Translations under genes and position numbers: made by a program
The notes under the pieces: generated by a model
The model's input: the letters and a program-made list of their open reading frames with translations, nothing else
Databases searched by the model: none
What the model was told of the DNA's origin: nothing
In this document: positions 1 through 56,994 of the stretch, one piece after another
Position numbering within the stretch: position 1 is the stretch's first letter
How the letters are laid out: the number at the start of each line of letters is the position of its first letter
Assembly (NCBI GenBank): GCA_003134045.1
Contig: PLAH01000103.1
Location: 1 to 56,994, forward strand
Reading direction: 5' to 3'
Length of the DNA stretch: 56,994 bases
From: Gammaproteobacteria bacterium
Lineage (GTDB): Bacteria; Pseudomonadota; Gammaproteobacteria; Steroidobacterales; Steroidobacteraceae

Positions 1-2832
1 CGCGGCGACGTACTGTATGCCGCGACGGCGCTGCCCATGCCGGTGTCCGGCGCCGGTCATTTCTCGCCCGACGGCAAACGCATCGCTTACTCCCCGCTAT
101 GGCGCGACTTTCGCAGCGAAAAGCGCTATCAGGGGGGCTGGGCGAACGATCTCTATATATTCGACTTGGAGCACCCCTCGCTCGTCCAAGTGACGGAGGA
201 TCCGCGCACCGACCGCGATCCCATGTGGATCGGCAACGCCATCTATTTCAATTCCGATCGCAGCGGCGTGTTCAATTTGTACCGCTACGACGTGACGACG
301 CGCCGGACCGAGCCGGTCACCCATTACAAGGATTGGGATGTGCGCTGGCCCAGCGCCGACGCGCAGGGCCAGATCGTCTACGAACTCGATGGCGAACTGC
401 ATATCTACGATACGCGCAGCAATCAGGACCGGGCGCTTTCCATCACGGTACCCGCCGATGCGACGACCACCCGGCCGCAGGCCGTGAACGCCGCCGACAA
501 CATCGAGAGCCATGTGGTCAGCCCCGGCGGCGAGCGCATCGCGGTGGTGGCACGGGGCGATGTATTCTCGGTGCCGGTCGAGCACGGCATCACCCGCAAC
601 CTCACGCACTCCTCCAACGCGCATGACCGCGAAGCCGCCTGGTCGAGCGACGGCAAGCGCCTCGCCTATGTATCGGATCGCAGCGGCGAAGAAGAGTTGT
701 ACGTACAGTCGCAGGACGGCAGCAGTCCCGCCGAGGCAATCACCGCGAATTCGAAGGCACGTTATTTGGCGCCGCGCTGGTCCGCCGACGACAAGCGCAT
801 CGCGATTGCCGACCAGACTGGGCGGCTGTACGTGATCGAACTCGCGAACAAGCGGCGCGTGACCGTCGCCCGCGATCCCGTCGAGCTGGCGCTCGACTAT
901 CAATGGTCGCCGGACGGGCGCTTCCTGAGCTATTCGCTGAACGCCAACAATGGATTCTCCAGCGTCTTCATCTGGTCGGCCGCGGACGGCGCATCGCACC
1001 GCGTGACGCCCGAATACTTCAATGCACAGTCCCCGGCCTGGGCACCCAATGGCGAACTGCTCTACTTCCTGAGCGCCCGCGAGTATCAACCGTTGGTCAG
1101 CACCGTCGAGTTCAATTTCGCCACCGACCGGCAGACCGGAATTTTCGCCGTCGCCCTGCGCCGCGGGGTGAAGAACCCGTTCGGCGTCCGCGACGACGAG
1201 CCGGGCGACGACAAGAAGGACGCGGACAAGGACAAGGACAAGAGCAAGGATTCCAAGGATAAGTCCAAAGTGGACGTGAAGATCGATTTCGACGGCATCG
1301 TCGGCCGCGCCATTCGTATTCCCATGGAAGCGGATAATTTGAGCGAGCTGCATGCCGGCGACGACACCCTGATCTATCAGCACAACGGTCCGTTTTATTA
1401 CGGGCGCGAAGCGGCCATACGCCCCAGCGTGATGACCTACTCGATCAAGGATCGCGAGTCGAAGACCGTGGTCGACGATGTCACCTCATGGTCGCTGACC
1501 GCGGACGGCAAGCACGTGCTCGCACAGCTCCAGTCGAAGGAGATCAAGTATTACGATTTGAGCAAGACCGACGAGCCGAAAACCGTGCCCTTGGCGGGGC
1601 TCGTCACGACCCGCGTGCCGGCGCAGGAGTGGCACGAAATATTCGCCGAGGTGTGGCGCCGCTACCGCGATTATTTCTATGTCTCCAACATGCATGGTTA
1701 CGATTGGCAAAAGTTGCGCGAAAAATACGAGCCGTTGGTCGACTACGTGGGCCACCGCGCGGATCTGAACTACGTCATCGCCGAGATGATTTCCGAACTT
1801 GTCGTGCAGCATGCCTACATCGAGGGCGGCGACTTGGGGTTGCCGAAACGTCCCTTCGTGGCGCTGCCCGGTGCGCGCTTCGAACTCGATGCGGCTTCCG
1901 GCCGCTACCGGATCGCGAAGATCTTCGCCGGCCAGAACGAGGAAGAGCCGTATCGATCGCCGCTGACCGAAGTCGGCGTCGACGTGCATGTCGGCGACTA
2001 TGTACTCGCGATCAACGGCCGCGACTTGAAAGCCGGTACCGATCCGTATGAACTGCTGCAGGCGCCCGCCAATGAACCCGCCGAATGGCGCGTGGCCGCG
2101 ACCGCGGACGGCAAAGCCGCACGCACCATCCGCTATCAGCCGCTGGCCAGCGAGACCGCACTCAAGTACCTCGCATGGGTTTCGAACAACCGCGCACGGG
2201 TCGACACCTTGAGCGGCGGCCGGTTGGGATACATCCACATTCCCGACATGGGCGAAGCGGGAATACGCGAATTCATCAAATGGTGGTTTCCGCAGGTGCG
2301 CAAGGAAGGCCTGCTCGTCGATGTCCGCGACAACGGCGGCGGCAACATTTCCGAGATGCTGATCGAGCGCCTCGCCCGCACCGTGCACGGCACGGGCTTT
2401 GCGCGCAATCACGAGGCCGCCGACACCTACCCCCGCGTCGCCCAATCCGGCCCCAAAGCGGCGCTCATCAACGAGGACACCGCCTCCGACGGCGATATCT
2501 TCTCGAACGCCTTCAGGCAATGGAAGATCGGCCCCCTGATCGGCAAACGCACCTGGGGCGGCGTGGTGGGCATTACCGAGCACGGGCCGCTGCTCGACGG
2601 CGGAGTCGTGTTCGTGCCGGAGTACGGCACCGCCGACGCGCAGGGGCAATGGATCATCGAAGGCCACGGCGTGGATCCGGACATCGTGATCGAGCAGGAT
2701 CCCGTCGAGGTGTTGAAGGGTCATGATCCGCAGCTGGAACGCGGCGTCGCGGAGCTGATGAAATCGTTGCCGCCGGCGCCCACGGGACTTCCGCAACGGC
2801 CGGCACCGCCGATCAAAACTGAGGCACAATAA
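1..2832 (+). CDS. Tricorn protease homologue, S41 family (5' end outside window)
   Basis: The reading frame is open from the first base, so the true start lies upstream; 943 residues are visible. The N-terminal part is made of beta-propeller/PD40-type repeats (SPDGKRIAY, SSDGKRLAYVSDRSG, SPDGRFLSYS). A very acidic-basic linker rich in Asp and Lys follows at about positions 1190-1270. After it come the tricorn core, a PDZ-like segment (VGDYVLAINGRDL) and the S41 catalytic domain. The likely nucleophile is the Ser in TASDGD, with NGGGN just before it and a QHAYI segment matching the tricorn catalytic His region. In the family, these proteins degrade peptides; bacterial homologues are often secreted, but the N-terminus needed to judge this is missing. 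The GNAT gene starts 3 bases after the stop, so the two are probably co-transcribed. Family assignment is firm; substrate unknown. Confidence 0.9.
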   Translation, partial: RGDVLYAATALPMPVSGAGHFSPDGKRIAYSPLWRDFRSEKRYQGGWANDLYIFDLEHPSLVQVTEDPRTDRDPMWIGNAIYFNSDRSGVFNLYRYDVTTRRTEPVTHYKDWDVRWPSADAQGQIVYELDGELHIYDTRSNQDRALSITVPADATTTRPQAVNAADNIESHVVSPGGERIAVVARGDVFSVPVEHGITRNLTHSSNAHDREAAWSSDGKRLAYVSDRSGEEELYVQSQDGSSPAEAITANSKARYLAPRWSADDKRIAIADQTGRLYVIELANKRRVTVARDPVELALDYQWSPDGRFLSYSLNANNGFSSVFIWSAADGASHRVTPEYFNAQSPAWAPNGELLYFLSAREYQPLVSTVEFNFATDRQTGIFAVALRRGVKNPFGVRDDEPGDDKKDADKDKDKSKDSKDKSKVDVKIDFDGIVGRAIRIPMEADNLSELHAGDDTLIYQHNGPFYYGREAAIRPSVMTYSIKDRESKTVVDDVTSWSLTADGKHVLAQLQSKEIKYYDLSKTDEPKTVPLAGLVTTRVPAQEWHEIFAEVWRRYRDYFYVSNMHGYDWQKLREKYEPLVDYVGHRADLNYVIAEMISELVVQHAYIEGGDLGLPKRPFVALPGARFELDAASGRYRIAKIFAGQNEEEPYRSPLTEVGVDVHVGDYVLAINGRDLKAGTDPYELLQAPANEPAEWRVAATADGKAARTIRYQPLASETALKYLAWVSNNRARVDTLSGGRLGYIHIPDMGEAGIREFIKWWFPQVRKEGLLVDVRDNGGGNISEMLIERLARTVHGTGFARNHEAADTYPRVAQSGPKAALINEDTASDGDIFSNAFRQWKIGPLIGKRTWGGVVGITEHGPLLDGGVVFVPEYGTADAQGQWIIEGHGVDPDIVIEQDPVEVLKGHDPQLERGVAELMKSLPPAPTGLPQRPAPPIKTEAQ

Positions 2833-2835
2833 GCC

Positions 2836-3306
2836 ATGGCTGCGCTATCCACTCTGGGGCTGGCTCGTGCCGCCGATGCGCTCGAAATCGCCGAGATGTC
2901 GCGCGATCTGATCGAACAGGGCCTGACCTGGTCGTGGACGCCCGCGCGCGTGCAGCACTCCATCTCGGGATCCGATTCGTCCGTCGTCGTGGCGCGGCGC
3001 GATCGGCGCATCGCCGCCTTTGCCATCATGCATTTCGGGGACGACACCGCGCACTTGAACTTGCTCGCGGTGGCGCCGGACTATCGTCGGCAGGGACTCG
3101 GACGGCAGCTCTTGGATTGGCTGACGGCCACCGCCATCGAGGCAGGCGTGTTTCGAATCAACCTCGAGCTGCGCACCCAGAACGAGCCGGCGCGCGCCTT
3201 CTACGAGAGCCTAGGGTTCGATCGAGTCGGCGTGGTGCAAGGCTACTACCAGGGCCGCGAGGCGGCGCTGCGCATGTCGCGGCGCCTCGCAAAGAACCAG
3301 TGCTGA
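2836..3306 (+). CDS. GNAT family N-acetyltransferase (RimI-like)
   Basis: 156 residues, the normal size for a single-domain GNAT enzyme. The acetyl-CoA pyrophosphate-binding loop is visible as VAPDYRRQGLGRQLL, followed by the typical NEPARAFYESLGF segment near the C-terminus. Known members transfer acetyl groups from acetyl-CoA to protein N-termini or small amines. The RimI-like layout suggests N-terminal protein acetylation, but substrate cannot be read from sequence. ATG lies 3 bases downstream of the protease stop codon. The 3' end overlaps by about 60 bases the convergent membrane-protein gene on the other strand. Confidence 0.85.
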   Translation: MAALSTLGLARAADALEIAEMSRDLIEQGLTWSWTPARVQHSISGSDSSVVVARRDRRIAAFAIMHFGDDTAHLNLLAVAPDYRRQGLGRQLLDWLTATAIEAGVFRINLELRTQNEPARAFYESLGFDRVGVVQGYYQGREAALRMSRRLAKNQC

Positions 3307-3689
3307 ATCCCGAACACGGTGACGCCTATACCTAGGACATCGTGAGACAGCGCGGCGATGCGCTGCCAGCGGTCGTCGGTCACGAAAAACAGCGCGAAGC
3401 CGCTGACCGCGAGCAGCGCCAAAAATCCCATCAAGGTCGCCCCGCTCAGCCGCCGCAGCCGGCCCGGCCACCACCTCACCACATGCCGGGCCGTGACCCA
3501 GCCCAGAAGATACATGCCGAAGATCGCGACGACGCCATGGATCAGCAGCAGCGCAGGCTGCCACGGGTGCGGCGTCGGTCCAAAAGCCCCCGGCCGCGCG
3601 AAGAACTGGTCCAGCACCAGCCACAGGCAACCGGACGCCCACAGTCCGCCCAGAACGATGAAGATCGCCAGGCGTTGCCGCGTCGGCAT
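3246..3689 (-). CDS. Small four-helix membrane protein, DUF4405-like putative b-type cytochrome
   Basis: 147 residues with four hydrophobic helices. Histidines sit within or at the ends of helices (LLLIHGVV, TARHVVRW, ALSHDVLG, GIQHWFF), the pattern expected for haem b ligation in DUF4405-type membrane cytochromes. I chose the ATG at 3689 because GGAG lies about 9 bases upstream; a GTG at 3761 would add 24 residues without membrane character. It is downstream of, and on the same strand as, the exported FMN-binding protein, so the pair probably passes electrons between membrane and extracytoplasmic flavin. The family call is by helix and His pattern only, so moderate confidence. Confidence 0.65.
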   Translation of the reverse strand: MPTRQRLAIFIVLGGLWASGCLWLVLDQFFARPGAFGPTPHPWQPALLLIHGVVAIFGMYLLGWVTARHVVRWWPGRLRRLSGATLMGFLALLAVSGFALFFVTDDRWQRIAALSHDVLGIGVTVFGIQHWFFARRRDMRSAASRPW

Positions 3690-3764
3690 CCGGACCGGCT
3701 CCGCGATACGGCCGCCATGCGGCACACGGCGGTGAACCGAGAGGTGCCGTTGCTCGCGCACGTG

Positions 3765-4322
3765 TCAGGCCGCGCCATTCGACGGTCGCAAGGCGGCCTG
3801 CCATAGGGCCAACAACCAGCGCACGCCTTGGGTGACGTGCTCGGAGGACAGCGTTGCTCCCGATATGTTCTTGATATCGGCGCGAAACTTCAGCTGATCG
3901 AGCGCACTGCGGTGAACGAATTGGCCGCGCCATCCGGGGTTGCGGACTTCGCCGCCGTGGCTTTCCCGGTACGCCATGATTTCCAGGTCGCGTATGCTGC
4001 CTGCGGAATCGATGCCCAGGGCATAGGTAATGAGGCTTTGGCGGCCGATGACTTCATCCACGAAAAAATGGCCCAGCAAAGCACCGTTATGGGTCGCGGC
4101 CCAGATACGGATGGTGCCATGCGGCGGCTGCGGACCCGCCGCCCGGAGAATCGCCTGCAACTGATCCGGGTTCTGTTGAACGACCAATTCCTGAAAAGCG
4201 TCCGCGTCCGGGAATACGGCTTTCTGCGCCTGGTCGATATCGAGATAATCCGCCGCCACCACCACGGGTACGGGCAGGAGCGTGGTCAAGAGCAATCCGG
4301 AGACGAGGTGGCGTGAGGTCAT
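3765..4322 (-). CDS. Exported FMN-binding domain protein
   Basis: 185 residues with a clear signal peptide (about residues 1-24, ending VVVAADY). The C-terminal half is an FMN-binding domain: the SGATLSS motif (around residue 150) contains the S/T-G-A-T sequence whose Thr is the covalent FMN attachment site in RnfG/NqrC and related proteins, where ApbE adds the FMN. The start ATG is at 4322 and faces apbE across 42 bases holding a Fur-box-like palindrome. Inference: an iron-regulated extracytoplasmic flavoprotein acting with the haem-type membrane protein downstream. The electron donor and acceptor are unknown. Confidence 0.85.
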   Translation of the reverse strand: MTSRHLVSGLLLTTLLPVPVVVAADYLDIDQAQKAVFPDADAFQELVVQQNPDQLQAILRAAGPQPPHGTIRIWAATHNGALLGHFFVDEVIGRQSLITYALGIDSAGSIRDLEIMAYRESHGGEVRNPGWRGQFVHRSALDQLKFRADIKNISGATLSSEHVTQGVRWLLALWQAALRPSNGAA

Positions 4323-4344
4323 GAGGGCCCTGGGTACGAATAGG

Positions 4345-4357
4345 AATGATTATCATT
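4345..4357. promoter_or_regulatory. Fur-box-like palindrome between divergent FMN-binding protein and apbE genes
   Basis: AATGATTATCATT is a perfect 6-1-6 inverted repeat and matches the core of the classical Fur consensus GATAATGATAATCATTATC at all but the central base. It lies only 7 bases before the apbE ATG and 22 bases before the divergent start, so a bound repressor could block both directions. Assignment to Fur is by motif similarity. Confidence 0.7.
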
Positions 4358-4364
4358 TAGTATC

Positions 4365-5177
4365 ATGGCGATAGCAACAGAGCGTCCCGTGCGGCAGCGG
4401 GCAGAGCCGTCCGTCGTCACCTCCCGGCTGCGTGTCGGCTTGGGCACCTTCATCGCGATCGAGGCGGAGGCCGATACCCCGACGATCGGCGAGACCGCGG
4501 CCGGCGCGGCGTTCGCCGCCGTGCGCCTGGTCGACGTTCTCATGCACCCGCGGCGCGTCGGCAGCGACTTGGCGGCCTTGAATCGGAGCGTGCCCGGCGC
4601 GCTCCTCGCCGTGCATCCCTGGACCTGGGCGGTACTCGAATTGTGCAAGCGGCTCAACCATCTGTCCCGGGGCACTTTCGATCCCTGCGTCGCCGGTTCC
4701 GAAGGAACACTGGCCGACCTCGAACTCCTGCCGCACGCGGGCGGAGTCCCGCACCTCGTACTGCACGCCCGCCTGTCCATCGACTTAGGTGGCATCGGCA
4801 AAGGCTTCGCGGTGGACCGCGCCATCGATGCGCTAAGCGACGCGGGCTGCCGCGGCGGCCTGGTCAACGCCGGCGGCGATCTCGCCGTATTCGGCGAGCG
4901 CGAGCACGACCTGGTGTGCCATGATCGCCGCGGCACCGGGGCAACCGTTACGCTGCGCAATGCCGCCCTGGCCGCGAGCGACGCAGACAACGCATCGCGC
5001 CCCGGCGAGCATCGCGGCTACTACCACGGCAGCGACGCGCGCTGGGTGGTCACCGGACGCGCCGCGGTCACGGCACCGAGCGCCGCCATCGCCGATGGTT
5101 TGACCAAGTGCCTGCTGATCGACGCATCGAACTCCCCACTGCTGCTCGCTTTCGGCGCGCAAAGGATCGATTGGTGA
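4365..5177 (+). CDS. apbE: FAD:protein FMN transferase
   Basis: 270 residues. ApbE attaches FMN from FAD to a Thr of exported proteins through a phosphodiester bond, in a Mg-dependent reaction. Visible family motifs are SDLAALN, the flavin-site segment DLGGIGKGFAVDRA, LVNAGGDL, and the metal-site APSAAIADGLTK near the C-terminus. Its target is almost certainly the FMN-binding protein encoded divergently. No convincing lipobox or signal peptide is seen: the N-terminus is MAIATERPVRQRAEPS, so it may act in the cytoplasm, or the true start may lie elsewhere. The stop overlaps the start of the next gene by 4 bases (GTGA), indicating an operon. Confidence 0.9.
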   Translation: MAIATERPVRQRAEPSVVTSRLRVGLGTFIAIEAEADTPTIGETAAGAAFAAVRLVDVLMHPRRVGSDLAALNRSVPGALLAVHPWTWAVLELCKRLNHLSRGTFDPCVAGSEGTLADLELLPHAGGVPHLVLHARLSIDLGGIGKGFAVDRAIDALSDAGCRGGLVNAGGDLAVFGEREHDLVCHDRRGTGATVTLRNAALAASDADNASRPGEHRGYYHGSDARWVVTGRAAVTAPSAAIADGLTKCLLIDASNSPLLLAFGAQRIDW

Positions 5178-6034
5178 ACGACTCGAAGATCGCTCGCGTT
5201 TTTGGACCTCGGGGCCGCCCGGTCGCGGTCGTGGGCCAAGGATCGTGGCGCGCGGACGAAGCCGACGCCGCCGAGGCCATCCGCGCCCTGCGCCGCGGGC
5301 TCGACCTGGGTCTGACTCACATCGACACCGCCGAAATGTACGGCTCGGGGGCCGCCGAAACCCTCGTGGGCGCGGCGATCGAGGGGCGACGCGACGAGGT
5401 ATTCCTCGTGTCCAAGGTACTGCCGGGCAACGCGTCGCGGCGCGGCACCATCCTCGCGTGCGAGAAGTCGCTGGCGCGCCTGAAGACGGACCGCCTGGAT
5501 TGCTATCTGCTGCATTGGCGCGGCAGCTATCCGCTCGAGGAGACGGTGGGGGCATTCGAGATGCTCGCGCGAGACGGCAAGATCCGCTCCTGGGGCGTGA
5601 GCAATTTCGACGTCGACGACCTCGATGAAGTCGGCAAAATAGCCGGTCCCGGACATCCCACCTGCAACCAAGTGCTGTACCACCTGCGAGAGCGCGCCAT
5701 CGAGCACCGGGTGATCCCGTGGTGTTCGGCCCGCGGGATCGCGGTGGTGGCTTACACGCCCTTCGGTGAAACGCCCGGCCTGTTCGCTGCGGACCACGCC
5801 GAGGGCCAGGTGTTGCAAGACATTGCGGCCGCTCACGGAGCGACGGCGCGCCAAGTCGCTCTGGCCTTCCTATTGCGCCTGCCGAACCTCTTCGTGATTC
5901 CGAAAGCAGCGAACGTGAACCACGTGGCCGACAACGCGGGCGCCGCGAGCCTGCATCTGAACGAGGCCGAACTTGCCTGTATCGACGCCGCTTTCCCGCG
6001 CGGCACAGCGCGGCGCGGCCTGCCGATGATCTAG
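5174..6034 (+). CDS. Aldo/keto reductase
   Basis: 286 residues from a GTG start that overlaps the apbE stop (GTGA), with AAAGGA 7 bases upstream. A longer in-frame start inside apbE is less likely. The AKR tetrad is visible: Asp and Tyr in DTAEMYGSG, Lys in VSKV, His in LLHW. These enzymes reduce aldehydes and ketones with NADPH in the cytoplasm. Coupling to apbE suggests the same iron-responsive regulation, but its substrate and its link to flavinylation are unknown. Intergenic space to the next (convergent) gene is 78 bases. Confidence 0.85.
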   Translation: MNDSKIARVFGPRGRPVAVVGQGSWRADEADAAEAIRALRRGLDLGLTHIDTAEMYGSGAAETLVGAAIEGRRDEVFLVSKVLPGNASRRGTILACEKSLARLKTDRLDCYLLHWRGSYPLEETVGAFEMLARDGKIRSWGVSNFDVDDLDEVGKIAGPGHPTCNQVLYHLRERAIEHRVIPWCSARGIAVVAYTPFGETPGLFAADHAEGQVLQDIAAAHGATARQVALAFLLRLPNLFVIPKAANVNHVADNAGAASLHLNEAELACIDAAFPRGTARRGLPMI

Positions 6035-6112
6035 TGGCGGCGGCCGCGCGGCGCCACGGTTTTGCTGCGATGGCGTAAACTTGCGCCATGGCGCGGGTCG
6101 ACCGCGCCGCGG

Positions 6113-7258
6113 CTAGGCTTCGTTCTGGCGCAGGATATGCGGACCCGCCGCTGCCACATCGGCGGTTCCCGTGAGCGCCAATGTGACGCGCAGTTCGTCG
6201 CGCAGAATGGCGAGTGCCCGCGCGACCCCCGCCTGGCCGCCGGCGGCCAGCGCAAACAGGAATGAGCGGCCGATCAGGCCCGCGCGCGCGCCCAGCGCCA
6301 GTCCCTTGGCGATGTCCTGACCGGAACGGATGCCGCCGTCGAACAACACCTCGCAGCGCCCGTCGACCGCGGCGGCCAATTCGGGCAGTACGGAAATCGT
6401 CGATGGCGCGCCATCGAGCTGGCGGCCGCCGTGATTGGAAACCACGATGGCGTCGGCGCCGGCGGCCAGCGCCAGGCGCGCATCCTCCGCCTCCAACACG
6501 CCCTTCAAGATCAATTTTCCGGGCCAGCGGCTGCGCACCCAGTCCACGTCCCGCCAATTGGCCGACGCATCGAATTGAGTCGCCGACCATTCGGCCAATG
6601 TGCGCAGTTCGCTCGAACCGCCGAGCCGGCCGGCCAGGTTGCCGAAGGTGCGCCGCTTGCCGAACAGCACGCTGCGCGTCCAGGCCGGCTTGGACACCAA
6701 GTCGAAGGCATTTCGCAGCGTCAGGCGCGGCGGAATGGTCAGCCCGTTGCGCCGGTCGCGGCGCCGTTCGCCGAGCACCTGCAGATCCAAGGTCAGCACC
6801 AGTGCCGAACAGCGGGCGGCGATGGCACGGTCGATGAGTTCCTGATTGAAGCCGCGGTCGCGCATCAGGTATTGCTGGAACCAAAACGGCTGGTTCGTCG
6901 CCGCGCGGACATCTTCGATCGAGCAGATCGACATGGTGCTCAGACAGAAGGGTATGCCGAACGCCGCGGCCGCCCGAGCGCCGGCGATTTCGCCGTCCGC
7001 GTGAAAGAAACCCGCCATTCCGGTGGGTGCGATGGCCAGGGGCATCGCCGCCGGCGAGCCCACCAGAGTGGTCGCGAGCGACACCGACGAGACGTCGACC
7101 ATGACTCGCTGACGGAACGATATCTCGTCGAGGTCCGCCGAGTTTCGTCGCAGCGTTCTCTCGTCGTAGGATCCGCCATCCGCGTAGTCGAAGATTGCGC
7201 GCGGAATACGCCGCCGCGCCAGAGCTTTCAAGTCGCCGATGCTTTGAATGATGCTCAT
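6113..7258 (-). CDS. FMN-dependent alpha-hydroxy-acid dehydrogenase (LldD/glycolate oxidase family)
   Basis: 381 residues, the usual size for a TIM-barrel FMN hydroxy-acid oxidase. Catalytic residues are in place: Tyr of FDYADGG, Tyr of WFQQYLMRDR, Asp of LTLDLQVLGERRRDRRNG, Lys of LILKG, His and Arg of SNHGGRQLD, and the FMN phosphate segment FDGGIRSGQD. Family members oxidise lactate, glycolate, mandelate and similar 2-hydroxy acids. It is the last gene of the gmaS-mgsABC operon, 29 bases after the ABM gene, an unusual companion. It could handle a 2-hydroxy acid produced from the amine pathway, or, more speculatively, an N-methyl amino acid. Confidence 0.88.
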   Translation of the reverse strand: MSIIQSIGDLKALARRRIPRAIFDYADGGSYDERTLRRNSADLDEISFRQRVMVDVSSVSLATTLVGSPAAMPLAIAPTGMAGFFHADGEIAGARAAAAFGIPFCLSTMSICSIEDVRAATNQPFWFQQYLMRDRGFNQELIDRAIAARCSALVLTLDLQVLGERRRDRRNGLTIPPRLTLRNAFDLVSKPAWTRSVLFGKRRTFGNLAGRLGGSSELRTLAEWSATQFDASANWRDVDWVRSRWPGKLILKGVLEAEDARLALAAGADAIVVSNHGGRQLDGAPSTISVLPELAAAVDGRCEVLFDGGIRSGQDIAKGLALGARAGLIGRSFLFALAAGGQAGVARALAILRDELRVTLALTGTADVAAAGPHILRQNEA

Positions 7259-7287
7259 GCGCCCAAGTTTACGCGGCCCGACCGGAT

Positions 7288-7590
7288 TTAGTCCTCCTCA
7301 CCCGCAACCGGACTGAAATGCTCCACCACCGCCGGTGTCGTGAACAACGGCCCGACGTACGCGCGCCACTCGGCGTAAGCCGGCGAGCCGCGAAACCCCA
7401 CCATGTGATCCTCGAGCGTCGCCCATTCCACGCGCAATGCGTAACGATTGGGCGTTTCGACCGAGCGCCGCAACTCGTGCGCCAGATAGCCCTTGCTTCT
7501 CGCGAGCACGGCGATCGCAGTGGGGAATACGGCTTCGAACTCAGCCGTACGGCTCGGGTCGATCGTGAGCACGGCGAGTTCCACGATCAC
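7288..7590 (-). CDS. Antibiotic biosynthesis monooxygenase (ABM) domain protein
   Basis: 100 residues, one ferredoxin-like ABM domain (N-terminal VIVELAVLTIDPSRTAEFE; later YALRVEWATLEDHMVGFRGS and PAYAEWRAYVGP). The GTG start overlaps the mgsC stop in a GTGA junction, so it is translated with mgsC. Family members are small dimeric proteins ranging from quinol monooxygenases to haem-degrading enzymes and simple stress proteins; no specific activity can be claimed here. Its tight coupling to N-methylglutamate synthase genes is notable. Confidence 0.75.
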   Translation of the reverse strand: MIVELAVLTIDPSRTAEFEAVFPTAIAVLARSKGYLAHELRRSVETPNRYALRVEWATLEDHMVGFRGSPAYAEWRAYVGPLFTTPAVVEHFSPVAGEED

Positions 7591-8933
7591 AGCGGCTGCT
7601 CCCGCCCGGGAATCCAGGACGTGCCGGCGAGGGGCACGCCCGCCATTGCCGCGGATTCCACCGTCAATGCCACCAAATCCTCTTTCTCCAAATGATGCAC
7701 GTCCTGTTTGCCGCAAGCACGTGCGATGGTGGTCAATTCCATGTTGAGGGTCTTCAAGTAATTCCTCAGCCGCTTCGCCCCGACTTCGGGCTCCAGCCGC
7801 AGCTCGAGTTCGGGATCCTGCGTCGTGACGCCGACCGGGCATTTGCCGGTGTGGCAATGGTGACAGAAGCCGGGTGCCGTACCAAGCCGTGCATAATCCT
7901 CGACCGCCGACAGATGTCTGCCCTGCGAGATGTAGGTGTCGCTGTTGCAACCCAGGGCCACCAGCACGCCCTGTCCGATCGCCACCGCGTCGGCGCCCAT
8001 CGCCAGCGCTTTCGCGACGTCGGCCCCGCTGCGAATGCCGCCGGAAATGACCAGCTGCACGATGCCGCGCATATTGAGATCGTCGAGCGCCTCGACCGCC
8101 TGACGAAGCGCCGCAAGCGTGGGGATGCCGACGTTTTCGATGAATACCGTCTGCGTCGCGGCGGTGCCGCCCTGCATGCCGTCGACGACCACCACGTCCG
8201 CGCCGGCGTGCACCGCCAGCTTCACGTCGTTGAACACCCGCGTCGCGCCCACCTTCACATAGATCGGCTTCTCCCAATCCGTGATCTCGCGCAGTTCCTT
8301 GATTTTGATCACCAGATCGTCGGGCCCCGTCCAATCCGGATGGCGCGACGCGGATCGCTGGTCGACGCCTTCGGGCAAGGTGCGCATGCGCGCGACCCGC
8401 GGATTGACTTTCTGACCCAGCAACATGCCGCCGCCGCCCGGTTTGGCACCCTGGCCGATCACGATTTCGATGGCATCTGCACGCCGCACGTCGTCGGGAT
8501 TGAAGCCATAGCGCGAGGGCAGGCATTGATACACCAGCATCTTCGACGCGGCGCGCTCCTCGGCCGTCATGCCGCCGTCGCCCGTGGTCGTCGACGTGCC
8601 CACCTCGGTCGCGGCGCGGCCGAGGGCCTCCTTGACTCGCGCGGACAGCGCCCCAAAGCTCATGCCGGCCACGGTGATGGGAATGGCGAGCTCGATGGGC
8701 TTGGACGCGAAGCGCGTGCCCAGCAGAGTCTTGGTCGCGCAGCGCTCGCGATAGCCTTCGAGCGGATAGCGCGACAGCGAGGCGGCGAGGAACAACAAGT
8801 CGTCGAAATTCGGTACCCGGCGCTTCGCCCCCAATCCGCGGATTTCGTACAAACCGGTCGCGGCCGCGCGCTGAATGTACTCGATGGTGTGGCGGTCGAA
8901 TCCCGCCGATTCTTCCAGTTGCAAGCCACTCAT
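7587..8933 (-). CDS. mgsC: N-methylglutamate synthase-type subunit C (FMN/FeS glutamate synthase domain; GlxD-like)
   Basis: 448 residues homologous to the FMN-binding, central part of glutamate synthase. Visible are the FMN-site segments GMSFGALSARVKEAL, TGDGGMTAEER, GQGAKPGGGGMLLGQKV and ISGGIRSGADVAKALAMGAD, and a cysteine cluster FCHHCHTGKCPVGV that fits an iron-sulfur site. In the NMG pathway this subunit catalyses the synthase half-reaction that makes N-methylglutamate from methylamine or gamma-glutamylmethylamide. Start chosen at ATG 8933, with AGGAG 10 bases upstream and 4 bases after the mgsB stop; an ATG at 8963 overlaps mgsB and has no ribosome site. The GlxBCD family also exists outside methylamine use, but gmaS next door supports the Mgs role. 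Confidence 0.85.
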   Translation of the reverse strand: MSGLQLEESAGFDRHTIEYIQRAAATGLYEIRGLGAKRRVPNFDDLLFLAASLSRYPLEGYRERCATKTLLGTRFASKPIELAIPITVAGMSFGALSARVKEALGRAATEVGTSTTTGDGGMTAEERAASKMLVYQCLPSRYGFNPDDVRRADAIEIVIGQGAKPGGGGMLLGQKVNPRVARMRTLPEGVDQRSASRHPDWTGPDDLVIKIKELREITDWEKPIYVKVGATRVFNDVKLAVHAGADVVVVDGMQGGTAATQTVFIENVGIPTLAALRQAVEALDDLNMRGIVQLVISGGIRSGADVAKALAMGADAVAIGQGVLVALGCNSDTYISQGRHLSAVEDYARLGTAPGFCHHCHTGKCPVGVTTQDPELELRLEPEVGAKRLRNYLKTLNMELTTIARACGKQDVHHLEKEDLVALTVESAAMAGVPLAGTSWIPGREQPL

Positions 8934-8937
8934 GCGA

Positions 8938-9645
8938 TCAGTACTCCTGGTTGGCATCGGCATGCCAGTGATACAGACTCTTGGCGGACGCGACCCGCTT
9001 GAACGAACCGGGATCGTCCGGCCGGCCGGCGGCGTTCAGCAGGCTCGAGACGGCCGCCACGTCGGTGTCCGTCATCGGCTCGAAGCGGGCATCGGCGCCG
9101 AGCGAGCGAACCTTGCCGCGGACGTAAATGACGGCTTCGTAGAGCGAGTCGCCGAGCGCATCCTCGGCATCGCCGCAGACGACGATGCGCCCCGCCTGCG
9201 CCATGAACGCGGAGAAGCTGCCCACGCTGCCGCCGACGACGATATCCGCGCCCTTCAAGGAAATGCCGCAGCGAAGCGATGCGTCGCCGTCGATCACCAG
9301 CAAACCGCCGTGCGCCGAGGCGCCGGCCGCCGTGGAGGCAAAGCCTTTGATGTGCACGCGTCCCGACATCATGTTCTCGGCCGCGCCCGGTCCCGCGTTG
9401 CCGTGAACGGTGACGGTCGCATGCTGGTTCATGCCGGCCACGTAGTAGCCGACGTGGCCATGGATATGGACGTCGAGTTCAGCATCCAAGCCGCAAGCGA
9501 TGGAGTGAGCGCCGTCGGGATGCACGACCGAGACCTGCGATATGCCATCGCTCACCGCGCGCTTGTGCAGATATAAATTCAGCTGCCGCAAGGTATCGCG
9601 CGCGAGATCGAATTCCCGCGCCGGGACAGGCTTCATATTTGCCAT
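8938..9645 (-). CDS. mgsB: N-methylglutamate synthase-type subunit B (GXGXG domain; GlxC-like)
   Basis: 235 residues matching the C-terminal right-handed beta-helix (GXGXG) domain of glutamate synthase: repeated Gly-rich turns such as HIHGHVGYYVAG, TVHGNAGPGAAENM, VHIKGFASTAAG and ISLKGADIVVGGSVGSF. In glutamate synthase this domain holds the other domains together; here it is a separate subunit, as in MgsB/GlxC. ATG at 9645 has a strong GGAGGA site 9 bases upstream and overlaps the end of mgsA by 13 bases, indicating translational coupling. Confidence 0.85.
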   Translation of the reverse strand: MANMKPVPAREFDLARDTLRQLNLYLHKRAVSDGISQVSVVHPDGAHSIACGLDAELDVHIHGHVGYYVAGMNQHATVTVHGNAGPGAAENMMSGRVHIKGFASTAAGASAHGGLLVIDGDASLRCGISLKGADIVVGGSVGSFSAFMAQAGRIVVCGDAEDALGDSLYEAVIYVRGKVRSLGADARFEPMTDTDVAAVSSLLNAAGRPDDPGSFKRVASAKSLYHWHADANQEY

Positions 9646-10529
9646 GAATAGATTTCCTCCGGCTTGGGCTCGAACAGCGTGGCGTGGCCGATATCGGGCA
9701 AATGCGCGAGCGAGCGGAACTCCGAGGCGATGGCGACGTAGTCGTCCGTTTCCGCGACCACCGCCGGCTTGCAGGCGAACGCATCGCGCACGATCAACAG
9801 TTCCTTGTCGGTCCCCATCAGAAACGTGAAGAATCCGTCCAGCTGGCTGAAGCCGCGCTCCACCGCTTTCTCCAGATCGTCGCCCTCGCGCAGGCGCCAT
9901 TCGAAAAAGCGGCACGCGGCCTCGGTGTCGTTGTCCGTTTCGAATTCAATTCCCAGCGGCTCCAAGTGTTTGCGCACCAGGTGGGGATTGGACAGCGAAC
10001 CGTTGTGGACCAGACAAAAGTCGCGGCCGGCGGTGAAGGGATGCGCGTGGGCGGGAGTCACCGCCGATTCGGTGGCCATGCGGGTGTGTCCCACGAGGTG
10101 CGTGCCGCGCAGCGAACCGAACTCATAGCGGCGCGCGATATCGGCGGGTGCACCCACGTCCTTGTACAGATCGATGGACTGACCCACCGAGAGAACCGCC
10201 ACCGTGGGGATGGTGCGCTTGAGCCAGGAAACGACCTGATCCGCGTCCGCGGCGGTGGTCAGCACGGCATGGTTGCCGTGCACCGCGATCTCATGCGCCT
10301 CGCTGAACTCGCGCGCAATCAGTCCCAGCAATTCCGACCAGTCCACCGCGCGGCCGCCGCTGTACAGGCTGATCTTGTGCTGCCGGTCCGACACGGGCGT
10401 GGTGTACACCGCGAGCCCGGCCGAGTCGGGGCCACGCTCCGTCATGCCGATGAGCATGGGCACCATCAGCGCGCCGAGTTGCTCGCGCAAGGCGGGCTTC
10501 TTGACCAATAGACCGACTATTCCACACAT
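9633..10529 (-). CDS. mgsA: N-methylglutamate synthase-type subunit A (class II glutamine amidotransferase; GlxB-like)
   Basis: 298 residues starting Met-Cys-Gly-Ile-Val, so the nucleophile Cys2 is exposed after Met removal, as in class II (Ntn) amidotransferases. Other motifs are TERGPDSAGLAVY, GHTRMATESAVTPAHAHPF and VHNGSLSN. In the NMG system this subunit releases the amine from a gamma-glutamyl donor and passes it to MgsC. AAGGAG lies 7 bases before the ATG at 10529. Gene order gmaS-mgsA-mgsB-mgsC is compact, with 22 bases between gmaS and mgsA. Confidence 0.87.
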   Translation of the reverse strand: MCGIVGLLVKKPALREQLGALMVPMLIGMTERGPDSAGLAVYTTPVSDRQHKISLYSGGRAVDWSELLGLIAREFSEAHEIAVHGNHAVLTTAADADQVVSWLKRTIPTVAVLSVGQSIDLYKDVGAPADIARRYEFGSLRGTHLVGHTRMATESAVTPAHAHPFTAGRDFCLVHNGSLSNPHLVRKHLEPLGIEFETDNDTEAACRFFEWRLREGDDLEKAVERGFSQLDGFFTFLMGTDKELLIVRDAFACKPAVVAETDDYVAIASEFRSLAHLPDIGHATLFEPKPEEIYSWQI

Positions 10530-10551
10530 GCGGCGGCTCCTTGAGGTTGCC

Positions 10552-11886
10552 CTAGAAAAATTCCAAGTAGCGTTTGGCTTCCCAATCCGAGACATGGCGC
10601 GAGTACTCGGTCCATTCCATGCGCTTCAAGCGAATGAATTCGCGCGCGAGGTCGGCCCCCAGGCCGTTGCGGATCACTTCGTCCTGTTCGAGCGCATCGA
10701 TGGCCTCATGCAAGGATTGCGGCAGCAGCTTGATGCCCTTCGCGGCCAGTTCCTCCATCGACAGCTGATACAGGTTGATGTTCTGGGCCGGGCCCGGATC
10801 CAGATCGCGGTCGATGCCGTCGAGACCCGCCGCGATCAAGGCCGCGGACACGAGATAGGGATTGCAGCCCGAATCCGGCAACCGGACTTCCAGGCGCCCG
10901 TGCGGCACGCGCACGCAGGCGGTGCGGTTGTTGTCGCCGTAGGCGATATACGCGGGAGCCCACGTGGCGCCCGACAGCGAGCGGCCGACGACCAGCCGCT
11001 TGTACGAATTGACGGTCGGCGCGGCGACGGCGCAAAAGGCGCGCGCATGCGCCAACACACCCGCCAGGAATTGATACGCCATGGTGGACAGGCCCATGCC
11101 GGATTTGTCGCCGGGGTCATGGAACGCATTCTTCTGGGCCGCAGAACCCACGGACACGTGGAAATGTGCGCCGCTGCCGGTGCGGTTCGAAAACGGCTTC
11201 GGCATGAACGTGGCGATCATGCCGTGCTTGTGCGCGATCTCGCTGGCCGCCATCTTCACGAACGTAAAGTTGTCGGCGGATTTGAGCGCGTTCGCGTAGG
11301 TGAAATTGATCTCGAACTGGCCGTTGCCGTCTTCGTGATCGATTTGATACACATCGATGCCGGCGGCGCGCAGTCCGCTCACCATCTCGTCGAGCGCCTC
11401 CCGCGTGCGGTACAGTCCCTTGTAGTCGTAGCACGGTTTGTCGAGATCGTCGGTCTGATCGGCCGGCCCCAAGCTGCCGTCCGCGCGCCGCGCGAGCAGC
11501 ATGAACTCCGGCTCGATGCCGGTGAACATCGTGAGTCCACGCTCGCTCATGCGCGCGATCTGCGTTTGCAGCGCCACCCGCGAACAGTAGGGATAGGGCT
11601 TCTTGTCGACCACGCCGTTGCAGATCAGCCGCGCATAGCCCGGCATCCAGGGAATATCCTGCAGGGTGGACAGATCGCCCACGGCCATATAGTCCGGACC
11701 TTCCGGGCCCATGCCGAAGCCCCACAACGCAAAGCCCGCGAAGCCCGCACCGTCCGTCAACACCATGTCCAAGTGTTCGACGGGTACCGCCTTGGCCTTC
11801 GCCGATCCGTGGATGTCGACGAACTGCGCCAAGATATAGCGGATCTTGCGCTGCTCGAAGAACTCCTTCGCTTGCTCCCGATTCAT
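10552..11886 (-). CDS. gmaS: Gamma-glutamylmethylamide synthetase-like ligase (glutamine synthetase superfamily, GlnT type)
   Basis: 444 residues, the size of GMAS/type III glutamine synthetase-like ligases. GS-fold motifs are visible: [11 protein letters not shown] (metal/glutamate site), [15 protein letters not shown], the ATP site [19 protein letters not shown], and [24 protein letters not shown] joins glutamate and methylamine using ATP. The start is ATG 11886 with GGGGAG 7 bases upstream. Linkage to mgsABC and to TMA- and DMA-oxidising genes supports methylamine rather than ammonia as substrate, but related ligases (glutamine synthetase III-like, gamma-glutamyl-polyamine or -ethylamide ligases) cannot be excluded from sequence alone. 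Confidence 0.85.
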
Positions 11887-12120
11887 TCCGACACTCCCCT
11901 GTGGCTGGCGCCGCATTCAATGACGATGTTCCCGCCGCACCGCGCCCCGGAATGGGAGAGGCCGCCGCAGGTTATAGTGCGCGTCGCCGAATCCGCGGCC
12001 GCCGGCGCACCGAAACGCAGTGACCGCGGACAGGCGATCTTTAGGGAAATGCGCGGCGGCGATCGGCGGTTAACAGTGCGGCTTGCATATGCGAATATAA
12101 GCACGAAATTTAACTGTGGA

Positions 12121-12134
12121 GCAAATAAATTTGC
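12121..12134. promoter_or_regulatory. GCAAAT-AA-ATTTGC palindrome before first XRE-cupin regulator gene
   Basis: GCAAATAAATTTGC is a perfect 6-2-6 inverted repeat 10 bases upstream of the regulator ATG and in the divergent gap facing gmaS. Related GCAA-N5-TTGC repeats precede the second regulator (16455-16467) and the TonB receptor (30641-30653). Likely an operator, perhaps for the two regulators themselves; no binding data. Confidence 0.5.
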
Positions 12135-12144
12135 GTATTGTGCA

Positions 12145-12810
12145 ATGGCCCGGATGAAGCCGAAGCCCCAGCCCAAGGCATCGCCGCGGCCGCGCGCCAG
12201 AGCGGACGCCTCCGCGCCGCGCCTGGATCGCGGCGAGAGTCCCGCGATCGATCTGGGGCGCACCGCACGACGGCTGCGCGAAAGCCAGAATCTGACGCTG
12301 GCGGACGTCGCCGGCCGGGCGGATATCAGCAGCGCCATGCTCAGCCGGCTCGAGACCGGCCGAGTATCCCCGAGTCTCGAGACCATCGTCGCCCTGTCCA
12401 AAGCGCTCGGCGTCACGGCCTCCGTCCTGCTGCAGCGGGTGGGCGCGGACGATGGCGGCGCGCAACTGATCCGCGCGGGCGAAGGCCTCGAAACCGTGCG
12501 CAGCGGGACGCGGCGCGGCCATACCTATCACTTGCTGGCGGCCCAGCGCGGACCGCGCAAGGTCTTCGAACCTTTCCTCGTCACGTTGAACGACCGCAGC
12601 GAAGTATTTCCCGGGTTCCAGCATCCGGGCGTCGAATTCATTCACATGCTGTCGGGAATTCTGCACTACCGCCACGGCCGCCATTCCTACGTCCTCAAGC
12701 CGGGCGACACCCTGACTTTTCGCGGCGACATCGCGCATGGTCCCGAACGTCTGGAAAAGGTCCCCATTCGCATGCTGTCGATGATCATCTACGCGAACGA
12801 AGAAGAATAA
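12145..12810 (+). CDS. XRE-family transcriptional regulator with C-terminal cupin domain (paralogue 1)
   Basis: 221 residues. The first 35 or so are basic and proline-rich, followed by an XRE helix-turn-helix (TARRLRESQNLTLADVAG through MLSRLETGRVSPSLETIVAL). The second half is a cupin sensor (HPGVEFIHMLSGILHYRHG, YVLKPGDTLTFRGDIAHGPE). This architecture is known for regulators of amino-acid, polyamine and betaine use that bind a small ligand in the cupin. It is divergent from gmaS-mgsABC, so it probably controls that operon and itself. The protein is strikingly similar to the regulator at 15742-16383 across the cupin domain, so the two arose by duplication. A second ATG at 12154 is possible. 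Confidence 0.88.
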   Translation: MARMKPKPQPKASPRPRARADASAPRLDRGESPAIDLGRTARRLRESQNLTLADVAGRADISSAMLSRLETGRVSPSLETIVALSKALGVTASVLLQRVGADDGGAQLIRAGEGLETVRSGTRRGHTYHLLAAQRGPRKVFEPFLVTLNDRSEVFPGFQHPGVEFIHMLSGILHYRHGRHSYVLKPGDTLTFRGDIAHGPERLEKVPIRMLSMIIYANEEE

Positions 12811-12820
12811 GCCCGCCGCG

Positions 12821-13243
12821 GTGGTCATCGTATTCGCCGGCGATGCCACACTGCAGTTCGCCGCGGGCTATCTGGCGGATCGGTTTGGGCGAGCCCGCGT
12901 GCATCGGCTGGGCGGTCTTTGCCTGTGCGTCCTGCTGCCGCTGCTGCCGGTGATGATTCTCGTGCCCGGGCTGTGGGAGCTGTACCTCTATGTGCTCGGC
13001 GGAGTCGCAGGTTCCGTCTATACGCTCTCCATGGTCTCGAGCGGCGAGCGTTTCAGCGGTGCGGCTCTGCTGCGTGCTTCCGGGCTGATTGCCCTCACCT
13101 GGAATCTCGCCGCCAGCGTGGGTCCTGCGGCCACCGGCGTGGTCATGCAGCACATCGGCAGCTCGGCCATGACGGCGGTCCTCTGGGTCATGGCAGTCGG
13201 TTTCGTACTCGCCACCGGCGTCGAACGACGTGCCGCGGCCTGA
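12821..13243 (+). pseudogene. C-terminal half of an MFS transporter (probable remnant)
   Basis: An open frame of about 140 residues beginning at a GTG resembles only the second six-helix bundle of an MFS permease. It opens with GDATLQFAAGYLADRFGRAR, the loop motif that normally sits between helices 8 and 9 or in the middle of the protein, and continues with four or so hydrophobic helices. The N-terminal half that should precede it is absent; the upstream bases belong to the regulator gene, 10 bases away. A half-transporter is not expected to work, so this is probably the relic of a deletion that joined the regulator to the end of an old transporter gene. A genuine short gene cannot be excluded. 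Confidence 0.6.
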
Positions 13244-13353
13244 GTAGTGATACCGTTCGCCGTTTCGGTTCGCTACACTTTTGGATTGCCGTCGTTCAAA
13301 TCTATTCCCTAATCGCCGTCATTCGTCTCTACCCTCGCCCAGGAGAACCCGCC

Positions 13354-15672
13354 TTGCCACATTTCTCGACGCCCGCTCGCGCCAAGCACCCCGCGCGCAT
13401 TCTGATCGGCTTGTTGGCACTGGCCATGGGCGCCGCGCTCAGCGCGACGTCGAACGCCGCGGATCGCGCGGATGGCGTGGCGTCCGAGGCCGTTGCGTCG
13501 CGCGTCACCGCGGGCGCCACTGCCGTGAGTTCCGCCGCACCGGGCGCAGTTTCTACGGCGGCCGCCCGCGGTGCCGTGGATGCGGCACGACTTGAGGCCG
13601 CGGACTCCGAGCCGCAGAATTGGTACACGGGCGGACGCGATCAGCAAGGCTCTTATTATTCGCCGTTGGCGACCATCAACGCCGCGAACGTCAAGGACTT
13701 AGGCTTCGCGTGGCAGTACGATCTGGGCAGCCCGCTGCGCGGGCAGGAAGCGACACCGATCGTCGTCGACGGCGTCATGTATACCTCGGGCACCTGGGGA
13801 TATGTCTATGCGGTCGATGCGGCCACCGGCCACGAGTTGTGGCGCTACGACCCCAAGAGCGATTTTTTTGCCGGCAGAAACCCCTGCTGCGATCTCGTCA
13901 ACCGGGGCGTGGCGGTCTGGAAAGGCAAAGTCTACGTCGCGTCGGCCGACGGCCGTCTGCATGCCATCGATGCGGCGACCGGCAAGAAGATCTGGGAGGC
14001 CGACACCATCGCCGACCACACACTTCCCTATGCCAGCTCGGGCGCACCCCAGATCGCCGGCGACCTGGTCGTCATCGGCAACGGCGGCGCCGACATCGGC
14101 CACGGTGGCGTGCGCGGCTACGTGTCCGCCTACGACCTGGATTCGGGCAAATTCAAATGGCGCTTCTACACCGTCCCGCCCGCCGTCGGGAAACCGCTCG
14201 AGGATCCCGCACTGGCCGCGGCCGCCAAGACCTGGGACGCAAAGCGCGATGCGCAGTTCAAAGGGGGCGGCACCGCCTGGGACGGCTTCGCCTACGATCC
14301 CGCATTGAAACTGGTGTATTTCGGCACCGCCAACGCGGCGCCCTACGATCTTCGCCAGTTGGGCTCCGCGAAACTCGACAGCCTGTACACGGCATCGATC
14401 ATCGCCCTGCACGCCGATACAGGCCGGCTCGCGTGGTACTACCAGACCACGCCGCGCGATAGCTGGGACTTCGATACGACCCAAAAAATGATTCTCACCG
14501 ATCTCGACATCGGCGGCGCGAACACGCAAGTTCTTCTGCAAGCCAACAAGAACGGTTTCTTCTACGTCTTGGACCGCAGGACCGGCAAGCTTCTTGCCGC
14601 GAAGAACTTCACCTACGTGAATTGGGCCTCCTCGATCGACATGAAGACCGGCCGCCCGGTCACCACCCAGGAATCGGACTGGTACACCTCGCCCAAGAGC
14701 ATTTATCCCTCCTGGGCCGGAGGCCACACGTGGAATCCCATGTCGCTGAGCGCGCAGACCCACCTGGTCTATATCCCGGTGATCGACGCTCCCGCCGTTT
14801 GGGTGGACATGCTGCATAATGGCGGCGAGATGAAGTATCTCGACGGCTTTTTCACCGCCAACGGCATACTCGCCGACGACACCTACAATGCGGACGACTT
14901 GAAGGAACTGTATGGCCCGGTGCCGTCGCTCAAGGACATCAAGAGCGCGCGCAAAGTAAAGCCCGTGCGAGAATTGTTGCGCGCCTGGGACCCGGTCGCG
15001 CAGAAGACGGTGTGGGAGCATGAGACCTCATCCGGAATCCGCGGTTACGACGGCGGCGTCAGTTCCACCGCCGGCAATCTCGTATTCCAGGGCCGCGGCA
15101 GCGGCGGCTTGTGGATCTACGCCGCCGACACCGGCAAGGTCTTGAAAATAGTCCAGACCGGCAGCCATATCATGGCGGCGCCCATGACCTATGCGGTCAA
15201 TGGCGAGCAGTTCGTCGCCGTCCAGGTGGGCTATGGCGGTACCGGCATCTCGGTCGGATCGATTCCCCCGAGCAGCGCGGCCGTCAAGTTCGAGAACACC
15301 AACCGCATCATCGCCTTCAAACTCGGCGGCGGCCGCGTGCCGCCCCCTGCGGCGCGCGTCAGTGAGGCCTTCGAGAAGCCGCCCGAGCAGACCGCGAGCA
15401 AGGAGGCCATCCATGCGGGGGAAATCAAATTCGTCGAAGAATGTTCGCGCTGCCATGTGCTCGATCTGAACATCACGCCGGATCTGCGCCGGCTCAATCC
15501 GGGTCTGCACGCCATGTTCAAGGACATCGTTCTGCACGGCGCGCTCGCGCCCGCCGGGATGGAACGCTTCGACGACATTTTGAGCGAGTCGGATGTCGAC
15601 AACGTTCATGCGTACCTGATCGATCAAAGCTGGGTGGCGTATCGAGCCCAGGAGGCCGCGGCGCACAAGTAA
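13354..15672 (+). CDS. PQQ-dependent quinohaemoprotein dehydrogenase (type II alcohol dehydrogenase family)
   Basis: 772 residues from a TTG start with AGGAG 8 bases upstream; this start gives a proper signal peptide (MPHFSTPARAKHPARILIG, then a hydrophobic core). Beta-propeller W motifs recur (YVYAVDAATGHELW, HAIDAATGKKIW, YVLDRRTGKLLA). The vicinal disulfide Cys178-Cys179 (NPCCDLV) and catalytic Asp372 (DSWDFD) are present. A cytochrome c domain follows with haem motif CSRCH (Cys697, Cys700, His701) and probable axial Met736. Family members oxidise alcohols or aldehydes in the periplasm. Odd features: Asp374 two residues after the catalytic Asp, and Asp247 with a small insertion where the metal-binding Glu is expected. 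Its link to amine oxidation is unknown; it sits between the two regulators. Confidence 0.9.
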   Translation: MPHFSTPARAKHPARILIGLLALAMGAALSATSNAADRADGVASEAVASRVTAGATAVSSAAPGAVSTAAARGAVDAARLEAADSEPQNWYTGGRDQQGSYYSPLATINAANVKDLGFAWQYDLGSPLRGQEATPIVVDGVMYTSGTWGYVYAVDAATGHELWRYDPKSDFFAGRNPCCDLVNRGVAVWKGKVYVASADGRLHAIDAATGKKIWEADTIADHTLPYASSGAPQIAGDLVVIGNGGADIGHGGVRGYVSAYDLDSGKFKWRFYTVPPAVGKPLEDPALAAAAKTWDAKRDAQFKGGGTAWDGFAYDPALKLVYFGTANAAPYDLRQLGSAKLDSLYTASIIALHADTGRLAWYYQTTPRDSWDFDTTQKMILTDLDIGGANTQVLLQANKNGFFYVLDRRTGKLLAAKNFTYVNWASSIDMKTGRPVTTQESDWYTSPKSIYPSWAGGHTWNPMSLSAQTHLVYIPVIDAPAVWVDMLHNGGEMKYLDGFFTANGILADDTYNADDLKELYGPVPSLKDIKSARKVKPVRELLRAWDPVAQKTVWEHETSSGIRGYDGGVSSTAGNLVFQGRGSGGLWIYAADTGKVLKIVQTGSHIMAAPMTYAVNGEQFVAVQVGYGGTGISVGSIPPSSAAVKFENTNRIIAFKLGGGRVPPPAARVSEAFEKPPEQTASKEAIHAGEIKFVEECSRCHVLDLNITPDLRRLNPGLHAMFKDIVLHGALAPAGMERFDDILSESDVDNVHAYLIDQSWVAYRAQEAAAHK

Positions 15673-15741
15673 CTGCCCATCTAACAGAATGATCTGCATA
15701 CGGATTTACGGTCCTCGCGGCTCATCCGGGCCGCACCGTCC

Positions 15742-16383
15742 CTACTCGTCGTAAATGATGATCGACAGCATCCGGATCGGCACCTTGTCGAGGGTCTCCG
15801 GGCCATGCGCCACGTCGCCGCGAAAGCTCAAGGAGTCTCCGGGAGCCAGCGGGTAGCTATGACTGCCATGGCGATAGGTGAGGGACCCCGCCAGGATATA
15901 AATGAACTCGGTGCCGGGATGCTGAAAACCCGGAAACACCTCGCTCTTGTCGGTCAGCGTCACCAGGAAGGGCTCGAAGGATTTTCGCGGGCCGCGCTGG
16001 GCGGCGAGCAGATGGTAGGTGTGGCCGCGCCGCGTACCGCGCCGGACCACTTCGAGGCCCTGACCGGCGGGAACGCGCTGGGCGCCCTCTTCGTCGCCGC
16101 CCACGTCCTGCAACAGCAGCGCGGGCCTGACGCCGAGTGCGGCGGCCAGGGCAACCAAGGTCTCCAAGCTGGGCGTGACATGACCCGTTTCCAGGCGGCT
16201 CAACATGCCGGCGCTGATGCCGGCGGTGGTCGCGACGTCCGTCAGCGTGAGTCCCTGGCCCTCGCGTACGCGGCGCGCGACCGCGCCCAGTTGTCGCCCG
16301 ACATGGGGTACCGCGGCAGCCGCGCCGGCCCCATGGGCCGCGACCACACCCCCCGGCATCGACTTCTTGGTAAAACGCGCCAC
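15742..16383 (-). CDS. XRE-family transcriptional regulator with C-terminal cupin domain (paralogue 2)
   Basis: 213 residues: HTH at about residues 30-90 (MLSRLETGHVTPSLETLVAL), then a cupin sensor (HPGTEFIYILAGSLTYRHG, APGDSLSFRGDVAHGPE). Long stretches of the cupin match paralogue 1 residue for residue, for example GHTYHLLAAQRGPRK and SEVFPGFQHPG. The gene faces away from trimethylamine dehydrogenase; the 283-base gap between them holds a GCAA-N5-TTGC repeat. It likely controls the tmd operon. The two paralogues may respond to different methylamines. Confidence 0.88.
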   Translation of the reverse strand: MARFTKKSMPGGVVAAHGAGAAAAVPHVGRQLGAVARRVREGQGLTLTDVATTAGISAGMLSRLETGHVTPSLETLVALAAALGVRPALLLQDVGGDEEGAQRVPAGQGLEVVRRGTRRGHTYHLLAAQRGPRKSFEPFLVTLTDKSEVFPGFQHPGTEFIYILAGSLTYRHGSHSYPLAPGDSLSFRGDVAHGPETLDKVPIRMLSIIIYDE

Positions 16384-16454
16384 GCGATCCCTTCGAGTTC
16401 CCTTTGGCCGGCCGGATAAACTTCCTTGGCGATCCCCGGCAATTTACACCGCAC

Positions 16455-16467
16455 GCAATTTATTTGC
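16455..16467. promoter_or_regulatory. GCAA-TTTAT-TTGC inverted repeat between paralogue 2 and tmd
   Basis: Reading on the opposite strand it is GCAAATAAATTGC, nearly the same sequence as the repeat at 12121-12134, and it has the same orientation relative to its regulator gene. A weak promoter-like pair pointing toward tmd overlaps it (TTGCAC at 16464-16469 and TATTAA at 16487-16492, 17-base spacing), which would fit repressor control. The rest of the 16384-16666 gap holds no recognisable gene. Confidence 0.5.
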
Positions 16468-16660
16468 ACTACAGTAACTAGCGTGATATTAAATTCCGAT
16501 GCCAGCGCCCAAGCTCAAGTCGTCAACGCGCATGCTGGCGCACGCCGCGGACACCCTGGCGAGGGCAGCCGACCCCCAATATGATACGTCTCCCTTGAGC
16601 TGGCGGGCGCCCGAGCCTGCGCGATAAAACTAGCATAACGAACACCGCAAGAGGATCTAA

Positions 16661-18859
<2,199 letters not shown>

Positions 18860-18861
18860 CC

Positions 18862-20982
18862 GTGGCCCGCACTGACGCTGTCACTCGAATACTGTTCGAG
18901 GCCTTTTCAGCAGCCGAAGTGCGGCTTTTCTATGCGCTGGGCTATGCGGCCGTCGCCGTGTTCTGCTACGGCGTGTACGTACAAATCCGCAAATACCGGC
19001 GCGGCGCGGCTTTGCATCTCGAGGGCCGCCTGCGGACGCGTCTTCGCGACATGCTCGGCACGGTGTTGAGCCACCGCACGCTCGACCGCCGCGATCCGGC
19101 GGCCGGCGGCGCGCACCGGCTCATTTTCTACGGCTTCGCACTGCTGTTCCTGGGGACCGCCACCATCACCCTGGAATACGACATTCTGGAGCCGCTGTTC
19201 GGCATCCGGTTCTGGCACGGGGAATTCTATTTATGGTTCTCCTTGGTCCTCGACGTTGCCGGGGTCGCCATGATCGGCGGCTTGGCGTACATGATGTATC
19301 GGCGCGGCTGGTTGCGGTTGCCCAAGCTCGACTACGCGCGGCCCGATCGCGTTCCCAGCGATCCGGATTTCGACCGGCCGCAGTATCGCCGCGAGGATTG
19401 GGCCTTTCTGTGGATATTGGTGACTATCGGCTGCACGGGCTATCTGCTCGAGGCCACTCGCTTGGTCTGGTTGCAGGGGCGGCCCGACGTGTGGAATGTC
19501 CGCTGGTGGTCGCCGGTGGGCGCCGCGCTCGCCGAGGGTCTTCGAGCGCTCGGCCTGACCGCGCGCGGCGGCGCCGTGTTCCGTCACGGCCTATGGTGGT
19601 TTCACGGCCTGCTGGCATTGGCCTTCATCGCGCTCATCCCGTTCACCAAGGTGAAGCACATGTTCACCTCCCTAGGCTCCGTCCTGGTCCGCGACCCGCT
19701 CGCCGCTCAGCGCTTGCCCGGCATACCCGAGTCGCAGGCGCAGCCGGGCGTCGCCAAGATCACCGATTTCAACTGGAAGCAGCTCCTCAACCTCGATGCC
19801 TGCACCAAGTGCGGCCGCTGCCATGAGGCCTGTCCCGCGCGCGCCGTCGGTGCGCCGCTGTCGCCGCGCGATGTGATCCTGAGCCTGCGCGAATTCGCGA
19901 GGGCGACGCTCGAATCCGGAACCGTACCGGACGCCGCCGAACTCGACGTTCACGGCAAATCTCCCGGCCAGGTATCGCAGGAAACCCTGTGGTCGTGCCG
20001 CACCTGCATGGCGTGCGTCGAGATCTGCCCGGTCGCGGTGGAACATGTTCCCATCATCGTGCAAATGCGCCGCAAGCTGGTCGAGGACGGCGCCATGGAT
20101 CCGCTGCTCACCAAGACGCTGCAAACCATTCACAAAACGGGCAACTCGTTCGGCGAGTCCAAGCGCAAGCGCGCCGGCTGGACCAAGGCGCTGCCGTTTC
20201 CCATCAAGGACGCACGCAAGGAACCGGTGGATGTCCTGTGGTTCGTCGGCGATTACGCCTCGTTCGATCCGCGCAATCAGAAGGTGACGCAGACCTTCGC
20301 GGCGCTGCTGCAGGAAGCCGGCGTCGATTTCGGCATCCTCTACGACGCGGAGTCGAACGCCGGCAACGACGTGCGGCGGGTAGGTGAGGAGGGTCTGTAC
20401 GAACTGCTGGCCAACGCCAACGTCGCGGCGATGGCGAGCGCCTCGTTCAAGACCATCGTCACCACCGATCCGCATTCCTACAATACGATCCGCAACGAAT
20501 ATCCGGATTTCGGCGGCAAGTACCAGATTCAGCATTACACGAGCTTCGTCAAGCAACTGCTGGCGGATGGCCGCTTGCGGGTCACCGCGCCGCTCGAGTA
20601 CCGCACGACGTTCCACGATCCCTGCCATCTGGGGCGGTTCAACAAGGGTTACGAAGCGCCGCGCGACGTGCTCAAATCGCTGGGTTGCGAACTGGTCGAG
20701 ATGGGGCGCAGCCGCGCGAATTCTTTTTGCTGCGGCGCCGGCGGCGGCAGGATTTGGATACCCGATCCGGTCGGCTCCGAAAAGCCCGCCCAGAACCGCA
20801 TCAAGGAGGCCGCGGCCATTCCGGGCCTCGAGGTGTATGTGGTGAGCTGCCCGAAGGATCTGACCATGTTCGAAGATGCGCTGAAAACCACCGGCAACGA
20901 GGGAAGATTCGTGGTCAAGGAATTGATCGAACTCATTCGCGAAGCGATTCCCGCGCGTCGCCCAGAGGAGGTGTCCGCATGA
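18862..20982 (+). CDS. Membrane haem/iron-sulfur ETF:quinone oxidoreductase (EtfD/EMO/DgcB type)
   Basis: 706 residues from a GTG 2 bases after tmd. Residues about 20-290 form a NarI-like membrane domain with several helices and His residues suited to haem b (GGAHRLIFYGF, FWHGEFYLWF, FRHGLWWFHG). Two 4Fe-4S motifs follow (CTKCGRCHEACPA at Cys314, 317, 320 and 324; CRTCMACVEICPV at Cys379, 382, 385 and 389). Then come two CCG-type halves: the first (DVLWFVGDYASFDP) has lost its cysteines, while the second keeps Cys588 (HDPCHLG) and Cys623-Cys624 (FCCGAGGG). Proteins of this build move electrons from ETF to the quinone pool (mycobacterial EtfD, EMO) or serve DgcA in dimethylglycine oxidation (DgcB). 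Here it links TMA oxidation to respiration in place of the classic ETF-QO flavoprotein. Confidence 0.85.
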   Translation: MARTDAVTRILFEAFSAAEVRLFYALGYAAVAVFCYGVYVQIRKYRRGAALHLEGRLRTRLRDMLGTVLSHRTLDRRDPAAGGAHRLIFYGFALLFLGTATITLEYDILEPLFGIRFWHGEFYLWFSLVLDVAGVAMIGGLAYMMYRRGWLRLPKLDYARPDRVPSDPDFDRPQYRREDWAFLWILVTIGCTGYLLEATRLVWLQGRPDVWNVRWWSPVGAALAEGLRALGLTARGGAVFRHGLWWFHGLLALAFIALIPFTKVKHMFTSLGSVLVRDPLAAQRLPGIPESQAQPGVAKITDFNWKQLLNLDACTKCGRCHEACPARAVGAPLSPRDVILSLREFARATLESGTVPDAAELDVHGKSPGQVSQETLWSCRTCMACVEICPVAVEHVPIIVQMRRKLVEDGAMDPLLTKTLQTIHKTGNSFGESKRKRAGWTKALPFPIKDARKEPVDVLWFVGDYASFDPRNQKVTQTFAALLQEAGVDFGILYDAESNAGNDVRRVGEEGLYELLANANVAAMASASFKTIVTTDPHSYNTIRNEYPDFGGKYQIQHYTSFVKQLLADGRLRVTAPLEYRTTFHDPCHLGRFNKGYEAPRDVLKSLGCELVEMGRSRANSFCCGAGGGRIWIPDPVGSEKPAQNRIKEAAAIPGLEVYVVSCPKDLTMFEDALKTTGNEGRFVVKELIELIREAIPARRPEEVSA

Positions 20983-21809
20983 AAATTCTGGTGGCCGTCA
21001 AGCAAGTGGCGGCTCTCGACGAAGATTTCGCATTCCGCGACGACGGCCGGGACGTCGATGCGGATTTTCTCATCCGCGATCTGAACGAATGGGACGATTT
21101 CTCGCTCGAGGAAGCGGTCAAGATCAAAGAGACGGCGGCCGAGGGCGGAGCCGCTTCTTCAGTCGAAGTCATTGCCGTCTCGGTGGGACCGGAGGAGGTC
21201 GACGAGTCCTTGCGCAAGTGCCTGGCGAAGGGCGCCGACCGCGCGATTCGCGTCTGGGATGCCGCCATCGAGGGCTCGGACCCCATCGCCATCGCCCGCG
21301 TTGTAGCCGCCGTGGCGAGACGCGAAGCGCCCGACATGCTGTTCGCCGGCGTGCAGTCCTCCGATCAAAGCTTTGCCGCCACCGGCATCGCGACAGCCGC
21401 ATTTTTGGACTGGCCGCACGCCGCGGTGGTCAGCCAGCTGAATTACACGCCGGGCGCCCAGCGGGCTCTGTTCCGACGCGAGCTGGAGGGTGGCCTGTTG
21501 CACGAGATCGAGATTCAATGCCCGGCGGTGCTGACCGTTCAATTGGGCATCAATACACCCCGTTATGCCTCCCTGCGCAGCATCAAGCAGGCGGCGGCGA
21601 AGCCGATAGAGATCCTGTCCTTGGCCAATATCGGATTGAACGCGGCCGACGTGGGCGAGTCCGGTTCCGCGTCGCGCGTGCGGCGAATGTATATTCCCGA
21701 CAAGGCGCGGGCCGAACTCATCGACGGCGATGTGGCGGCGCAAGCACAGCGTCTCGCCGCCATCATTCGCGAATTCAAGGGCGCGGGAACTGGCGGAGGC
21801 GCGGCATGA
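20979..21809 (+). CDS. etfB: Electron transfer flavoprotein subunit beta
   Basis: 276 residues. ETF beta features are MKILVAVKQVAALDEDF at the N-terminus, NEWDDFSLEEAVKIKE, DPIAIARVVAAVA, and the signature region LFAGVQSSDQSFAATGIATA. The beta subunit holds AMP and pairs with the alpha subunit to carry one electron at a time from a dehydrogenase to the membrane. The start ATG overlaps the upstream stop (ATGA), and its stop overlaps etfA in the same way. The natural electron donor in this operon is trimethylamine dehydrogenase. Confidence 0.93.
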   Translation: MKILVAVKQVAALDEDFAFRDDGRDVDADFLIRDLNEWDDFSLEEAVKIKETAAEGGAASSVEVIAVSVGPEEVDESLRKCLAKGADRAIRVWDAAIEGSDPIAIARVVAAVARREAPDMLFAGVQSSDQSFAATGIATAAFLDWPHAAVVSQLNYTPGAQRALFRRELEGGLLHEIEIQCPAVLTVQLGINTPRYASLRSIKQAAAKPIEILSLANIGLNAADVGESGSASRVRRMYIPDKARAELIDGDVAAQAQRLAAIIREFKGAGTGGGAA

Positions 21810-22762
21810 GCGGCTTGCTGGTGATTGCCGAACAACGCCGCGGCGAATTGCGTCCCGTGTCGCTCGAACTCGTGACCGCCGCCCAGAAGCTGCGTCGCGG
21901 CGCCGAGGAGGTCGGCGTGGCCGTCATCGGAGCCGCGCCCGAGAAGCTCGTTGCCCCGCTGAGCGTCGCGGGCGTCGATGAAATCGTCACCGTCAAGGTT
22001 GCCGCGCCGGAATTCGATCCGGACACGTTCGAAGCGGCCGTGAGCGCCCTGATCGCGCAGCGCAAGCCCGACGTCGTACTGGTCGCGCACAGCGTCGATT
22101 CCTTCGGTTATGCGGCGGCCTTGGCCGCCAAGCTGGGGTTGGGATTCGCGACCGATGTCTTCGACGCGCAGCGCATCGATGGCGAGCTGGTGGCGACGCG
22201 CGGCGGCTACGGCCAGAAGGTCAACGTGGAAGTCGATTTCCCCGGCCGCAGCACCGTGCTGCTCGCCGTGCGCGGCAACGTGTTCAAGCCTCCCGAACAG
22301 CCTGCCTCGCCGCGCGTGGCCGCGTTCGAGATTCCAGCCATCTCGAGCCGGGCGACGGGACGCGAGTTCGTCGAGCTGGCCGCGGGCGACGACGTGGACA
22401 TGACGGGCGCCGAATTCATCCTGACCATCGGGCGCGGCATCGGCGAAGAATCGAACGTCGCGCAATTCCGCGAGCTCGCGGATGCGATCGGCGCCACTCT
22501 CGGCTGTTCCCGGCCGATCGCGGATGCCGGCTGGCTGCCGAAGAGCCGCCAAGTCGGACAGTCCGGCAAGACGGCCAGCGCCTGCAAGCTGTACATCGCC
22601 ATGGGCGTCTCGGGAGCGATCCAGCATTTGGCCGGCATGAAGCACGTGAGTACCATCGTTGCCGTGAACTCGGACGCCGAAGCGTCCATCTTCGGTGTGG
22701 CCACGTATGGCATCGTCGGAGACATCTTCGAAGTTGCCGAGGAGCTGCGGCGTTTGTTTTGA
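21806..22762 (+). CDS. etfA: Electron transfer flavoprotein subunit alpha
   Basis: 318 residues. The C-terminal FAD domain shows LTIGRGIGEESNVAQFRELA, LGCSRPIADAGWLPKSRQVGQSGK, YIAMGVSGAIQHLAGM and AVNSDAEASIFGVATYGIVGD, all classic ETF alpha FAD-binding segments. ATG is coupled to etfB by a 4-base overlap. Order tmd, membrane oxidoreductase, etfB, etfA forms one transcription unit; a 91-base gap follows before the permease. Confidence 0.94.
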   Translation: MSGLLVIAEQRRGELRPVSLELVTAAQKLRRGAEEVGVAVIGAAPEKLVAPLSVAGVDEIVTVKVAAPEFDPDTFEAAVSALIAQRKPDVVLVAHSVDSFGYAAALAAKLGLGFATDVFDAQRIDGELVATRGGYGQKVNVEVDFPGRSTVLLAVRGNVFKPPEQPASPRVAAFEIPAISSRATGREFVELAAGDDVDMTGAEFILTIGRGIGEESNVAQFRELADAIGATLGCSRPIADAGWLPKSRQVGQSGKTASACKLYIAMGVSGAIQHLAGMKHVSTIVAVNSDAEASIFGVATYGIVGDIFEVAEELRRLF

Positions 22763-22853
22763 CGTGCTGCGCGCAGAATGCAACACGGGGTGGCGTACGA
22801 GGCGGCCCCGTCCGATGGTTTGACGGCAATGGGATGACACGGGAGAGGACTGC

Positions 22854-24539
22854 ATGAACGCTACTACGGAGGAGACCGCCTTGTCGGCCGCAGCAACACC
22901 CGCAGGCCTGGAGCGCGGCATCGACTGGACCGGCGCCTTCTGGGTGGCGAGCGGCGTACCGCCGCTGGTGCTGTTCTCGATCGGCGCCGTCGCGGCCACG
23001 GTGGGCAAACTGTCGTGGCTGATCTGGATCGCCTCGATCGGCCTCGGATTCATCCAATCGTTCACCTACGCGGAAATCGCCGGGTTGTTTCCCAACAAAT
23101 CGGGGGGCACCTCGGTATACGGCGCGATCGCCTGGGTCAGGTACAGCAAAATCATCGCCCCCATCTCGGTGTGGTGCAATTGGTTCGCCTGGTCCCCCGT
23201 CCAGGCCACGGGATCCGCCTTCGCCGCCGGCTACATACTGAACGCGTTGTTTGCGCCGGACGCCGTCGTCAACACCTGGCAATTCACGCTGCTCGACCTC
23301 GGCGCGATCAAGAGCGGGCTCACGTTGCGCATCAATGCCGTGTTCCTGCTGGGCGCCGTGCTCATGTTCACGGTCAAGGCCGTTCAGGATGGCGGCATCT
23401 TGCGATCGGCCAACACCACGAAGATTCTCGGCATCGCGGCGATGATTCCTCTGATCCTCATCGGCGTCGTGCCCCTCATCACGGGCGACATCGCGCAGGC
23501 CAATTTCTTTCCTCTGGTACCCTTGGCGCACGACACCGCGGGGCGCGTCGTCGACGGTACCTGGAACATGGCCGGCATCACGGTGCTGGCCGGCGGCATG
23601 TTTCTCGCCGCCTGGTCCACGTATGGTTTCGAAACGGCGGTGTGCTACACCTCGGAATTGAAGAACCCCAAGACCGACACGTTCAAGGCGATTTTCTATT
23701 CGGGGCTGCTCTGCGTCGTGGTGTACACCTTGGTGCCGTTCGCATTTCAGGGGTTTCTAGGTTTGGGCACGCTGGTAACGCCCGCGGTGGTCGATGCCGC
23801 CGGCACTGTGACCACACCGGCGGTCTACACGGGCATGCTCGCTCCGGACATTTACAACGGCATGGGCGTCGCCGCCGTCATGGCCAACATGGTGCATGCA
23901 GGCCGCCTGGTCGGCGCCGTGGTGGTGATCATGCTGGTCCTCGCCCTGGTGCTGTCGCTCATCACCTCGATGGCCGGATCGTCCCGCACGCTGTATCAGG
24001 CGTCGGTCGACGGTTGGCTGCCCAAGTACCTCTCGAAGGTCAACGAGCACCACGCACCGTCCAATGCCATGCTCACCGATCTGTGCTTCAATCTGCTGCT
24101 GCTGCTGATGTCGGACTCGGTGTTCGTGATCGGCGCCGCCAACGTGGGCTACATGATCTTCAATTTTCTGAATCTGAACGCGGGCTGGATACACCGCCTC
24201 GACCGCCCGCTGCAGGAACGCCCGTGGCGCGCGCCCACGTGGGTACTGGCGGTCGGCGCCGCCTTGTCCTTCGTCAATCTGGCCTTCATGGGCTTCGGGG
24301 CGGATGTCTATGGCGTGGGCACCTTGAGTACCGGCTTGGTGTTCTGTGCGCTCATCATTCCGGTTTTCATCTACCGGCACTACGTACAGGACAAGGGGCA
24401 CTTTCCGGACGAGATGAAGGAAGATCTGGGCCACAACAGCGGCGCATCCGCCATCAAGCGCGCCGGCATCTGGCCGTTCGTGGTTCTAGGCCTGGGCGTG
24501 GCGGTGGTGGCGGTCACGCATCGGCTCGCGGTGTACTGA
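22854..24539 (+). CDS. APC-superfamily permease, putative methylated-amine or amino-acid importer
   Basis: 561 residues with about 12 hydrophobic helices. The first helix begins GAFWVASGVPPLVLFSIGA and the protein has the conserved YAEIAGLFPNKSGGTSVYG segment of APC permeases. GGAGAGGA lies 6 bases before the ATG. The stop overlaps the next gene's ATG by one base (TGATG), tying it to the dimethylamine monooxygenase genes, so TMA, DMA or a related amine is the likely cargo; this is inference from location. The upstream gap 22763-22853 probably holds its promoter. Confidence 0.82.
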   Translation: MNATTEETALSAAATPAGLERGIDWTGAFWVASGVPPLVLFSIGAVAATVGKLSWLIWIASIGLGFIQSFTYAEIAGLFPNKSGGTSVYGAIAWVRYSKIIAPISVWCNWFAWSPVQATGSAFAAGYILNALFAPDAVVNTWQFTLLDLGAIKSGLTLRINAVFLLGAVLMFTVKAVQDGGILRSANTTKILGIAAMIPLILIGVVPLITGDIAQANFFPLVPLAHDTAGRVVDGTWNMAGITVLAGGMFLAAWSTYGFETAVCYTSELKNPKTDTFKAIFYSGLLCVVVYTLVPFAFQGFLGLGTLVTPAVVDAAGTVTTPAVYTGMLAPDIYNGMGVAAVMANMVHAGRLVGAVVVIMLVLALVLSLITSMAGSSRTLYQASVDGWLPKYLSKVNEHHAPSNAMLTDLCFNLLLLLMSDSVFVIGAANVGYMIFNFLNLNAGWIHRLDRPLQERPWRAPTWVLAVGAALSFVNLAFMGFGADVYGVGTLSTGLVFCALIIPVFIYRHYVQDKGHFPDEMKEDLGHNSGASAIKRAGIWPFVVLGLGVAVVAVTHRLAVY

Positions 24540-25189
24540 TGCTGGTCTCCGGCATCAAGAGCAAGCCGGTGTATTCGCCGCTGCGCGCCGACGTGGGCGG
24601 CCGCGATCATGTGATGCTGGGCTGCGGTTTGGGCGGCGTCGCGCTGCTGCGCGTGCTGCAGGAACTCGAACAGAGCTCGCCCGCCGCGCTGCGGCAGACC
24701 AACGTACTGTTCGTGCCCGGCGCGGCCATCCGGGATAGCGGCACCTCGAACGCGGCATCGAACGATGCATCCGAGACGCTCGACCGCTTGCGGCGCACGG
24801 AGCTGGCCGGCTTGCGCCTGTTCGGCGACACCAGCCGATTGCTGGCGGAATTCCGCTCCCTCCTCGAGCAGTCCTTGATGGGCACCCGCGTCTACGTCGC
24901 GGGCCCCGAAAGTTTCATCGGCCTCGCGATGCGGATCGCCCGCGAATTCAATCTCAACAAAGACGAGATCCGCGCCGAAGAGCTGGGCACGCGGGCAAGG
25001 CGCGTCTATTGCGTGCACTGTCGCACCACGGCCGAAGACGTGCGCACCAACATCGTCCGCTGCGCCGGCTGCCACCGCTGGCTGCTGGTCCGGGACCATT
25101 ATTCGCGGCGCCTCGCCGCCTACATGGGTGTGATGGCGGATGCGGAGGCGCCGGGCGAGCTGCCGCCGATTCGGGAGGTGTATACGTGA
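24539..25189 (+). CDS. dmmA: Dimethylamine monooxygenase small subunit, zinc-ribbon type (DmmA family)
   Basis: 216 residues. A Rossmann-like or ferredoxin-reductase-like body is followed by a CxxC...CxxC zinc-ribbon (Cys158, Cys161, Cys175 and Cys178) close to the C-terminus, then a short YSRRLAAYMGVM tail. This matches the DmmA family found with the reductase and DUF3445 components of dimethylamine monooxygenase. The enzyme uses NAD(P)H and O2 to turn DMA into methylamine and formaldehyde. The start ATG overlaps the permease stop; the stop overlaps dmmB (GTGA). Subunit letters differ among reports, so the symbol follows common database use. Confidence 0.8.
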   Translation: MLVSGIKSKPVYSPLRADVGGRDHVMLGCGLGGVALLRVLQELEQSSPAALRQTNVLFVPGAAIRDSGTSNAASNDASETLDRLRRTELAGLRLFGDTSRLLAEFRSLLEQSLMGTRVYVAGPESFIGLAMRIAREFNLNKDEIRAEELGTRARRVYCVHCRTTAEDVRTNIVRCAGCHRWLLVRDHYSRRLAAYMGVMADAEAPGELPPIREVYT

Positions 25190-26148
25190 ACGAGGCACAA
25201 ACGCTCGCCGTCGAAGTCTCGGCCATCGAGCAGGTCACCCCGCTCATCAAGCATTTCACGCTGGCCGCGGCCGACGGCGCAGCGCTGCCGGCATTCTCAG
25301 GCGGCTCGCATGTCATCGTCGTCATGCGCGGCGCGCTCCGGGCGCACCGCAATCCGTATTCGTTGCTGAGTTCGCCGCATCGGCTCGACACCTACGAAAT
25401 CGGCGTGCGCCGCATGGAGGAATCGCGCGGCGGCTCGCACTTCATGCACGACAAGGTGCGGGTCGGCAGCCGCCTGGAAATCGCGCATCCGGTGAATCTG
25501 TTCGGGCTCGACAAGATCGCGCGCAAGCATGTGCTGATCGCCGGCGGGATCGGCATCACGCCCTTCCTCGCACAACTCGAGGATCTGCACGATGGCGCGG
25601 CGCCTTACGAGCTGCATTACTCGGTTCGATCGCCCGAGCATGCCGCCTTCCTCGGCCGCTTGCGCGAGCGCGAAGGCGACCGGCTGCACATGTATTACGA
25701 CAGCGAAGATCAATCCATCGATTTCGACGGGCTGTTGTCGAATCAGCCGCTCGGTACGCACGTCTACGTGTGCGGCCCTGCCGGCCTCATCAACCGCGTC
25801 ATCGACACCGCCCGGCGCTGCGGCTGGTCGGACAGCCACATTCACTGGGAGCAGTTCAGCGCTCCGCCCACGGGCGATGCGTTCGACGTGTACCTGGCCC
25901 GCGCCAAGTTGACGGTGCACGTTCCGCCGGACCGGAGCCTGCTCGAGAGCATCGAGGCCGCCGGCGTCGAGGTTCCGTATCTATGCCGCGGCGGTGTCTG
26001 CGGTTTCTGCCAGACCCGGGTGCTCGAACTCGACGGCGAGCTCGTGCACAACGACCATTTTTTATCGGAAGCCGACAAGGCTCGAGCCAAGAGCATCATG
26101 CCCTGCGTCTCGCGTGCGCACTGCAGGACGCTCGTGCTCGACCTCTAG
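25186..26148 (+). CDS. dmmB: Dimethylamine monooxygenase reductase subunit (PDR/VanB family)
   Basis: 320 residues from a GTG coupled to dmmA. Three domains in order: FMN/flavin barrel (AHRNPYSLLSSPHRL), NAD domain (HVLIAGGIGITPFLAQL, THVYVCGPAGLI) and a C-terminal plant-type 2Fe-2S ferredoxin with ligands Cys267, Cys272, Cys275 and Cys307. Phthalate-dioxygenase-reductase-like proteins pass electrons from NAD(P)H through FMN and 2Fe-2S to an oxygenase, here the DUF3445 subunit encoded next. Located in the cytoplasm. Confidence 0.9.
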   Translation: MNEAQTLAVEVSAIEQVTPLIKHFTLAAADGAALPAFSGGSHVIVVMRGALRAHRNPYSLLSSPHRLDTYEIGVRRMEESRGGSHFMHDKVRVGSRLEIAHPVNLFGLDKIARKHVLIAGGIGITPFLAQLEDLHDGAAPYELHYSVRSPEHAAFLGRLREREGDRLHMYYDSEDQSIDFDGLLSNQPLGTHVYVCGPAGLINRVIDTARRCGWSDSHIHWEQFSAPPTGDAFDVYLARAKLTVHVPPDRSLLESIEAAGVEVPYLCRGGVCGFCQTRVLELDGELVHNDHFLSEADKARAKSIMPCVSRAHCRTLVLDL

Positions 26149-26178
26149 CCCTGCAGGCGTACGCCCGAGGAGAATAGA

Positions 26179-27222
26179 ATGAGTGCCATATTCAAACCTG
26201 ACGAGACGTTCCGGGACGATTTCAGCTACCGCAACAGCCCGGCTGCCATCCGCCGTTTTCCGATGCCGTTTCCCGAAGACCGCTACATGTATTCGGTGAA
26301 TATCGAGCCGCATTTGCCGGGCGCGAAAGGCTCGGTGACGGAGTTCGCCTTCGACGTGGACGAACACTACGTCGCCGAGTGCCGCGAGCGCGAGCTGGTG
26401 CTCGCTGCCGAGCCGCTGCGCTTCCAGGCGCTGCCGCACATGATGAGCGCGCAGTGGGATTGTCTCGAACTCCTCATGGAATCGCTGGCGCGCGACTACC
26501 CGGCACACTTTTCGCTCGCCAAGCAAGGCAATCGCTGGCACTGGATCAACCGCCCGTTGGGGCTGGATCAACAGTTCATTTTTGGCGATGCCGACACCCT
26601 GCCGCGCCAACCGCTCGACTACATAGGCCGCCAGGCCCAAGGCGACTTCGTGGTGATGGATCAGCGTGAGGACGATCTATGGACCGAAGCGGGCATGGTG
26701 ACCGCGCAGGCGGACTGGTCGTTGGATTTCGACATCGGCATGACATTCAAGGAGTGGCATGGGCCCGTACCTCTCGCGCACGAGATGAACGTATTCGACC
26801 GCGCGCTGAAGTACCTGCTGAACCTGCGCCTGGGGCAGCCGGTGCGGCGGCTCAATTGGACCATGACGGTGCATCCGCGGCTCGACACGTCGCCCGAGAC
26901 CTATCCCCAATGGGGACCCGACCGCGCCCGCGTTACTGCGCAGAACGCGGGCGATCTCGTCAACTTGCGGGTCGAATTGCAAGGGCTATGGCGCCTGCCG
27001 CGCAGCAATGCCGTGCTGTTCGGCATTCGCTGCTATCTCATCAGCATGAACGAACTCGCAACCGTACCCAAATGGGCGCGCCGCATGCATCGCGTACTCG
27101 AGGATTTGCACCCGGCTCTCGTCGACTACAAAGGCCTGACGCGCTATCGCGACGCGGTGGTCGAGTGGCTCGCGCCTTACGACGACGGCAGCCCCACCAC
27201 ACCCGGGACCGCGCCCGAATAA
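26179..27222 (+). CDS. dmmC: Dimethylamine monooxygenase oxygenase subunit (DUF3445, haem-dependent oxidative N-demethylase family)
   Basis: 347 residues. DUF3445 hallmarks are visible: RFPMPFPEDRYMYSVNIEP near the N-terminus, the central VMDQREDDLWTEAGM, and the C-terminal LVNLRVELQGLWRLPRS followed by VLFGIRCYLISMNEL. Members bind haem and oxidatively remove N-methyl groups. GAGGAG stands 6 bases before the ATG. Together with dmmA and dmmB it would convert DMA to methylamine, which the gmaS-mgs genes can consume. Confidence 0.87.
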   Translation: MSAIFKPDETFRDDFSYRNSPAAIRRFPMPFPEDRYMYSVNIEPHLPGAKGSVTEFAFDVDEHYVAECRERELVLAAEPLRFQALPHMMSAQWDCLELLMESLARDYPAHFSLAKQGNRWHWINRPLGLDQQFIFGDADTLPRQPLDYIGRQAQGDFVVMDQREDDLWTEAGMVTAQADWSLDFDIGMTFKEWHGPVPLAHEMNVFDRALKYLLNLRLGQPVRRLNWTMTVHPRLDTSPETYPQWGPDRARVTAQNAGDLVNLRVELQGLWRLPRSNAVLFGIRCYLISMNELATVPKWARRMHRVLEDLHPALVDYKGLTRYRDAVVEWLAPYDDGSPTTPGTAPE

Positions 27223-27266
27223 TTGCCGGGCACGAGCCCACCCTTACAAGAACGCTGGAGAAATAC

Positions 27267-28400
27267 ATGGCACTCAGTTGGCGCTACACGGTTTTGGCGG
27301 AGCGGCATCGCGCCCTCGGCTCGAAGCTGGAAGATTGGAACGGCATGGGCACGGCATGGACTTACGCGAAGGACGTGGCGCAGGATCACGTCGCGATCCG
27401 CACCAAAGCCGGACTGATGGACGTCTCGGGTTTGAAGAAGCTGCACATCGTCGGGCCGCATGCCGCCGCGGTGCTGAACTACACGACCACCCGCGACGTG
27501 GCCAAGATCTATCCGGGCAAATCCGCCTATGCCTGCATGCTGAACGAGGCCGGACACTTCATCGAAGATTGCATTCTGTATCGCACCGCACCCAACGCGT
27601 GGATGGTCGTACACGGCAGCGGCGCCGGTCATGAAACCTTGACCGCCCACGTCGTCGGCCGCAATGCCGCGCTCATCGTCGATGAAGACCTGCACGATCT
27701 GTCCTTGCAGGGGCCGCTGGCGGTGGATTTCCTGGCCAAGCACGTCCCCGGCATCCGCGACCTCAAGTATTTCCATCATCTGCCCACCACCCTGTTCGGG
27801 CGGCCCGTGCTGATTTCACGTACCGGCTACACGGGCGAGCGCGGCTACGAGATATTCTGCAAGGGCGAGGACGCAGGACTCATCTGGGACACGATCTTGA
27901 GCGAAGGCAAGCCCATGGGAATCATCCCCGCCTGCTTTACGACGCTGGACTACCTGCGGGTCGAGAGTTCGCTGCTGTTCTATCCCTACGACATGTCGCA
28001 GATGTATCCCTTCGACACGGATCCTCCGGGCGACAGCCTCTGGGAGCTCGGACTCGACTTCACGGTGAGCCCCGGCAAGACGGATTTTCGCGGCGCCGAG
28101 GCGCACGGCCGGCTCAAGGGCAAGGAACGCTTCAAGATTTTCGGGCTGCTCATCGAGGGCGACGCGCCGGCCGACATGGGCAACCTGGTTTACGCAGGCG
28201 GCAAGAAAGTCGGCGTCATCACCTGCGCCATGGTGTCGACGCTTACGGCCAAGTCCATGGCCATCGCGCGCCTCGACGTGCCGGTCGCGGTGCACGGAAC
28301 CCGCCTGGAGATTCGCGGCAAGAACGTCAAGGGTCCCGCCACCGCGCATACGCTGCCGTTCGACGACGTGGACAAAAAGAAGCGTACCGCCGTGGGATGA
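27267..28400 (+). CDS. GcvT-like aminomethyltransferase, putative folate-dependent C1 acceptor
   Basis: 377 residues, the length of glycine-cleavage T-protein. Motifs include AGLMDVSGLKKLHIVGPHAA, LNEAGHFIEDCILYR, SLQGPLAV, RTGYTGERGYEIFCKGED and a C-terminal beta-barrel (DTDPPGDSLWELGLDFTV). T-proteins use tetrahydrofolate to accept one-carbon units; homologues occur beside dimethylamine monooxygenase and DMSP demethylase genes. Here it probably captures the formaldehyde-level carbon released from TMA or DMA as methylene-THF. It is 44 bases after dmmC and ends the operon, 7 bases before a convergent gene. Confidence 0.83.
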   Translation: MALSWRYTVLAERHRALGSKLEDWNGMGTAWTYAKDVAQDHVAIRTKAGLMDVSGLKKLHIVGPHAAAVLNYTTTRDVAKIYPGKSAYACMLNEAGHFIEDCILYRTAPNAWMVVHGSGAGHETLTAHVVGRNAALIVDEDLHDLSLQGPLAVDFLAKHVPGIRDLKYFHHLPTTLFGRPVLISRTGYTGERGYEIFCKGEDAGLIWDTILSEGKPMGIIPACFTTLDYLRVESSLLFYPYDMSQMYPFDTDPPGDSLWELGLDFTVSPGKTDFRGAEAHGRLKGKERFKIFGLLIEGDAPADMGNLVYAGGKKVGVITCAMVSTLTAKSMAIARLDVPVAVHGTRLEIRGKNVKGPATAHTLPFDDVDKKKRTAVG

Positions 28401-28407
28401 CCTGCGC

Positions 28408-29823
28408 CTACAAGGACTGCCGGGCGGGAAAATCGGTTGCGGCCATCGCGGCCGACCCGGTTTCTCCCAGCCCCGCCAAATGCCGTTCGATGTCGGATCC
28501 AAAAAAAGCCTGTGGGTTCGAGGGCGTCTCCCCCTCCGCACGTTCCCGGGCGGCGACGCTCGCCTTGGCTTTTTCGAAAGCATCCCGGAGCGAGGACGCA
28601 CCGGGAAACGCGTCGCGGTAGAACGCCTCGCCGAAATACGTCAGGTCCCGGTCGTTCGAGCAGCCGAAGGACGTGCGATCCGCGGCGGCGGCCGTAATCA
28701 CGAGGGTGTGCGCGTCGCGCAAGGAATCGATGAAGCCGCCGGCGTAGCAGGCGGAAATGATGATCACGCGCCATTCGATTCCCGCTTCGCGCAGCGCGTC
28801 GGCCAGATCCTCCGGCGACAGATCCATGAGGGGAAATTGAGAATTCGCCACGGCAATCGCCGGATCCGGAGCGCCGTGCGAGGAAATCGCCAGGAACAGC
28901 ACGTCGCGATCGAGCTTCATGTGCGCGGCCAAGCCTTTGAGGGCGTATTCGAGTCCCGACACGCTGGCCAACGGCGCGCTCTGCAGATCGCGCTCATCGT
29001 TGATCAAGGAAACCTGGCGATCGCGCGTCGCGTAGCGTTCTCCGATCACGCGCGAGGCCAGGCCGATCTCGCGGGCGAAGACCCGCTCATCGCCCACGCC
29101 CGCAAAGCCCAAGAAGAAACCCTGCGGTCGCGGCGAGGCATCGCGATGCACCGAGTCGAGCGCCTGATCGATGCGATCCGCCTGTTCGAACAGCGCGGTC
29201 TCGCGCTGCTCGAGTTCCTGATCCGAGACGCTCTCGACTTCGCGTGGGTTCCAGACGTCGGGAATGGCGTTCGTCATATCGCTGAGCGCCACGAAACCGA
29301 CGATGAACACCACACCGGTCGCGGCAGCCATGCGTTGTGGTTGGCCGGTGACCGTGCGCAGCCCGCGCGCCAGATAGATCAGCGCATAGGAGCCGACGGC
29401 GGCGCTTGCGCACCAGAACCAGAGCGGGTTCGAGAACGTCGGGAACACCGTCATCAACAGCAATGGAAACGGCACGAGACCCGCCGCGAGAACCATCGCC
29501 GAGCCCAGCGGCGGCCGCGGCGTCGATCGCGAGCGCAGCAGCGCCGCCAGACCCAGGACGGCGAGGCCGTACCAGGCAAGCAAGGGAATGCCGTCGAGGT
29601 AGAGAACGGGGTCCGGCTGGCGCTCCCACCAATCGATGGCCAGCCACAGCGCCAGCCATAGCGACCCCAGCGTCAGCAGGACGGCCACCGGGCTGCCGCG
29701 CGGAACCGCGGTGACTTTCCGGAACCCCCACAGGAATATCAGCGTCTTGAACCACGACCGCGGCGGCCTGACGGTAAGGGCTTGATCCTCTTCCGGCAGA
29801 CTCGCCGCCTCGTTTTCGCTCAC
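28408..29823 (-). CDS. Membrane-anchored C13 (legumain-like) cysteine peptidase
   Basis: 471 residues. Residues about 45-180 contain several hydrophobic helices, then a helical acidic linker. The C-terminal half is a clan CD caspase-fold domain with a His/Cys dyad: His316 in ISSHGAPD and Cys359 in IISACYAGGF, each preceded by a hydrophobic strand as required for this fold. C13 members cleave after Asn or Asp (legumain) or act in GPI transamidation (GPI8); the bacterial function is unknown. It is convergent with the amine cluster and may be co-transcribed with the SRPBCC gene upstream (10 bases apart). Confidence 0.83.
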   Translation of the reverse strand: MSENEAASLPEEDQALTVRPPRSWFKTLIFLWGFRKVTAVPRGSPVAVLLTLGSLWLALWLAIDWWERQPDPVLYLDGIPLLAWYGLAVLGLAALLRSRSTPRPPLGSAMVLAAGLVPFPLLLMTVFPTFSNPLWFWCASAAVGSYALIYLARGLRTVTGQPQRMAAATGVVFIVGFVALSDMTNAIPDVWNPREVESVSDQELEQRETALFEQADRIDQALDSVHRDASPRPQGFFLGFAGVGDERVFAREIGLASRVIGERYATRDRQVSLINDERDLQSAPLASVSGLEYALKGLAAHMKLDRDVLFLAISSHGAPDPAIAVANSQFPLMDLSPEDLADALREAGIEWRVIIISACYAGGFIDSLRDAHTLVITAAAADRTSFGCSNDRDLTYFGEAFYRDAFPGASSLRDAFEKAKASVAARERAEGETPSNPQAFFGSDIERHLAGLGETGSAAMAATDFPARQSL

Positions 29824-29833
29824 CAGTCAGCCG

Positions 29834-30358
29834 CTACTTCGCCTCGACGATCTTCTTCAGATTGTCGAGACCCGACGTATAGACGCCCGTGATCGCATCC
29901 GTCGCCGCCTTGTCGCTTTCATTGTCCGCCGGGTTATCGCCTTCGTTCTTGCGCTTGAAACGACCCGACCAGGTGACCAAGGTTTTGCCGTTGCCGACGG
30001 CCGTAACGACGAAGCTCGACGAGTAGTGACTCACCGGCAGCACGCTCTCGACGATCGCATAGCGGTATCGATGACCGGTCTCATCGAAGCTCAGCAGCTT
30101 CTCCTTGATCGTCCCGCCGCCTTTCAGCGTGAGCACACGCACCGCGCCGGGCGTGTTATTCGTGCCGCTCACCAGTTCGTCGCTGGCCAGCGCCGGATGC
30201 CAGGTATTCAAGCCGTTGAAATTCTTCGACGCCTCCCAGACCTTGTCGGCCGGAGCGGCGATGGTGATCGTCTTCTTGAGGTGCAGTTCCGGCACGGCCG
30301 CCAGGCTCAACCCGGATGCCAGCAGCGAAATCGTAAATCCAATGACCCAGGTTTTCAT
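29834..30358 (-). CDS. Exported SRPBCC (START/Bet v1-like) family protein
   Basis: 174 residues with a signal peptide (MKTWVIGFTISLLASGLSLA). The remainder is a Bet v1/polyketide cyclase-like domain: TITIAAPADKVWEASKNF, WHPALASDELVSG, EKLLSFDETGHRYRYAI and a C-terminal amphipathic helix. Members bind hydrophobic ligands in a deep cavity. No catalytic residues can be named. It lies just upstream of the C13 peptidase gene on the same strand. Confidence 0.8.
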   Translation of the reverse strand: MKTWVIGFTISLLASGLSLAAVPELHLKKTITIAAPADKVWEASKNFNGLNTWHPALASDELVSGTNNTPGAVRVLTLKGGGTIKEKLLSFDETGHRYRYAIVESVLPVSHYSSSFVVTAVGNGKTLVTWSGRFKRKNEGDNPADNESDKAATDAITGVYTSGLDNLKKIVEAK

Positions 30359-30809
30359 CGTTGTCGTTCCTTATGAAGTGAGAATGCCCCCGCCACGAGC
30401 CTGCAATTGTAGGCCGTTACGCGCGCGTATCAACGGGCTCCGCCAATTCACCGCGCGGCGAGCCCAACGCTCGGGCCAATGATGCCCCAGGGCAGTACGC
30501 CATGACGAACACCGTATTCGCCATCGTCAGTTCGGCGAAATGCGCGTCATCTGCTCGAATGCGGAGCGTGGAAAGAGACGAATGCCCTGTAATCGGGCGC
30601 CCGTATGACAGCAGCAAGTCCATTCCGTCGTGCCTGTTGCGCAAGAAACTTGCGTGTCAGTAAACCCTATGTTACGAATTGAGTCTGCCGATCACGAGAG
30701 GGTCGCAGCAACGCGCGGGCGGGATGTCTACGAGCGAGCCGCGCGTCGAGTCAATCGATCGACAGTCCGCGGCGCGACCGTCGCGTCGTCAATTCAGGGA
30801 GAATCTTCG
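30359..30809. other. Intergenic region between SRPBCC gene and TonB receptor gene
   Basis: No convincing gene is visible in these 451 bases; open frames here are short and have no recognisable content. It must hold the divergent promoters of the flanking genes and contains an inverted repeat at 30640-30654 that is listed separately. Confidence 0.6.
30640..30654. promoter_or_regulatory. CGCAAG-AAA-CTTGCG inverted repeat upstream of TonB receptor
   Basis: A perfect 6-3-6 repeat about 155 bases upstream of the receptor ATG. Its core GCAAGAAACTTGC has the GCAA-N5-TTGC form and A-rich centre seen before both XRE-cupin regulators, suggesting that the receptor may belong to the same regulon. Confidence 0.4.
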
Positions 30810-33377
30810 ATGAAAAAAACGTTCTGTGACACACGGGCGGACGCCTCGCGAGCTGCGGCCGCATTGCTCGCGGTACTCATGGGCTTGGGTTCGCTCGAGC
30901 AAACCGCATTCGCGGCCACGGCCGCCGCCGCGCCGGCCGACAACGCAGGTCTCGAGGAGATCGTCGTCACCGCGGAGAAACGCAACTCCACCGTGCAGGA
31001 CACCGCCATCAGCATGACCGCCATCAGCGGCGACCAGCTGCTGTCCCAGGGCATCACCACGGTCGAAGACATCGCCGCCAAGGTGCCCGGCATATCGATC
31101 CGCACGGCAGGTCCCGGGCAGACCGAGTACGAGATGCGGGGTCTGTCGGCCGGCGGCGGCACGGCGGCCACCGTGGGTTTCTATCTCGACGAGACGCCCC
31201 TGTCCGCGAACGCCGTGGCGCTCAATGGCCGCACCGTCATCGATCCCGATCTGTTCGACTTGAACCACGTCGAAGTGCTGCGCGGCCCGCAGGGCACCCT
31301 GTACGGTTCGGGTTCGATGGGCGGCACCATCCGACTCGCCACCAATCAGCCCAAACTGGGCGCGTTCGAAGCGGCGACCGATTTGAACGCCTCCGACACC
31401 TCCCACGCGAGCGGGAACGGCGGCGCCAGCCTCATGCTCAACATCCCGATCGGCGAGATCACGGCCTTGCGCGTGGTGACCACCGGCAAGTACGTGAGCG
31501 GCTGGATCGACCGGATAGTGACTCAACCCGGCGCCTTTCCGGCCCCGACCGAACCCTCGTATACGAACAGCGCACCCGCCAATTGCGGTGCCTACTATTG
31601 TCAGCGCGGCGACGTCGCCGCCGCCCCGATACAGCAGATCATCAAGGGATCGAACCTCGAGCGCTTCGCATCCGCACGTGCGTCGTTGCTCGTCAAGCCG
31701 TCGGACGCACTGTCGATCACGGGAATGGTCATGTACCAGGACATCCGCGCGGACGGCTACAACAATTTCCAGGAGCAGCCGGGCGGCCTCGCCATCTACC
31801 AGCCCTATGACCAGCAAGAGCCGTATCACGACTACTTCCGGCTCGCGAGCCTGAAGGTCGAGTACAACATGGATTTCGCCTCGCTGACCTCCGCCACCAG
31901 CTTCTGGTCGCGCGAGGTCTTGCAGTCCACCGATTCCACCGAAGCGCTGCAGAACATCAACAATCTCACCCACCTGGTGAATGGCGCCAACGTTGCCGAT
32001 TACATTCAGAACCTGTACGTGGAAGTCGATCCGACGCGGCAGTTCAGCGAGGAACTGCGTTTGACCTCGTCCGGCACCGGTCCGCTCCAATGGGTGAGCG
32101 GGCTGTATTTCGCGGATCTGCACTCGGGATACAAGACCTACAACCAGGCGCCGGGATTCGCCACCGCGCTGACCTGCGGGCTGCCGTCGGCGAGCAACCC
32201 GGTGGCGGGTTCCTGTCCCGTGGGCTCAGAAGCACCGGCGAACAGCACCTATCGCTTTCCCGACGCCACGTTGCCGCAGTATCCAAGCGCACAGGCGGCA
32301 AACCCCAACGGCGTGGTGTTCAATGACGACAACCCGAACGTGTTGAAACAAACGGCCATTTTCGGCGAGGCGTCCTACAAGATCCGCGAGGACCTCAAAC
32401 TGACGGCGGGGCTGCGTTTCTATCACTTCTCCCTCGACAACCTGGCTAACCAAGCAGGCCTCGGGACTGCGTCCGCGAACCAGGACCACACCATCCTCAC
32501 CCAGAGCGCCAACGGCAATGCCGTGCTACCGAAGCTGAATCTCGCGTATGAGCCCACCTCGGACCTGACTTTGTACGGCACGATCGCCAAGGGGTCGCGT
32601 CCCGGCGGCTTCAACCTGCCCATCCCGCTGCCGACGGCCGCTGTGCTCAACGCAAATCCGGGTGCCTACAATTGTGGACTGCCTCTGTCGGGCATTCCCC
32701 CAGCGGTCTATGTAACCTCGCAGCCCAGCTACTCGCCCGACTCGGTATGGAGCGCCGAGGTCGGCGAGAAGGCGCGGTTCGCCGATCGGCGCATCACCGT
32801 CAATGCGGACCTCTACTACATCAAGTGGACCAACATCCAACAGGTGCTGTCGCTGACCTGCGGCTATCCCTACAACACCAACGCCGGCAACGCCAAGTCC
32901 TACGGACCTGAACTCGAGGTCTCCGCGCTGCTCACCACCGGCCTCACGGTCGATCTGTCGGGCGCCTACACCCAGGCGTACATCAGCGACCCCAACGCCA
33001 CCGCGCTCGCCTCGGGCATCACGCCCGGAACGCGCGTGCTCAACGTGCCCAAGTACACGGCGGTCGCCGGTTTGAATTATCTCGCGCCCATCAACGATCA
33101 GCTGAACGGCCTGTTCCATGTGGCAAGTTCCTTGGTGGGACCCAACCAGGACCAGGCGGCGGTTCGCCAGACGCTGCCGTCGTACAATCTCATCGATGCG
33201 CGTGCCGGCATCGCGAGCGGCCCATGGTCGGCGGCGTTGTTCGGCACCAACCTCACCAACAAGGTGGCGCTGCAAACCATCAACAACACGGTGTTTGCAT
33301 GGCAAACTTACGCGATCACGCGCGTCTCGACCAATCAGCCGCGCACCTTGGGCGTCGATTTTCAATATAAATTCTGA
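30810..33377 (+). CDS. TonB-dependent receptor
   Basis: 855 residues from ATG 30810 with AGGGAGAA just upstream; the longer open frame before it has no signal peptide. A signal peptide (MKKTFCDTRADASRAAAA to about residue 35) is followed by a TonB-box-like segment (EEIVVTAEKRNSTVQDT), a plug domain (VEDIAAKVPGISIRTAG, YEMRGLSAGGG, VEVLRGPQGTLYGSGSMGG) and a beta-barrel ending in Phe (LGVDFQYKF). This receptor type imports siderophores, carbohydrates or other nutrients across the outer membrane; substrate is not evident. Two APC-superfamily permease genes follow, the nearest only 10 bases after it, so the cargo may be amine- or amino-acid-like. Confidence 0.92.
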   Translation: MKKTFCDTRADASRAAAALLAVLMGLGSLEQTAFAATAAAAPADNAGLEEIVVTAEKRNSTVQDTAISMTAISGDQLLSQGITTVEDIAAKVPGISIRTAGPGQTEYEMRGLSAGGGTAATVGFYLDETPLSANAVALNGRTVIDPDLFDLNHVEVLRGPQGTLYGSGSMGGTIRLATNQPKLGAFEAATDLNASDTSHASGNGGASLMLNIPIGEITALRVVTTGKYVSGWIDRIVTQPGAFPAPTEPSYTNSAPANCGAYYCQRGDVAAAPIQQIIKGSNLERFASARASLLVKPSDALSITGMVMYQDIRADGYNNFQEQPGGLAIYQPYDQQEPYHDYFRLASLKVEYNMDFASLTSATSFWSREVLQSTDSTEALQNINNLTHLVNGANVADYIQNLYVEVDPTRQFSEELRLTSSGTGPLQWVSGLYFADLHSGYKTYNQAPGFATALTCGLPSASNPVAGSCPVGSEAPANSTYRFPDATLPQYPSAQAANPNGVVFNDDNPNVLKQTAIFGEASYKIREDLKLTAGLRFYHFSLDNLANQAGLGTASANQDHTILTQSANGNAVLPKLNLAYEPTSDLTLYGTIAKGSRPGGFNLPIPLPTAAVLNANPGAYNCGLPLSGIPPAVYVTSQPSYSPDSVWSAEVGEKARFADRRITVNADLYYIKWTNIQQVLSLTCGYPYNTNAGNAKSYGPELEVSALLTTGLTVDLSGAYTQAYISDPNATALASGITPGTRVLNVPKYTAVAGLNYLAPINDQLNGLFHVASSLVGPNQDQAAVRQTLPSYNLIDARAGIASGPWSAALFGTNLTNKVALQTINNTVFAWQTYAITRVSTNQPRTLGVDFQYKF

Positions 33378-33387
33378 GGGAGTTTTG

Positions 33388-34872
33388 GTGACCGACACTT
33401 CAGGCAAGGCGATCGATCGGGACGCTGAACAGCTGCGCGCCTTGGGATACGTCTCTCACTTCGACCGCACCATGTCGAAGTGGGAGAATTTCTCGCTCGG
33501 ATTCACCTATCTGTCGCCCGTGGTGGGCGTCTATACCATCTTCGCCAGCGCCTTCATCGCCGGCGGCCCGCCGATGTGGTGGACCTACATCCTGGTCGGC
33601 CTGGGTCAGTTCATGGTCTGTCTGATCTTCGGTGAAATCGTCTCGCAGTTTCCGATTTCCGGCGGTCTGTACCCGTGGGCGCGGCGGCTCATGGGCAAGC
33701 GCTGGGCCTGGATGGCGGGCTGGGTGTACGCCTGGGCTCTGTGCTGCACGATGGCCGGCGCGGCCACCGGCGTCGCGCCGTTCCTGGCCCAGCTGGGCAA
33801 TGTCCCGAGCACGCCGGCCGCGACCACGGTCATCGCGCTCGCGCTGATCGCCATCACCACCCTGTTGAATCTGAGCGGCACGCGCCTGCTCGCGCGCGTC
33901 GCGATGTTCGGGTTCGTGTGCGAACTGGTCGGGGCCATCGTGGTCGGCGGCTATCTGTTGCTGTTCGCGCGCCATCAGCCGCTCGGCGTGTTGGTCGACG
34001 CCTCGTTCGTGCACGCCGACGGGCACTATCTGCCGGCATTTCTCGCCTCATCGCTCGCGGCCATGTTCTGCTATTACGGCTTCGAAGCCTGCGGCGACGT
34101 GGCGGAGGAGACGCCGGATGCCAGCCGCATGATCCCCAAGGCCATGCGCATGACCATTTACATCGGGGGTGCGGCGGCCTCCTGGATCTGCCTGGCATTC
34201 GTGTTGTCGATTCCGGACATCGGCGCCGTCATGTCGGGGCGCGACGCCGACCCCATCGTCACGCTGCTGCGGGCGGCCATGGGTGAAACGGGCTTCCGCG
34301 GCGTCATCCTGGTGGTGCTGGTGTCGTTCATCTCCTGCCTGCTGAGCCTGCAGGCCGCGGCGAGCCGGCTGCTGTTCGCCTACGCACGCGATCAGATGAT
34401 CTTAGGCAGCAAATACTTGAGCCGCATGTCGCGGGGCCATCATGTGCCGGCCACGGCGCTGGTCGTGATGGGAGCCATTCCCGCGGCCATCGCACTGTCG
34501 GCATTGTGGCTGCAGGATGCCATTGCGACCATCATCAGCTTCGCGGCCTTGGGGATTTACGTCTCGTTCCAGATGATCGTGTTCGCGGCGCTGCTCGCCC
34601 GCGCCAAGGGCTGGCAGCCCGCCGGCCCCTATACGCTTCGCGGCTGGGGTTGGGCGGTCAACGTGCTGGCGCTGCTCTATGGCGTCAGTGCCATCGTGAA
34701 CATTCTCTGGCCGCGCGCGCCGAAAGAGCCGTGGTACGTCGACTACGGAATGCTCGTGACCACCGTCGCGGTCATGGTGGCGGGCGGCTTCTACATGGTC
34801 ATCGCCAAGCCCTATGAACGGGGCAACGCACCGGCCGGCGATGCGCACCTGCTGAGAAAACGCCACGCCTAG
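33388..34872 (+). CDS. APC-superfamily amino acid/amine permease (ACT/BAT1-like)
   Basis: 494 residues from a GTG start preceded by GAGGGAG. Twelve hydrophobic helices; N-terminal signature SKWENFSLGFTYLSPVVGVY, then FGEIVSQFPISGGLYPWARR, a combination typical of amino acid/choline transporters. The gene begins 10 bases after the TonB receptor stop and is probably co-transcribed, making a two-membrane uptake pair. The cargo is unknown; quaternary or polyamine substrates fit the family. Confidence 0.85.
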   Translation: MTDTSGKAIDRDAEQLRALGYVSHFDRTMSKWENFSLGFTYLSPVVGVYTIFASAFIAGGPPMWWTYILVGLGQFMVCLIFGEIVSQFPISGGLYPWARRLMGKRWAWMAGWVYAWALCCTMAGAATGVAPFLAQLGNVPSTPAATTVIALALIAITTLLNLSGTRLLARVAMFGFVCELVGAIVVGGYLLLFARHQPLGVLVDASFVHADGHYLPAFLASSLAAMFCYYGFEACGDVAEETPDASRMIPKAMRMTIYIGGAAASWICLAFVLSIPDIGAVMSGRDADPIVTLLRAAMGETGFRGVILVVLVSFISCLLSLQAAASRLLFAYARDQMILGSKYLSRMSRGHHVPATALVVMGAIPAAIALSALWLQDAIATIISFAALGIYVSFQMIVFAALLARAKGWQPAGPYTLRGWGWAVNVLALLYGVSAIVNILWPRAPKEPWYVDYGMLVTTVAVMVAGGFYMVIAKPYERGNAPAGDAHLLRKRHA

Positions 34873-35020
34873 CATTTGAGCTCACTCGCGCGCAGGCCTC
34901 GCCGATGCCCGTCGTGGAACCGGCAACCGGAACTGTTTTTCCCTCGAAAGTCATCGTCAAACTCCCCCACGGCACTACCTGGCCTGCGTAAGATCGCATG
35001 GTCGTTAACGAGGCGTACAC

Positions 35021-36418
35021 ATGACCCAGTCGAGTCCAGCCGCGAATCCCGAGCCCAGCCACGAACTGAGCCGATCCCTGAAGAGACGCCATCTGACGAT
35101 GATTTCGATCGGCGGCATCATCGGCGCCGGCCTGTTCGTCGGCAGCAGCACCTCCATCATCGCGGGAGGCCCCGCCAGCTTCATCAGTTACGGCATCACG
35201 GGAATTCTCATTCTGTTGGTCATGCGCATGGTGGGTGAGATGGCGACCGCCATGCCCCAGGTCCGTTCGTTCACGGAATTCGCGCGGGCGGGCTTGGGCG
35301 AAGGCGCGGGTTTCGTGGTGGGCTGGCTCTATTGGTACTTCTGGGTGTTGACGGTTCCGGTCGAAGCGATCGCGGGGGCCAAGATCCTGCAAGCGTGGAT
35401 TCCGCTCTCGCCGCTGCAGATCGGCGTCGGCCTGATGACGGTCATGACCTGCGTCAATTTGCTGTCCGCCCGTTCCTATGCCGAGTTCGAATTCTGGTTT
35501 GCCTCCATCAAGGTGGCCGCCATTCTCGCTTTCATCGCCATCGCCACGTCCTACGCCTTCGGCTTCACCTCGCCGCACGGTGCCACGTTCGGCAATCTCG
35601 TCGACCACGGCGGCTTCACGCCGCACGGCTGGATCGCCGTGCTGGCCGCGGTGCCCACCGTGTTCTTCGCGATGACGGGTGCGGAAATCACCACCATCGC
35701 GGCGGCCGAATCGGCGCAGCCCGGCAACGCGGTCGCCCGGATGGGCAGCGCCGTGATCGGACGCATCCTCATTTTCTATGTGATCTCCCTATTCCTGATC
35801 GTCTCGGTGACCCCCTGGGATACGGTTCGCTCCGGAGAGTCGCCCTTCACCCTGGCGCTCAACACCATGCATGTGCCCTGGGCGGGAGCGGTGATGAGCG
35901 TCATCATCCTGACCGCCGTCCTCTCCTGCATGAATTCGGCGTTCTACGTCAGTTCGCGAGTCCTGTTCATCCTGGCGGATCGCGGCGATGCGCCGCAAAT
36001 GCTGGTCAAACTCAACGCGCGCCGAGTGCCCAGCAAGTCGGTGCTGATCGGCGCCGCCGCAGGCTTCCTCGGCATCATCGCCGCCACAGAGGCGCCGCAG
36101 GCGGTGTTCGACTTTCTGGTGAGTTCCTCAGGCGCCCTGATCGTTTTCGTCTACATGGCCATCGCATTGGCCCAGATCACGCTGCGCCGGCGCCGTGAGC
36201 GCGCCGGCACGCCGCAGCCCCAGGTGAGCATGTGGCTGTTCCCATGGTTGAGCTACGCGGCGATCGGCGCCATGAGCGCCGTATTGATCGCGATGGCGTT
36301 CACGCCGCGCTTGCAACAGGACTTCAAGTTCAGCTGCATCACCCTGGTCGTGGCCATCCTGGCCTACCGCCTCACCCGGCGGATTCGGCGTCCGGCGGCG
36401 CTGCGAGCAGCTGGCTAG
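35021..36418 (+). CDS. Amino acid permease (AAT family, GabP/ProY-like)
   Basis: 465 residues, about 12 helices. The first helix shows the AAT signature RRHLTMISIGGIIGAGLFVG and GEMATAMP follows. Such proton symporters import GABA, aromatic, proline or similar amino acids. It stands 148 bases after the previous permease, so it may have its own promoter. It is not close in sequence to the other two APC permeases in the window. Confidence 0.88.
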   Translation: MTQSSPAANPEPSHELSRSLKRRHLTMISIGGIIGAGLFVGSSTSIIAGGPASFISYGITGILILLVMRMVGEMATAMPQVRSFTEFARAGLGEGAGFVVGWLYWYFWVLTVPVEAIAGAKILQAWIPLSPLQIGVGLMTVMTCVNLLSARSYAEFEFWFASIKVAAILAFIAIATSYAFGFTSPHGATFGNLVDHGGFTPHGWIAVLAAVPTVFFAMTGAEITTIAAAESAQPGNAVARMGSAVIGRILIFYVISLFLIVSVTPWDTVRSGESPFTLALNTMHVPWAGAVMSVIILTAVLSCMNSAFYVSSRVLFILADRGDAPQMLVKLNARRVPSKSVLIGAAAGFLGIIAATEAPQAVFDFLVSSSGALIVFVYMAIALAQITLRRRRERAGTPQPQVSMWLFPWLSYAAIGAMSAVLIAMAFTPRLQQDFKFSCITLVVAILAYRLTRRIRRPAALRAAG

Positions 36419-36827
36419 GTCTTTTCGGATTTGTCAAGCGAAAAAAACTACACCAACGCGTATAAAGAGTACGCTGCGCATCTCAGTAATTTTGGCACTA
36501 TGAGTCATGCCTTGCGGTGGCCCCGCCAGGAAGGTTTAGGAGAATCTCGCGCCGGCAAGCCAGCCAACTCCCCCGTCGGTGCGATATCCCGGCGGCGTCG
36601 GTACCTCATAAGGCCGACGCCGTTTTTTATTGCCCTCGAGCGTTTTTATCCCCGCGCCGGCACCCCGGCCTGCCCCGGGCACCGCCTCGCCGATCCCGTG
36701 CAGATTCGCTCGCCAGGCAGCCCTCGTCGCGCTCGCATGCGGCAGCGCACACCACGAATCGGTCCGATCGCGCTATAAGGGGTGACCCCCAAACCTGAGG
36801 CAGTCGAACCGTGACGAGATCGCTCCC
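36419..36827. other. Non-coding stretch with hairpin and terminator before SulP gene
   Basis: These 409 bases hold no believable gene. A stem (TCGCGCCG at 36547-36554 pairing with CGGTGCGA at 36577-36584, one G-T pair) precedes a strong intrinsic terminator at 36593-36628. A smaller GC hairpin lies near 36514-36526, and TATAAA occurs at 36461-36466. The layout fits either the structured 3' end of the permease transcript or a short RNA of about 150 bases. It does not match riboswitch classes I could recall. Confidence 0.45.
36593..36628 (+). terminator. Rho-independent terminator
   Basis: CGGCGTCGG (36593-36601) pairs perfectly with CCGACGCCG (36614-36622); the loop itself can form CCT-cata-AGG. 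Six T residues follow at 36623-36628. It ends transcription from the permease side or from a small RNA gene in this gap. Confidence 0.85.
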
Positions 36828-38507
36828 ATGATCGCCGTGCTCCAAGCCCGCCGCGATGGGCTGTGGACCCGCGCGCAGATCCGCGACAACGTACTCGCCG
36901 GGATCGTCGTCGGCGTGGTTGCCCTGCCGCTCGCCATGGCGTTCGCCATCGCCAGCGGCGCCCGGCCGGAACAGGGGCTCTATACCTCCATCGTGGCCGG
37001 GGTGCTCACGTCTCTGTTCGGCGGCACCCGGGTTCAGATCTCCGGCCCGACCGGCGCCTTCATTGCCGTTTTGTCCATCATCACCGCACAGCATGGGATC
37101 GGCGGCCTGCAGATCGCCACCCTGATGGCGGGCATCATCTTGGTGGCGTTCGGATTCGCGCGCTTGGGCGCGGTCATCAAGTACATCCCGAATCCGGTCA
37201 TCGTCGGCTTCACCGCGGGTATCGCGGTCATCATCTTCGTCGGGCAGTGGAAGGATTTCTTCGGCCTGTCGCCCGCACCGTCGGGACTGCATTTCCACGA
37301 AAAGATCTTCTCGCTCCTGCAAGCGTTGCCCACCATCACGGTGGCCACGACCGGTCTTGCGCTGCTGGCATTGCTGATACTCACCGTAGGTCCCCGCTAT
37401 CTGCGGCGGATTCCGGCGCCGCTGGTGGCGCTGGTGGTGGTGACGCTGGTGCAGTCCGTAGCTCACTTCAAAGGCGTCGCCACGATCGGTTCGGCGTACG
37501 GCGGCATTCCGCGCACGCTGCCGTCGTTGCACTTCCCCTCGGTCACCTTGGCGCAGGTGTTCTCGCTGGTGGGGCCGGCATTCACGATCGCACTGCTGGG
37601 GGCGATCGAATCGCTGCTGTCCGCGGTGGTCGCCGACGGCATGTCCGGCACTCGCCACGATTCGAATCAAGAATTGATCGGTCAAGGCATCGCCAACATC
37701 GCGGCGCCCCTGTTCGGAGGCTTTGCGGCCACCGGTGCCGTCGCGCGCACCGCGACGAATATTCGCAACGGCGCCACGAGTCCGCTCGCCGGCCTGGTGC
37801 ATTCCGGTTTCCTGATCCTCGTCATTCTGATCCTGGCCCCGCTCGCAACCGCCATCCCGCTCTGCGTCCTGTCGGCCGTGCTGTTCGTGGTGGCGTGGAA
37901 CATGAGCGAGCTGCCGCATGCCATTCGCCTGGTCCGCACGTCGCCCAGAACCGATGTGGTGGTGCTCCTGCTGACCTTTTTCCTGACGGTGTTCGTCGAT
38001 CTGGTGGTCGCGGTCAACGTCGGCGTGATCGTGGCCGCGCTGCTGTTCATGCGGCGCATGGCCGACGCGGTCAACGTCGAACAGCAATTCGGCGCGTCGC
38101 ACGTCGGCCCGTCCCCCGGCAATCCGCCGCCGGCGGACACCGGCAATTCGTATCACGATGCGATCGGCGGGGTGGTGGTCTACAGCATCGAGGGCCCGCT
38201 GTTCTTTGGCGCGGCGGAGAAACTCGAGCGCACGCTCGCGCATATCCAACGGCCCGCGACCACGCTCATCCTGCGCATGGGCAACGTGCCCTTCCTCGAC
38301 GCAACCGGTATCATCGCGCTCGAGCAAATGGTCAACGACTTCAAACGTCACGGCGCCGCCGTGCTGCTGGTGGAGCTCAGGCCGAATGTGCGCTCGAAGC
38401 TCGAGCGCGGCGGCGTGATCGCGTTGGTGGGCGAGGAACACGTCCTCGACACGCTCGATCAGGCGCTGCAAGTGGCCAATCAAATGCGGCAACCCGTTTC
38501 AACCTAG
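36828..38507 (+). CDS. SulP family anion transporter with STAS domain
   Basis: 559 residues. SulP features are the N-terminal GIVVGVVALPLAMAFAIASG, the GTRVQISGPTGAFIAVL segment, about 12-14 helices, and a C-terminal STAS domain (residues about 440-555; VVVYSIEGPLFFGAAEKLER and MGNVPFLDATGIIALEQ). SulP proteins carry sulfate, bicarbonate, dicarboxylates or related anions. No carbonic anhydrase is adjacent to point to bicarbonate. RidA follows by 20 bases. Confidence 0.9.
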   Translation: MIAVLQARRDGLWTRAQIRDNVLAGIVVGVVALPLAMAFAIASGARPEQGLYTSIVAGVLTSLFGGTRVQISGPTGAFIAVLSIITAQHGIGGLQIATLMAGIILVAFGFARLGAVIKYIPNPVIVGFTAGIAVIIFVGQWKDFFGLSPAPSGLHFHEKIFSLLQALPTITVATTGLALLALLILTVGPRYLRRIPAPLVALVVVTLVQSVAHFKGVATIGSAYGGIPRTLPSLHFPSVTLAQVFSLVGPAFTIALLGAIESLLSAVVADGMSGTRHDSNQELIGQGIANIAAPLFGGFAATGAVARTATNIRNGATSPLAGLVHSGFLILVILILAPLATAIPLCVLSAVLFVVAWNMSELPHAIRLVRTSPRTDVVVLLLTFFLTVFVDLVVAVNVGVIVAALLFMRRMADAVNVEQQFGASHVGPSPGNPPPADTGNSYHDAIGGVVVYSIEGPLFFGAAEKLERTLAHIQRPATTLILRMGNVPFLDATGIIALEQMVNDFKRHGAAVLLVELRPNVRSKLERGGVIALVGEEHVLDTLDQALQVANQMRQPVST

Positions 38508-38527
38508 ATTCTGTTCAAGGAGATGCC

Positions 38528-38884
38528 ATGTCGATCGAACGCAAGCATACGGGACCCCGGATGTCCCAAGTCGTGATACACAACGACACCGTGTATCTCG
38601 CCGGACAGGTCGCCGCGGGCGCGCCGGGCCGCAGCGTCGCGGAACAGACCAAGGACATTCTCGCCACGATCGACGCCCTGCTGGCCGAAGCCAAATCGGA
38701 CAAGAGCAAGATTTTGAGCGCCACGATCTGGCTGACCGACATGGCGGCGTTCTCGGAGATGAACGGCGTCTGGGACAGCTGGGTGGTGTCCGGCGCGACC
38801 CCGGCGCGCGCCACGGTGGTCAGTGCGCAGCTGGCCTCGCCGGAGTTCGCCATCGAGATCGCGCTGATCGCCGCGCGCGCCTGA
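38528..38884 (+). CDS. RidA/YjgF/Rid family protein
   Basis: 118 residues. Rid-family pattern: SQVVIHNDTVYLAGQVA, TKDILATIDALLAEA, ATIWLTDMAAFSEMN and the C-terminal ATVVSAQLASPEFAIEI. The Arg of PARATV matches the ligand-binding Arg of RidA, which hydrolyses reactive enamine/imine products of PLP enzymes. The acidic C-terminal residue of archetypal RidA is replaced, so it may be a Rid subfamily member with a different substrate. AAGGAGATGCC precedes the ATG. Confidence 0.85.
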   Translation: MSIERKHTGPRMSQVVIHNDTVYLAGQVAAGAPGRSVAEQTKDILATIDALLAEAKSDKSKILSATIWLTDMAAFSEMNGVWDSWVVSGATPARATVVSAQLASPEFAIEIALIAARA

Positions 38885-38913
38885 GCGATGCACCGGGGCT
38901 TGGCCGGCGCCTG

Positions 38914-39015
38914 GCCGGCCGCGCCTTACCAGCGGCGGCAGCGCCCAACCCACCGCACCGAGCCGGCCGCGCCTAGCTGGCAGCGCCCGACCCGCCGTGC
39001 CTCGCCGGCCGCGCC
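38914..39015. repeat. Imperfect GC-rich tandem repeat, units of about 42-48 bases
   Basis: GCCGGCCGCGCC occurs at 38914-38925, 38962-38973 and 39004-39015. The intervening bases are also alike (GGCAGCGCCCAACCCACC versus GGCAGCGCCCGACCCGCC). The array fills the gap between convergent RidA and Lrp-type genes and reaches the latter's stop codon. Confidence 0.7.
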
Positions 39016-39440
39016 TAACGTTCGAACTTGGTCGAGAGGATGATGGACGAGGTGGTGCGTTCCACCCCGCCGAGCGCGCCGATCCGGTCGATCACCTGGT
39101 CCATCTCATCGACGGAGGCGGTCGCGGCAACGGCGATCAAATCGGCTTCGCCGCTGACCGAATGCAATACGCGCACCTGGGGAATTGCGCGCAATGCGGC
39201 AGTCACGGTGCGCGCCTCTTTCGGGCCCACTTTGATCATGACGTGGGCGCGCACCGCACCCAGTTCATGTTCCGGGGCGATTTTGACCCCATAGCCTAAA
39301 ATGATGCCCTGCTTTTCGAGCCGCTCGATGCGGCTCTGGACGCTGGTGCGCGAGCGCCCCACCAGTCGCGCCAATTGGGCGGTCGACGCGCGCGCGTTCT
39401 CGCGCAACGCTAAGATCAGCTGATCGTCGATGGCGTCCAT
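39015..39440 (-). CDS. Lrp/AsnC family transcriptional regulator
   Basis: 141 residues. N-terminal winged HTH (DDQLILALRENARASTAQLA, LVGRSRTSVQSRIERLEKQG) and a C-terminal RAM ligand-binding domain (VRAHVMIKVGPKEARTVTAAL, HSVSGEADLIAVAA). ATG 39440 gives the canonical N-terminus; a GTG 18 bases upstream is possible. It faces the lysine 6-dehydrogenase-like gene across 117 bases and probably senses lysine or a related amino acid to control it; this role is inferred from position. Confidence 0.85.
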   Translation of the reverse strand: MDAIDDQLILALRENARASTAQLARLVGRSRTSVQSRIERLEKQGIILGYGVKIAPEHELGAVRAHVMIKVGPKEARTVTAALRAIPQVRVLHSVSGEADLIAVAATASVDEMDQVIDRIGALGGVERTTSSIILSTKFER

Positions 39441-39557
39441 GTCGATTCGTCCGTCCACCCTGGCATAATGCCGAGATGATACCTTAAAATGCCTATTTCG
39501 ACCCTACCATTCGCAGGGCGGTTGCCCGAAAATAGCGGCCCATCTGTAGGAGGCGGC

Positions 39558-40661
39558 ATGAAAGACATCGTTATCGTCGGTGCGGGGAAGATCGGGTCGA
39601 TGATCGCGGAACTCTTGGGCGGCTCCGGCGATTACGCCGTGACCGTGGTCGACCGCTCGCAGCAGCAGCTCGACCGCCTGGAAACCAGCGTGAAAATCTC
39701 CAAGGTGGTTGCCGACATCGCCGAGGGCGATGCCCTGCGGAAAATTCTGAGCGGGAAGTTTGCCGTGCTCAGCGCCGCGCCCTATCACGCAACGCGCACC
39801 ATCGCCGAAGCGGCCAAGGCGGCGGGCGCCCACTACCTCGACCTGACGGAAGATGTGGCCAGCACGCGCGCCGTGAAGCAGCTCGCCGCGGGCGCTCGCA
39901 CCGCCTTCATCCCACAATGCGGCCTGGCACCCGGCTTCATCACCATCGTCGCCAGCGACTTAGCCTCCCGCTTCGATGAGCTGCAGGACGTGCGCATGCG
40001 CGTCGGTGCGCTGCCGAAGTTTCCTTCCAATGCCTTGAACTACAATCTGACCTGGAGCACGGACGGGGTCATCAACGAATATTGCGAACCCTGCGAGGCC
40101 ATCGTCAACGGTCGGTTGCGCGAGACCCAGCCGCTGGAGGAGCTCGAAGAGTTCTCGCTCGACGGGATTCTCTACGAGGCGTTCAATACGTCGGGCGGTC
40201 TCGGCACGCTGTGCGAAACGCTGGCGGGAAAGGTCCGCAATCTCAACTACCGCACCATACGGTATCCCGGCCACGCCGCCATCATGAAGGCGCTGCTGAA
40301 CGATCTGCGCCTGCGCGATCGCCGCGACCTCTTGAAGGATATCCTGGAGAATTCGGTGCCCATCACGCTGCAGGACGTGGTGATCGTGTTCGTCACGGTG
40401 AGCGGGCTGCGCGGCGGCCAGCTGGTCCAGGAAACCTACGCCAACAAGATCTATGCGGCACCTCTGGGCGGCCGGGTTCGCAGCGCCATCCAGATCACGA
40501 CGGCCGGCGGCATCTGCGCCGTGCTCGATATGCTGAGCGCGGGGCACCTGCCGCAAGCCGGCCTCATCAAACAAGAGGACATCAAACTGCAGCCGTTCCT
40601 CGCGAATCGTTTCGGCCGGGTCTACGCCATGCCCGTACCGGCAGCGGCCCACGCCGCTTAA
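39558..40661 (+). CDS. Saccharopine dehydrogenase-fold protein, probable lysine 6-dehydrogenase
   Basis: 367 residues from ATG 39558 with AGGAGG 4 bases upstream; an earlier ATG at 39489 adds an unlikely tail. The N-terminal Rossmann fold reads DIVIVGAGKIGSMIAELL; the later parts GLAPGFITIVASDL, FNTSGGLGTLCETLAGKV and YRTIRYPGHAAIMK resemble NAD-dependent lysine 6-dehydrogenase, which makes 2-aminoadipate 6-semialdehyde from lysine. Saccharopine dehydrogenase itself or another family member is possible. Neighbouring 2-oxoadipate/2-hydroxyglutarate genes support lysine breakdown. Confidence 0.75.
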   Translation: MKDIVIVGAGKIGSMIAELLGGSGDYAVTVVDRSQQQLDRLETSVKISKVVADIAEGDALRKILSGKFAVLSAAPYHATRTIAEAAKAAGAHYLDLTEDVASTRAVKQLAAGARTAFIPQCGLAPGFITIVASDLASRFDELQDVRMRVGALPKFPSNALNYNLTWSTDGVINEYCEPCEAIVNGRLRETQPLEELEEFSLDGILYEAFNTSGGLGTLCETLAGKVRNLNYRTIRYPGHAAIMKALLNDLRLRDRRDLLKDILENSVPITLQDVVIVFVTVSGLRGGQLVQETYANKIYAAPLGGRVRSAIQITTAGGICAVLDMLSAGHLPQAGLIKQEDIKLQPFLANRFGRVYAMPVPAAAHAA

Positions 40662-40664
40662 TCC

Positions 40665-42104
40665 GTGCTCGAGCGCGAGGATGAAGACGCGCTGCGCCAG
40701 ATAGTCGGCTCCTCCGGCGTGCTTCTGGCGCCCGAGGATAGGCTGCCGTACGAAACGGCCGCGCGCTACGGCGGCGGCACGGCGGCCGCGGTGGTACGGC
40801 CGGCCGACACCGCCCAGGTCGCCGCGGTGCTTCGGCATTGCGTTCGGCGGCGGCTGCCATTCATCCCACAGTCCGGCAACACGGGGCTGGTGTTGGGTTC
40901 GACCCCCGATGACAGCGGTGGGCAGATCATTCTCTCGCTCGACCGCCTGCGGGCTGCGCCGCGTATCGATGTCGGCGATCGCACCGCCACGGTCGCGGCC
41001 GGCGTGCGGCTTTCCGCCTTGAACGCCGCGCTCGAGCCGCACGATCTGTTCCTGCCCATCGACGTGAGTTCCGATCCCATGATCGGCGGCATGGTCGCGA
41101 CCAACACCGGCGGCGCGCGTTTCCTGCGCTATGGCGACATGCGCCGTCATGTGCTCGCGCTCGAAGTGGTATTGCCCGACGACGCCGGCACGGTGCTGCA
41201 GTTGTCCGGCGGCTTGCGCAAGGACAATGCGCACCTCGATCTGCGGCAGATCTTCATCGGCAGCTGTGGCGCGTTCGGCGTCATCACCTCCGCCACCGTG
41301 GAAGTGCACCCGCGCCCGCGGCAATCCGCGGTCGCATTGCTCGTGCCGCGCGACGAGGAGGCCATATTCGAACTTCTGAACGCGTTCGAGTCCGAGGCCG
41401 GCGAGTTCCTGACCGCTTTCGAAGGGATGTCCGAGGCGGCGATGCGTCACGCATTGGCGCACGTCCCGTCGCTGCACAACCCGTTTTCCGACGGCCTGCC
41501 GGCCTATGCGATTCTGGTGGAGCTCACGTCGGCCTCCGCGTATCGGGCCGGCGGGCCCACCCTCGACGCCATCCTGGAAGCCGTGGTCACGCAATTGGCG
41601 GAACGCCAGTCCGCGCCCCTGACGGACGTCCGCTTTGGACGGTCGGAGCGGCTATGGGCATTGCGCCATGCGCTGTCCGAGGGCCTGCGGGCCGCCGGGC
41701 CGGTGGTGGGGTTCGATCTGTCATTTCGGCGCACGGAAGTCATGCCGTTCCGGCGAGTTGCTATCGCTCAACTTGGCGCCATATTCCCTGAATACGAGGT
41801 TTGCGACTTCGGCCACGTGGCTGATGGCGGCGTTCATTTCAATTTGGTGCATCGCACCAGAGCAACTCCCGAGACCTCGCGGGTTCAACAATTGCGTGAT
41901 CACGTGTTGGAGCTGGCAGTGCACGATTTTGGGGCAAGTTTTAGCGGCGAACATGGCATTGGCCGCGCGAACCAACCAGCCTATGATCACTACACACCGG
42001 CATCGATAAAGACGTATTCCGCGGCCATCGCCGCGGTATTCACACGCTTGCCGGCTGCAGCGGTCCGCTTTGGGCCGCCGCTTCCCGCAGGAGAGAGAGG
42101 ATGA
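40665..42104 (+). CDS. FAD-linked oxidase, probable D-2-hydroxyglutarate dehydrogenase
   Basis: 479 residues from a GTG 3 bases after the previous stop. VAO-type FAD fold: FIPQSGNTGLVLGSTP, DVSSDPMIGGMVATNTGGAR, GSCGAFGVITSATVEVHP. The C-terminal FAD-oxidase domain has the metal-site sequences HVADGGVHFN and SGEHGIGRANQPAY. Family members oxidise D-2-hydroxyglutarate, D-lactate or glycolate. The overlap with the HglS gene, whose product makes D-2-hydroxyglutarate, points to D-2-hydroxyglutarate to 2-oxoglutarate as its step. Confidence 0.83.
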   Translation: MLEREDEDALRQIVGSSGVLLAPEDRLPYETAARYGGGTAAAVVRPADTAQVAAVLRHCVRRRLPFIPQSGNTGLVLGSTPDDSGGQIILSLDRLRAAPRIDVGDRTATVAAGVRLSALNAALEPHDLFLPIDVSSDPMIGGMVATNTGGARFLRYGDMRRHVLALEVVLPDDAGTVLQLSGGLRKDNAHLDLRQIFIGSCGAFGVITSATVEVHPRPRQSAVALLVPRDEEAIFELLNAFESEAGEFLTAFEGMSEAAMRHALAHVPSLHNPFSDGLPAYAILVELTSASAYRAGGPTLDAILEAVVTQLAERQSAPLTDVRFGRSERLWALRHALSEGLRAAGPVVGFDLSFRRTEVMPFRRVAIAQLGAIFPEYEVCDFGHVADGGVHFNLVHRTRATPETSRVQQLRDHVLELAVHDFGASFSGEHGIGRANQPAYDHYTPASIKTYSAAIAAVFTRLPAAAVRFGPPLPAGERG

Positions 42105-43129
42105 CCACTGATACGCATCTGTCGCGATTGATTCGCCTGATCGCGGGCGACAAGGCGACGGACGATATTTTGAACACGCTGCACATCGACCGGACGTTTT
42201 GTCTGGAGAGTGCGGGCGCGGTGTCGCGGGGCGCATTCGCGATGGCGCTCAATGCGTTGCTGTTCCATGACCTGCTGACGCGCGTGCCCACGGCTGCGGC
42301 CTACGTTGCCGATCGGCGCCGTCAGCGCGAGCGCATCACGTTCGATCACGGCGCCCTGCGCACCATCCGTTTCGGTTCGGGTCCGACGGGCGCATTGCCG
42401 GCCGGCGTCGCTGCCTTTGCACGCATACTGGAACCCTTGGGCTATCACGTGGCGGGGACGTATCCGCTCGCGGAATTGCGCATGACCGGCCGCGCCTTCG
42501 CGCACCGGGAATTCCCCGAGACCTTGCCGCAATTCTTCATCAGTGAACTGCATGTCGACCGCTTCTCGGAGAAATTTCAGGCCGCCGCGAGGCGCGTGTT
42601 CGGCAGCAGCCGCGATCCTTTGACCGCGACGGCGCAGGCGGCGCTGGCGAACTTTGCCGAGCAGGGCCGCTGCGAAATGAAATTGGCAGCGCCCGCGCTG
42701 CGCGAGATCGTTACCGCCTTCGGCCGCTGGCACGACCTGCCGAGCGTCGCCGATTACCGGCTGCTGCTCGCCGAATCCGCCGAGGCCGCCTGGATCGCCA
42801 CCGAGGGCTCGGTTTTCAACCACGCCACCGATCGTGTCGCGGATGTCGCCATGACGGCCTGCGGGCAACGCTCGCTCGATCGACGGATGAAAGAGGCCAT
42901 CGAAACCTCCGCCACGGGCTCGGTCCGTCAGACCGCTTTCAAGGCGGATCCCGTACGCCGTACCCTGCGCGCCGACGATGGATCGGAAGTCGAAATGACC
43001 GTGCCCGGTTCCTTCTACGAATTCATTTCGCGCGACGGGGTCATCGGTTCCGACGGCAAGCGCCGCCTGGATCTGCGCTTCGATAGCGGCAACGCGCAGG
43101 GAATTTTCAAGATGACGGCGGCGGGCTGA
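42101..43129 (+). CDS. hglS: 2-oxoadipate dioxygenase/decarboxylase (HglS, DUF1338 family)
   Basis: 342 residues, ATG coupled to the previous gene by a 4-base overlap. The DUF1338/vicinal-oxygen-chelate-like fold keeps the iron ligands and substrate Arg known from Pseudomonas HglS: His83 and Arg87 (FDHGALRTIR), His241 (FNHATDRV) and Glu307 (GSFYEFIS). HglS uses Fe(II) and O2 to convert 2-oxoadipate to D-2-hydroxyglutarate and CO2 in lysine breakdown. The aminoadipate semialdehyde dehydrogenase and aminotransferase steps are not in the window. Confidence 0.88.
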   Translation: MTTDTHLSRLIRLIAGDKATDDILNTLHIDRTFCLESAGAVSRGAFAMALNALLFHDLLTRVPTAAAYVADRRRQRERITFDHGALRTIRFGSGPTGALPAGVAAFARILEPLGYHVAGTYPLAELRMTGRAFAHREFPETLPQFFISELHVDRFSEKFQAAARRVFGSSRDPLTATAQAALANFAEQGRCEMKLAAPALREIVTAFGRWHDLPSVADYRLLLAESAEAAWIATEGSVFNHATDRVADVAMTACGQRSLDRRMKEAIETSATGSVRQTAFKADPVRRTLRADDGSEVEMTVPGSFYEFISRDGVIGSDGKRRLDLRFDSGNAQGIFKMTAAG

Positions 43130-43201
43130 AGCCCGCCGCCCCGGACAAACCGACCACCTCCCGCGATGGGGAATCCGGCGAGAGCCCGACGGCGAGAGCC
43201 G

Positions 43202-43687
43202 CTACGGGCCGCGGCAGGCATACGTGACGTTCTGCCGTCGATCGATGAGTCCGTTTCGAAGCAGCCACTGGCGCGCATCGTCGGCATCCTCGGCGAACCA
43301 GGTCGCCGCGCTTCCGAGCCGAAAACTGTAGCCCCATTCGTCCATGTCCCGGCAGATGCGTTCCGGGCCGACATGAGGCAGGACTGCGGCCAATAGAATT
43401 TGCAAATAGCACACGGCGTTCTCTTCGGCGTCGTCGCCGCCCGCATCGGTGTCGAGTCCGGCGCGACGGGCGGGGGTCATGCAGATGAAGTGCGCGCTTT
43501 CGTGCAGCAGCGAATGAATGGGGGTGTCGAGCCTCGCGTAGATCCGCGAGCCGATCAGACCCGCCTCGCGTTCGCCCCAGTACGAACCGGGGATGATTTC
43601 GTCGGGCGCGACCAGGGTGAGCGTCAGACCATATCGCTCCAACAAGAGTTCGAGATCCAACCGCTCGATGGAATTGACCTGCAGCAC
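43202..43687 (-). CDS. Conserved hypothetical protein with HESAH zinc-peptidase-like motif
   Basis: 161 residues. HSLLHESAHFICM contains an HExxH motif, the zinc-binding helix of metallopeptidases; a conserved Asp/Glu-rich patch (LDTDAGGDDAEENAVCYLQ) 18 residues later could give the third ligand. No signal peptide or membrane helix. Located directly after lptE, 13 bases apart on the same strand. The family seems conserved in related gammaproteobacteria, but I know of no function. Confidence 0.72.
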   Translation of the reverse strand: MLQVNSIERLDLELLLERYGLTLTLVAPDEIIPGSYWGEREAGLIGSRIYARLDTPIHSLLHESAHFICMTPARRAGLDTDAGGDDAEENAVCYLQILLAAVLPHVGPERICRDMDEWGYSFRLGSAATWFAEDADDARQWLLRNGLIDRRQNVTYACRGP

Positions 43688-43700
43688 GGAGGGCGCGGCG

Positions 43701-44189
43701 CTACTTGAGGCTGGTCAACCGGCGCATGGCGATGGCCACGAGATCGCGCGCCATCTGCCGCCGCAGGATGTCCGATTCGTGTTCCTTGGCCAGCAGCTCG
43801 TTTTCTTCGAAGCTGTAATCCTTCGACAAGTTGATGGTCTGCGGCGCCAGCAACTCCCGGTCGGGACCCTGCACCGCAAACGTCACGGTGTAGGTCAATT
43901 CGTATTCGGTCGGAATGTTGCGTGCCGATACCGAGAGCGTGCGTTGTTCGACCACATCCCGGGTCACGTCGATGGTCGCGGTGGACTTGGCCCGCACGTC
44001 CTGCACCAGCGCGCCGGAGCTCTTCAGCTGGTGCTCGAATTCGCGCGCGAAATCGGTGTACGGGTCCCGCACCGACAGATAGGGCCGTGCCAGAATCCCC
44101 GGCAAGGGGTCGCTGCCGGCGAGGCGAAAGCCGCAGGCGCCCAAGCCCGCGATCGCGCAGATCAGGGCGACGCGGTGCAAGGCTTGCAT
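43701..44189 (-). CDS. lptE: LPS-assembly lipoprotein LptE
   Basis: 162 residues with a lipoprotein signal peptide; lipobox LGAC gives Cys19, followed by GFRLAGSDPLP. The fold pattern (SVRDPYTDFAREFEHQLKSSG, then alternating strands, VAIAMRRL at the end) is that of LptE, which plugs the LptD barrel and delivers LPS to the outer leaflet. It lies 4 bases after leuS, the usual gammaproteobacterial neighbour; holA, which often follows, is missing here. Confidence 0.87.
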   Translation of the reverse strand: MQALHRVALICAIAGLGACGFRLAGSDPLPGILARPYLSVRDPYTDFAREFEHQLKSSGALVQDVRAKSTATIDVTRDVVEQRTLSVSARNIPTEYELTYTVTFAVQGPDRELLAPQTINLSKDYSFEENELLAKEHESDILRRQMARDLVAIAMRRLTSLK

Positions 44190-44193
44190 GGCG

Positions 44194-46959
<2,766 letters not shown>

Positions 46960-46972
46960 CTAGCCGGTTACG

Positions 46973-48550
46973 ATGCAAGCCTCCCATCGCGCCATTGGAT
47001 TCGGTCTGGTCACGCTCAGCGGTTGCCTATGGTTCCTGGCCTGCACGCCGTTCGACTTCTCGGCCCTGGCCTGGGTTGCCGCAGTGCCCATGCTGCTCGC
47101 CATCGACCGTGCCCCGACGCTGAAGGGGGCGCTGTTTCTCGGGTGGTGGGCCGGGGTGGTCGAGACGGGCGGCGGGTTCTATTGGCTGATCGACCTGACG
47201 CAGCGCTTCGCCGGCTTTCCCTGGATCGCCGCCTTTTTGGTGTTCCTGGCGTTCTGCGCGACGCGCGCCGTCATTTTCCTGATTTTCACCGGCATCGTGT
47301 ACTTCATCAGGCGCCGCCGCGCGGTCCCCATGGCATTGCTCGGGCCATTGGTCATGGCGAGCAGCGAACTGATCGTGCCGCAGGTATTTCCCTGCGGGCA
47401 GTGGATATCCCAGGCCTGGCACCCCCAGGTCATTCAAATCACCGAACTCACCGGCCCGCTGGGCGTCACCGCCTTGCTGATGCTGGTGAACGGGGCGCTG
47501 TACGACCTGCTGACCCGGGGACGCTGGGCATACCGGTCGGCAATCGCGGCCGGCATCGTGTTGGCGGCCGCCCTGATCTTCGGTGCGGTCCGCATGCGGC
47601 AGATCGACCGGCGCGTCGCCGCAGCGCCGCGCCTCAACATCGGCTTGGTTCAGCCCAACTTCGCGTACACGGTCGACGGCGAGTTTTCGCGCGACGAGGC
47701 GCTGCGCGAATTGGCGGCGCTGCAGGAACAGTCCCGCCGCCTGGAGCGGGCCGGCGCGCAAGTGGTGGTATGGAGCGAGGGCGCCTATCCCATCACTCTG
47801 CCGCGCGATTTCAGCATGGATTTTCCGCCCGAGTCGCTCGCCATGATTCGCCGCGGCTTCACGGTGCCGGTGGTCATCGGCGCCAACACCTACGACTCCC
47901 AGGCGGACTTTGCCTACAACTCGGCGCTGCTGCTCGATCGTGACGGCAACGAAGTGGGCCGCTACGACAAGGTGCGGCTGCTGGCGTTCGGCGAATACAT
48001 GCCCGGGATCGAGACCTTCCCCTGGCTGCGGAATCTGCTGCCGCCCGGCACCGGACAATTCAAGGCAGGCGCGGGACCGGGCGTCATGTCGCTATCATCG
48101 CCCACCGGCGAGCCGTGGCGGCTCGGACCCGTGATCTGTTACGAGGATTTACTCCCCGGATTCCTGCATGGCGTAGGCCGCCTGCATCCCGACATCTTGG
48201 TCAATCTCACCAGCGACTCCTGGTTCGGCGCCTCCACCGAACCCTGGGAACATCTGGCGCTGGCGGTGTTCGCGACCATCGAACTGCGGGTCAGCATGGT
48301 GCGAGCCGTGAATTCCGGCATCTCGGCGTTGATCGATCCGAACGGGCGGCTGCTCGAGAAAACCTATGCCGACGACCCGTATCGTCACCCGCGGCCCGCC
48401 GACGGCATCGTCGTCAGCGTGCCCAAAATGGCCGGCGGCCACACGCTGTTCGTCGCCTGGGGGAACTGGTTTCCATACCTCTGCCTGGCGCTGACACTGC
48501 TCCTCGCCGCCGCCGCCCGGCGGCGGGCGGCTCGCAGCGGTTTGACGTGA
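46973..48550 (+). CDS. lnt: Apolipoprotein N-acyltransferase
   Basis: 525 residues, about seven membrane helices then a nitrilase-type domain. The catalytic triad is visible as Glu in VVWSEGAYP, Lys in YDKVRLLAFGEYMP and Cys in GPVICYEDLLP. Lnt adds the third acyl chain to the N-terminal Cys of lipoproteins such as LptE in the inner membrane. Starts 64 bases from the divergent leuS start. Confidence 0.95.
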   Translation: MQASHRAIGFGLVTLSGCLWFLACTPFDFSALAWVAAVPMLLAIDRAPTLKGALFLGWWAGVVETGGGFYWLIDLTQRFAGFPWIAAFLVFLAFCATRAVIFLIFTGIVYFIRRRRAVPMALLGPLVMASSELIVPQVFPCGQWISQAWHPQVIQITELTGPLGVTALLMLVNGALYDLLTRGRWAYRSAIAAGIVLAAALIFGAVRMRQIDRRVAAAPRLNIGLVQPNFAYTVDGEFSRDEALRELAALQEQSRRLERAGAQVVVWSEGAYPITLPRDFSMDFPPESLAMIRRGFTVPVVIGANTYDSQADFAYNSALLLDRDGNEVGRYDKVRLLAFGEYMPGIETFPWLRNLLPPGTGQFKAGAGPGVMSLSSPTGEPWRLGPVICYEDLLPGFLHGVGRLHPDILVNLTSDSWFGASTEPWEHLALAVFATIELRVSMVRAVNSGISALIDPNGRLLEKTYADDPYRHPRPADGIVVSVPKMAGGHTLFVAWGNWFPYLCLALTLLLAAAARRRAARSGLT

Positions 48551-48650
48551 TGCAACCTGTGACGAGCGCCGCCTCCCGCACGAGATATAAGGTTTACAAT
48601 CGAATAAAGTCACTCATGGCGCGCATGCCGAATAGTCCAGCACATACCCC

Positions 48651-50630
48651 ATGGTGAGAAGCCGCCAAAGCCGGATCAAGAATTATTTCGCCGAGAACCG
48701 CCTGTTCGCGGTGCGCAGCGTGGTCGCGGGCCTGATCGCGGCGGTTTGCCTCATACTCGTCGGCACCCGGCTGTTTTATCTCCAGGTCCTGAAGCACGAT
48801 TACTATTCGACGCTCTCGCAGGGCAACCGCATACGCACCGAGCCCATCCCGCCGAGCCGCGGGCTCATCCTGGATCGGCACGGCGTGGTGCTCGCCGACA
48901 ATCTTCCGGCCTTCCAGATCGAACTGGTGCGCGAGCAAGTCGGCGACCCCAAGGCGCTCGACGCGACCCTGGCGTCGCTGGTCGCCATCGGCCTGCTCCG
49001 GCCCGAGGAAGTGGCCAATATCCGGCGTACCGTGCTGCTGCACAAAGTGTACGAGAGCGTGCCCGTCAAACTGCAGTTGACCGAAGAGGAGATGGCACTG
49101 TTTGCGGTCCATCGGTACCAGTTCACCGGAGTGGACATTCGAACGCGGCTGGCCCGGCATTATCCGCTGGGGGAGACCGCCGTTCATGCCATCGGCTACG
49201 TCAGCGCCATCAACGAGCAGGATCTCAAGCAGATCGACAGCGCCGAGTACGCAGGCACCAGTCTCATCGGCAAACTGGGCGTCGAAGGCGCCTACGAACA
49301 GCAGCTGCACGGCAAACCGGGATTCCGAGAAATCCTGGTGAATGCGGCGGGTAGACCGGTCGACAAGCAAGGCGACTACACCCCTCACCTCGACGTACGG
49401 CCGCCCGTGGCCGGCGATGACCTCATCCTCGGATTGGACATCAAGGTGCAAAAGGTCGCCGAAGAGGCGCTCGCGGGCAGGCGCGGCGCGGTGGTCGCGA
49501 TCGATCCGAAGTCAGGGGACGTGATCGCGCTCGCCAGCTTGCCCGGGTTCGATCCGAACTGGTTCGTGCGCGGCCTGTCGGTCGCGCAATACAATCTGCT
49601 GCAAAACGACATCGACAAGCCGCTGCTGAATCGCGCCTTGCGCGGCGCCTATCCGCCGGGATCGACGGTCAAGCCTCTGTATGCCCTGGCGGCGCAGAAA
49701 TACGGAGTTCTCACGCCCACTCAGGAGCAATTCTGCGGCGGCTCGTTTTCGCTGCCCGGCAGCAGCCACCAATATCGCGATGACAAGAAACACGGTTTCC
49801 TCAACATGCGTCAGGCCATCGCCGAGTCGTGCGACGTCTACTTCTTCAGGCTGGCCGAGCGGCTCGGTATCGACCGGATGGCCGCTTTCATGAAAACTTT
49901 CGGCTACGGCGAATTGACCGGCATCGACATTCCCGGCGAGAAAGCCGGCCTGTATGCATCGCCTGAATGGAAACGGCATGCCTTCAAGCGCGCGGCGGAC
50001 CAAGTGTGGTTCGCCGGCGAGACCATCAGCATGGGTATCGGCCAAGGCGCCATCACCGTGACGCCGCTGCAGCAAGCGCACTTTGCCGCCGAAATCGCCG
50101 AACGCGGCCAGGTGATTGCGATACCGCGCCTGGTGTCGGCCACCCGCACTGCCGGTTCGACGACGATCGTCTCGCGCAACCCGCGGCTCATGCCGCCCAT
50201 CGATATCGCAACTCCCGATCAGTGGCAGGTCGTGTACGACGGTATGGTGGCGGTGGTGTCCGGTCCTGGAGGCACCGCTTATGCGTCCGGCGTCGGCGCC
50301 AAGTACAAGTATGCCGGCAAGACGGGCACCGCGCAGGTGTTCACCATCAAGCAGAACGAAAGCACGCGGGCGAAAATCGTCGATGAGCGCAAGCGCGATC
50401 ATGCCTGGTTCATCGCGTTCGCCCCCGCCGAGGACCCAAGGATCGCGGTCGCCGTACTCGTGGAGAACGGCGGGTTCGGCGCGTCGGCGGCCGCGCCCAT
50501 CGCACGCAAGGTGCTCGATGCCTACCTTCTAGGTCCGGACGCGGTGACGGATCCGAAAAAGCCCGCGGTGGTTCCGGCGGCGGAACACGTCGTGGCCGAA
50601 GCCGCTGCCAAGGCGCCCGCGGCGCTATAG
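48651..50630 (+). CDS. mrdA: Penicillin-binding protein 2 (peptidoglycan transpeptidase)
   Basis: 659 residues. One N-terminal helix (VVAGLIAAVCLILVGTRLF), PBP dimerisation region (IPPSRGLILDRHGVVLADN), and transpeptidase motifs STVK (PPGSTVKPLYA), SCD (ESCDVYFF) and KTGTAQ. PBP2 works with RodA in lateral wall growth; rodA does not follow here, an unusual arrangement. A 20-residue Ala/Val/Pro-rich tail ends the protein. The ATG is 100 bases after lnt, which includes an A/T-rich possible promoter. Confidence 0.94.
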   Translation: MVRSRQSRIKNYFAENRLFAVRSVVAGLIAAVCLILVGTRLFYLQVLKHDYYSTLSQGNRIRTEPIPPSRGLILDRHGVVLADNLPAFQIELVREQVGDPKALDATLASLVAIGLLRPEEVANIRRTVLLHKVYESVPVKLQLTEEEMALFAVHRYQFTGVDIRTRLARHYPLGETAVHAIGYVSAINEQDLKQIDSAEYAGTSLIGKLGVEGAYEQQLHGKPGFREILVNAAGRPVDKQGDYTPHLDVRPPVAGDDLILGLDIKVQKVAEEALAGRRGAVVAIDPKSGDVIALASLPGFDPNWFVRGLSVAQYNLLQNDIDKPLLNRALRGAYPPGSTVKPLYALAAQKYGVLTPTQEQFCGGSFSLPGSSHQYRDDKKHGFLNMRQAIAESCDVYFFRLAERLGIDRMAAFMKTFGYGELTGIDIPGEKAGLYASPEWKRHAFKRAADQVWFAGETISMGIGQGAITVTPLQQAHFAAEIAERGQVIAIPRLVSATRTAGSTTIVSRNPRLMPPIDIATPDQWQVVYDGMVAVVSGPGGTAYASGVGAKYKYAGKTGTAQVFTIKQNESTRAKIVDERKRDHAWFIAFAPAEDPRIAVAVLVENGGFGASAAAPIARKVLDAYLLGPDAVTDPKKPAVVPAAEHVVAEAAAKAPAAL

Positions 50631-50810
50631 CTCGCGGTCCTTGCGTAGCGCGGTCTCGCGTCACGGTCAGCGGCGAGGCGCACCGTCGCCGCCGGAACCG
50701 CCGCCTCGCAATGACGCCATGCTGTCGAACACGCCATCGCGTCTTACCAACGCATGCAGCAGAGCGGCCGCTGCGGTGGGTCGAGGTCTCGATTCTCGTT
50801 CATGACTGCC

Positions 50811-52133
50811 TCAATCGGGAATGAACATGCGCACGGCCGCGGCACCCATCAGCGCGGTCGCCAGCCAGCCGAGGATTACCACGGGTTTGCCGGCGGTGAA
50901 CGGCCCCATCACGGACTTCCTGGAAACCAATAGTACGATAATCGCCATGAGGGGTACCGCCACCACACCGTTGATGACGGCGCTCCAAAACAGAGCGCGC
51001 ATGGGACTGATCGGCGAATACTGGATCAGCAAGCCGGCCAAGACACTGACCGAGATGACCGCATAGAAGCCGCGCGCCTCGCCGACTTTGCGCTCGAGAC
51101 CGAACTGCCAGCCCATCGCCTCGCTGCGCGCATAGGCGCCCGAGCCCGCAAGCACCGGCACTCCGACCAGCCCGACCCCGAGAATGCCGATGGCGAACAG
51201 CAGGAATGCAGAATTGCCGGCCAACGGACGCAACGCGTCGGCGGCCTGCGCAGCGGTGTCGATGGTCGTGATGCCCGCCGCGTGCAACGTCAGCGCGGTC
51301 GCGAGAATGATGAAATAGGCCGTGAGGTCGGAGTAGAGCATGCCGCTCCACGTATCCCAGCCGATGCGCCGCAACTCGGCGGCCGCCGCCTGCGGCTCGC
51401 GCAGCAGCGGCGGCGCTGCCACATCCGCCTGCATGTTCTCCACCTCCTCGGAGGCCTGCCAGAAGAACAGATACGGACTGATGGTGGTGCCGAAAATGCC
51501 GACCACCACGGCCGCGGCGGCCGCGTTCGGCACGAACGTGGGCCACACGGTCTGCGCCAACACTTGGCGCCAGGGCACATGCACGGTGAACAGCACCGCG
51601 GCATACGCCAGCAACGACAGCGTCAGCCACTTCAAGAAGCCCACGTAGCGATGGTACGGCACGAAAATCTGCAATCCCAGCGTCAGCAGCACGAACACAA
51701 AGGTCATCGCATGGCGGTCGATGCCCGTCACCAGCTCCGCGACCTCGCCCATCGCAGCTACGTCGGCGCCAATGTTCAAGGTGTTCGCAATGAGCAGCAG
51801 CAGAACGGCCGCCCGCAACACACCGGGCGGAAAGGAATCCTTGATGTTGGCGGCGAGCCCCTTGCCGGTGACGCGGCCGAGCCGCGCGCACATGGATTGG
51901 ATGGCCGACATGAGCGGATAGGCCAACGGCATGGTCCACAGCATGCCTAACCCAAATTGCGCGCCCGCCTGGGAATAGGTGGCGATGCCGCTGGGATCGT
52001 CATCGGCCACGCCGGTGATGAGACCCGGCCCCACGCGGAAGAGCGGATGCTCCCTGACGCGTGCCCACAGTGTGTGAAAGCGATTCTGCGGCTGGGCCAT
52101 GCGCTCGGTAGGCTCGGAGAGAGGAGCGCGCAT
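50811..52133 (-). CDS. Nramp-family transporter with altered metal-site motifs
   Basis: 440 residues, 11 or so helices; the overall fold and sequence order match Nramp. The first-helix motif that is usually DPGN reads DPSG (VADDDPSGIATYSQ), and the sixth-helix motif with the metal-selecting Met (MPHN in classic Nramp) reads TTISPYLFFWQ, without Met. Known Nramp proteins carry Mn and Fe; relatives lacking this Met prefer Mg or other ions. ATG 52133 or 52100 could be the start. The flanking gap 50631-50810 has no gene. Confidence 0.85.
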   Translation of the reverse strand: MRAPLSEPTERMAQPQNRFHTLWARVREHPLFRVGPGLITGVADDDPSGIATYSQAGAQFGLGMLWTMPLAYPLMSAIQSMCARLGRVTGKGLAANIKDSFPPGVLRAAVLLLLIANTLNIGADVAAMGEVAELVTGIDRHAMTFVFVLLTLGLQIFVPYHRYVGFLKWLTLSLLAYAAVLFTVHVPWRQVLAQTVWPTFVPNAAAAAVVVGIFGTTISPYLFFWQASEEVENMQADVAAPPLLREPQAAAAELRRIGWDTWSGMLYSDLTAYFIILATALTLHAAGITTIDTAAQAADALRPLAGNSAFLLFAIGILGVGLVGVPVLAGSGAYARSEAMGWQFGLERKVGEARGFYAVISVSVLAGLLIQYSPISPMRALFWSAVINGVVAVPLMAIIVLLVSRKSVMGPFTAGKPVVILGWLATALMGAAAVRMFIPD

Positions 52134-52179
52134 TGTAGGCCGTCTCGGAACCGAGACGGCGACAAAATTCCCGGCGGCG

Positions 52180-52680
52180 TCAGGCGCCCGCTTCGGTCGT
52201 CAATTGATGTTCGACTTTGTCGGCTTTGATTTCCATCGGACCCGACGAAGTTTGCAGGTCGAACACCACGTTTCCGACGAACACCTGGGAGTCGCCGCTT
52301 CCCGACAGCACGGTGGACCGCCCCGTGAATCGCAACAGTTTGTTGGGCGCCGCATTGGCGCGGGTGTCCTTCGACTCGTCGGGTGTGGAATCGGCCGTCA
52401 ATTCGACGACGACTTGGTCGGCCCTGATTTCGATGGGCTGCGTGCTGCCGGCGATGCTGATGAGCACGTCGCCGCTCAAGCGCATCGCCTCGATCTGCGG
52501 GTCCGCGTAGCCCACCAACGTCTGCGCCGAGTTGGCGGACATTTTCGTGACCGCGCCCACCGGGATTTTGACGGTGGCTTCATGGCCCGCTGCATCGGCC
52601 TCGATCACGAACGTTTCGGCGGAGGCGGCCGACACCGTTGATGCGACGAACAATAAACACGTTCCAAGCACCTTAACCAT
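52180..52680 (-). CDS. Exported hypothetical protein with beta-strand repeats
   Basis: 166 residues from ATG 52680, with GGGAG 7 bases upstream. Signal peptide MVKVLGTCLLFVASTVSAASA. The mature part repeats a strand pattern: ADPQIEAMRLSGDVLISIAG, QPIEIRADQVVVELTADS, then MEIKADKVEHQL; such IxADxV steps resemble OstA/LptA-like beta-jellyroll proteins. A periplasmic beta-fold is likely, but homology to LptA is only a suggestion. It lies downstream of murJ on the same strand (86 bases). Confidence 0.7.
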   Translation of the reverse strand: MVKVLGTCLLFVASTVSAASAETFVIEADAAGHEATVKIPVGAVTKMSANSAQTLVGYADPQIEAMRLSGDVLISIAGSTQPIEIRADQVVVELTADSTPDESKDTRANAAPNKLLRFTGRSTVLSGSGDSQVFVGNVVFDLQTSSGPMEIKADKVEHQLTTEAGA

Positions 52681-52766
52681 CGAAGAACTCCCATGTTCCA
52701 TGTGCACCATGATCAGGCGCGGCCGGCTCGAACGCAACGCCAGCGGGCGCAAAGTTGTGCAAAGTC

Positions 52767-54428
52767 CTACTGGCCGCGCCGCAGCCGCCGCTTGACCATG
52801 CCGATGAACTGGCTCAACTCCTCGATCCGCAGCACGGCGCCGAGGCCAGCGAACGTCAGCCCGCCGCCGATGACGGTGGCCAGCAGCTCCGCGGCCTTGC
52901 GCAGGAACGGCTGGGTCGCCCAGTCGGCCAACAACCAATGGGTGGACGCAACGCACACGGCCGCCAGCCCCAAGCCGGCCGCTGCCGCTTTGCCCAGCAG
53001 CACCAGCATGCGCCGCGACTCGAGGCCGCCCAACTGCCGGCTCATGAGGAAATACAGAAACAGGAAATTGCAGGTGGCGACGCAGCCGGTGGAGAACGCG
53101 AGACCGAGATGGCCCCAATGCAACCGGAACGTGAAAATCCAGTTGAACAGCAGATTGAGCCCCACGGCGAGGAAGCTCACGAACATCGGCGTCTTGCGCC
53201 GGTCGAGTGCATAGAACGCATTCACCAGGACTTTGAGTGCGGCGTAGCCTGCGAGGCCGATCGCGTAGAAGCGCAGCGCTCCGCCGGCCTGCGCCGCCTC
53301 GTTCGCATCGAACTTTCCGTGCTGGTACAGCACCGAGATGATGGGTTCGGCCAATATCATGAGGCCGATCGTCGAGGGGATGGTCAACAGGAACATCAGG
53401 CGCATCGCACGCGCCAGTTCGGCGCGAAAGCCCACCAGGTGACCCGCCACCACCAGTCTCGACAGCAGCGGCAGCGTCACCGTGCCGAGTGCGACGCCGA
53501 ACAGCCCCAGCGGCAGTTGCATCAATCGAAACGCGATCGCGAGCCAGAAAATCGCGCCATCGCCGAGCGTCGATGCAAACATCGAATTGACCAGCACGTT
53601 GAACTGCGTCGTGCTTGCCGCGATCACCGACGGTCCCATCAGACCGAGAATCGCGCGCACGCCCTGATCGCGCCACTTAAAATCAGGCCGAAACCGATAG
53701 CCCAAGCGTCCGAGGGGCGGCAGCTGCACGGCGAACTGCAGCGCACCGCCGATCAAGGTACCGAGCGCGAGACCGATCAGTGCGCGCGGGCCGAAGTGCG
53801 GATCGATCCATGCGCCCAAGGTCACGCCGCCCACGATGGAGCCGATATTGAAAAAGCTCGACGCCATCGCCGGCATGCCGAACACGCTTTTCGCATTCAG
53901 CATGCCCATCACCAAGGCCGCCATCGACACCATCACGATGAAGGGAAACATGATGCGCGTGAGCTGCGCGGTGAGCTCAGCCTTGTGCGGATCGAAGCCC
54001 GGCGCCAGCAAGCCCACCAGCTGCGCCGCAAACACGATGCCGGCGATGCAAATGGCGCCCAACACGATGAGCGTCAAGGTCGCCACCTTGTTGGCGAGCC
54101 GCCAGGCAGCCGCGTCGCCGCTGCGCGCAATGGTCTTGCTGAAAGTGGTCACGAAGGCCGTCGACAACGCACCCTCGGCGAACAGGTCGCGCAGCAGATT
54201 CGGAATGCGGAAGGCCGCGGTGAATGCGTCCATGGCGCCGCCGCCGCCGAACAAGGCCGCGCAGATCTGCTCGCGCGCCAGGCCGAGCACGCGGCTGCAC
54301 ATCACCGCGAGGCCGATCACCCCGGCCGCCTTGGTGTTCAGGCGCTCGGTTTTGGCGTTCGGTGCAATGGAATCGGTCGCGCTCGGCGAGGACTCGGCGG
54401 AGTGTTTAGGGCCGGTGGCGGAAGTCAT
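52767..54428 (-). CDS. murJ: Lipid II flippase
   Basis: 553 residues with 13-14 helices preceded by an unusual 30-residue hydrophilic leader (MTSATGPKHSAESSPS). MurJ/MviN signatures: CSRVLGLAREQICAALFG, DAFTAAFRIPNLLRDLFAEGALSTAFV and EPIISVLYQHGKFD. It moves lipid II across the inner membrane for cell-wall synthesis. It is divergent from a small membrane protein gene 63 bases away. Confidence 0.94.
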   Translation of the reverse strand: MTSATGPKHSAESSPSATDSIAPNAKTERLNTKAAGVIGLAVMCSRVLGLAREQICAALFGGGGAMDAFTAAFRIPNLLRDLFAEGALSTAFVTTFSKTIARSGDAAAWRLANKVATLTLIVLGAICIAGIVFAAQLVGLLAPGFDPHKAELTAQLTRIMFPFIVMVSMAALVMGMLNAKSVFGMPAMASSFFNIGSIVGGVTLGAWIDPHFGPRALIGLALGTLIGGALQFAVQLPPLGRLGYRFRPDFKWRDQGVRAILGLMGPSVIAASTTQFNVLVNSMFASTLGDGAIFWLAIAFRLMQLPLGLFGVALGTVTLPLLSRLVVAGHLVGFRAELARAMRLMFLLTIPSTIGLMILAEPIISVLYQHGKFDANEAAQAGGALRFYAIGLAGYAALKVLVNAFYALDRRKTPMFVSFLAVGLNLLFNWIFTFRLHWGHLGLAFSTGCVATCNFLFLYFLMSRQLGGLESRRMLVLLGKAAAAGLGLAAVCVASTHWLLADWATQPFLRKAAELLATVIGGGLTFAGLGAVLRIEELSQFIGMVKRRLRRGQ

Positions 54429-54491
54429 GGGCCGTCGTTGTCTGGAAGTTGCGTTAGTCTAGCGCCTTCGAGCCCTCGAGGAGTCATCGCC

Positions 54492-54668
54492 ATGGATCCA
54501 CAGAGAAATGAACCGCCGCCCGATCCGCGCCGCACGACGCTGATCGCGCTGGTTTTCGTCCTAGCGCTGGTGATCGGCGGCCTTTTCCTGACCTATGAGC
54601 TGCGCAAGATGTCGCAAATTCAAGATTGCGCCATGCAGGGACGCAGCAACTGCGCGCCGATCGAGTGA
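54492..54668 (+). CDS. Small single-helix membrane protein
   Basis: 58 residues: a charged, Pro-rich start (MDPQRNEPPPDPRRTT), one hydrophobic helix (LIALVFVLALVIGGLFLTY) and a short tail containing two Cys (IQDCAMQGRSNCAPIE). CGAGGAG lies 10 bases before the ATG. The tail is probably periplasmic, where the Cys pair could form a disulfide. No function known. Confidence 0.65.
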   Translation: MDPQRNEPPPDPRRTTLIALVFVLALVIGGLFLTYELRKMSQIQDCAMQGRSNCAPIE

Positions 54669-54730
54669 CCACCGAGTCGACCTTGTCGCCGGGCAGCGTG
54701 TTCGGGCATTTGTCGATAGAGTGACCGGCC

Positions 54731-55534
54731 TCAACCAAACTGAAAGCCGGATAGAGGCTTGCCGGCGATGGAGTCGCCAAAGCTGCGCACTCCCACATCG
54801 CCATCCGCCGCTCCCGCGGCCACCATCAGCGGCAGCAAATGCTCTTCGCGCGGATGTGCCTCGCGGCCGCCCGGCGCGCTGCGCCAGGCCGTGAGTTTGA
54901 GATCGCGCGTCTTGGGATCCGCCACGGCCTCGCCCAGCCACGCATCGAAGGACGCAGCCGCGTCGGCGCCGCGGCCGGAAAACAGGTCGCGCAGGTTGTG
55001 ATAACTCATGCCGCTGCCGACGATGAGCACGCCTTCGTCCCGCAGCGGCGCGAGCGCGCGGCCCATCCGCAAATGCAACGCCGGATCGAGATCCTTCTGC
55101 AGCGACAATTGCAGTATGGGCACATCTGCCTGCGGATAGATCAGCAGAAAAGGCACGAAGACGCCATGGTCCAAGCCTCGTTCGGCGGCGGCGGACTCGA
55201 AGCCGGCTTCCGACAGCAAGCCGCGCACGCGCGGCGCCAGCTCGGGAGCGCCCGACACCGGGTACGTCAATCGATAGGTATGCTCCGGAAATCCGTAGTA
55301 GTCGAACAGCAGGTCCGGTTTGGCGGCAATGTTGAGGGTGGGCTGCTGTGTCTCCCAGTGACCCGAGACGACCAGAACGGCGCGCGGACGGACCCCCAAC
55401 GCGCCATCGATGCCGCGCAGGTACGCGGCCAATCCGTCCCACAGGTGCGGATACGCCGGCGGCGGATCCATGAAGAAACACGGACCCCCGCCATGCGGGA
55501 TATACAAAGTAGGGAGTCGTTTGGCGGCGTTCAC
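54731..55534 (-). CDS. DODA-type extradiol aromatic ring-opening dioxygenase (YgiD-like)
   Basis: 267 residues, class III extradiol dioxygenase of the DODA/YgiD group. Metal-ligand His residues are in TLYIPHGGGP, VVSGHWE, LDHGVFVPFLLIYP and HPREEHLLPLMVAAGAA. Members use Fe(II) or Zn(II) to open catechol rings such as L-DOPA at the 4,5 position. No other aromatic genes are nearby, so the true substrate is unknown. Confidence 0.88.
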   Translation of the reverse strand: MNAAKRLPTLYIPHGGGPCFFMDPPPAYPHLWDGLAAYLRGIDGALGVRPRAVLVVSGHWETQQPTLNIAAKPDLLFDYYGFPEHTYRLTYPVSGAPELAPRVRGLLSEAGFESAAAERGLDHGVFVPFLLIYPQADVPILQLSLQKDLDPALHLRMGRALAPLRDEGVLIVGSGMSYHNLRDLFSGRGADAAASFDAWLGEAVADPKTRDLKLTAWRSAPGGREAHPREEHLLPLMVAAGAADGDVGVRSFGDSIAGKPLSGFQFG

Positions 55535-55703
55535 AGATCAGTATTCCGGCTTGTCTCGGCACGCTGAATTTGGCCGGTTGCGGATCGCATCGAGCGGCAG
55601 TGTTCGAAGCGGCCAACATCACGGTACCGAGATGTCAGCCTAGCCGGGCAGTTCTTGAACGTCAATCGACCCTGCCGGCCGGTGCCGCCCCCGCCGCGCT
55701 TGG

Positions 55704-56528
55704 TCAAACTTTCGCGTTGACGTTGGCGCCCACCGCACTCAACGAATGACCGCCATTGCTCTGCACGGTCTGCAGCAGATTGTTCAGGAAATTCTGCAGC
55801 GACGCGTTGGAGGACTGATTCGATGCCGTGCTCGATCCGCCGGACGACGCGGCCCCCGCCGCGCTGGTGCCGCTGATACCCTGGATCAACGTATTGAACG
55901 ACGCGCTCAGGTTCGAGGCCGCGGAATCGGCGGCGCCGGTCGAGCCCGTCGAACCAGTTGAGCCGAGCTGCTGAATCAACGACTGCAGCGACGAGACCAG
56001 GCTTCCCTCATATTGCCCGGCGGTCGAACTGCCGGGGGCGGCACCCGCACTCGCCGTGCCGGTCCCGCTCGTGCCAGCCGCGCCGGTCCCGGCTGTGGCG
56101 GCCGATGCGGTGGTTGAACTCGCGGCGCTGCTGCTGCCCAAGCCGTCAGCCTTCAGCGCTTGAAACAACGAATGCAGGAAGCTTTGGACATTCTGCGCGG
56201 TGTTCGATCCGGATGCGGCGCCGGCGGCTGTGGTCGTGCTCGAGGTCGTGCCCGCCGCCGTTGTGGAAGCGCTCGTCCCCGTGACCGCCGCGGTTGCGGC
56301 CGACGTGATCCCGGGAAGCCCGACCACTTGTTCGAGCGACTGCAACAGCGTGCTGAACAAACCCTGCGTCGGGGTCGGCGTGGTACTGGAGCTGGAACTC
56401 GAGGTCGCATCGCTGGTATCCGTGGTGGAATCCGTCCCGGATTCCGCGTGGACGCCTTTTTTGTGCCCGTGGCCATGGCCGTGAAATGTGAGGGTGGGCG
56501 TGGTCGCCGCTGCTGCTATGGTTGACAT
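55704..56528 (-). CDS. Low-complexity Ser/Thr/Ala/Gly protein with repeated amphipathic helices
   Basis: 274 residues from ATG 56528 (AAGGAG 5 bases upstream). After a His/Gly metal-like patch (FHGHGHGHKKG, residues about 15-25), long S/T/A/G linkers separate five short amphipathic helices of similar form: GLFSTLLQSLEQVVGL, NVQSFLHSLFQALKADG, SLVSSLQSLIQQLG, SFNTLIQGI and SLQNFLNNLLQTVQSNGGH. No signal peptide is clear. Such proteins are often secreted or surface-associated, but no function is known. Confidence 0.7.
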   Translation of the reverse strand: MSTIAAAATTPTLTFHGHGHGHKKGVHAESGTDSTTDTSDATSSSSSSTTPTPTQGLFSTLLQSLEQVVGLPGITSAATAAVTGTSASTTAAGTTSSTTTAAGAASGSNTAQNVQSFLHSLFQALKADGLGSSSAASSTTASAATAGTGAAGTSGTGTASAGAAPGSSTAGQYEGSLVSSLQSLIQQLGSTGSTGSTGAADSAASNLSASFNTLIQGISGTSAAGAASSGGSSTASNQSSNASLQNFLNNLLQTVQSNGGHSLSAVGANVNAKV

Positions 56529-56768
56529 GAGGACTCCTTGCTGGAAAATTGGCCAGTTCGTTCGGTGAGGGACCCGGCAAGCCCAAGGCGGCGGCATGGC
56601 GTTGCCGCCTGGAAGCGCTGCGCCGGCCGCCGGTTGCCGCTCGGTCGAACATCGGCCGCACGCAGTGCTCGGTTTCGCGTTGAATACCGCGTCGAGACCC
56701 CGTCAGAACCCAATTCGATCGACATGTGCTGCTCCGTTCACCGCCTACCTTTGAGGAAAGCAGGTTTC

Positions 56769-56994
56769 ATGCCAGGATCGGCAATGGCTACGATCCGGCT
56801 CCCCACACTTCGTTCATTGCGTTACCACCAAGTGATGACGGTTGTATTACTTTTTGGCGGCTACGCCTCTTTATACTTCTGCCGCGCCGACTTGTCGGTC
56901 GCCATGCCGCTGCTCATCGACGAGTTGGGCGTGCACGGCGGCAGTCACGGAACGGCGGTCATTCGCATGGGCCAGATCGCCTCGTTCGGCGTGC
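56769..56994 (+). CDS. MFS transporter, N-terminal part (3' end outside window)
   Basis: The open frame runs from ATG 56769 (GAGGAA about 10 bases upstream) to the window end, 75 residues. The first helix reads QVMTVVLLFGGYASLYFCRA, followed by SVAMPLLIDELG, the layout of organophosphate:phosphate antiporter (GlpT/UhpT-like) and related MFS carriers. Only helix 1 and the first loop are visible, so the substrate cannot be named. Confidence 0.72.
   Translation, partial: MPGSAMATIRLPTLRSLRYHQVMTVVLLFGGYASLYFCRADLSVAMPLLIDELGVHGGSHGTAVIRMGQIASFGV

Follow-up and report, generated by a model that had tools for sequence, protein, structure and literature searches.

A rearranged trimethylamine catabolism island in a Steroidobacteraceae genome and a probable, unlinked N-methylglutamate dehydrogenase

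Gene content of the island

The genes between positions 6113 and 28400 of contig PLAH01000103.1 (assembly GCA_003134045.1, Steroidobacteraceae; the whole stretch of 56,994 nt that was analyzed is referred to as the window) seem to lead from trimethylamine (TMA) to N-methylglutamate and no further. This raises the question of whether the bacterium lacks N-methylglutamate dehydrogenase (Mgd) or encodes it elsewhere. Profile and PDB matches confirmed that TMA dehydrogenase (TMADH), ETF, a quinone reductase, dimethylamine (DMA) monooxygenase, a folate protein, gmaS, and mgsABC are all present in this region, as proposed in the initial annotation. The minus strand carries gmaS-mgsABC and genes for an ABM protein and an FMN hydroxyacid dehydrogenase, and the plus strand those for TMADH, an Hdr-like quinone reductase, EtfBA, a permease, and DmmABC-DmmD. 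A PQQ alcohol dehydrogenase gene and an MFS transporter fragment were added to the earlier gene list. The reading frame at 6113 to 7258 does not encode an Mgs subunit; mgsC ends at 7587, and the small ABM protein lies between the two. The features are as follows.

6113..7258, minus strand: FMN-dependent 2-hydroxyacid dehydrogenase/oxidase (LldD/glycolate-oxidase family), downstream of mgsC (PF01070, E 1.9e-137; NF008398 over cut-off)
7288..7590, minus strand: small ABM-domain protein, start overlapping the mgsC stop (PF03992 on the containing open reading frame; sequence read)
7587..8963 (alternative start 8933), minus strand: mgsC, FMN/glutamate-synthase-type subunit of N-methylglutamate synthase (PF01645, E 2.2e-93)
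8938..9645, minus strand: mgsB, GXGXG subunit (PF01493; gene order shared with relatives)
9633..10529, minus strand: mgsA, class II glutamine amidotransferase subunit, starting MCGIVG (PF13522/PF13537; start read from the sequence)
10552..11886, minus strand: gmaS, gamma-glutamylmethylamide synthetase (TIGR03105, 643 bits, cut-off 469.6)
12145..12810, plus strand: XRE-type regulator, divergent from gmaS (83% identical to the regulator divergent from mgdA in genome G182)
12821..13243, plus strand: MFS transporter fragment (PF07690, profile positions 39 to 164 of 347)
13440..15672 (start approximate), plus strand: PQQ-dependent methanol/ethanol-type dehydrogenase (TIGR03075, 516.9 bits, cut-off 480.05)
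15742..16383, minus strand: XRE+cupin regulator, divergent from the TMADH gene (PF01381, PF07883)
16667..18859, plus strand: TMADH (PDB 1djn/2tmd, end-to-end match, 1427 bits)
18862..20982, plus strand: membrane Fe-S/CCG (HdrD-like) protein, probable ETF:quinone oxidoreductase (PF02754, Fer4; neighbor in relatives)
20979..21809, plus strand: etfB (PF01012)
21806..22762, plus strand: etfA (PF00766, PF01012)
22854..24539, plus strand: APC permease, assigned to the TMAO-permease family at family level only (NF053774, 806.6 bits, cut-off 690)
24539..25189, plus strand: dmmA (open reading frame; 38% by tblastn to the annotated DmmA of Paracoccus sp. MA)
25186..26148, plus strand: dmmB, reductase with NAD-binding and 2Fe-2S domains (PF22290, PF00111)
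26179..27222, plus strand: dmmC, heme-dependent oxidative N-demethylase (PF11927, E 2.4e-69; PDB 5lte, E 1.2e-148)
27222..28400, plus strand: dmmD, GcvT-type folate-binding protein (PF01571, PF08669)

TMADH matched 1djn, a solved TMA dehydrogenase, with 1427 bits compared with 530 bits for histamine dehydrogenase (6de6). Counting positions by eye in the 1djn alignment, it retains Cys30, the 4Fe-4S cysteines, and Tyr60, Trp264, and Trp355; we take Cys30 to be the FMN-binding residue and the three aromatic residues to form the substrate bowl. The enzyme would convert TMA to DMA and formaldehyde, with electrons presumably passing through EtfBA to the membrane Hdr-like quinone reductase, whose gene also adjoins that of TMADH in Azoarcus and Paracoccus aminovorans. 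The complete DmmABCD set is present, and DmmABC would use O2 to demethylate DMA to methylamine. Following the role given to DmmD in PMC5520151 and PMC4543880, this protein probably loads formaldehyde onto tetrahydrofolate.

For GmaS, the nearest PDB entry was 9qur, named glutamate--methylamine ligase (E 1.2e-191, 640 bits), compared with 359.5 bits for 7cql (type III glutamate--ammonia ligase) and 275.4 bits for the best entry named glutamine synthetase. The ammonia-binding Asp of glutamine synthetase is missing in GmaS, according to PMC7948447. By eye, the island protein has Ala in its GAGFAGFA loop, and it is predicted to prefer methylamine. The three MgsABC subunits are encoded by separate adjoining genes together with gmaS, and MgsC reaches 92% identity to copies from other gmaS-mgs clusters. 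GmaS followed by MgsABC would yield N-methylglutamate, so that the route proposed earlier, from TMA through DMA, methylamine, and gamma-glutamylmethylamide, is supported at the sequence level.

The two XRE-type regulators are 73% identical to each other. In G182, a gene 75% identical to that of the island PQQ dehydrogenase adjoins the related regulator.

A candidate N-methylglutamate dehydrogenase on a separate contig

Two genes had been described as absent, tmm and mgdABCD. For the former, no FMO-like match was found anywhere in the genome at an E value of 1e-5 or lower, and a tmm gene elsewhere was rejected. For the latter, the statement holds for the island, which contains no sarcosine-oxidase-type mgd, but not for the genome. 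Only two soxA-like genes over the cut-off were found genome-wide, on contigs C27 and C101, along with two SoxG matches. The operon on C101 is a strong mgdABCD candidate, and true absence of Mgd from the genome was rejected. It is of the four-gene soxBDAG type, with mgdA, mgdC, and mgdD recognized by profile (soxB, soxA, and soxG) and a soxD/mgdB-like reading frame read by eye only, beside a divergent AraC/DJ-1 regulator resembling those that accompany mgd in other genomes. NCBIfam matched the operon to "sarcosine oxidase subunit" models only, so it would be missed by annotation alone. A Paraburkholderia-type FAD oxidoreductase was also sought in the genome and rejected, as its seven matches (E≤1e-10) were 25 to 31% identical, except for one stretch of 40% over 80 residues.

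With the mgs-linked copies of Paracoccus sp. MA, the C101 proteins share 75% (MgdA) and 58% (MgdC) identity, compared with 53 and 47% for the C27 copies of their own genome. Among 398 Pseudomonadota genomes (up to four candidates scored per genome, E≤1e-150; related genomes counted separately, several linked ones being of one genus), 33 MgdA matches outside the own genome were at least 71% identical to C101, and 24 of these had mgsC no more than 25 kb away; of the 48 matches with 54 to 70% identity, none did. Four of the 33 have mgsC elsewhere in the genome, with absence of mgsC meaning none at that same threshold.

A maximum likelihood tree of 77 rows (21 of the 24 linked copies, 8 of the 9 other matches of at least 71%, and 20 of the 48 lower ones) placed C101 within a 45-row clade (support 100/99) and, inside it, a 13-row group (93/96) of which 10 rows are mgs-linked. 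Both identity and tree thus group C101 with mgs-linked copies and not with unlinked paralogues. It should be noted that linkage and clade coincide incompletely, since the 45-row clade also contains 7 of the 20 unlinked rows of low identity and leaves out the mgs-linked copies of two Comamonadaceae (L043 and L049). At the alignment columns that separate the two types, C101 agrees with the mgs-linked type at 7 of 8 and C27 at 2 of 8; the two Comamonadaceae copies agree at 2 of 8, and that of G079, a genome of the same family, at 6 of 8.

The regulator points in the same direction. TmaR, encoded just before mgdABCD, controls the TMA pathway in Ruegeria pomeroyi, as described in PMC13390433. The C101 AraC regulator, putatively TmaR-like, is 61, 47, 46, and 40% identical to those of Methylobacterium DM1, Rhizobium beringeri, Paracoccus MA, and Pseudosulfitobacter, respectively, all of which adjoin mgd-like operons, and 39% identical to the C27 regulator. 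Counting against the assignment, within the 20 kb of C101 that were read, purU, folD, mgs, and gmaS are absent; linkage to gmaS and mgs is common for such operons, not defining.

Could the C101 operon instead encode a sarcosine oxidase or another N-methyl amino acid enzyme, leaving N-methylglutamate either as a dead end or as a substrate of promiscuous enzymes from C27 or C101? C101 and C27 do match identical NCBIfam models, and an AraC/DJ-1 regulator also stands at C27. Furthermore, C101-type genes occur near MttB-type methyltransferase genes in two same-family genomes without mgsC, G138 and G079, the latter carrying the sister of C101 in the tree (99/90). The subfamily may therefore act on other N-methyl compounds, and PMC13390433 cites an involvement of Mgd in the breakdown of homarine. 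However, C27, where a dimethylglycine-dehydrogenase-like gene adjoins, already looks like a dimethylglycine/sarcosine locus, and C101 sides with mgs-linked genes in identity, tree position, regulator, and separating columns. We consider this alternative unlikely. The C101 operon most likely performs the last step as an unlinked MgdABCD, which would convert N-methylglutamate to glutamate and methylene-tetrahydrofolate.

Gene order in relatives and apparent loss of the linked mgd

All four other genomes of the family in which mgsC was found carry an mgdA of the other type about 7 kb from mgsC. In G161 (contig C63), regulator, mgd, gmaS, mgsABC, TMADH, FeS protein, EtfBA, permease, and DmmABCD genes form one contiguous run; the proteins shared with the island, including the XRE regulator, are 56 to 84% identical. 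In contrast to the island, the G161 locus has a linked mgd and a single orientation, and the PQQ gene, ABM protein, and FMN dehydrogenase are unmatched in the 25 kb that were read. The window gmaS-mgsABC falls in one close group with that of Methyloversatilis universalis FAM5, and its MgsC is 83% identical to that of the Methyloversatilis MAG L051. The mgd of L051 is likewise linked and belongs to the other subfamily, for which the window genome gave no match. We infer that the linked mgd, which stands beside gmaS in relatives, was apparently lost here by rearrangement, and one Mgd subfamily probably replaced another within the family.

A MAG artifact was also considered: assembly or binning could have dropped a linked mgd, or C101 could derive from a contaminant. 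Contamination is 6.3%, and the assembly measures 5.5 Mb compared with 2.9 and 3.1 Mb for two genomes of the same genus. Nevertheless, a single contig, at least 57 kb long, spans the rearranged junctions. C101 also shares the GC content of the window (64.5%) and correlates with it in tetranucleotides (r = 0.73 to 0.80) like other stretches of the genome, a weak criterion, as G079 reaches 0.64 to 0.76 with these same stretches. Such an artifact appears distinctly improbable.

That the FMN hydroxyacid dehydrogenase and ABM protein took the place of Mgd and oxidize N-methylglutamate is suggested by their strand, shared with mgsC, the overlap of the ABM start with the mgsC stop, and the loss of mgd from this very locus, but we give it very little credence, since the dehydrogenase keeps an intact SNHGGRQLD stretch, which we presume to be expected in 2-hydroxyacid oxidases, and neither gene had a full-length match at the other loci scanned, many of which were cut short by contig ends. 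As a conserved part of the pathway the pair was rejected because full-length matches were missing at the other loci scanned; ABM matches in 81 plasmid records were all below 60% identity (81/81). Equally far-fetched is the extension in which C101 is not an Mgd and the mgsC-coupled pair forms a new, nonhomologous N-methylglutamate-oxidizing system that took over upon loss of the linked mgd.

Aerobic TMA catabolism by the island together with an unlinked C101 Mgd, after loss of the linked mgd, is in our judgment the likely explanation of the whole. The island then represents a known pathway in rearranged form, probably complete and fairly ordinary, with an Mgd that is most likely unlinked and was probably replaced. 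A methylamine pathway can seem incomplete when its last enzyme is unlinked and matches sarcosine-oxidase models only, and the genome offers a within-family example of one Mgd subfamily probably taking over from another.

Comparison with known pathways

R. pomeroyi carries tmm, tdm, dmmDABC, gmaS-mgsABC, and tmaR-mgdABCD, according to PMC13390433 and PMC5520151. The window genome has dmmABCD, gmaS-mgsABC, and an AraC-type regulator adjoining the (here candidate) mgdABCD in common with it, and differs in having TMADH and ETF instead of tmm/tdm, mgd on a separate contig, and XRE regulators beside gmaS and the TMADH gene. In Methyloversatilis universalis FAM5 the arrangement is gmaS-mgsABC-mgdABCD, according to PMC5023235.

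The combination of TMADH with an O2-dependent DMA enzyme had been regarded as atypical of marine TMA users. It does depart from the Ruegeria tmm/tdm/dmm route but is not peculiar to this genome: two further members of the family, G161 and G130, have it, as do Paraburkholderia phymatum and Cupriavidus oxalaticus, which indicates a recurrent route across several Pseudomonadota. Plasmids and relatives were used for this comparison instead of frequency, because only 1 of the 398 genomes in the phylum sample, the own genome, gave a TMADH match (E≤1e-200, two candidates scored per genome). P. phymatum pBPHY01 and the C. oxalaticus plasmid resemble the island in TMADH-FeS-EtfBA with DmmABC nearby. 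Unlike in the window genome, mgd adjoins gmaS-mgsABC in P. phymatum. In both plasmid modules, about 1.6 kb separate the FeS and EtfB genes; at this position, an additional gene is annotated in Azoarcus and P. aminovorans.

Gene content of the island

Domain and family scans bore out the gene list of the initial annotation, and its description of an island leading from trimethylamine (TMA) to N-methylglutamate stands. The genome (MAG) holding the window, which is its contig C72 (1-56994), is 5.5 Mb in size, 96.8% complete and 6.3% contaminated. The genes are arranged as follows.

Genes of the island
10552-11886, minus strand: gmaS (domain and family scans)
Between gmaS and mgsC, minus strand: mgsA and mgsB (domain and family scans)
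7587-8963, minus strand: mgsC (domain and family scans)
After mgsC, minus strand: 100-aa ABM protein, its start overlapping the mgsC stop
6113-7258, minus strand: FMN-dependent 2-hydroxyacid dehydrogenase, after the ABM protein
From 16667, plus strand: TMA dehydrogenase (TMADH), first gene of the plus-strand run
After TMADH, plus strand: membrane Fe-S/CCG protein, EtfB and EtfA, in that order
After EtfA, plus strand: APC permease, above the cut-off of a TMAO-permease model
After the permease, plus strand: DmmA, DmmB, DmmC (heme N-demethylase) and DmmD (GcvT type), in that order

An XRE regulator, an MFS transporter fragment, a PQQ alcohol dehydrogenase and a second XRE-cupin regulator lie between the two halves. 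Immediately after dmmD, a Peptidase C13 (legumain-like) protein is encoded on the opposite strand (28408-29823). Farther along, a saccharopine dehydrogenase-like gene, an FAD-linked oxidase and an HglS-like gene (2-oxoadipate dioxygenase/decarboxylase, Pfam) follow one another (39489-43129), possibly for lysine breakdown to 2-oxoglutarate.

Judged by sequence, the island enzymes appear to be what their names say. TMADH aligned end to end with the solved TMA dehydrogenase at 1427 bits, compared with 530 for histamine dehydrogenase. It retained Cys30, the cluster cysteines, Tyr60, Trp264 and Trp355 (alignment, counted by eye), residues with known roles in TMA dehydrogenase. The best PDB match of GmaS was an entry named glutamate--methylamine ligase, and the window protein lacks the ammonia-binding aspartate, as does the GmaS described in PMC7948447. 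The sole PDB sequence matched by DmmC was a heme N-demethylase, and DmmD is a probable folate-linked formaldehyde acceptor according to PMC5520151 and PMC4543880. Electrons would pass from TMADH via EtfBA to the membrane Fe-S protein, a path supported by the presence of the same Fe-S protein and EtfBA after TMADH in Azoarcus KH32C and Paracoccus aminovorans. The FMN dehydrogenase, whose active-site stretch is similar to that of 2-hydroxyacid oxidase, and the ABM protein look like private neighbors of the window locus; among 236 loci longer than 3 kb, many of them ending at contig ends, neither was found full-length outside the window's own.

DmmC was detected in 6 of 16 genomes: the window's, all four same-family relatives bearing mgsC, and that of L076 (Hydrogenophaga). 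At E<=1e-20, it was not found in G058, G079 and G138 (same family, no mgsC), in G148, G023, G129 and G090 (other families, with mgsC), or in the genomes of loci L046, L040 and L043. TMADH and DmmC occurred together in G161, G130, P. phymatum pBPHY01, which additionally has mgd adjoining gmaS-mgsABC, and Cupriavidus oxalaticus. The L046 genome has TMADH without DmmC, and the stretches read around TMADH in Azoarcus KH32C and Paracoccus aminovorans contained no DmmC. A literature search, with most subscription journals outside it, found no paper naming both "trimethylamine dehydrogenase" and "dimethylamine monooxygenase" and none pairing "Steroidobacteraceae" with "trimethylamine".

An unlinked N-methylglutamate dehydrogenase candidate

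In the initial annotation, mgd appeared to be missing. It is absent from the island, but an unlinked Mgd on contig C101 most likely fills the apparent gap in the genome. Two soxA-type matches above the cut-off, on C101 and C27, and two SoxG matches were obtained. The C101 operon comprises soxB-, soxD-, soxA- and soxG-like genes (the soxD-like ORF was read by eye), with an AraC/DJ-1 regulator divergent from it. MgdA and MgdC of Paracoccus sp. MA, whose genes adjoin mgsABC-gmaS, share 75% and 58% identity with the C101 proteins, versus 53% and 47% for the C27 copy, which adjoins a dimethylglycine dehydrogenase-like gene with DAO and GcvT domains. Since both copies hit identical NCBIfam "sarcosine oxidase subunit" models, annotation alone would not reveal Mgd. 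Downstream of the C101 operon, a 256-aa ORF (L021:6240-7010) carries only the C-terminal half of a DAO domain.

C101 MgdA and the window MgsC were searched in 398 Pseudomonadota genomes (E<=1e-150). Of 33 MgdA matches at least 71% identical to C101 (own genome excluded), 24 lay within 25 kb of mgsC, four had mgsC elsewhere in the genome and five had none, whereas none of the 48 matches at 54-70% identity was linked. Counting the window genome and uncorrected for relatedness, mgsC was present in 29/34 genomes with the C101 subfamily versus 44/398 overall. At the eight columns separating both groups, C101 agreed with the linked group at seven and C27 at two. In a maximum-likelihood tree of 77 proteins, C101 fell inside a clade of 45 rows (100/99) and, within it, a subgroup of 13 (93/96). 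That subgroup also contained 10 mgs-linked rows, a further row whose genome has mgsC elsewhere, and G079, a genome of the same family.

Against reading C101 as Mgd stands this same G079, its sister in the tree (99/90), for which no mgsC match was found; G079 and G138 agreed with the linked group at six and five columns, and their C101-type copies each lie near an MttB-type gene. Furthermore, 7 of the 20 low-identity rows sat inside the 45-row clade, and the mgs-linked copies of two Comamonadaceae (L043 and L049), which agreed at two of the eight columns, fell outside it; linkage and clade thus coincide incompletely. In G079 and G138, neither of which gave an mgsC match, the proximity of the C101-type operons (L162 of G079, 7870-14678; L163 of G138, 7216-13218) to MttB-family methyltransferase genes hints at another N-methyl substrate. 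PMC13390433 cites an involvement of Mgd in homarine degradation, which could be a reason for mgd without mgs.

Of the regulators adjoining mgd-like operons, that of Methylobacterium sp. DM1 shares 61% identity with the C101 regulator, that of Rhizobium beringeri 47%, that of Paracoccus MA 46% and that of Pseudosulfitobacter 40%; the C27 regulator shares 39%. In Ruegeria pomeroyi, the AraC regulator TmaR is encoded immediately before mgdABCD, activates dmm, gmaS-mgs and mgd, and responds to a compound derived from methylamine (PMC13390433).

Probable rearrangement of the window locus

What remains is probably a rearranged locus in which one Mgd subfamily was swapped for another. Besides the window genome, mgsC was present in the same-family genomes G182 (same genus), G097, G130 and G161, and in all four the mgsC contig also carries an mgdA of another subfamily (43-45% identical to C101), about 7 kb away. 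In the same order but outside the family, four genomes had mgsC: G023 and G090 have an mgdA-like gene within a few kilobases of it, and G129 and G148 have none on the mgsC contig. Searching the window genome for the other-subfamily mgdA matched C101 and C27 alone.

G161 has the genes in one run: regulator, mgd, gmaS, mgsABC, TMADH, Fe-S protein, EtfBA, permease, DmmABC and DmmD. In the window, by contrast, one regulator is directly divergent from TMADH, and gmaS-mgsABC is inverted and apart, across the PQQ gene and behind another regulator, with the MFS fragment in between and no mgd. G182 has the PQQ gene, the XRE regulator, mgd and gmaS-mgsABC side by side, and its regulator shares 83% identity with the gmaS-side regulator of the window. 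We infer that a rearrangement which would have removed the linked mgd fits this layout best. The MFS fragment (12821-13243) lacks both profile ends and lies at the probable rearrangement site.

The closest MgsC loci in a genome contig search were those of MAG GL140_1_concoct_66 (92%) and Peristeroidobacter soli (85%), pointing to a Steroidobacter-like gammaproteobacterium. A plasmid of the cyanobacterium Kovacikia minuta (NZ_CP083583.1, 70268-80084) carries relatives of MgsC (79% to the window) and MgdA (79% to G182) within 10 kb, likely through horizontal transfer of the pathway.

mgs loci without linked mgd in Burkholderiales

The mgd-less loci of Burkholderiales may merit more attention than the island finding itself. 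L026:687-14984, L025:7393-16365, L076:316-16885 and further loci contain gmaS-mgsABC and no mgd in the stretch, with an FAD oxidoreductase (DAO family) and an N-formylglutamate deformylase nearby. Several also have EtfAB and HutD; L026 adds ETF-QO, and the Hydrogenophaga locus (L076) has DmmABCD. No paper naming both N-methylglutamate and N-formylglutamate was found in a search that left most subscription journals outside. Across 80 mgs loci, 35 had linked mgd, 14 had the FAD oxidoreductase (9 with the deformylase), none had linked mgd together with the oxidoreductase, and 31, many of them truncated, had neither. This suggests an alternative oxidation of N-methylglutamate via N-formylglutamate to formate in the Burkholderiales loci.
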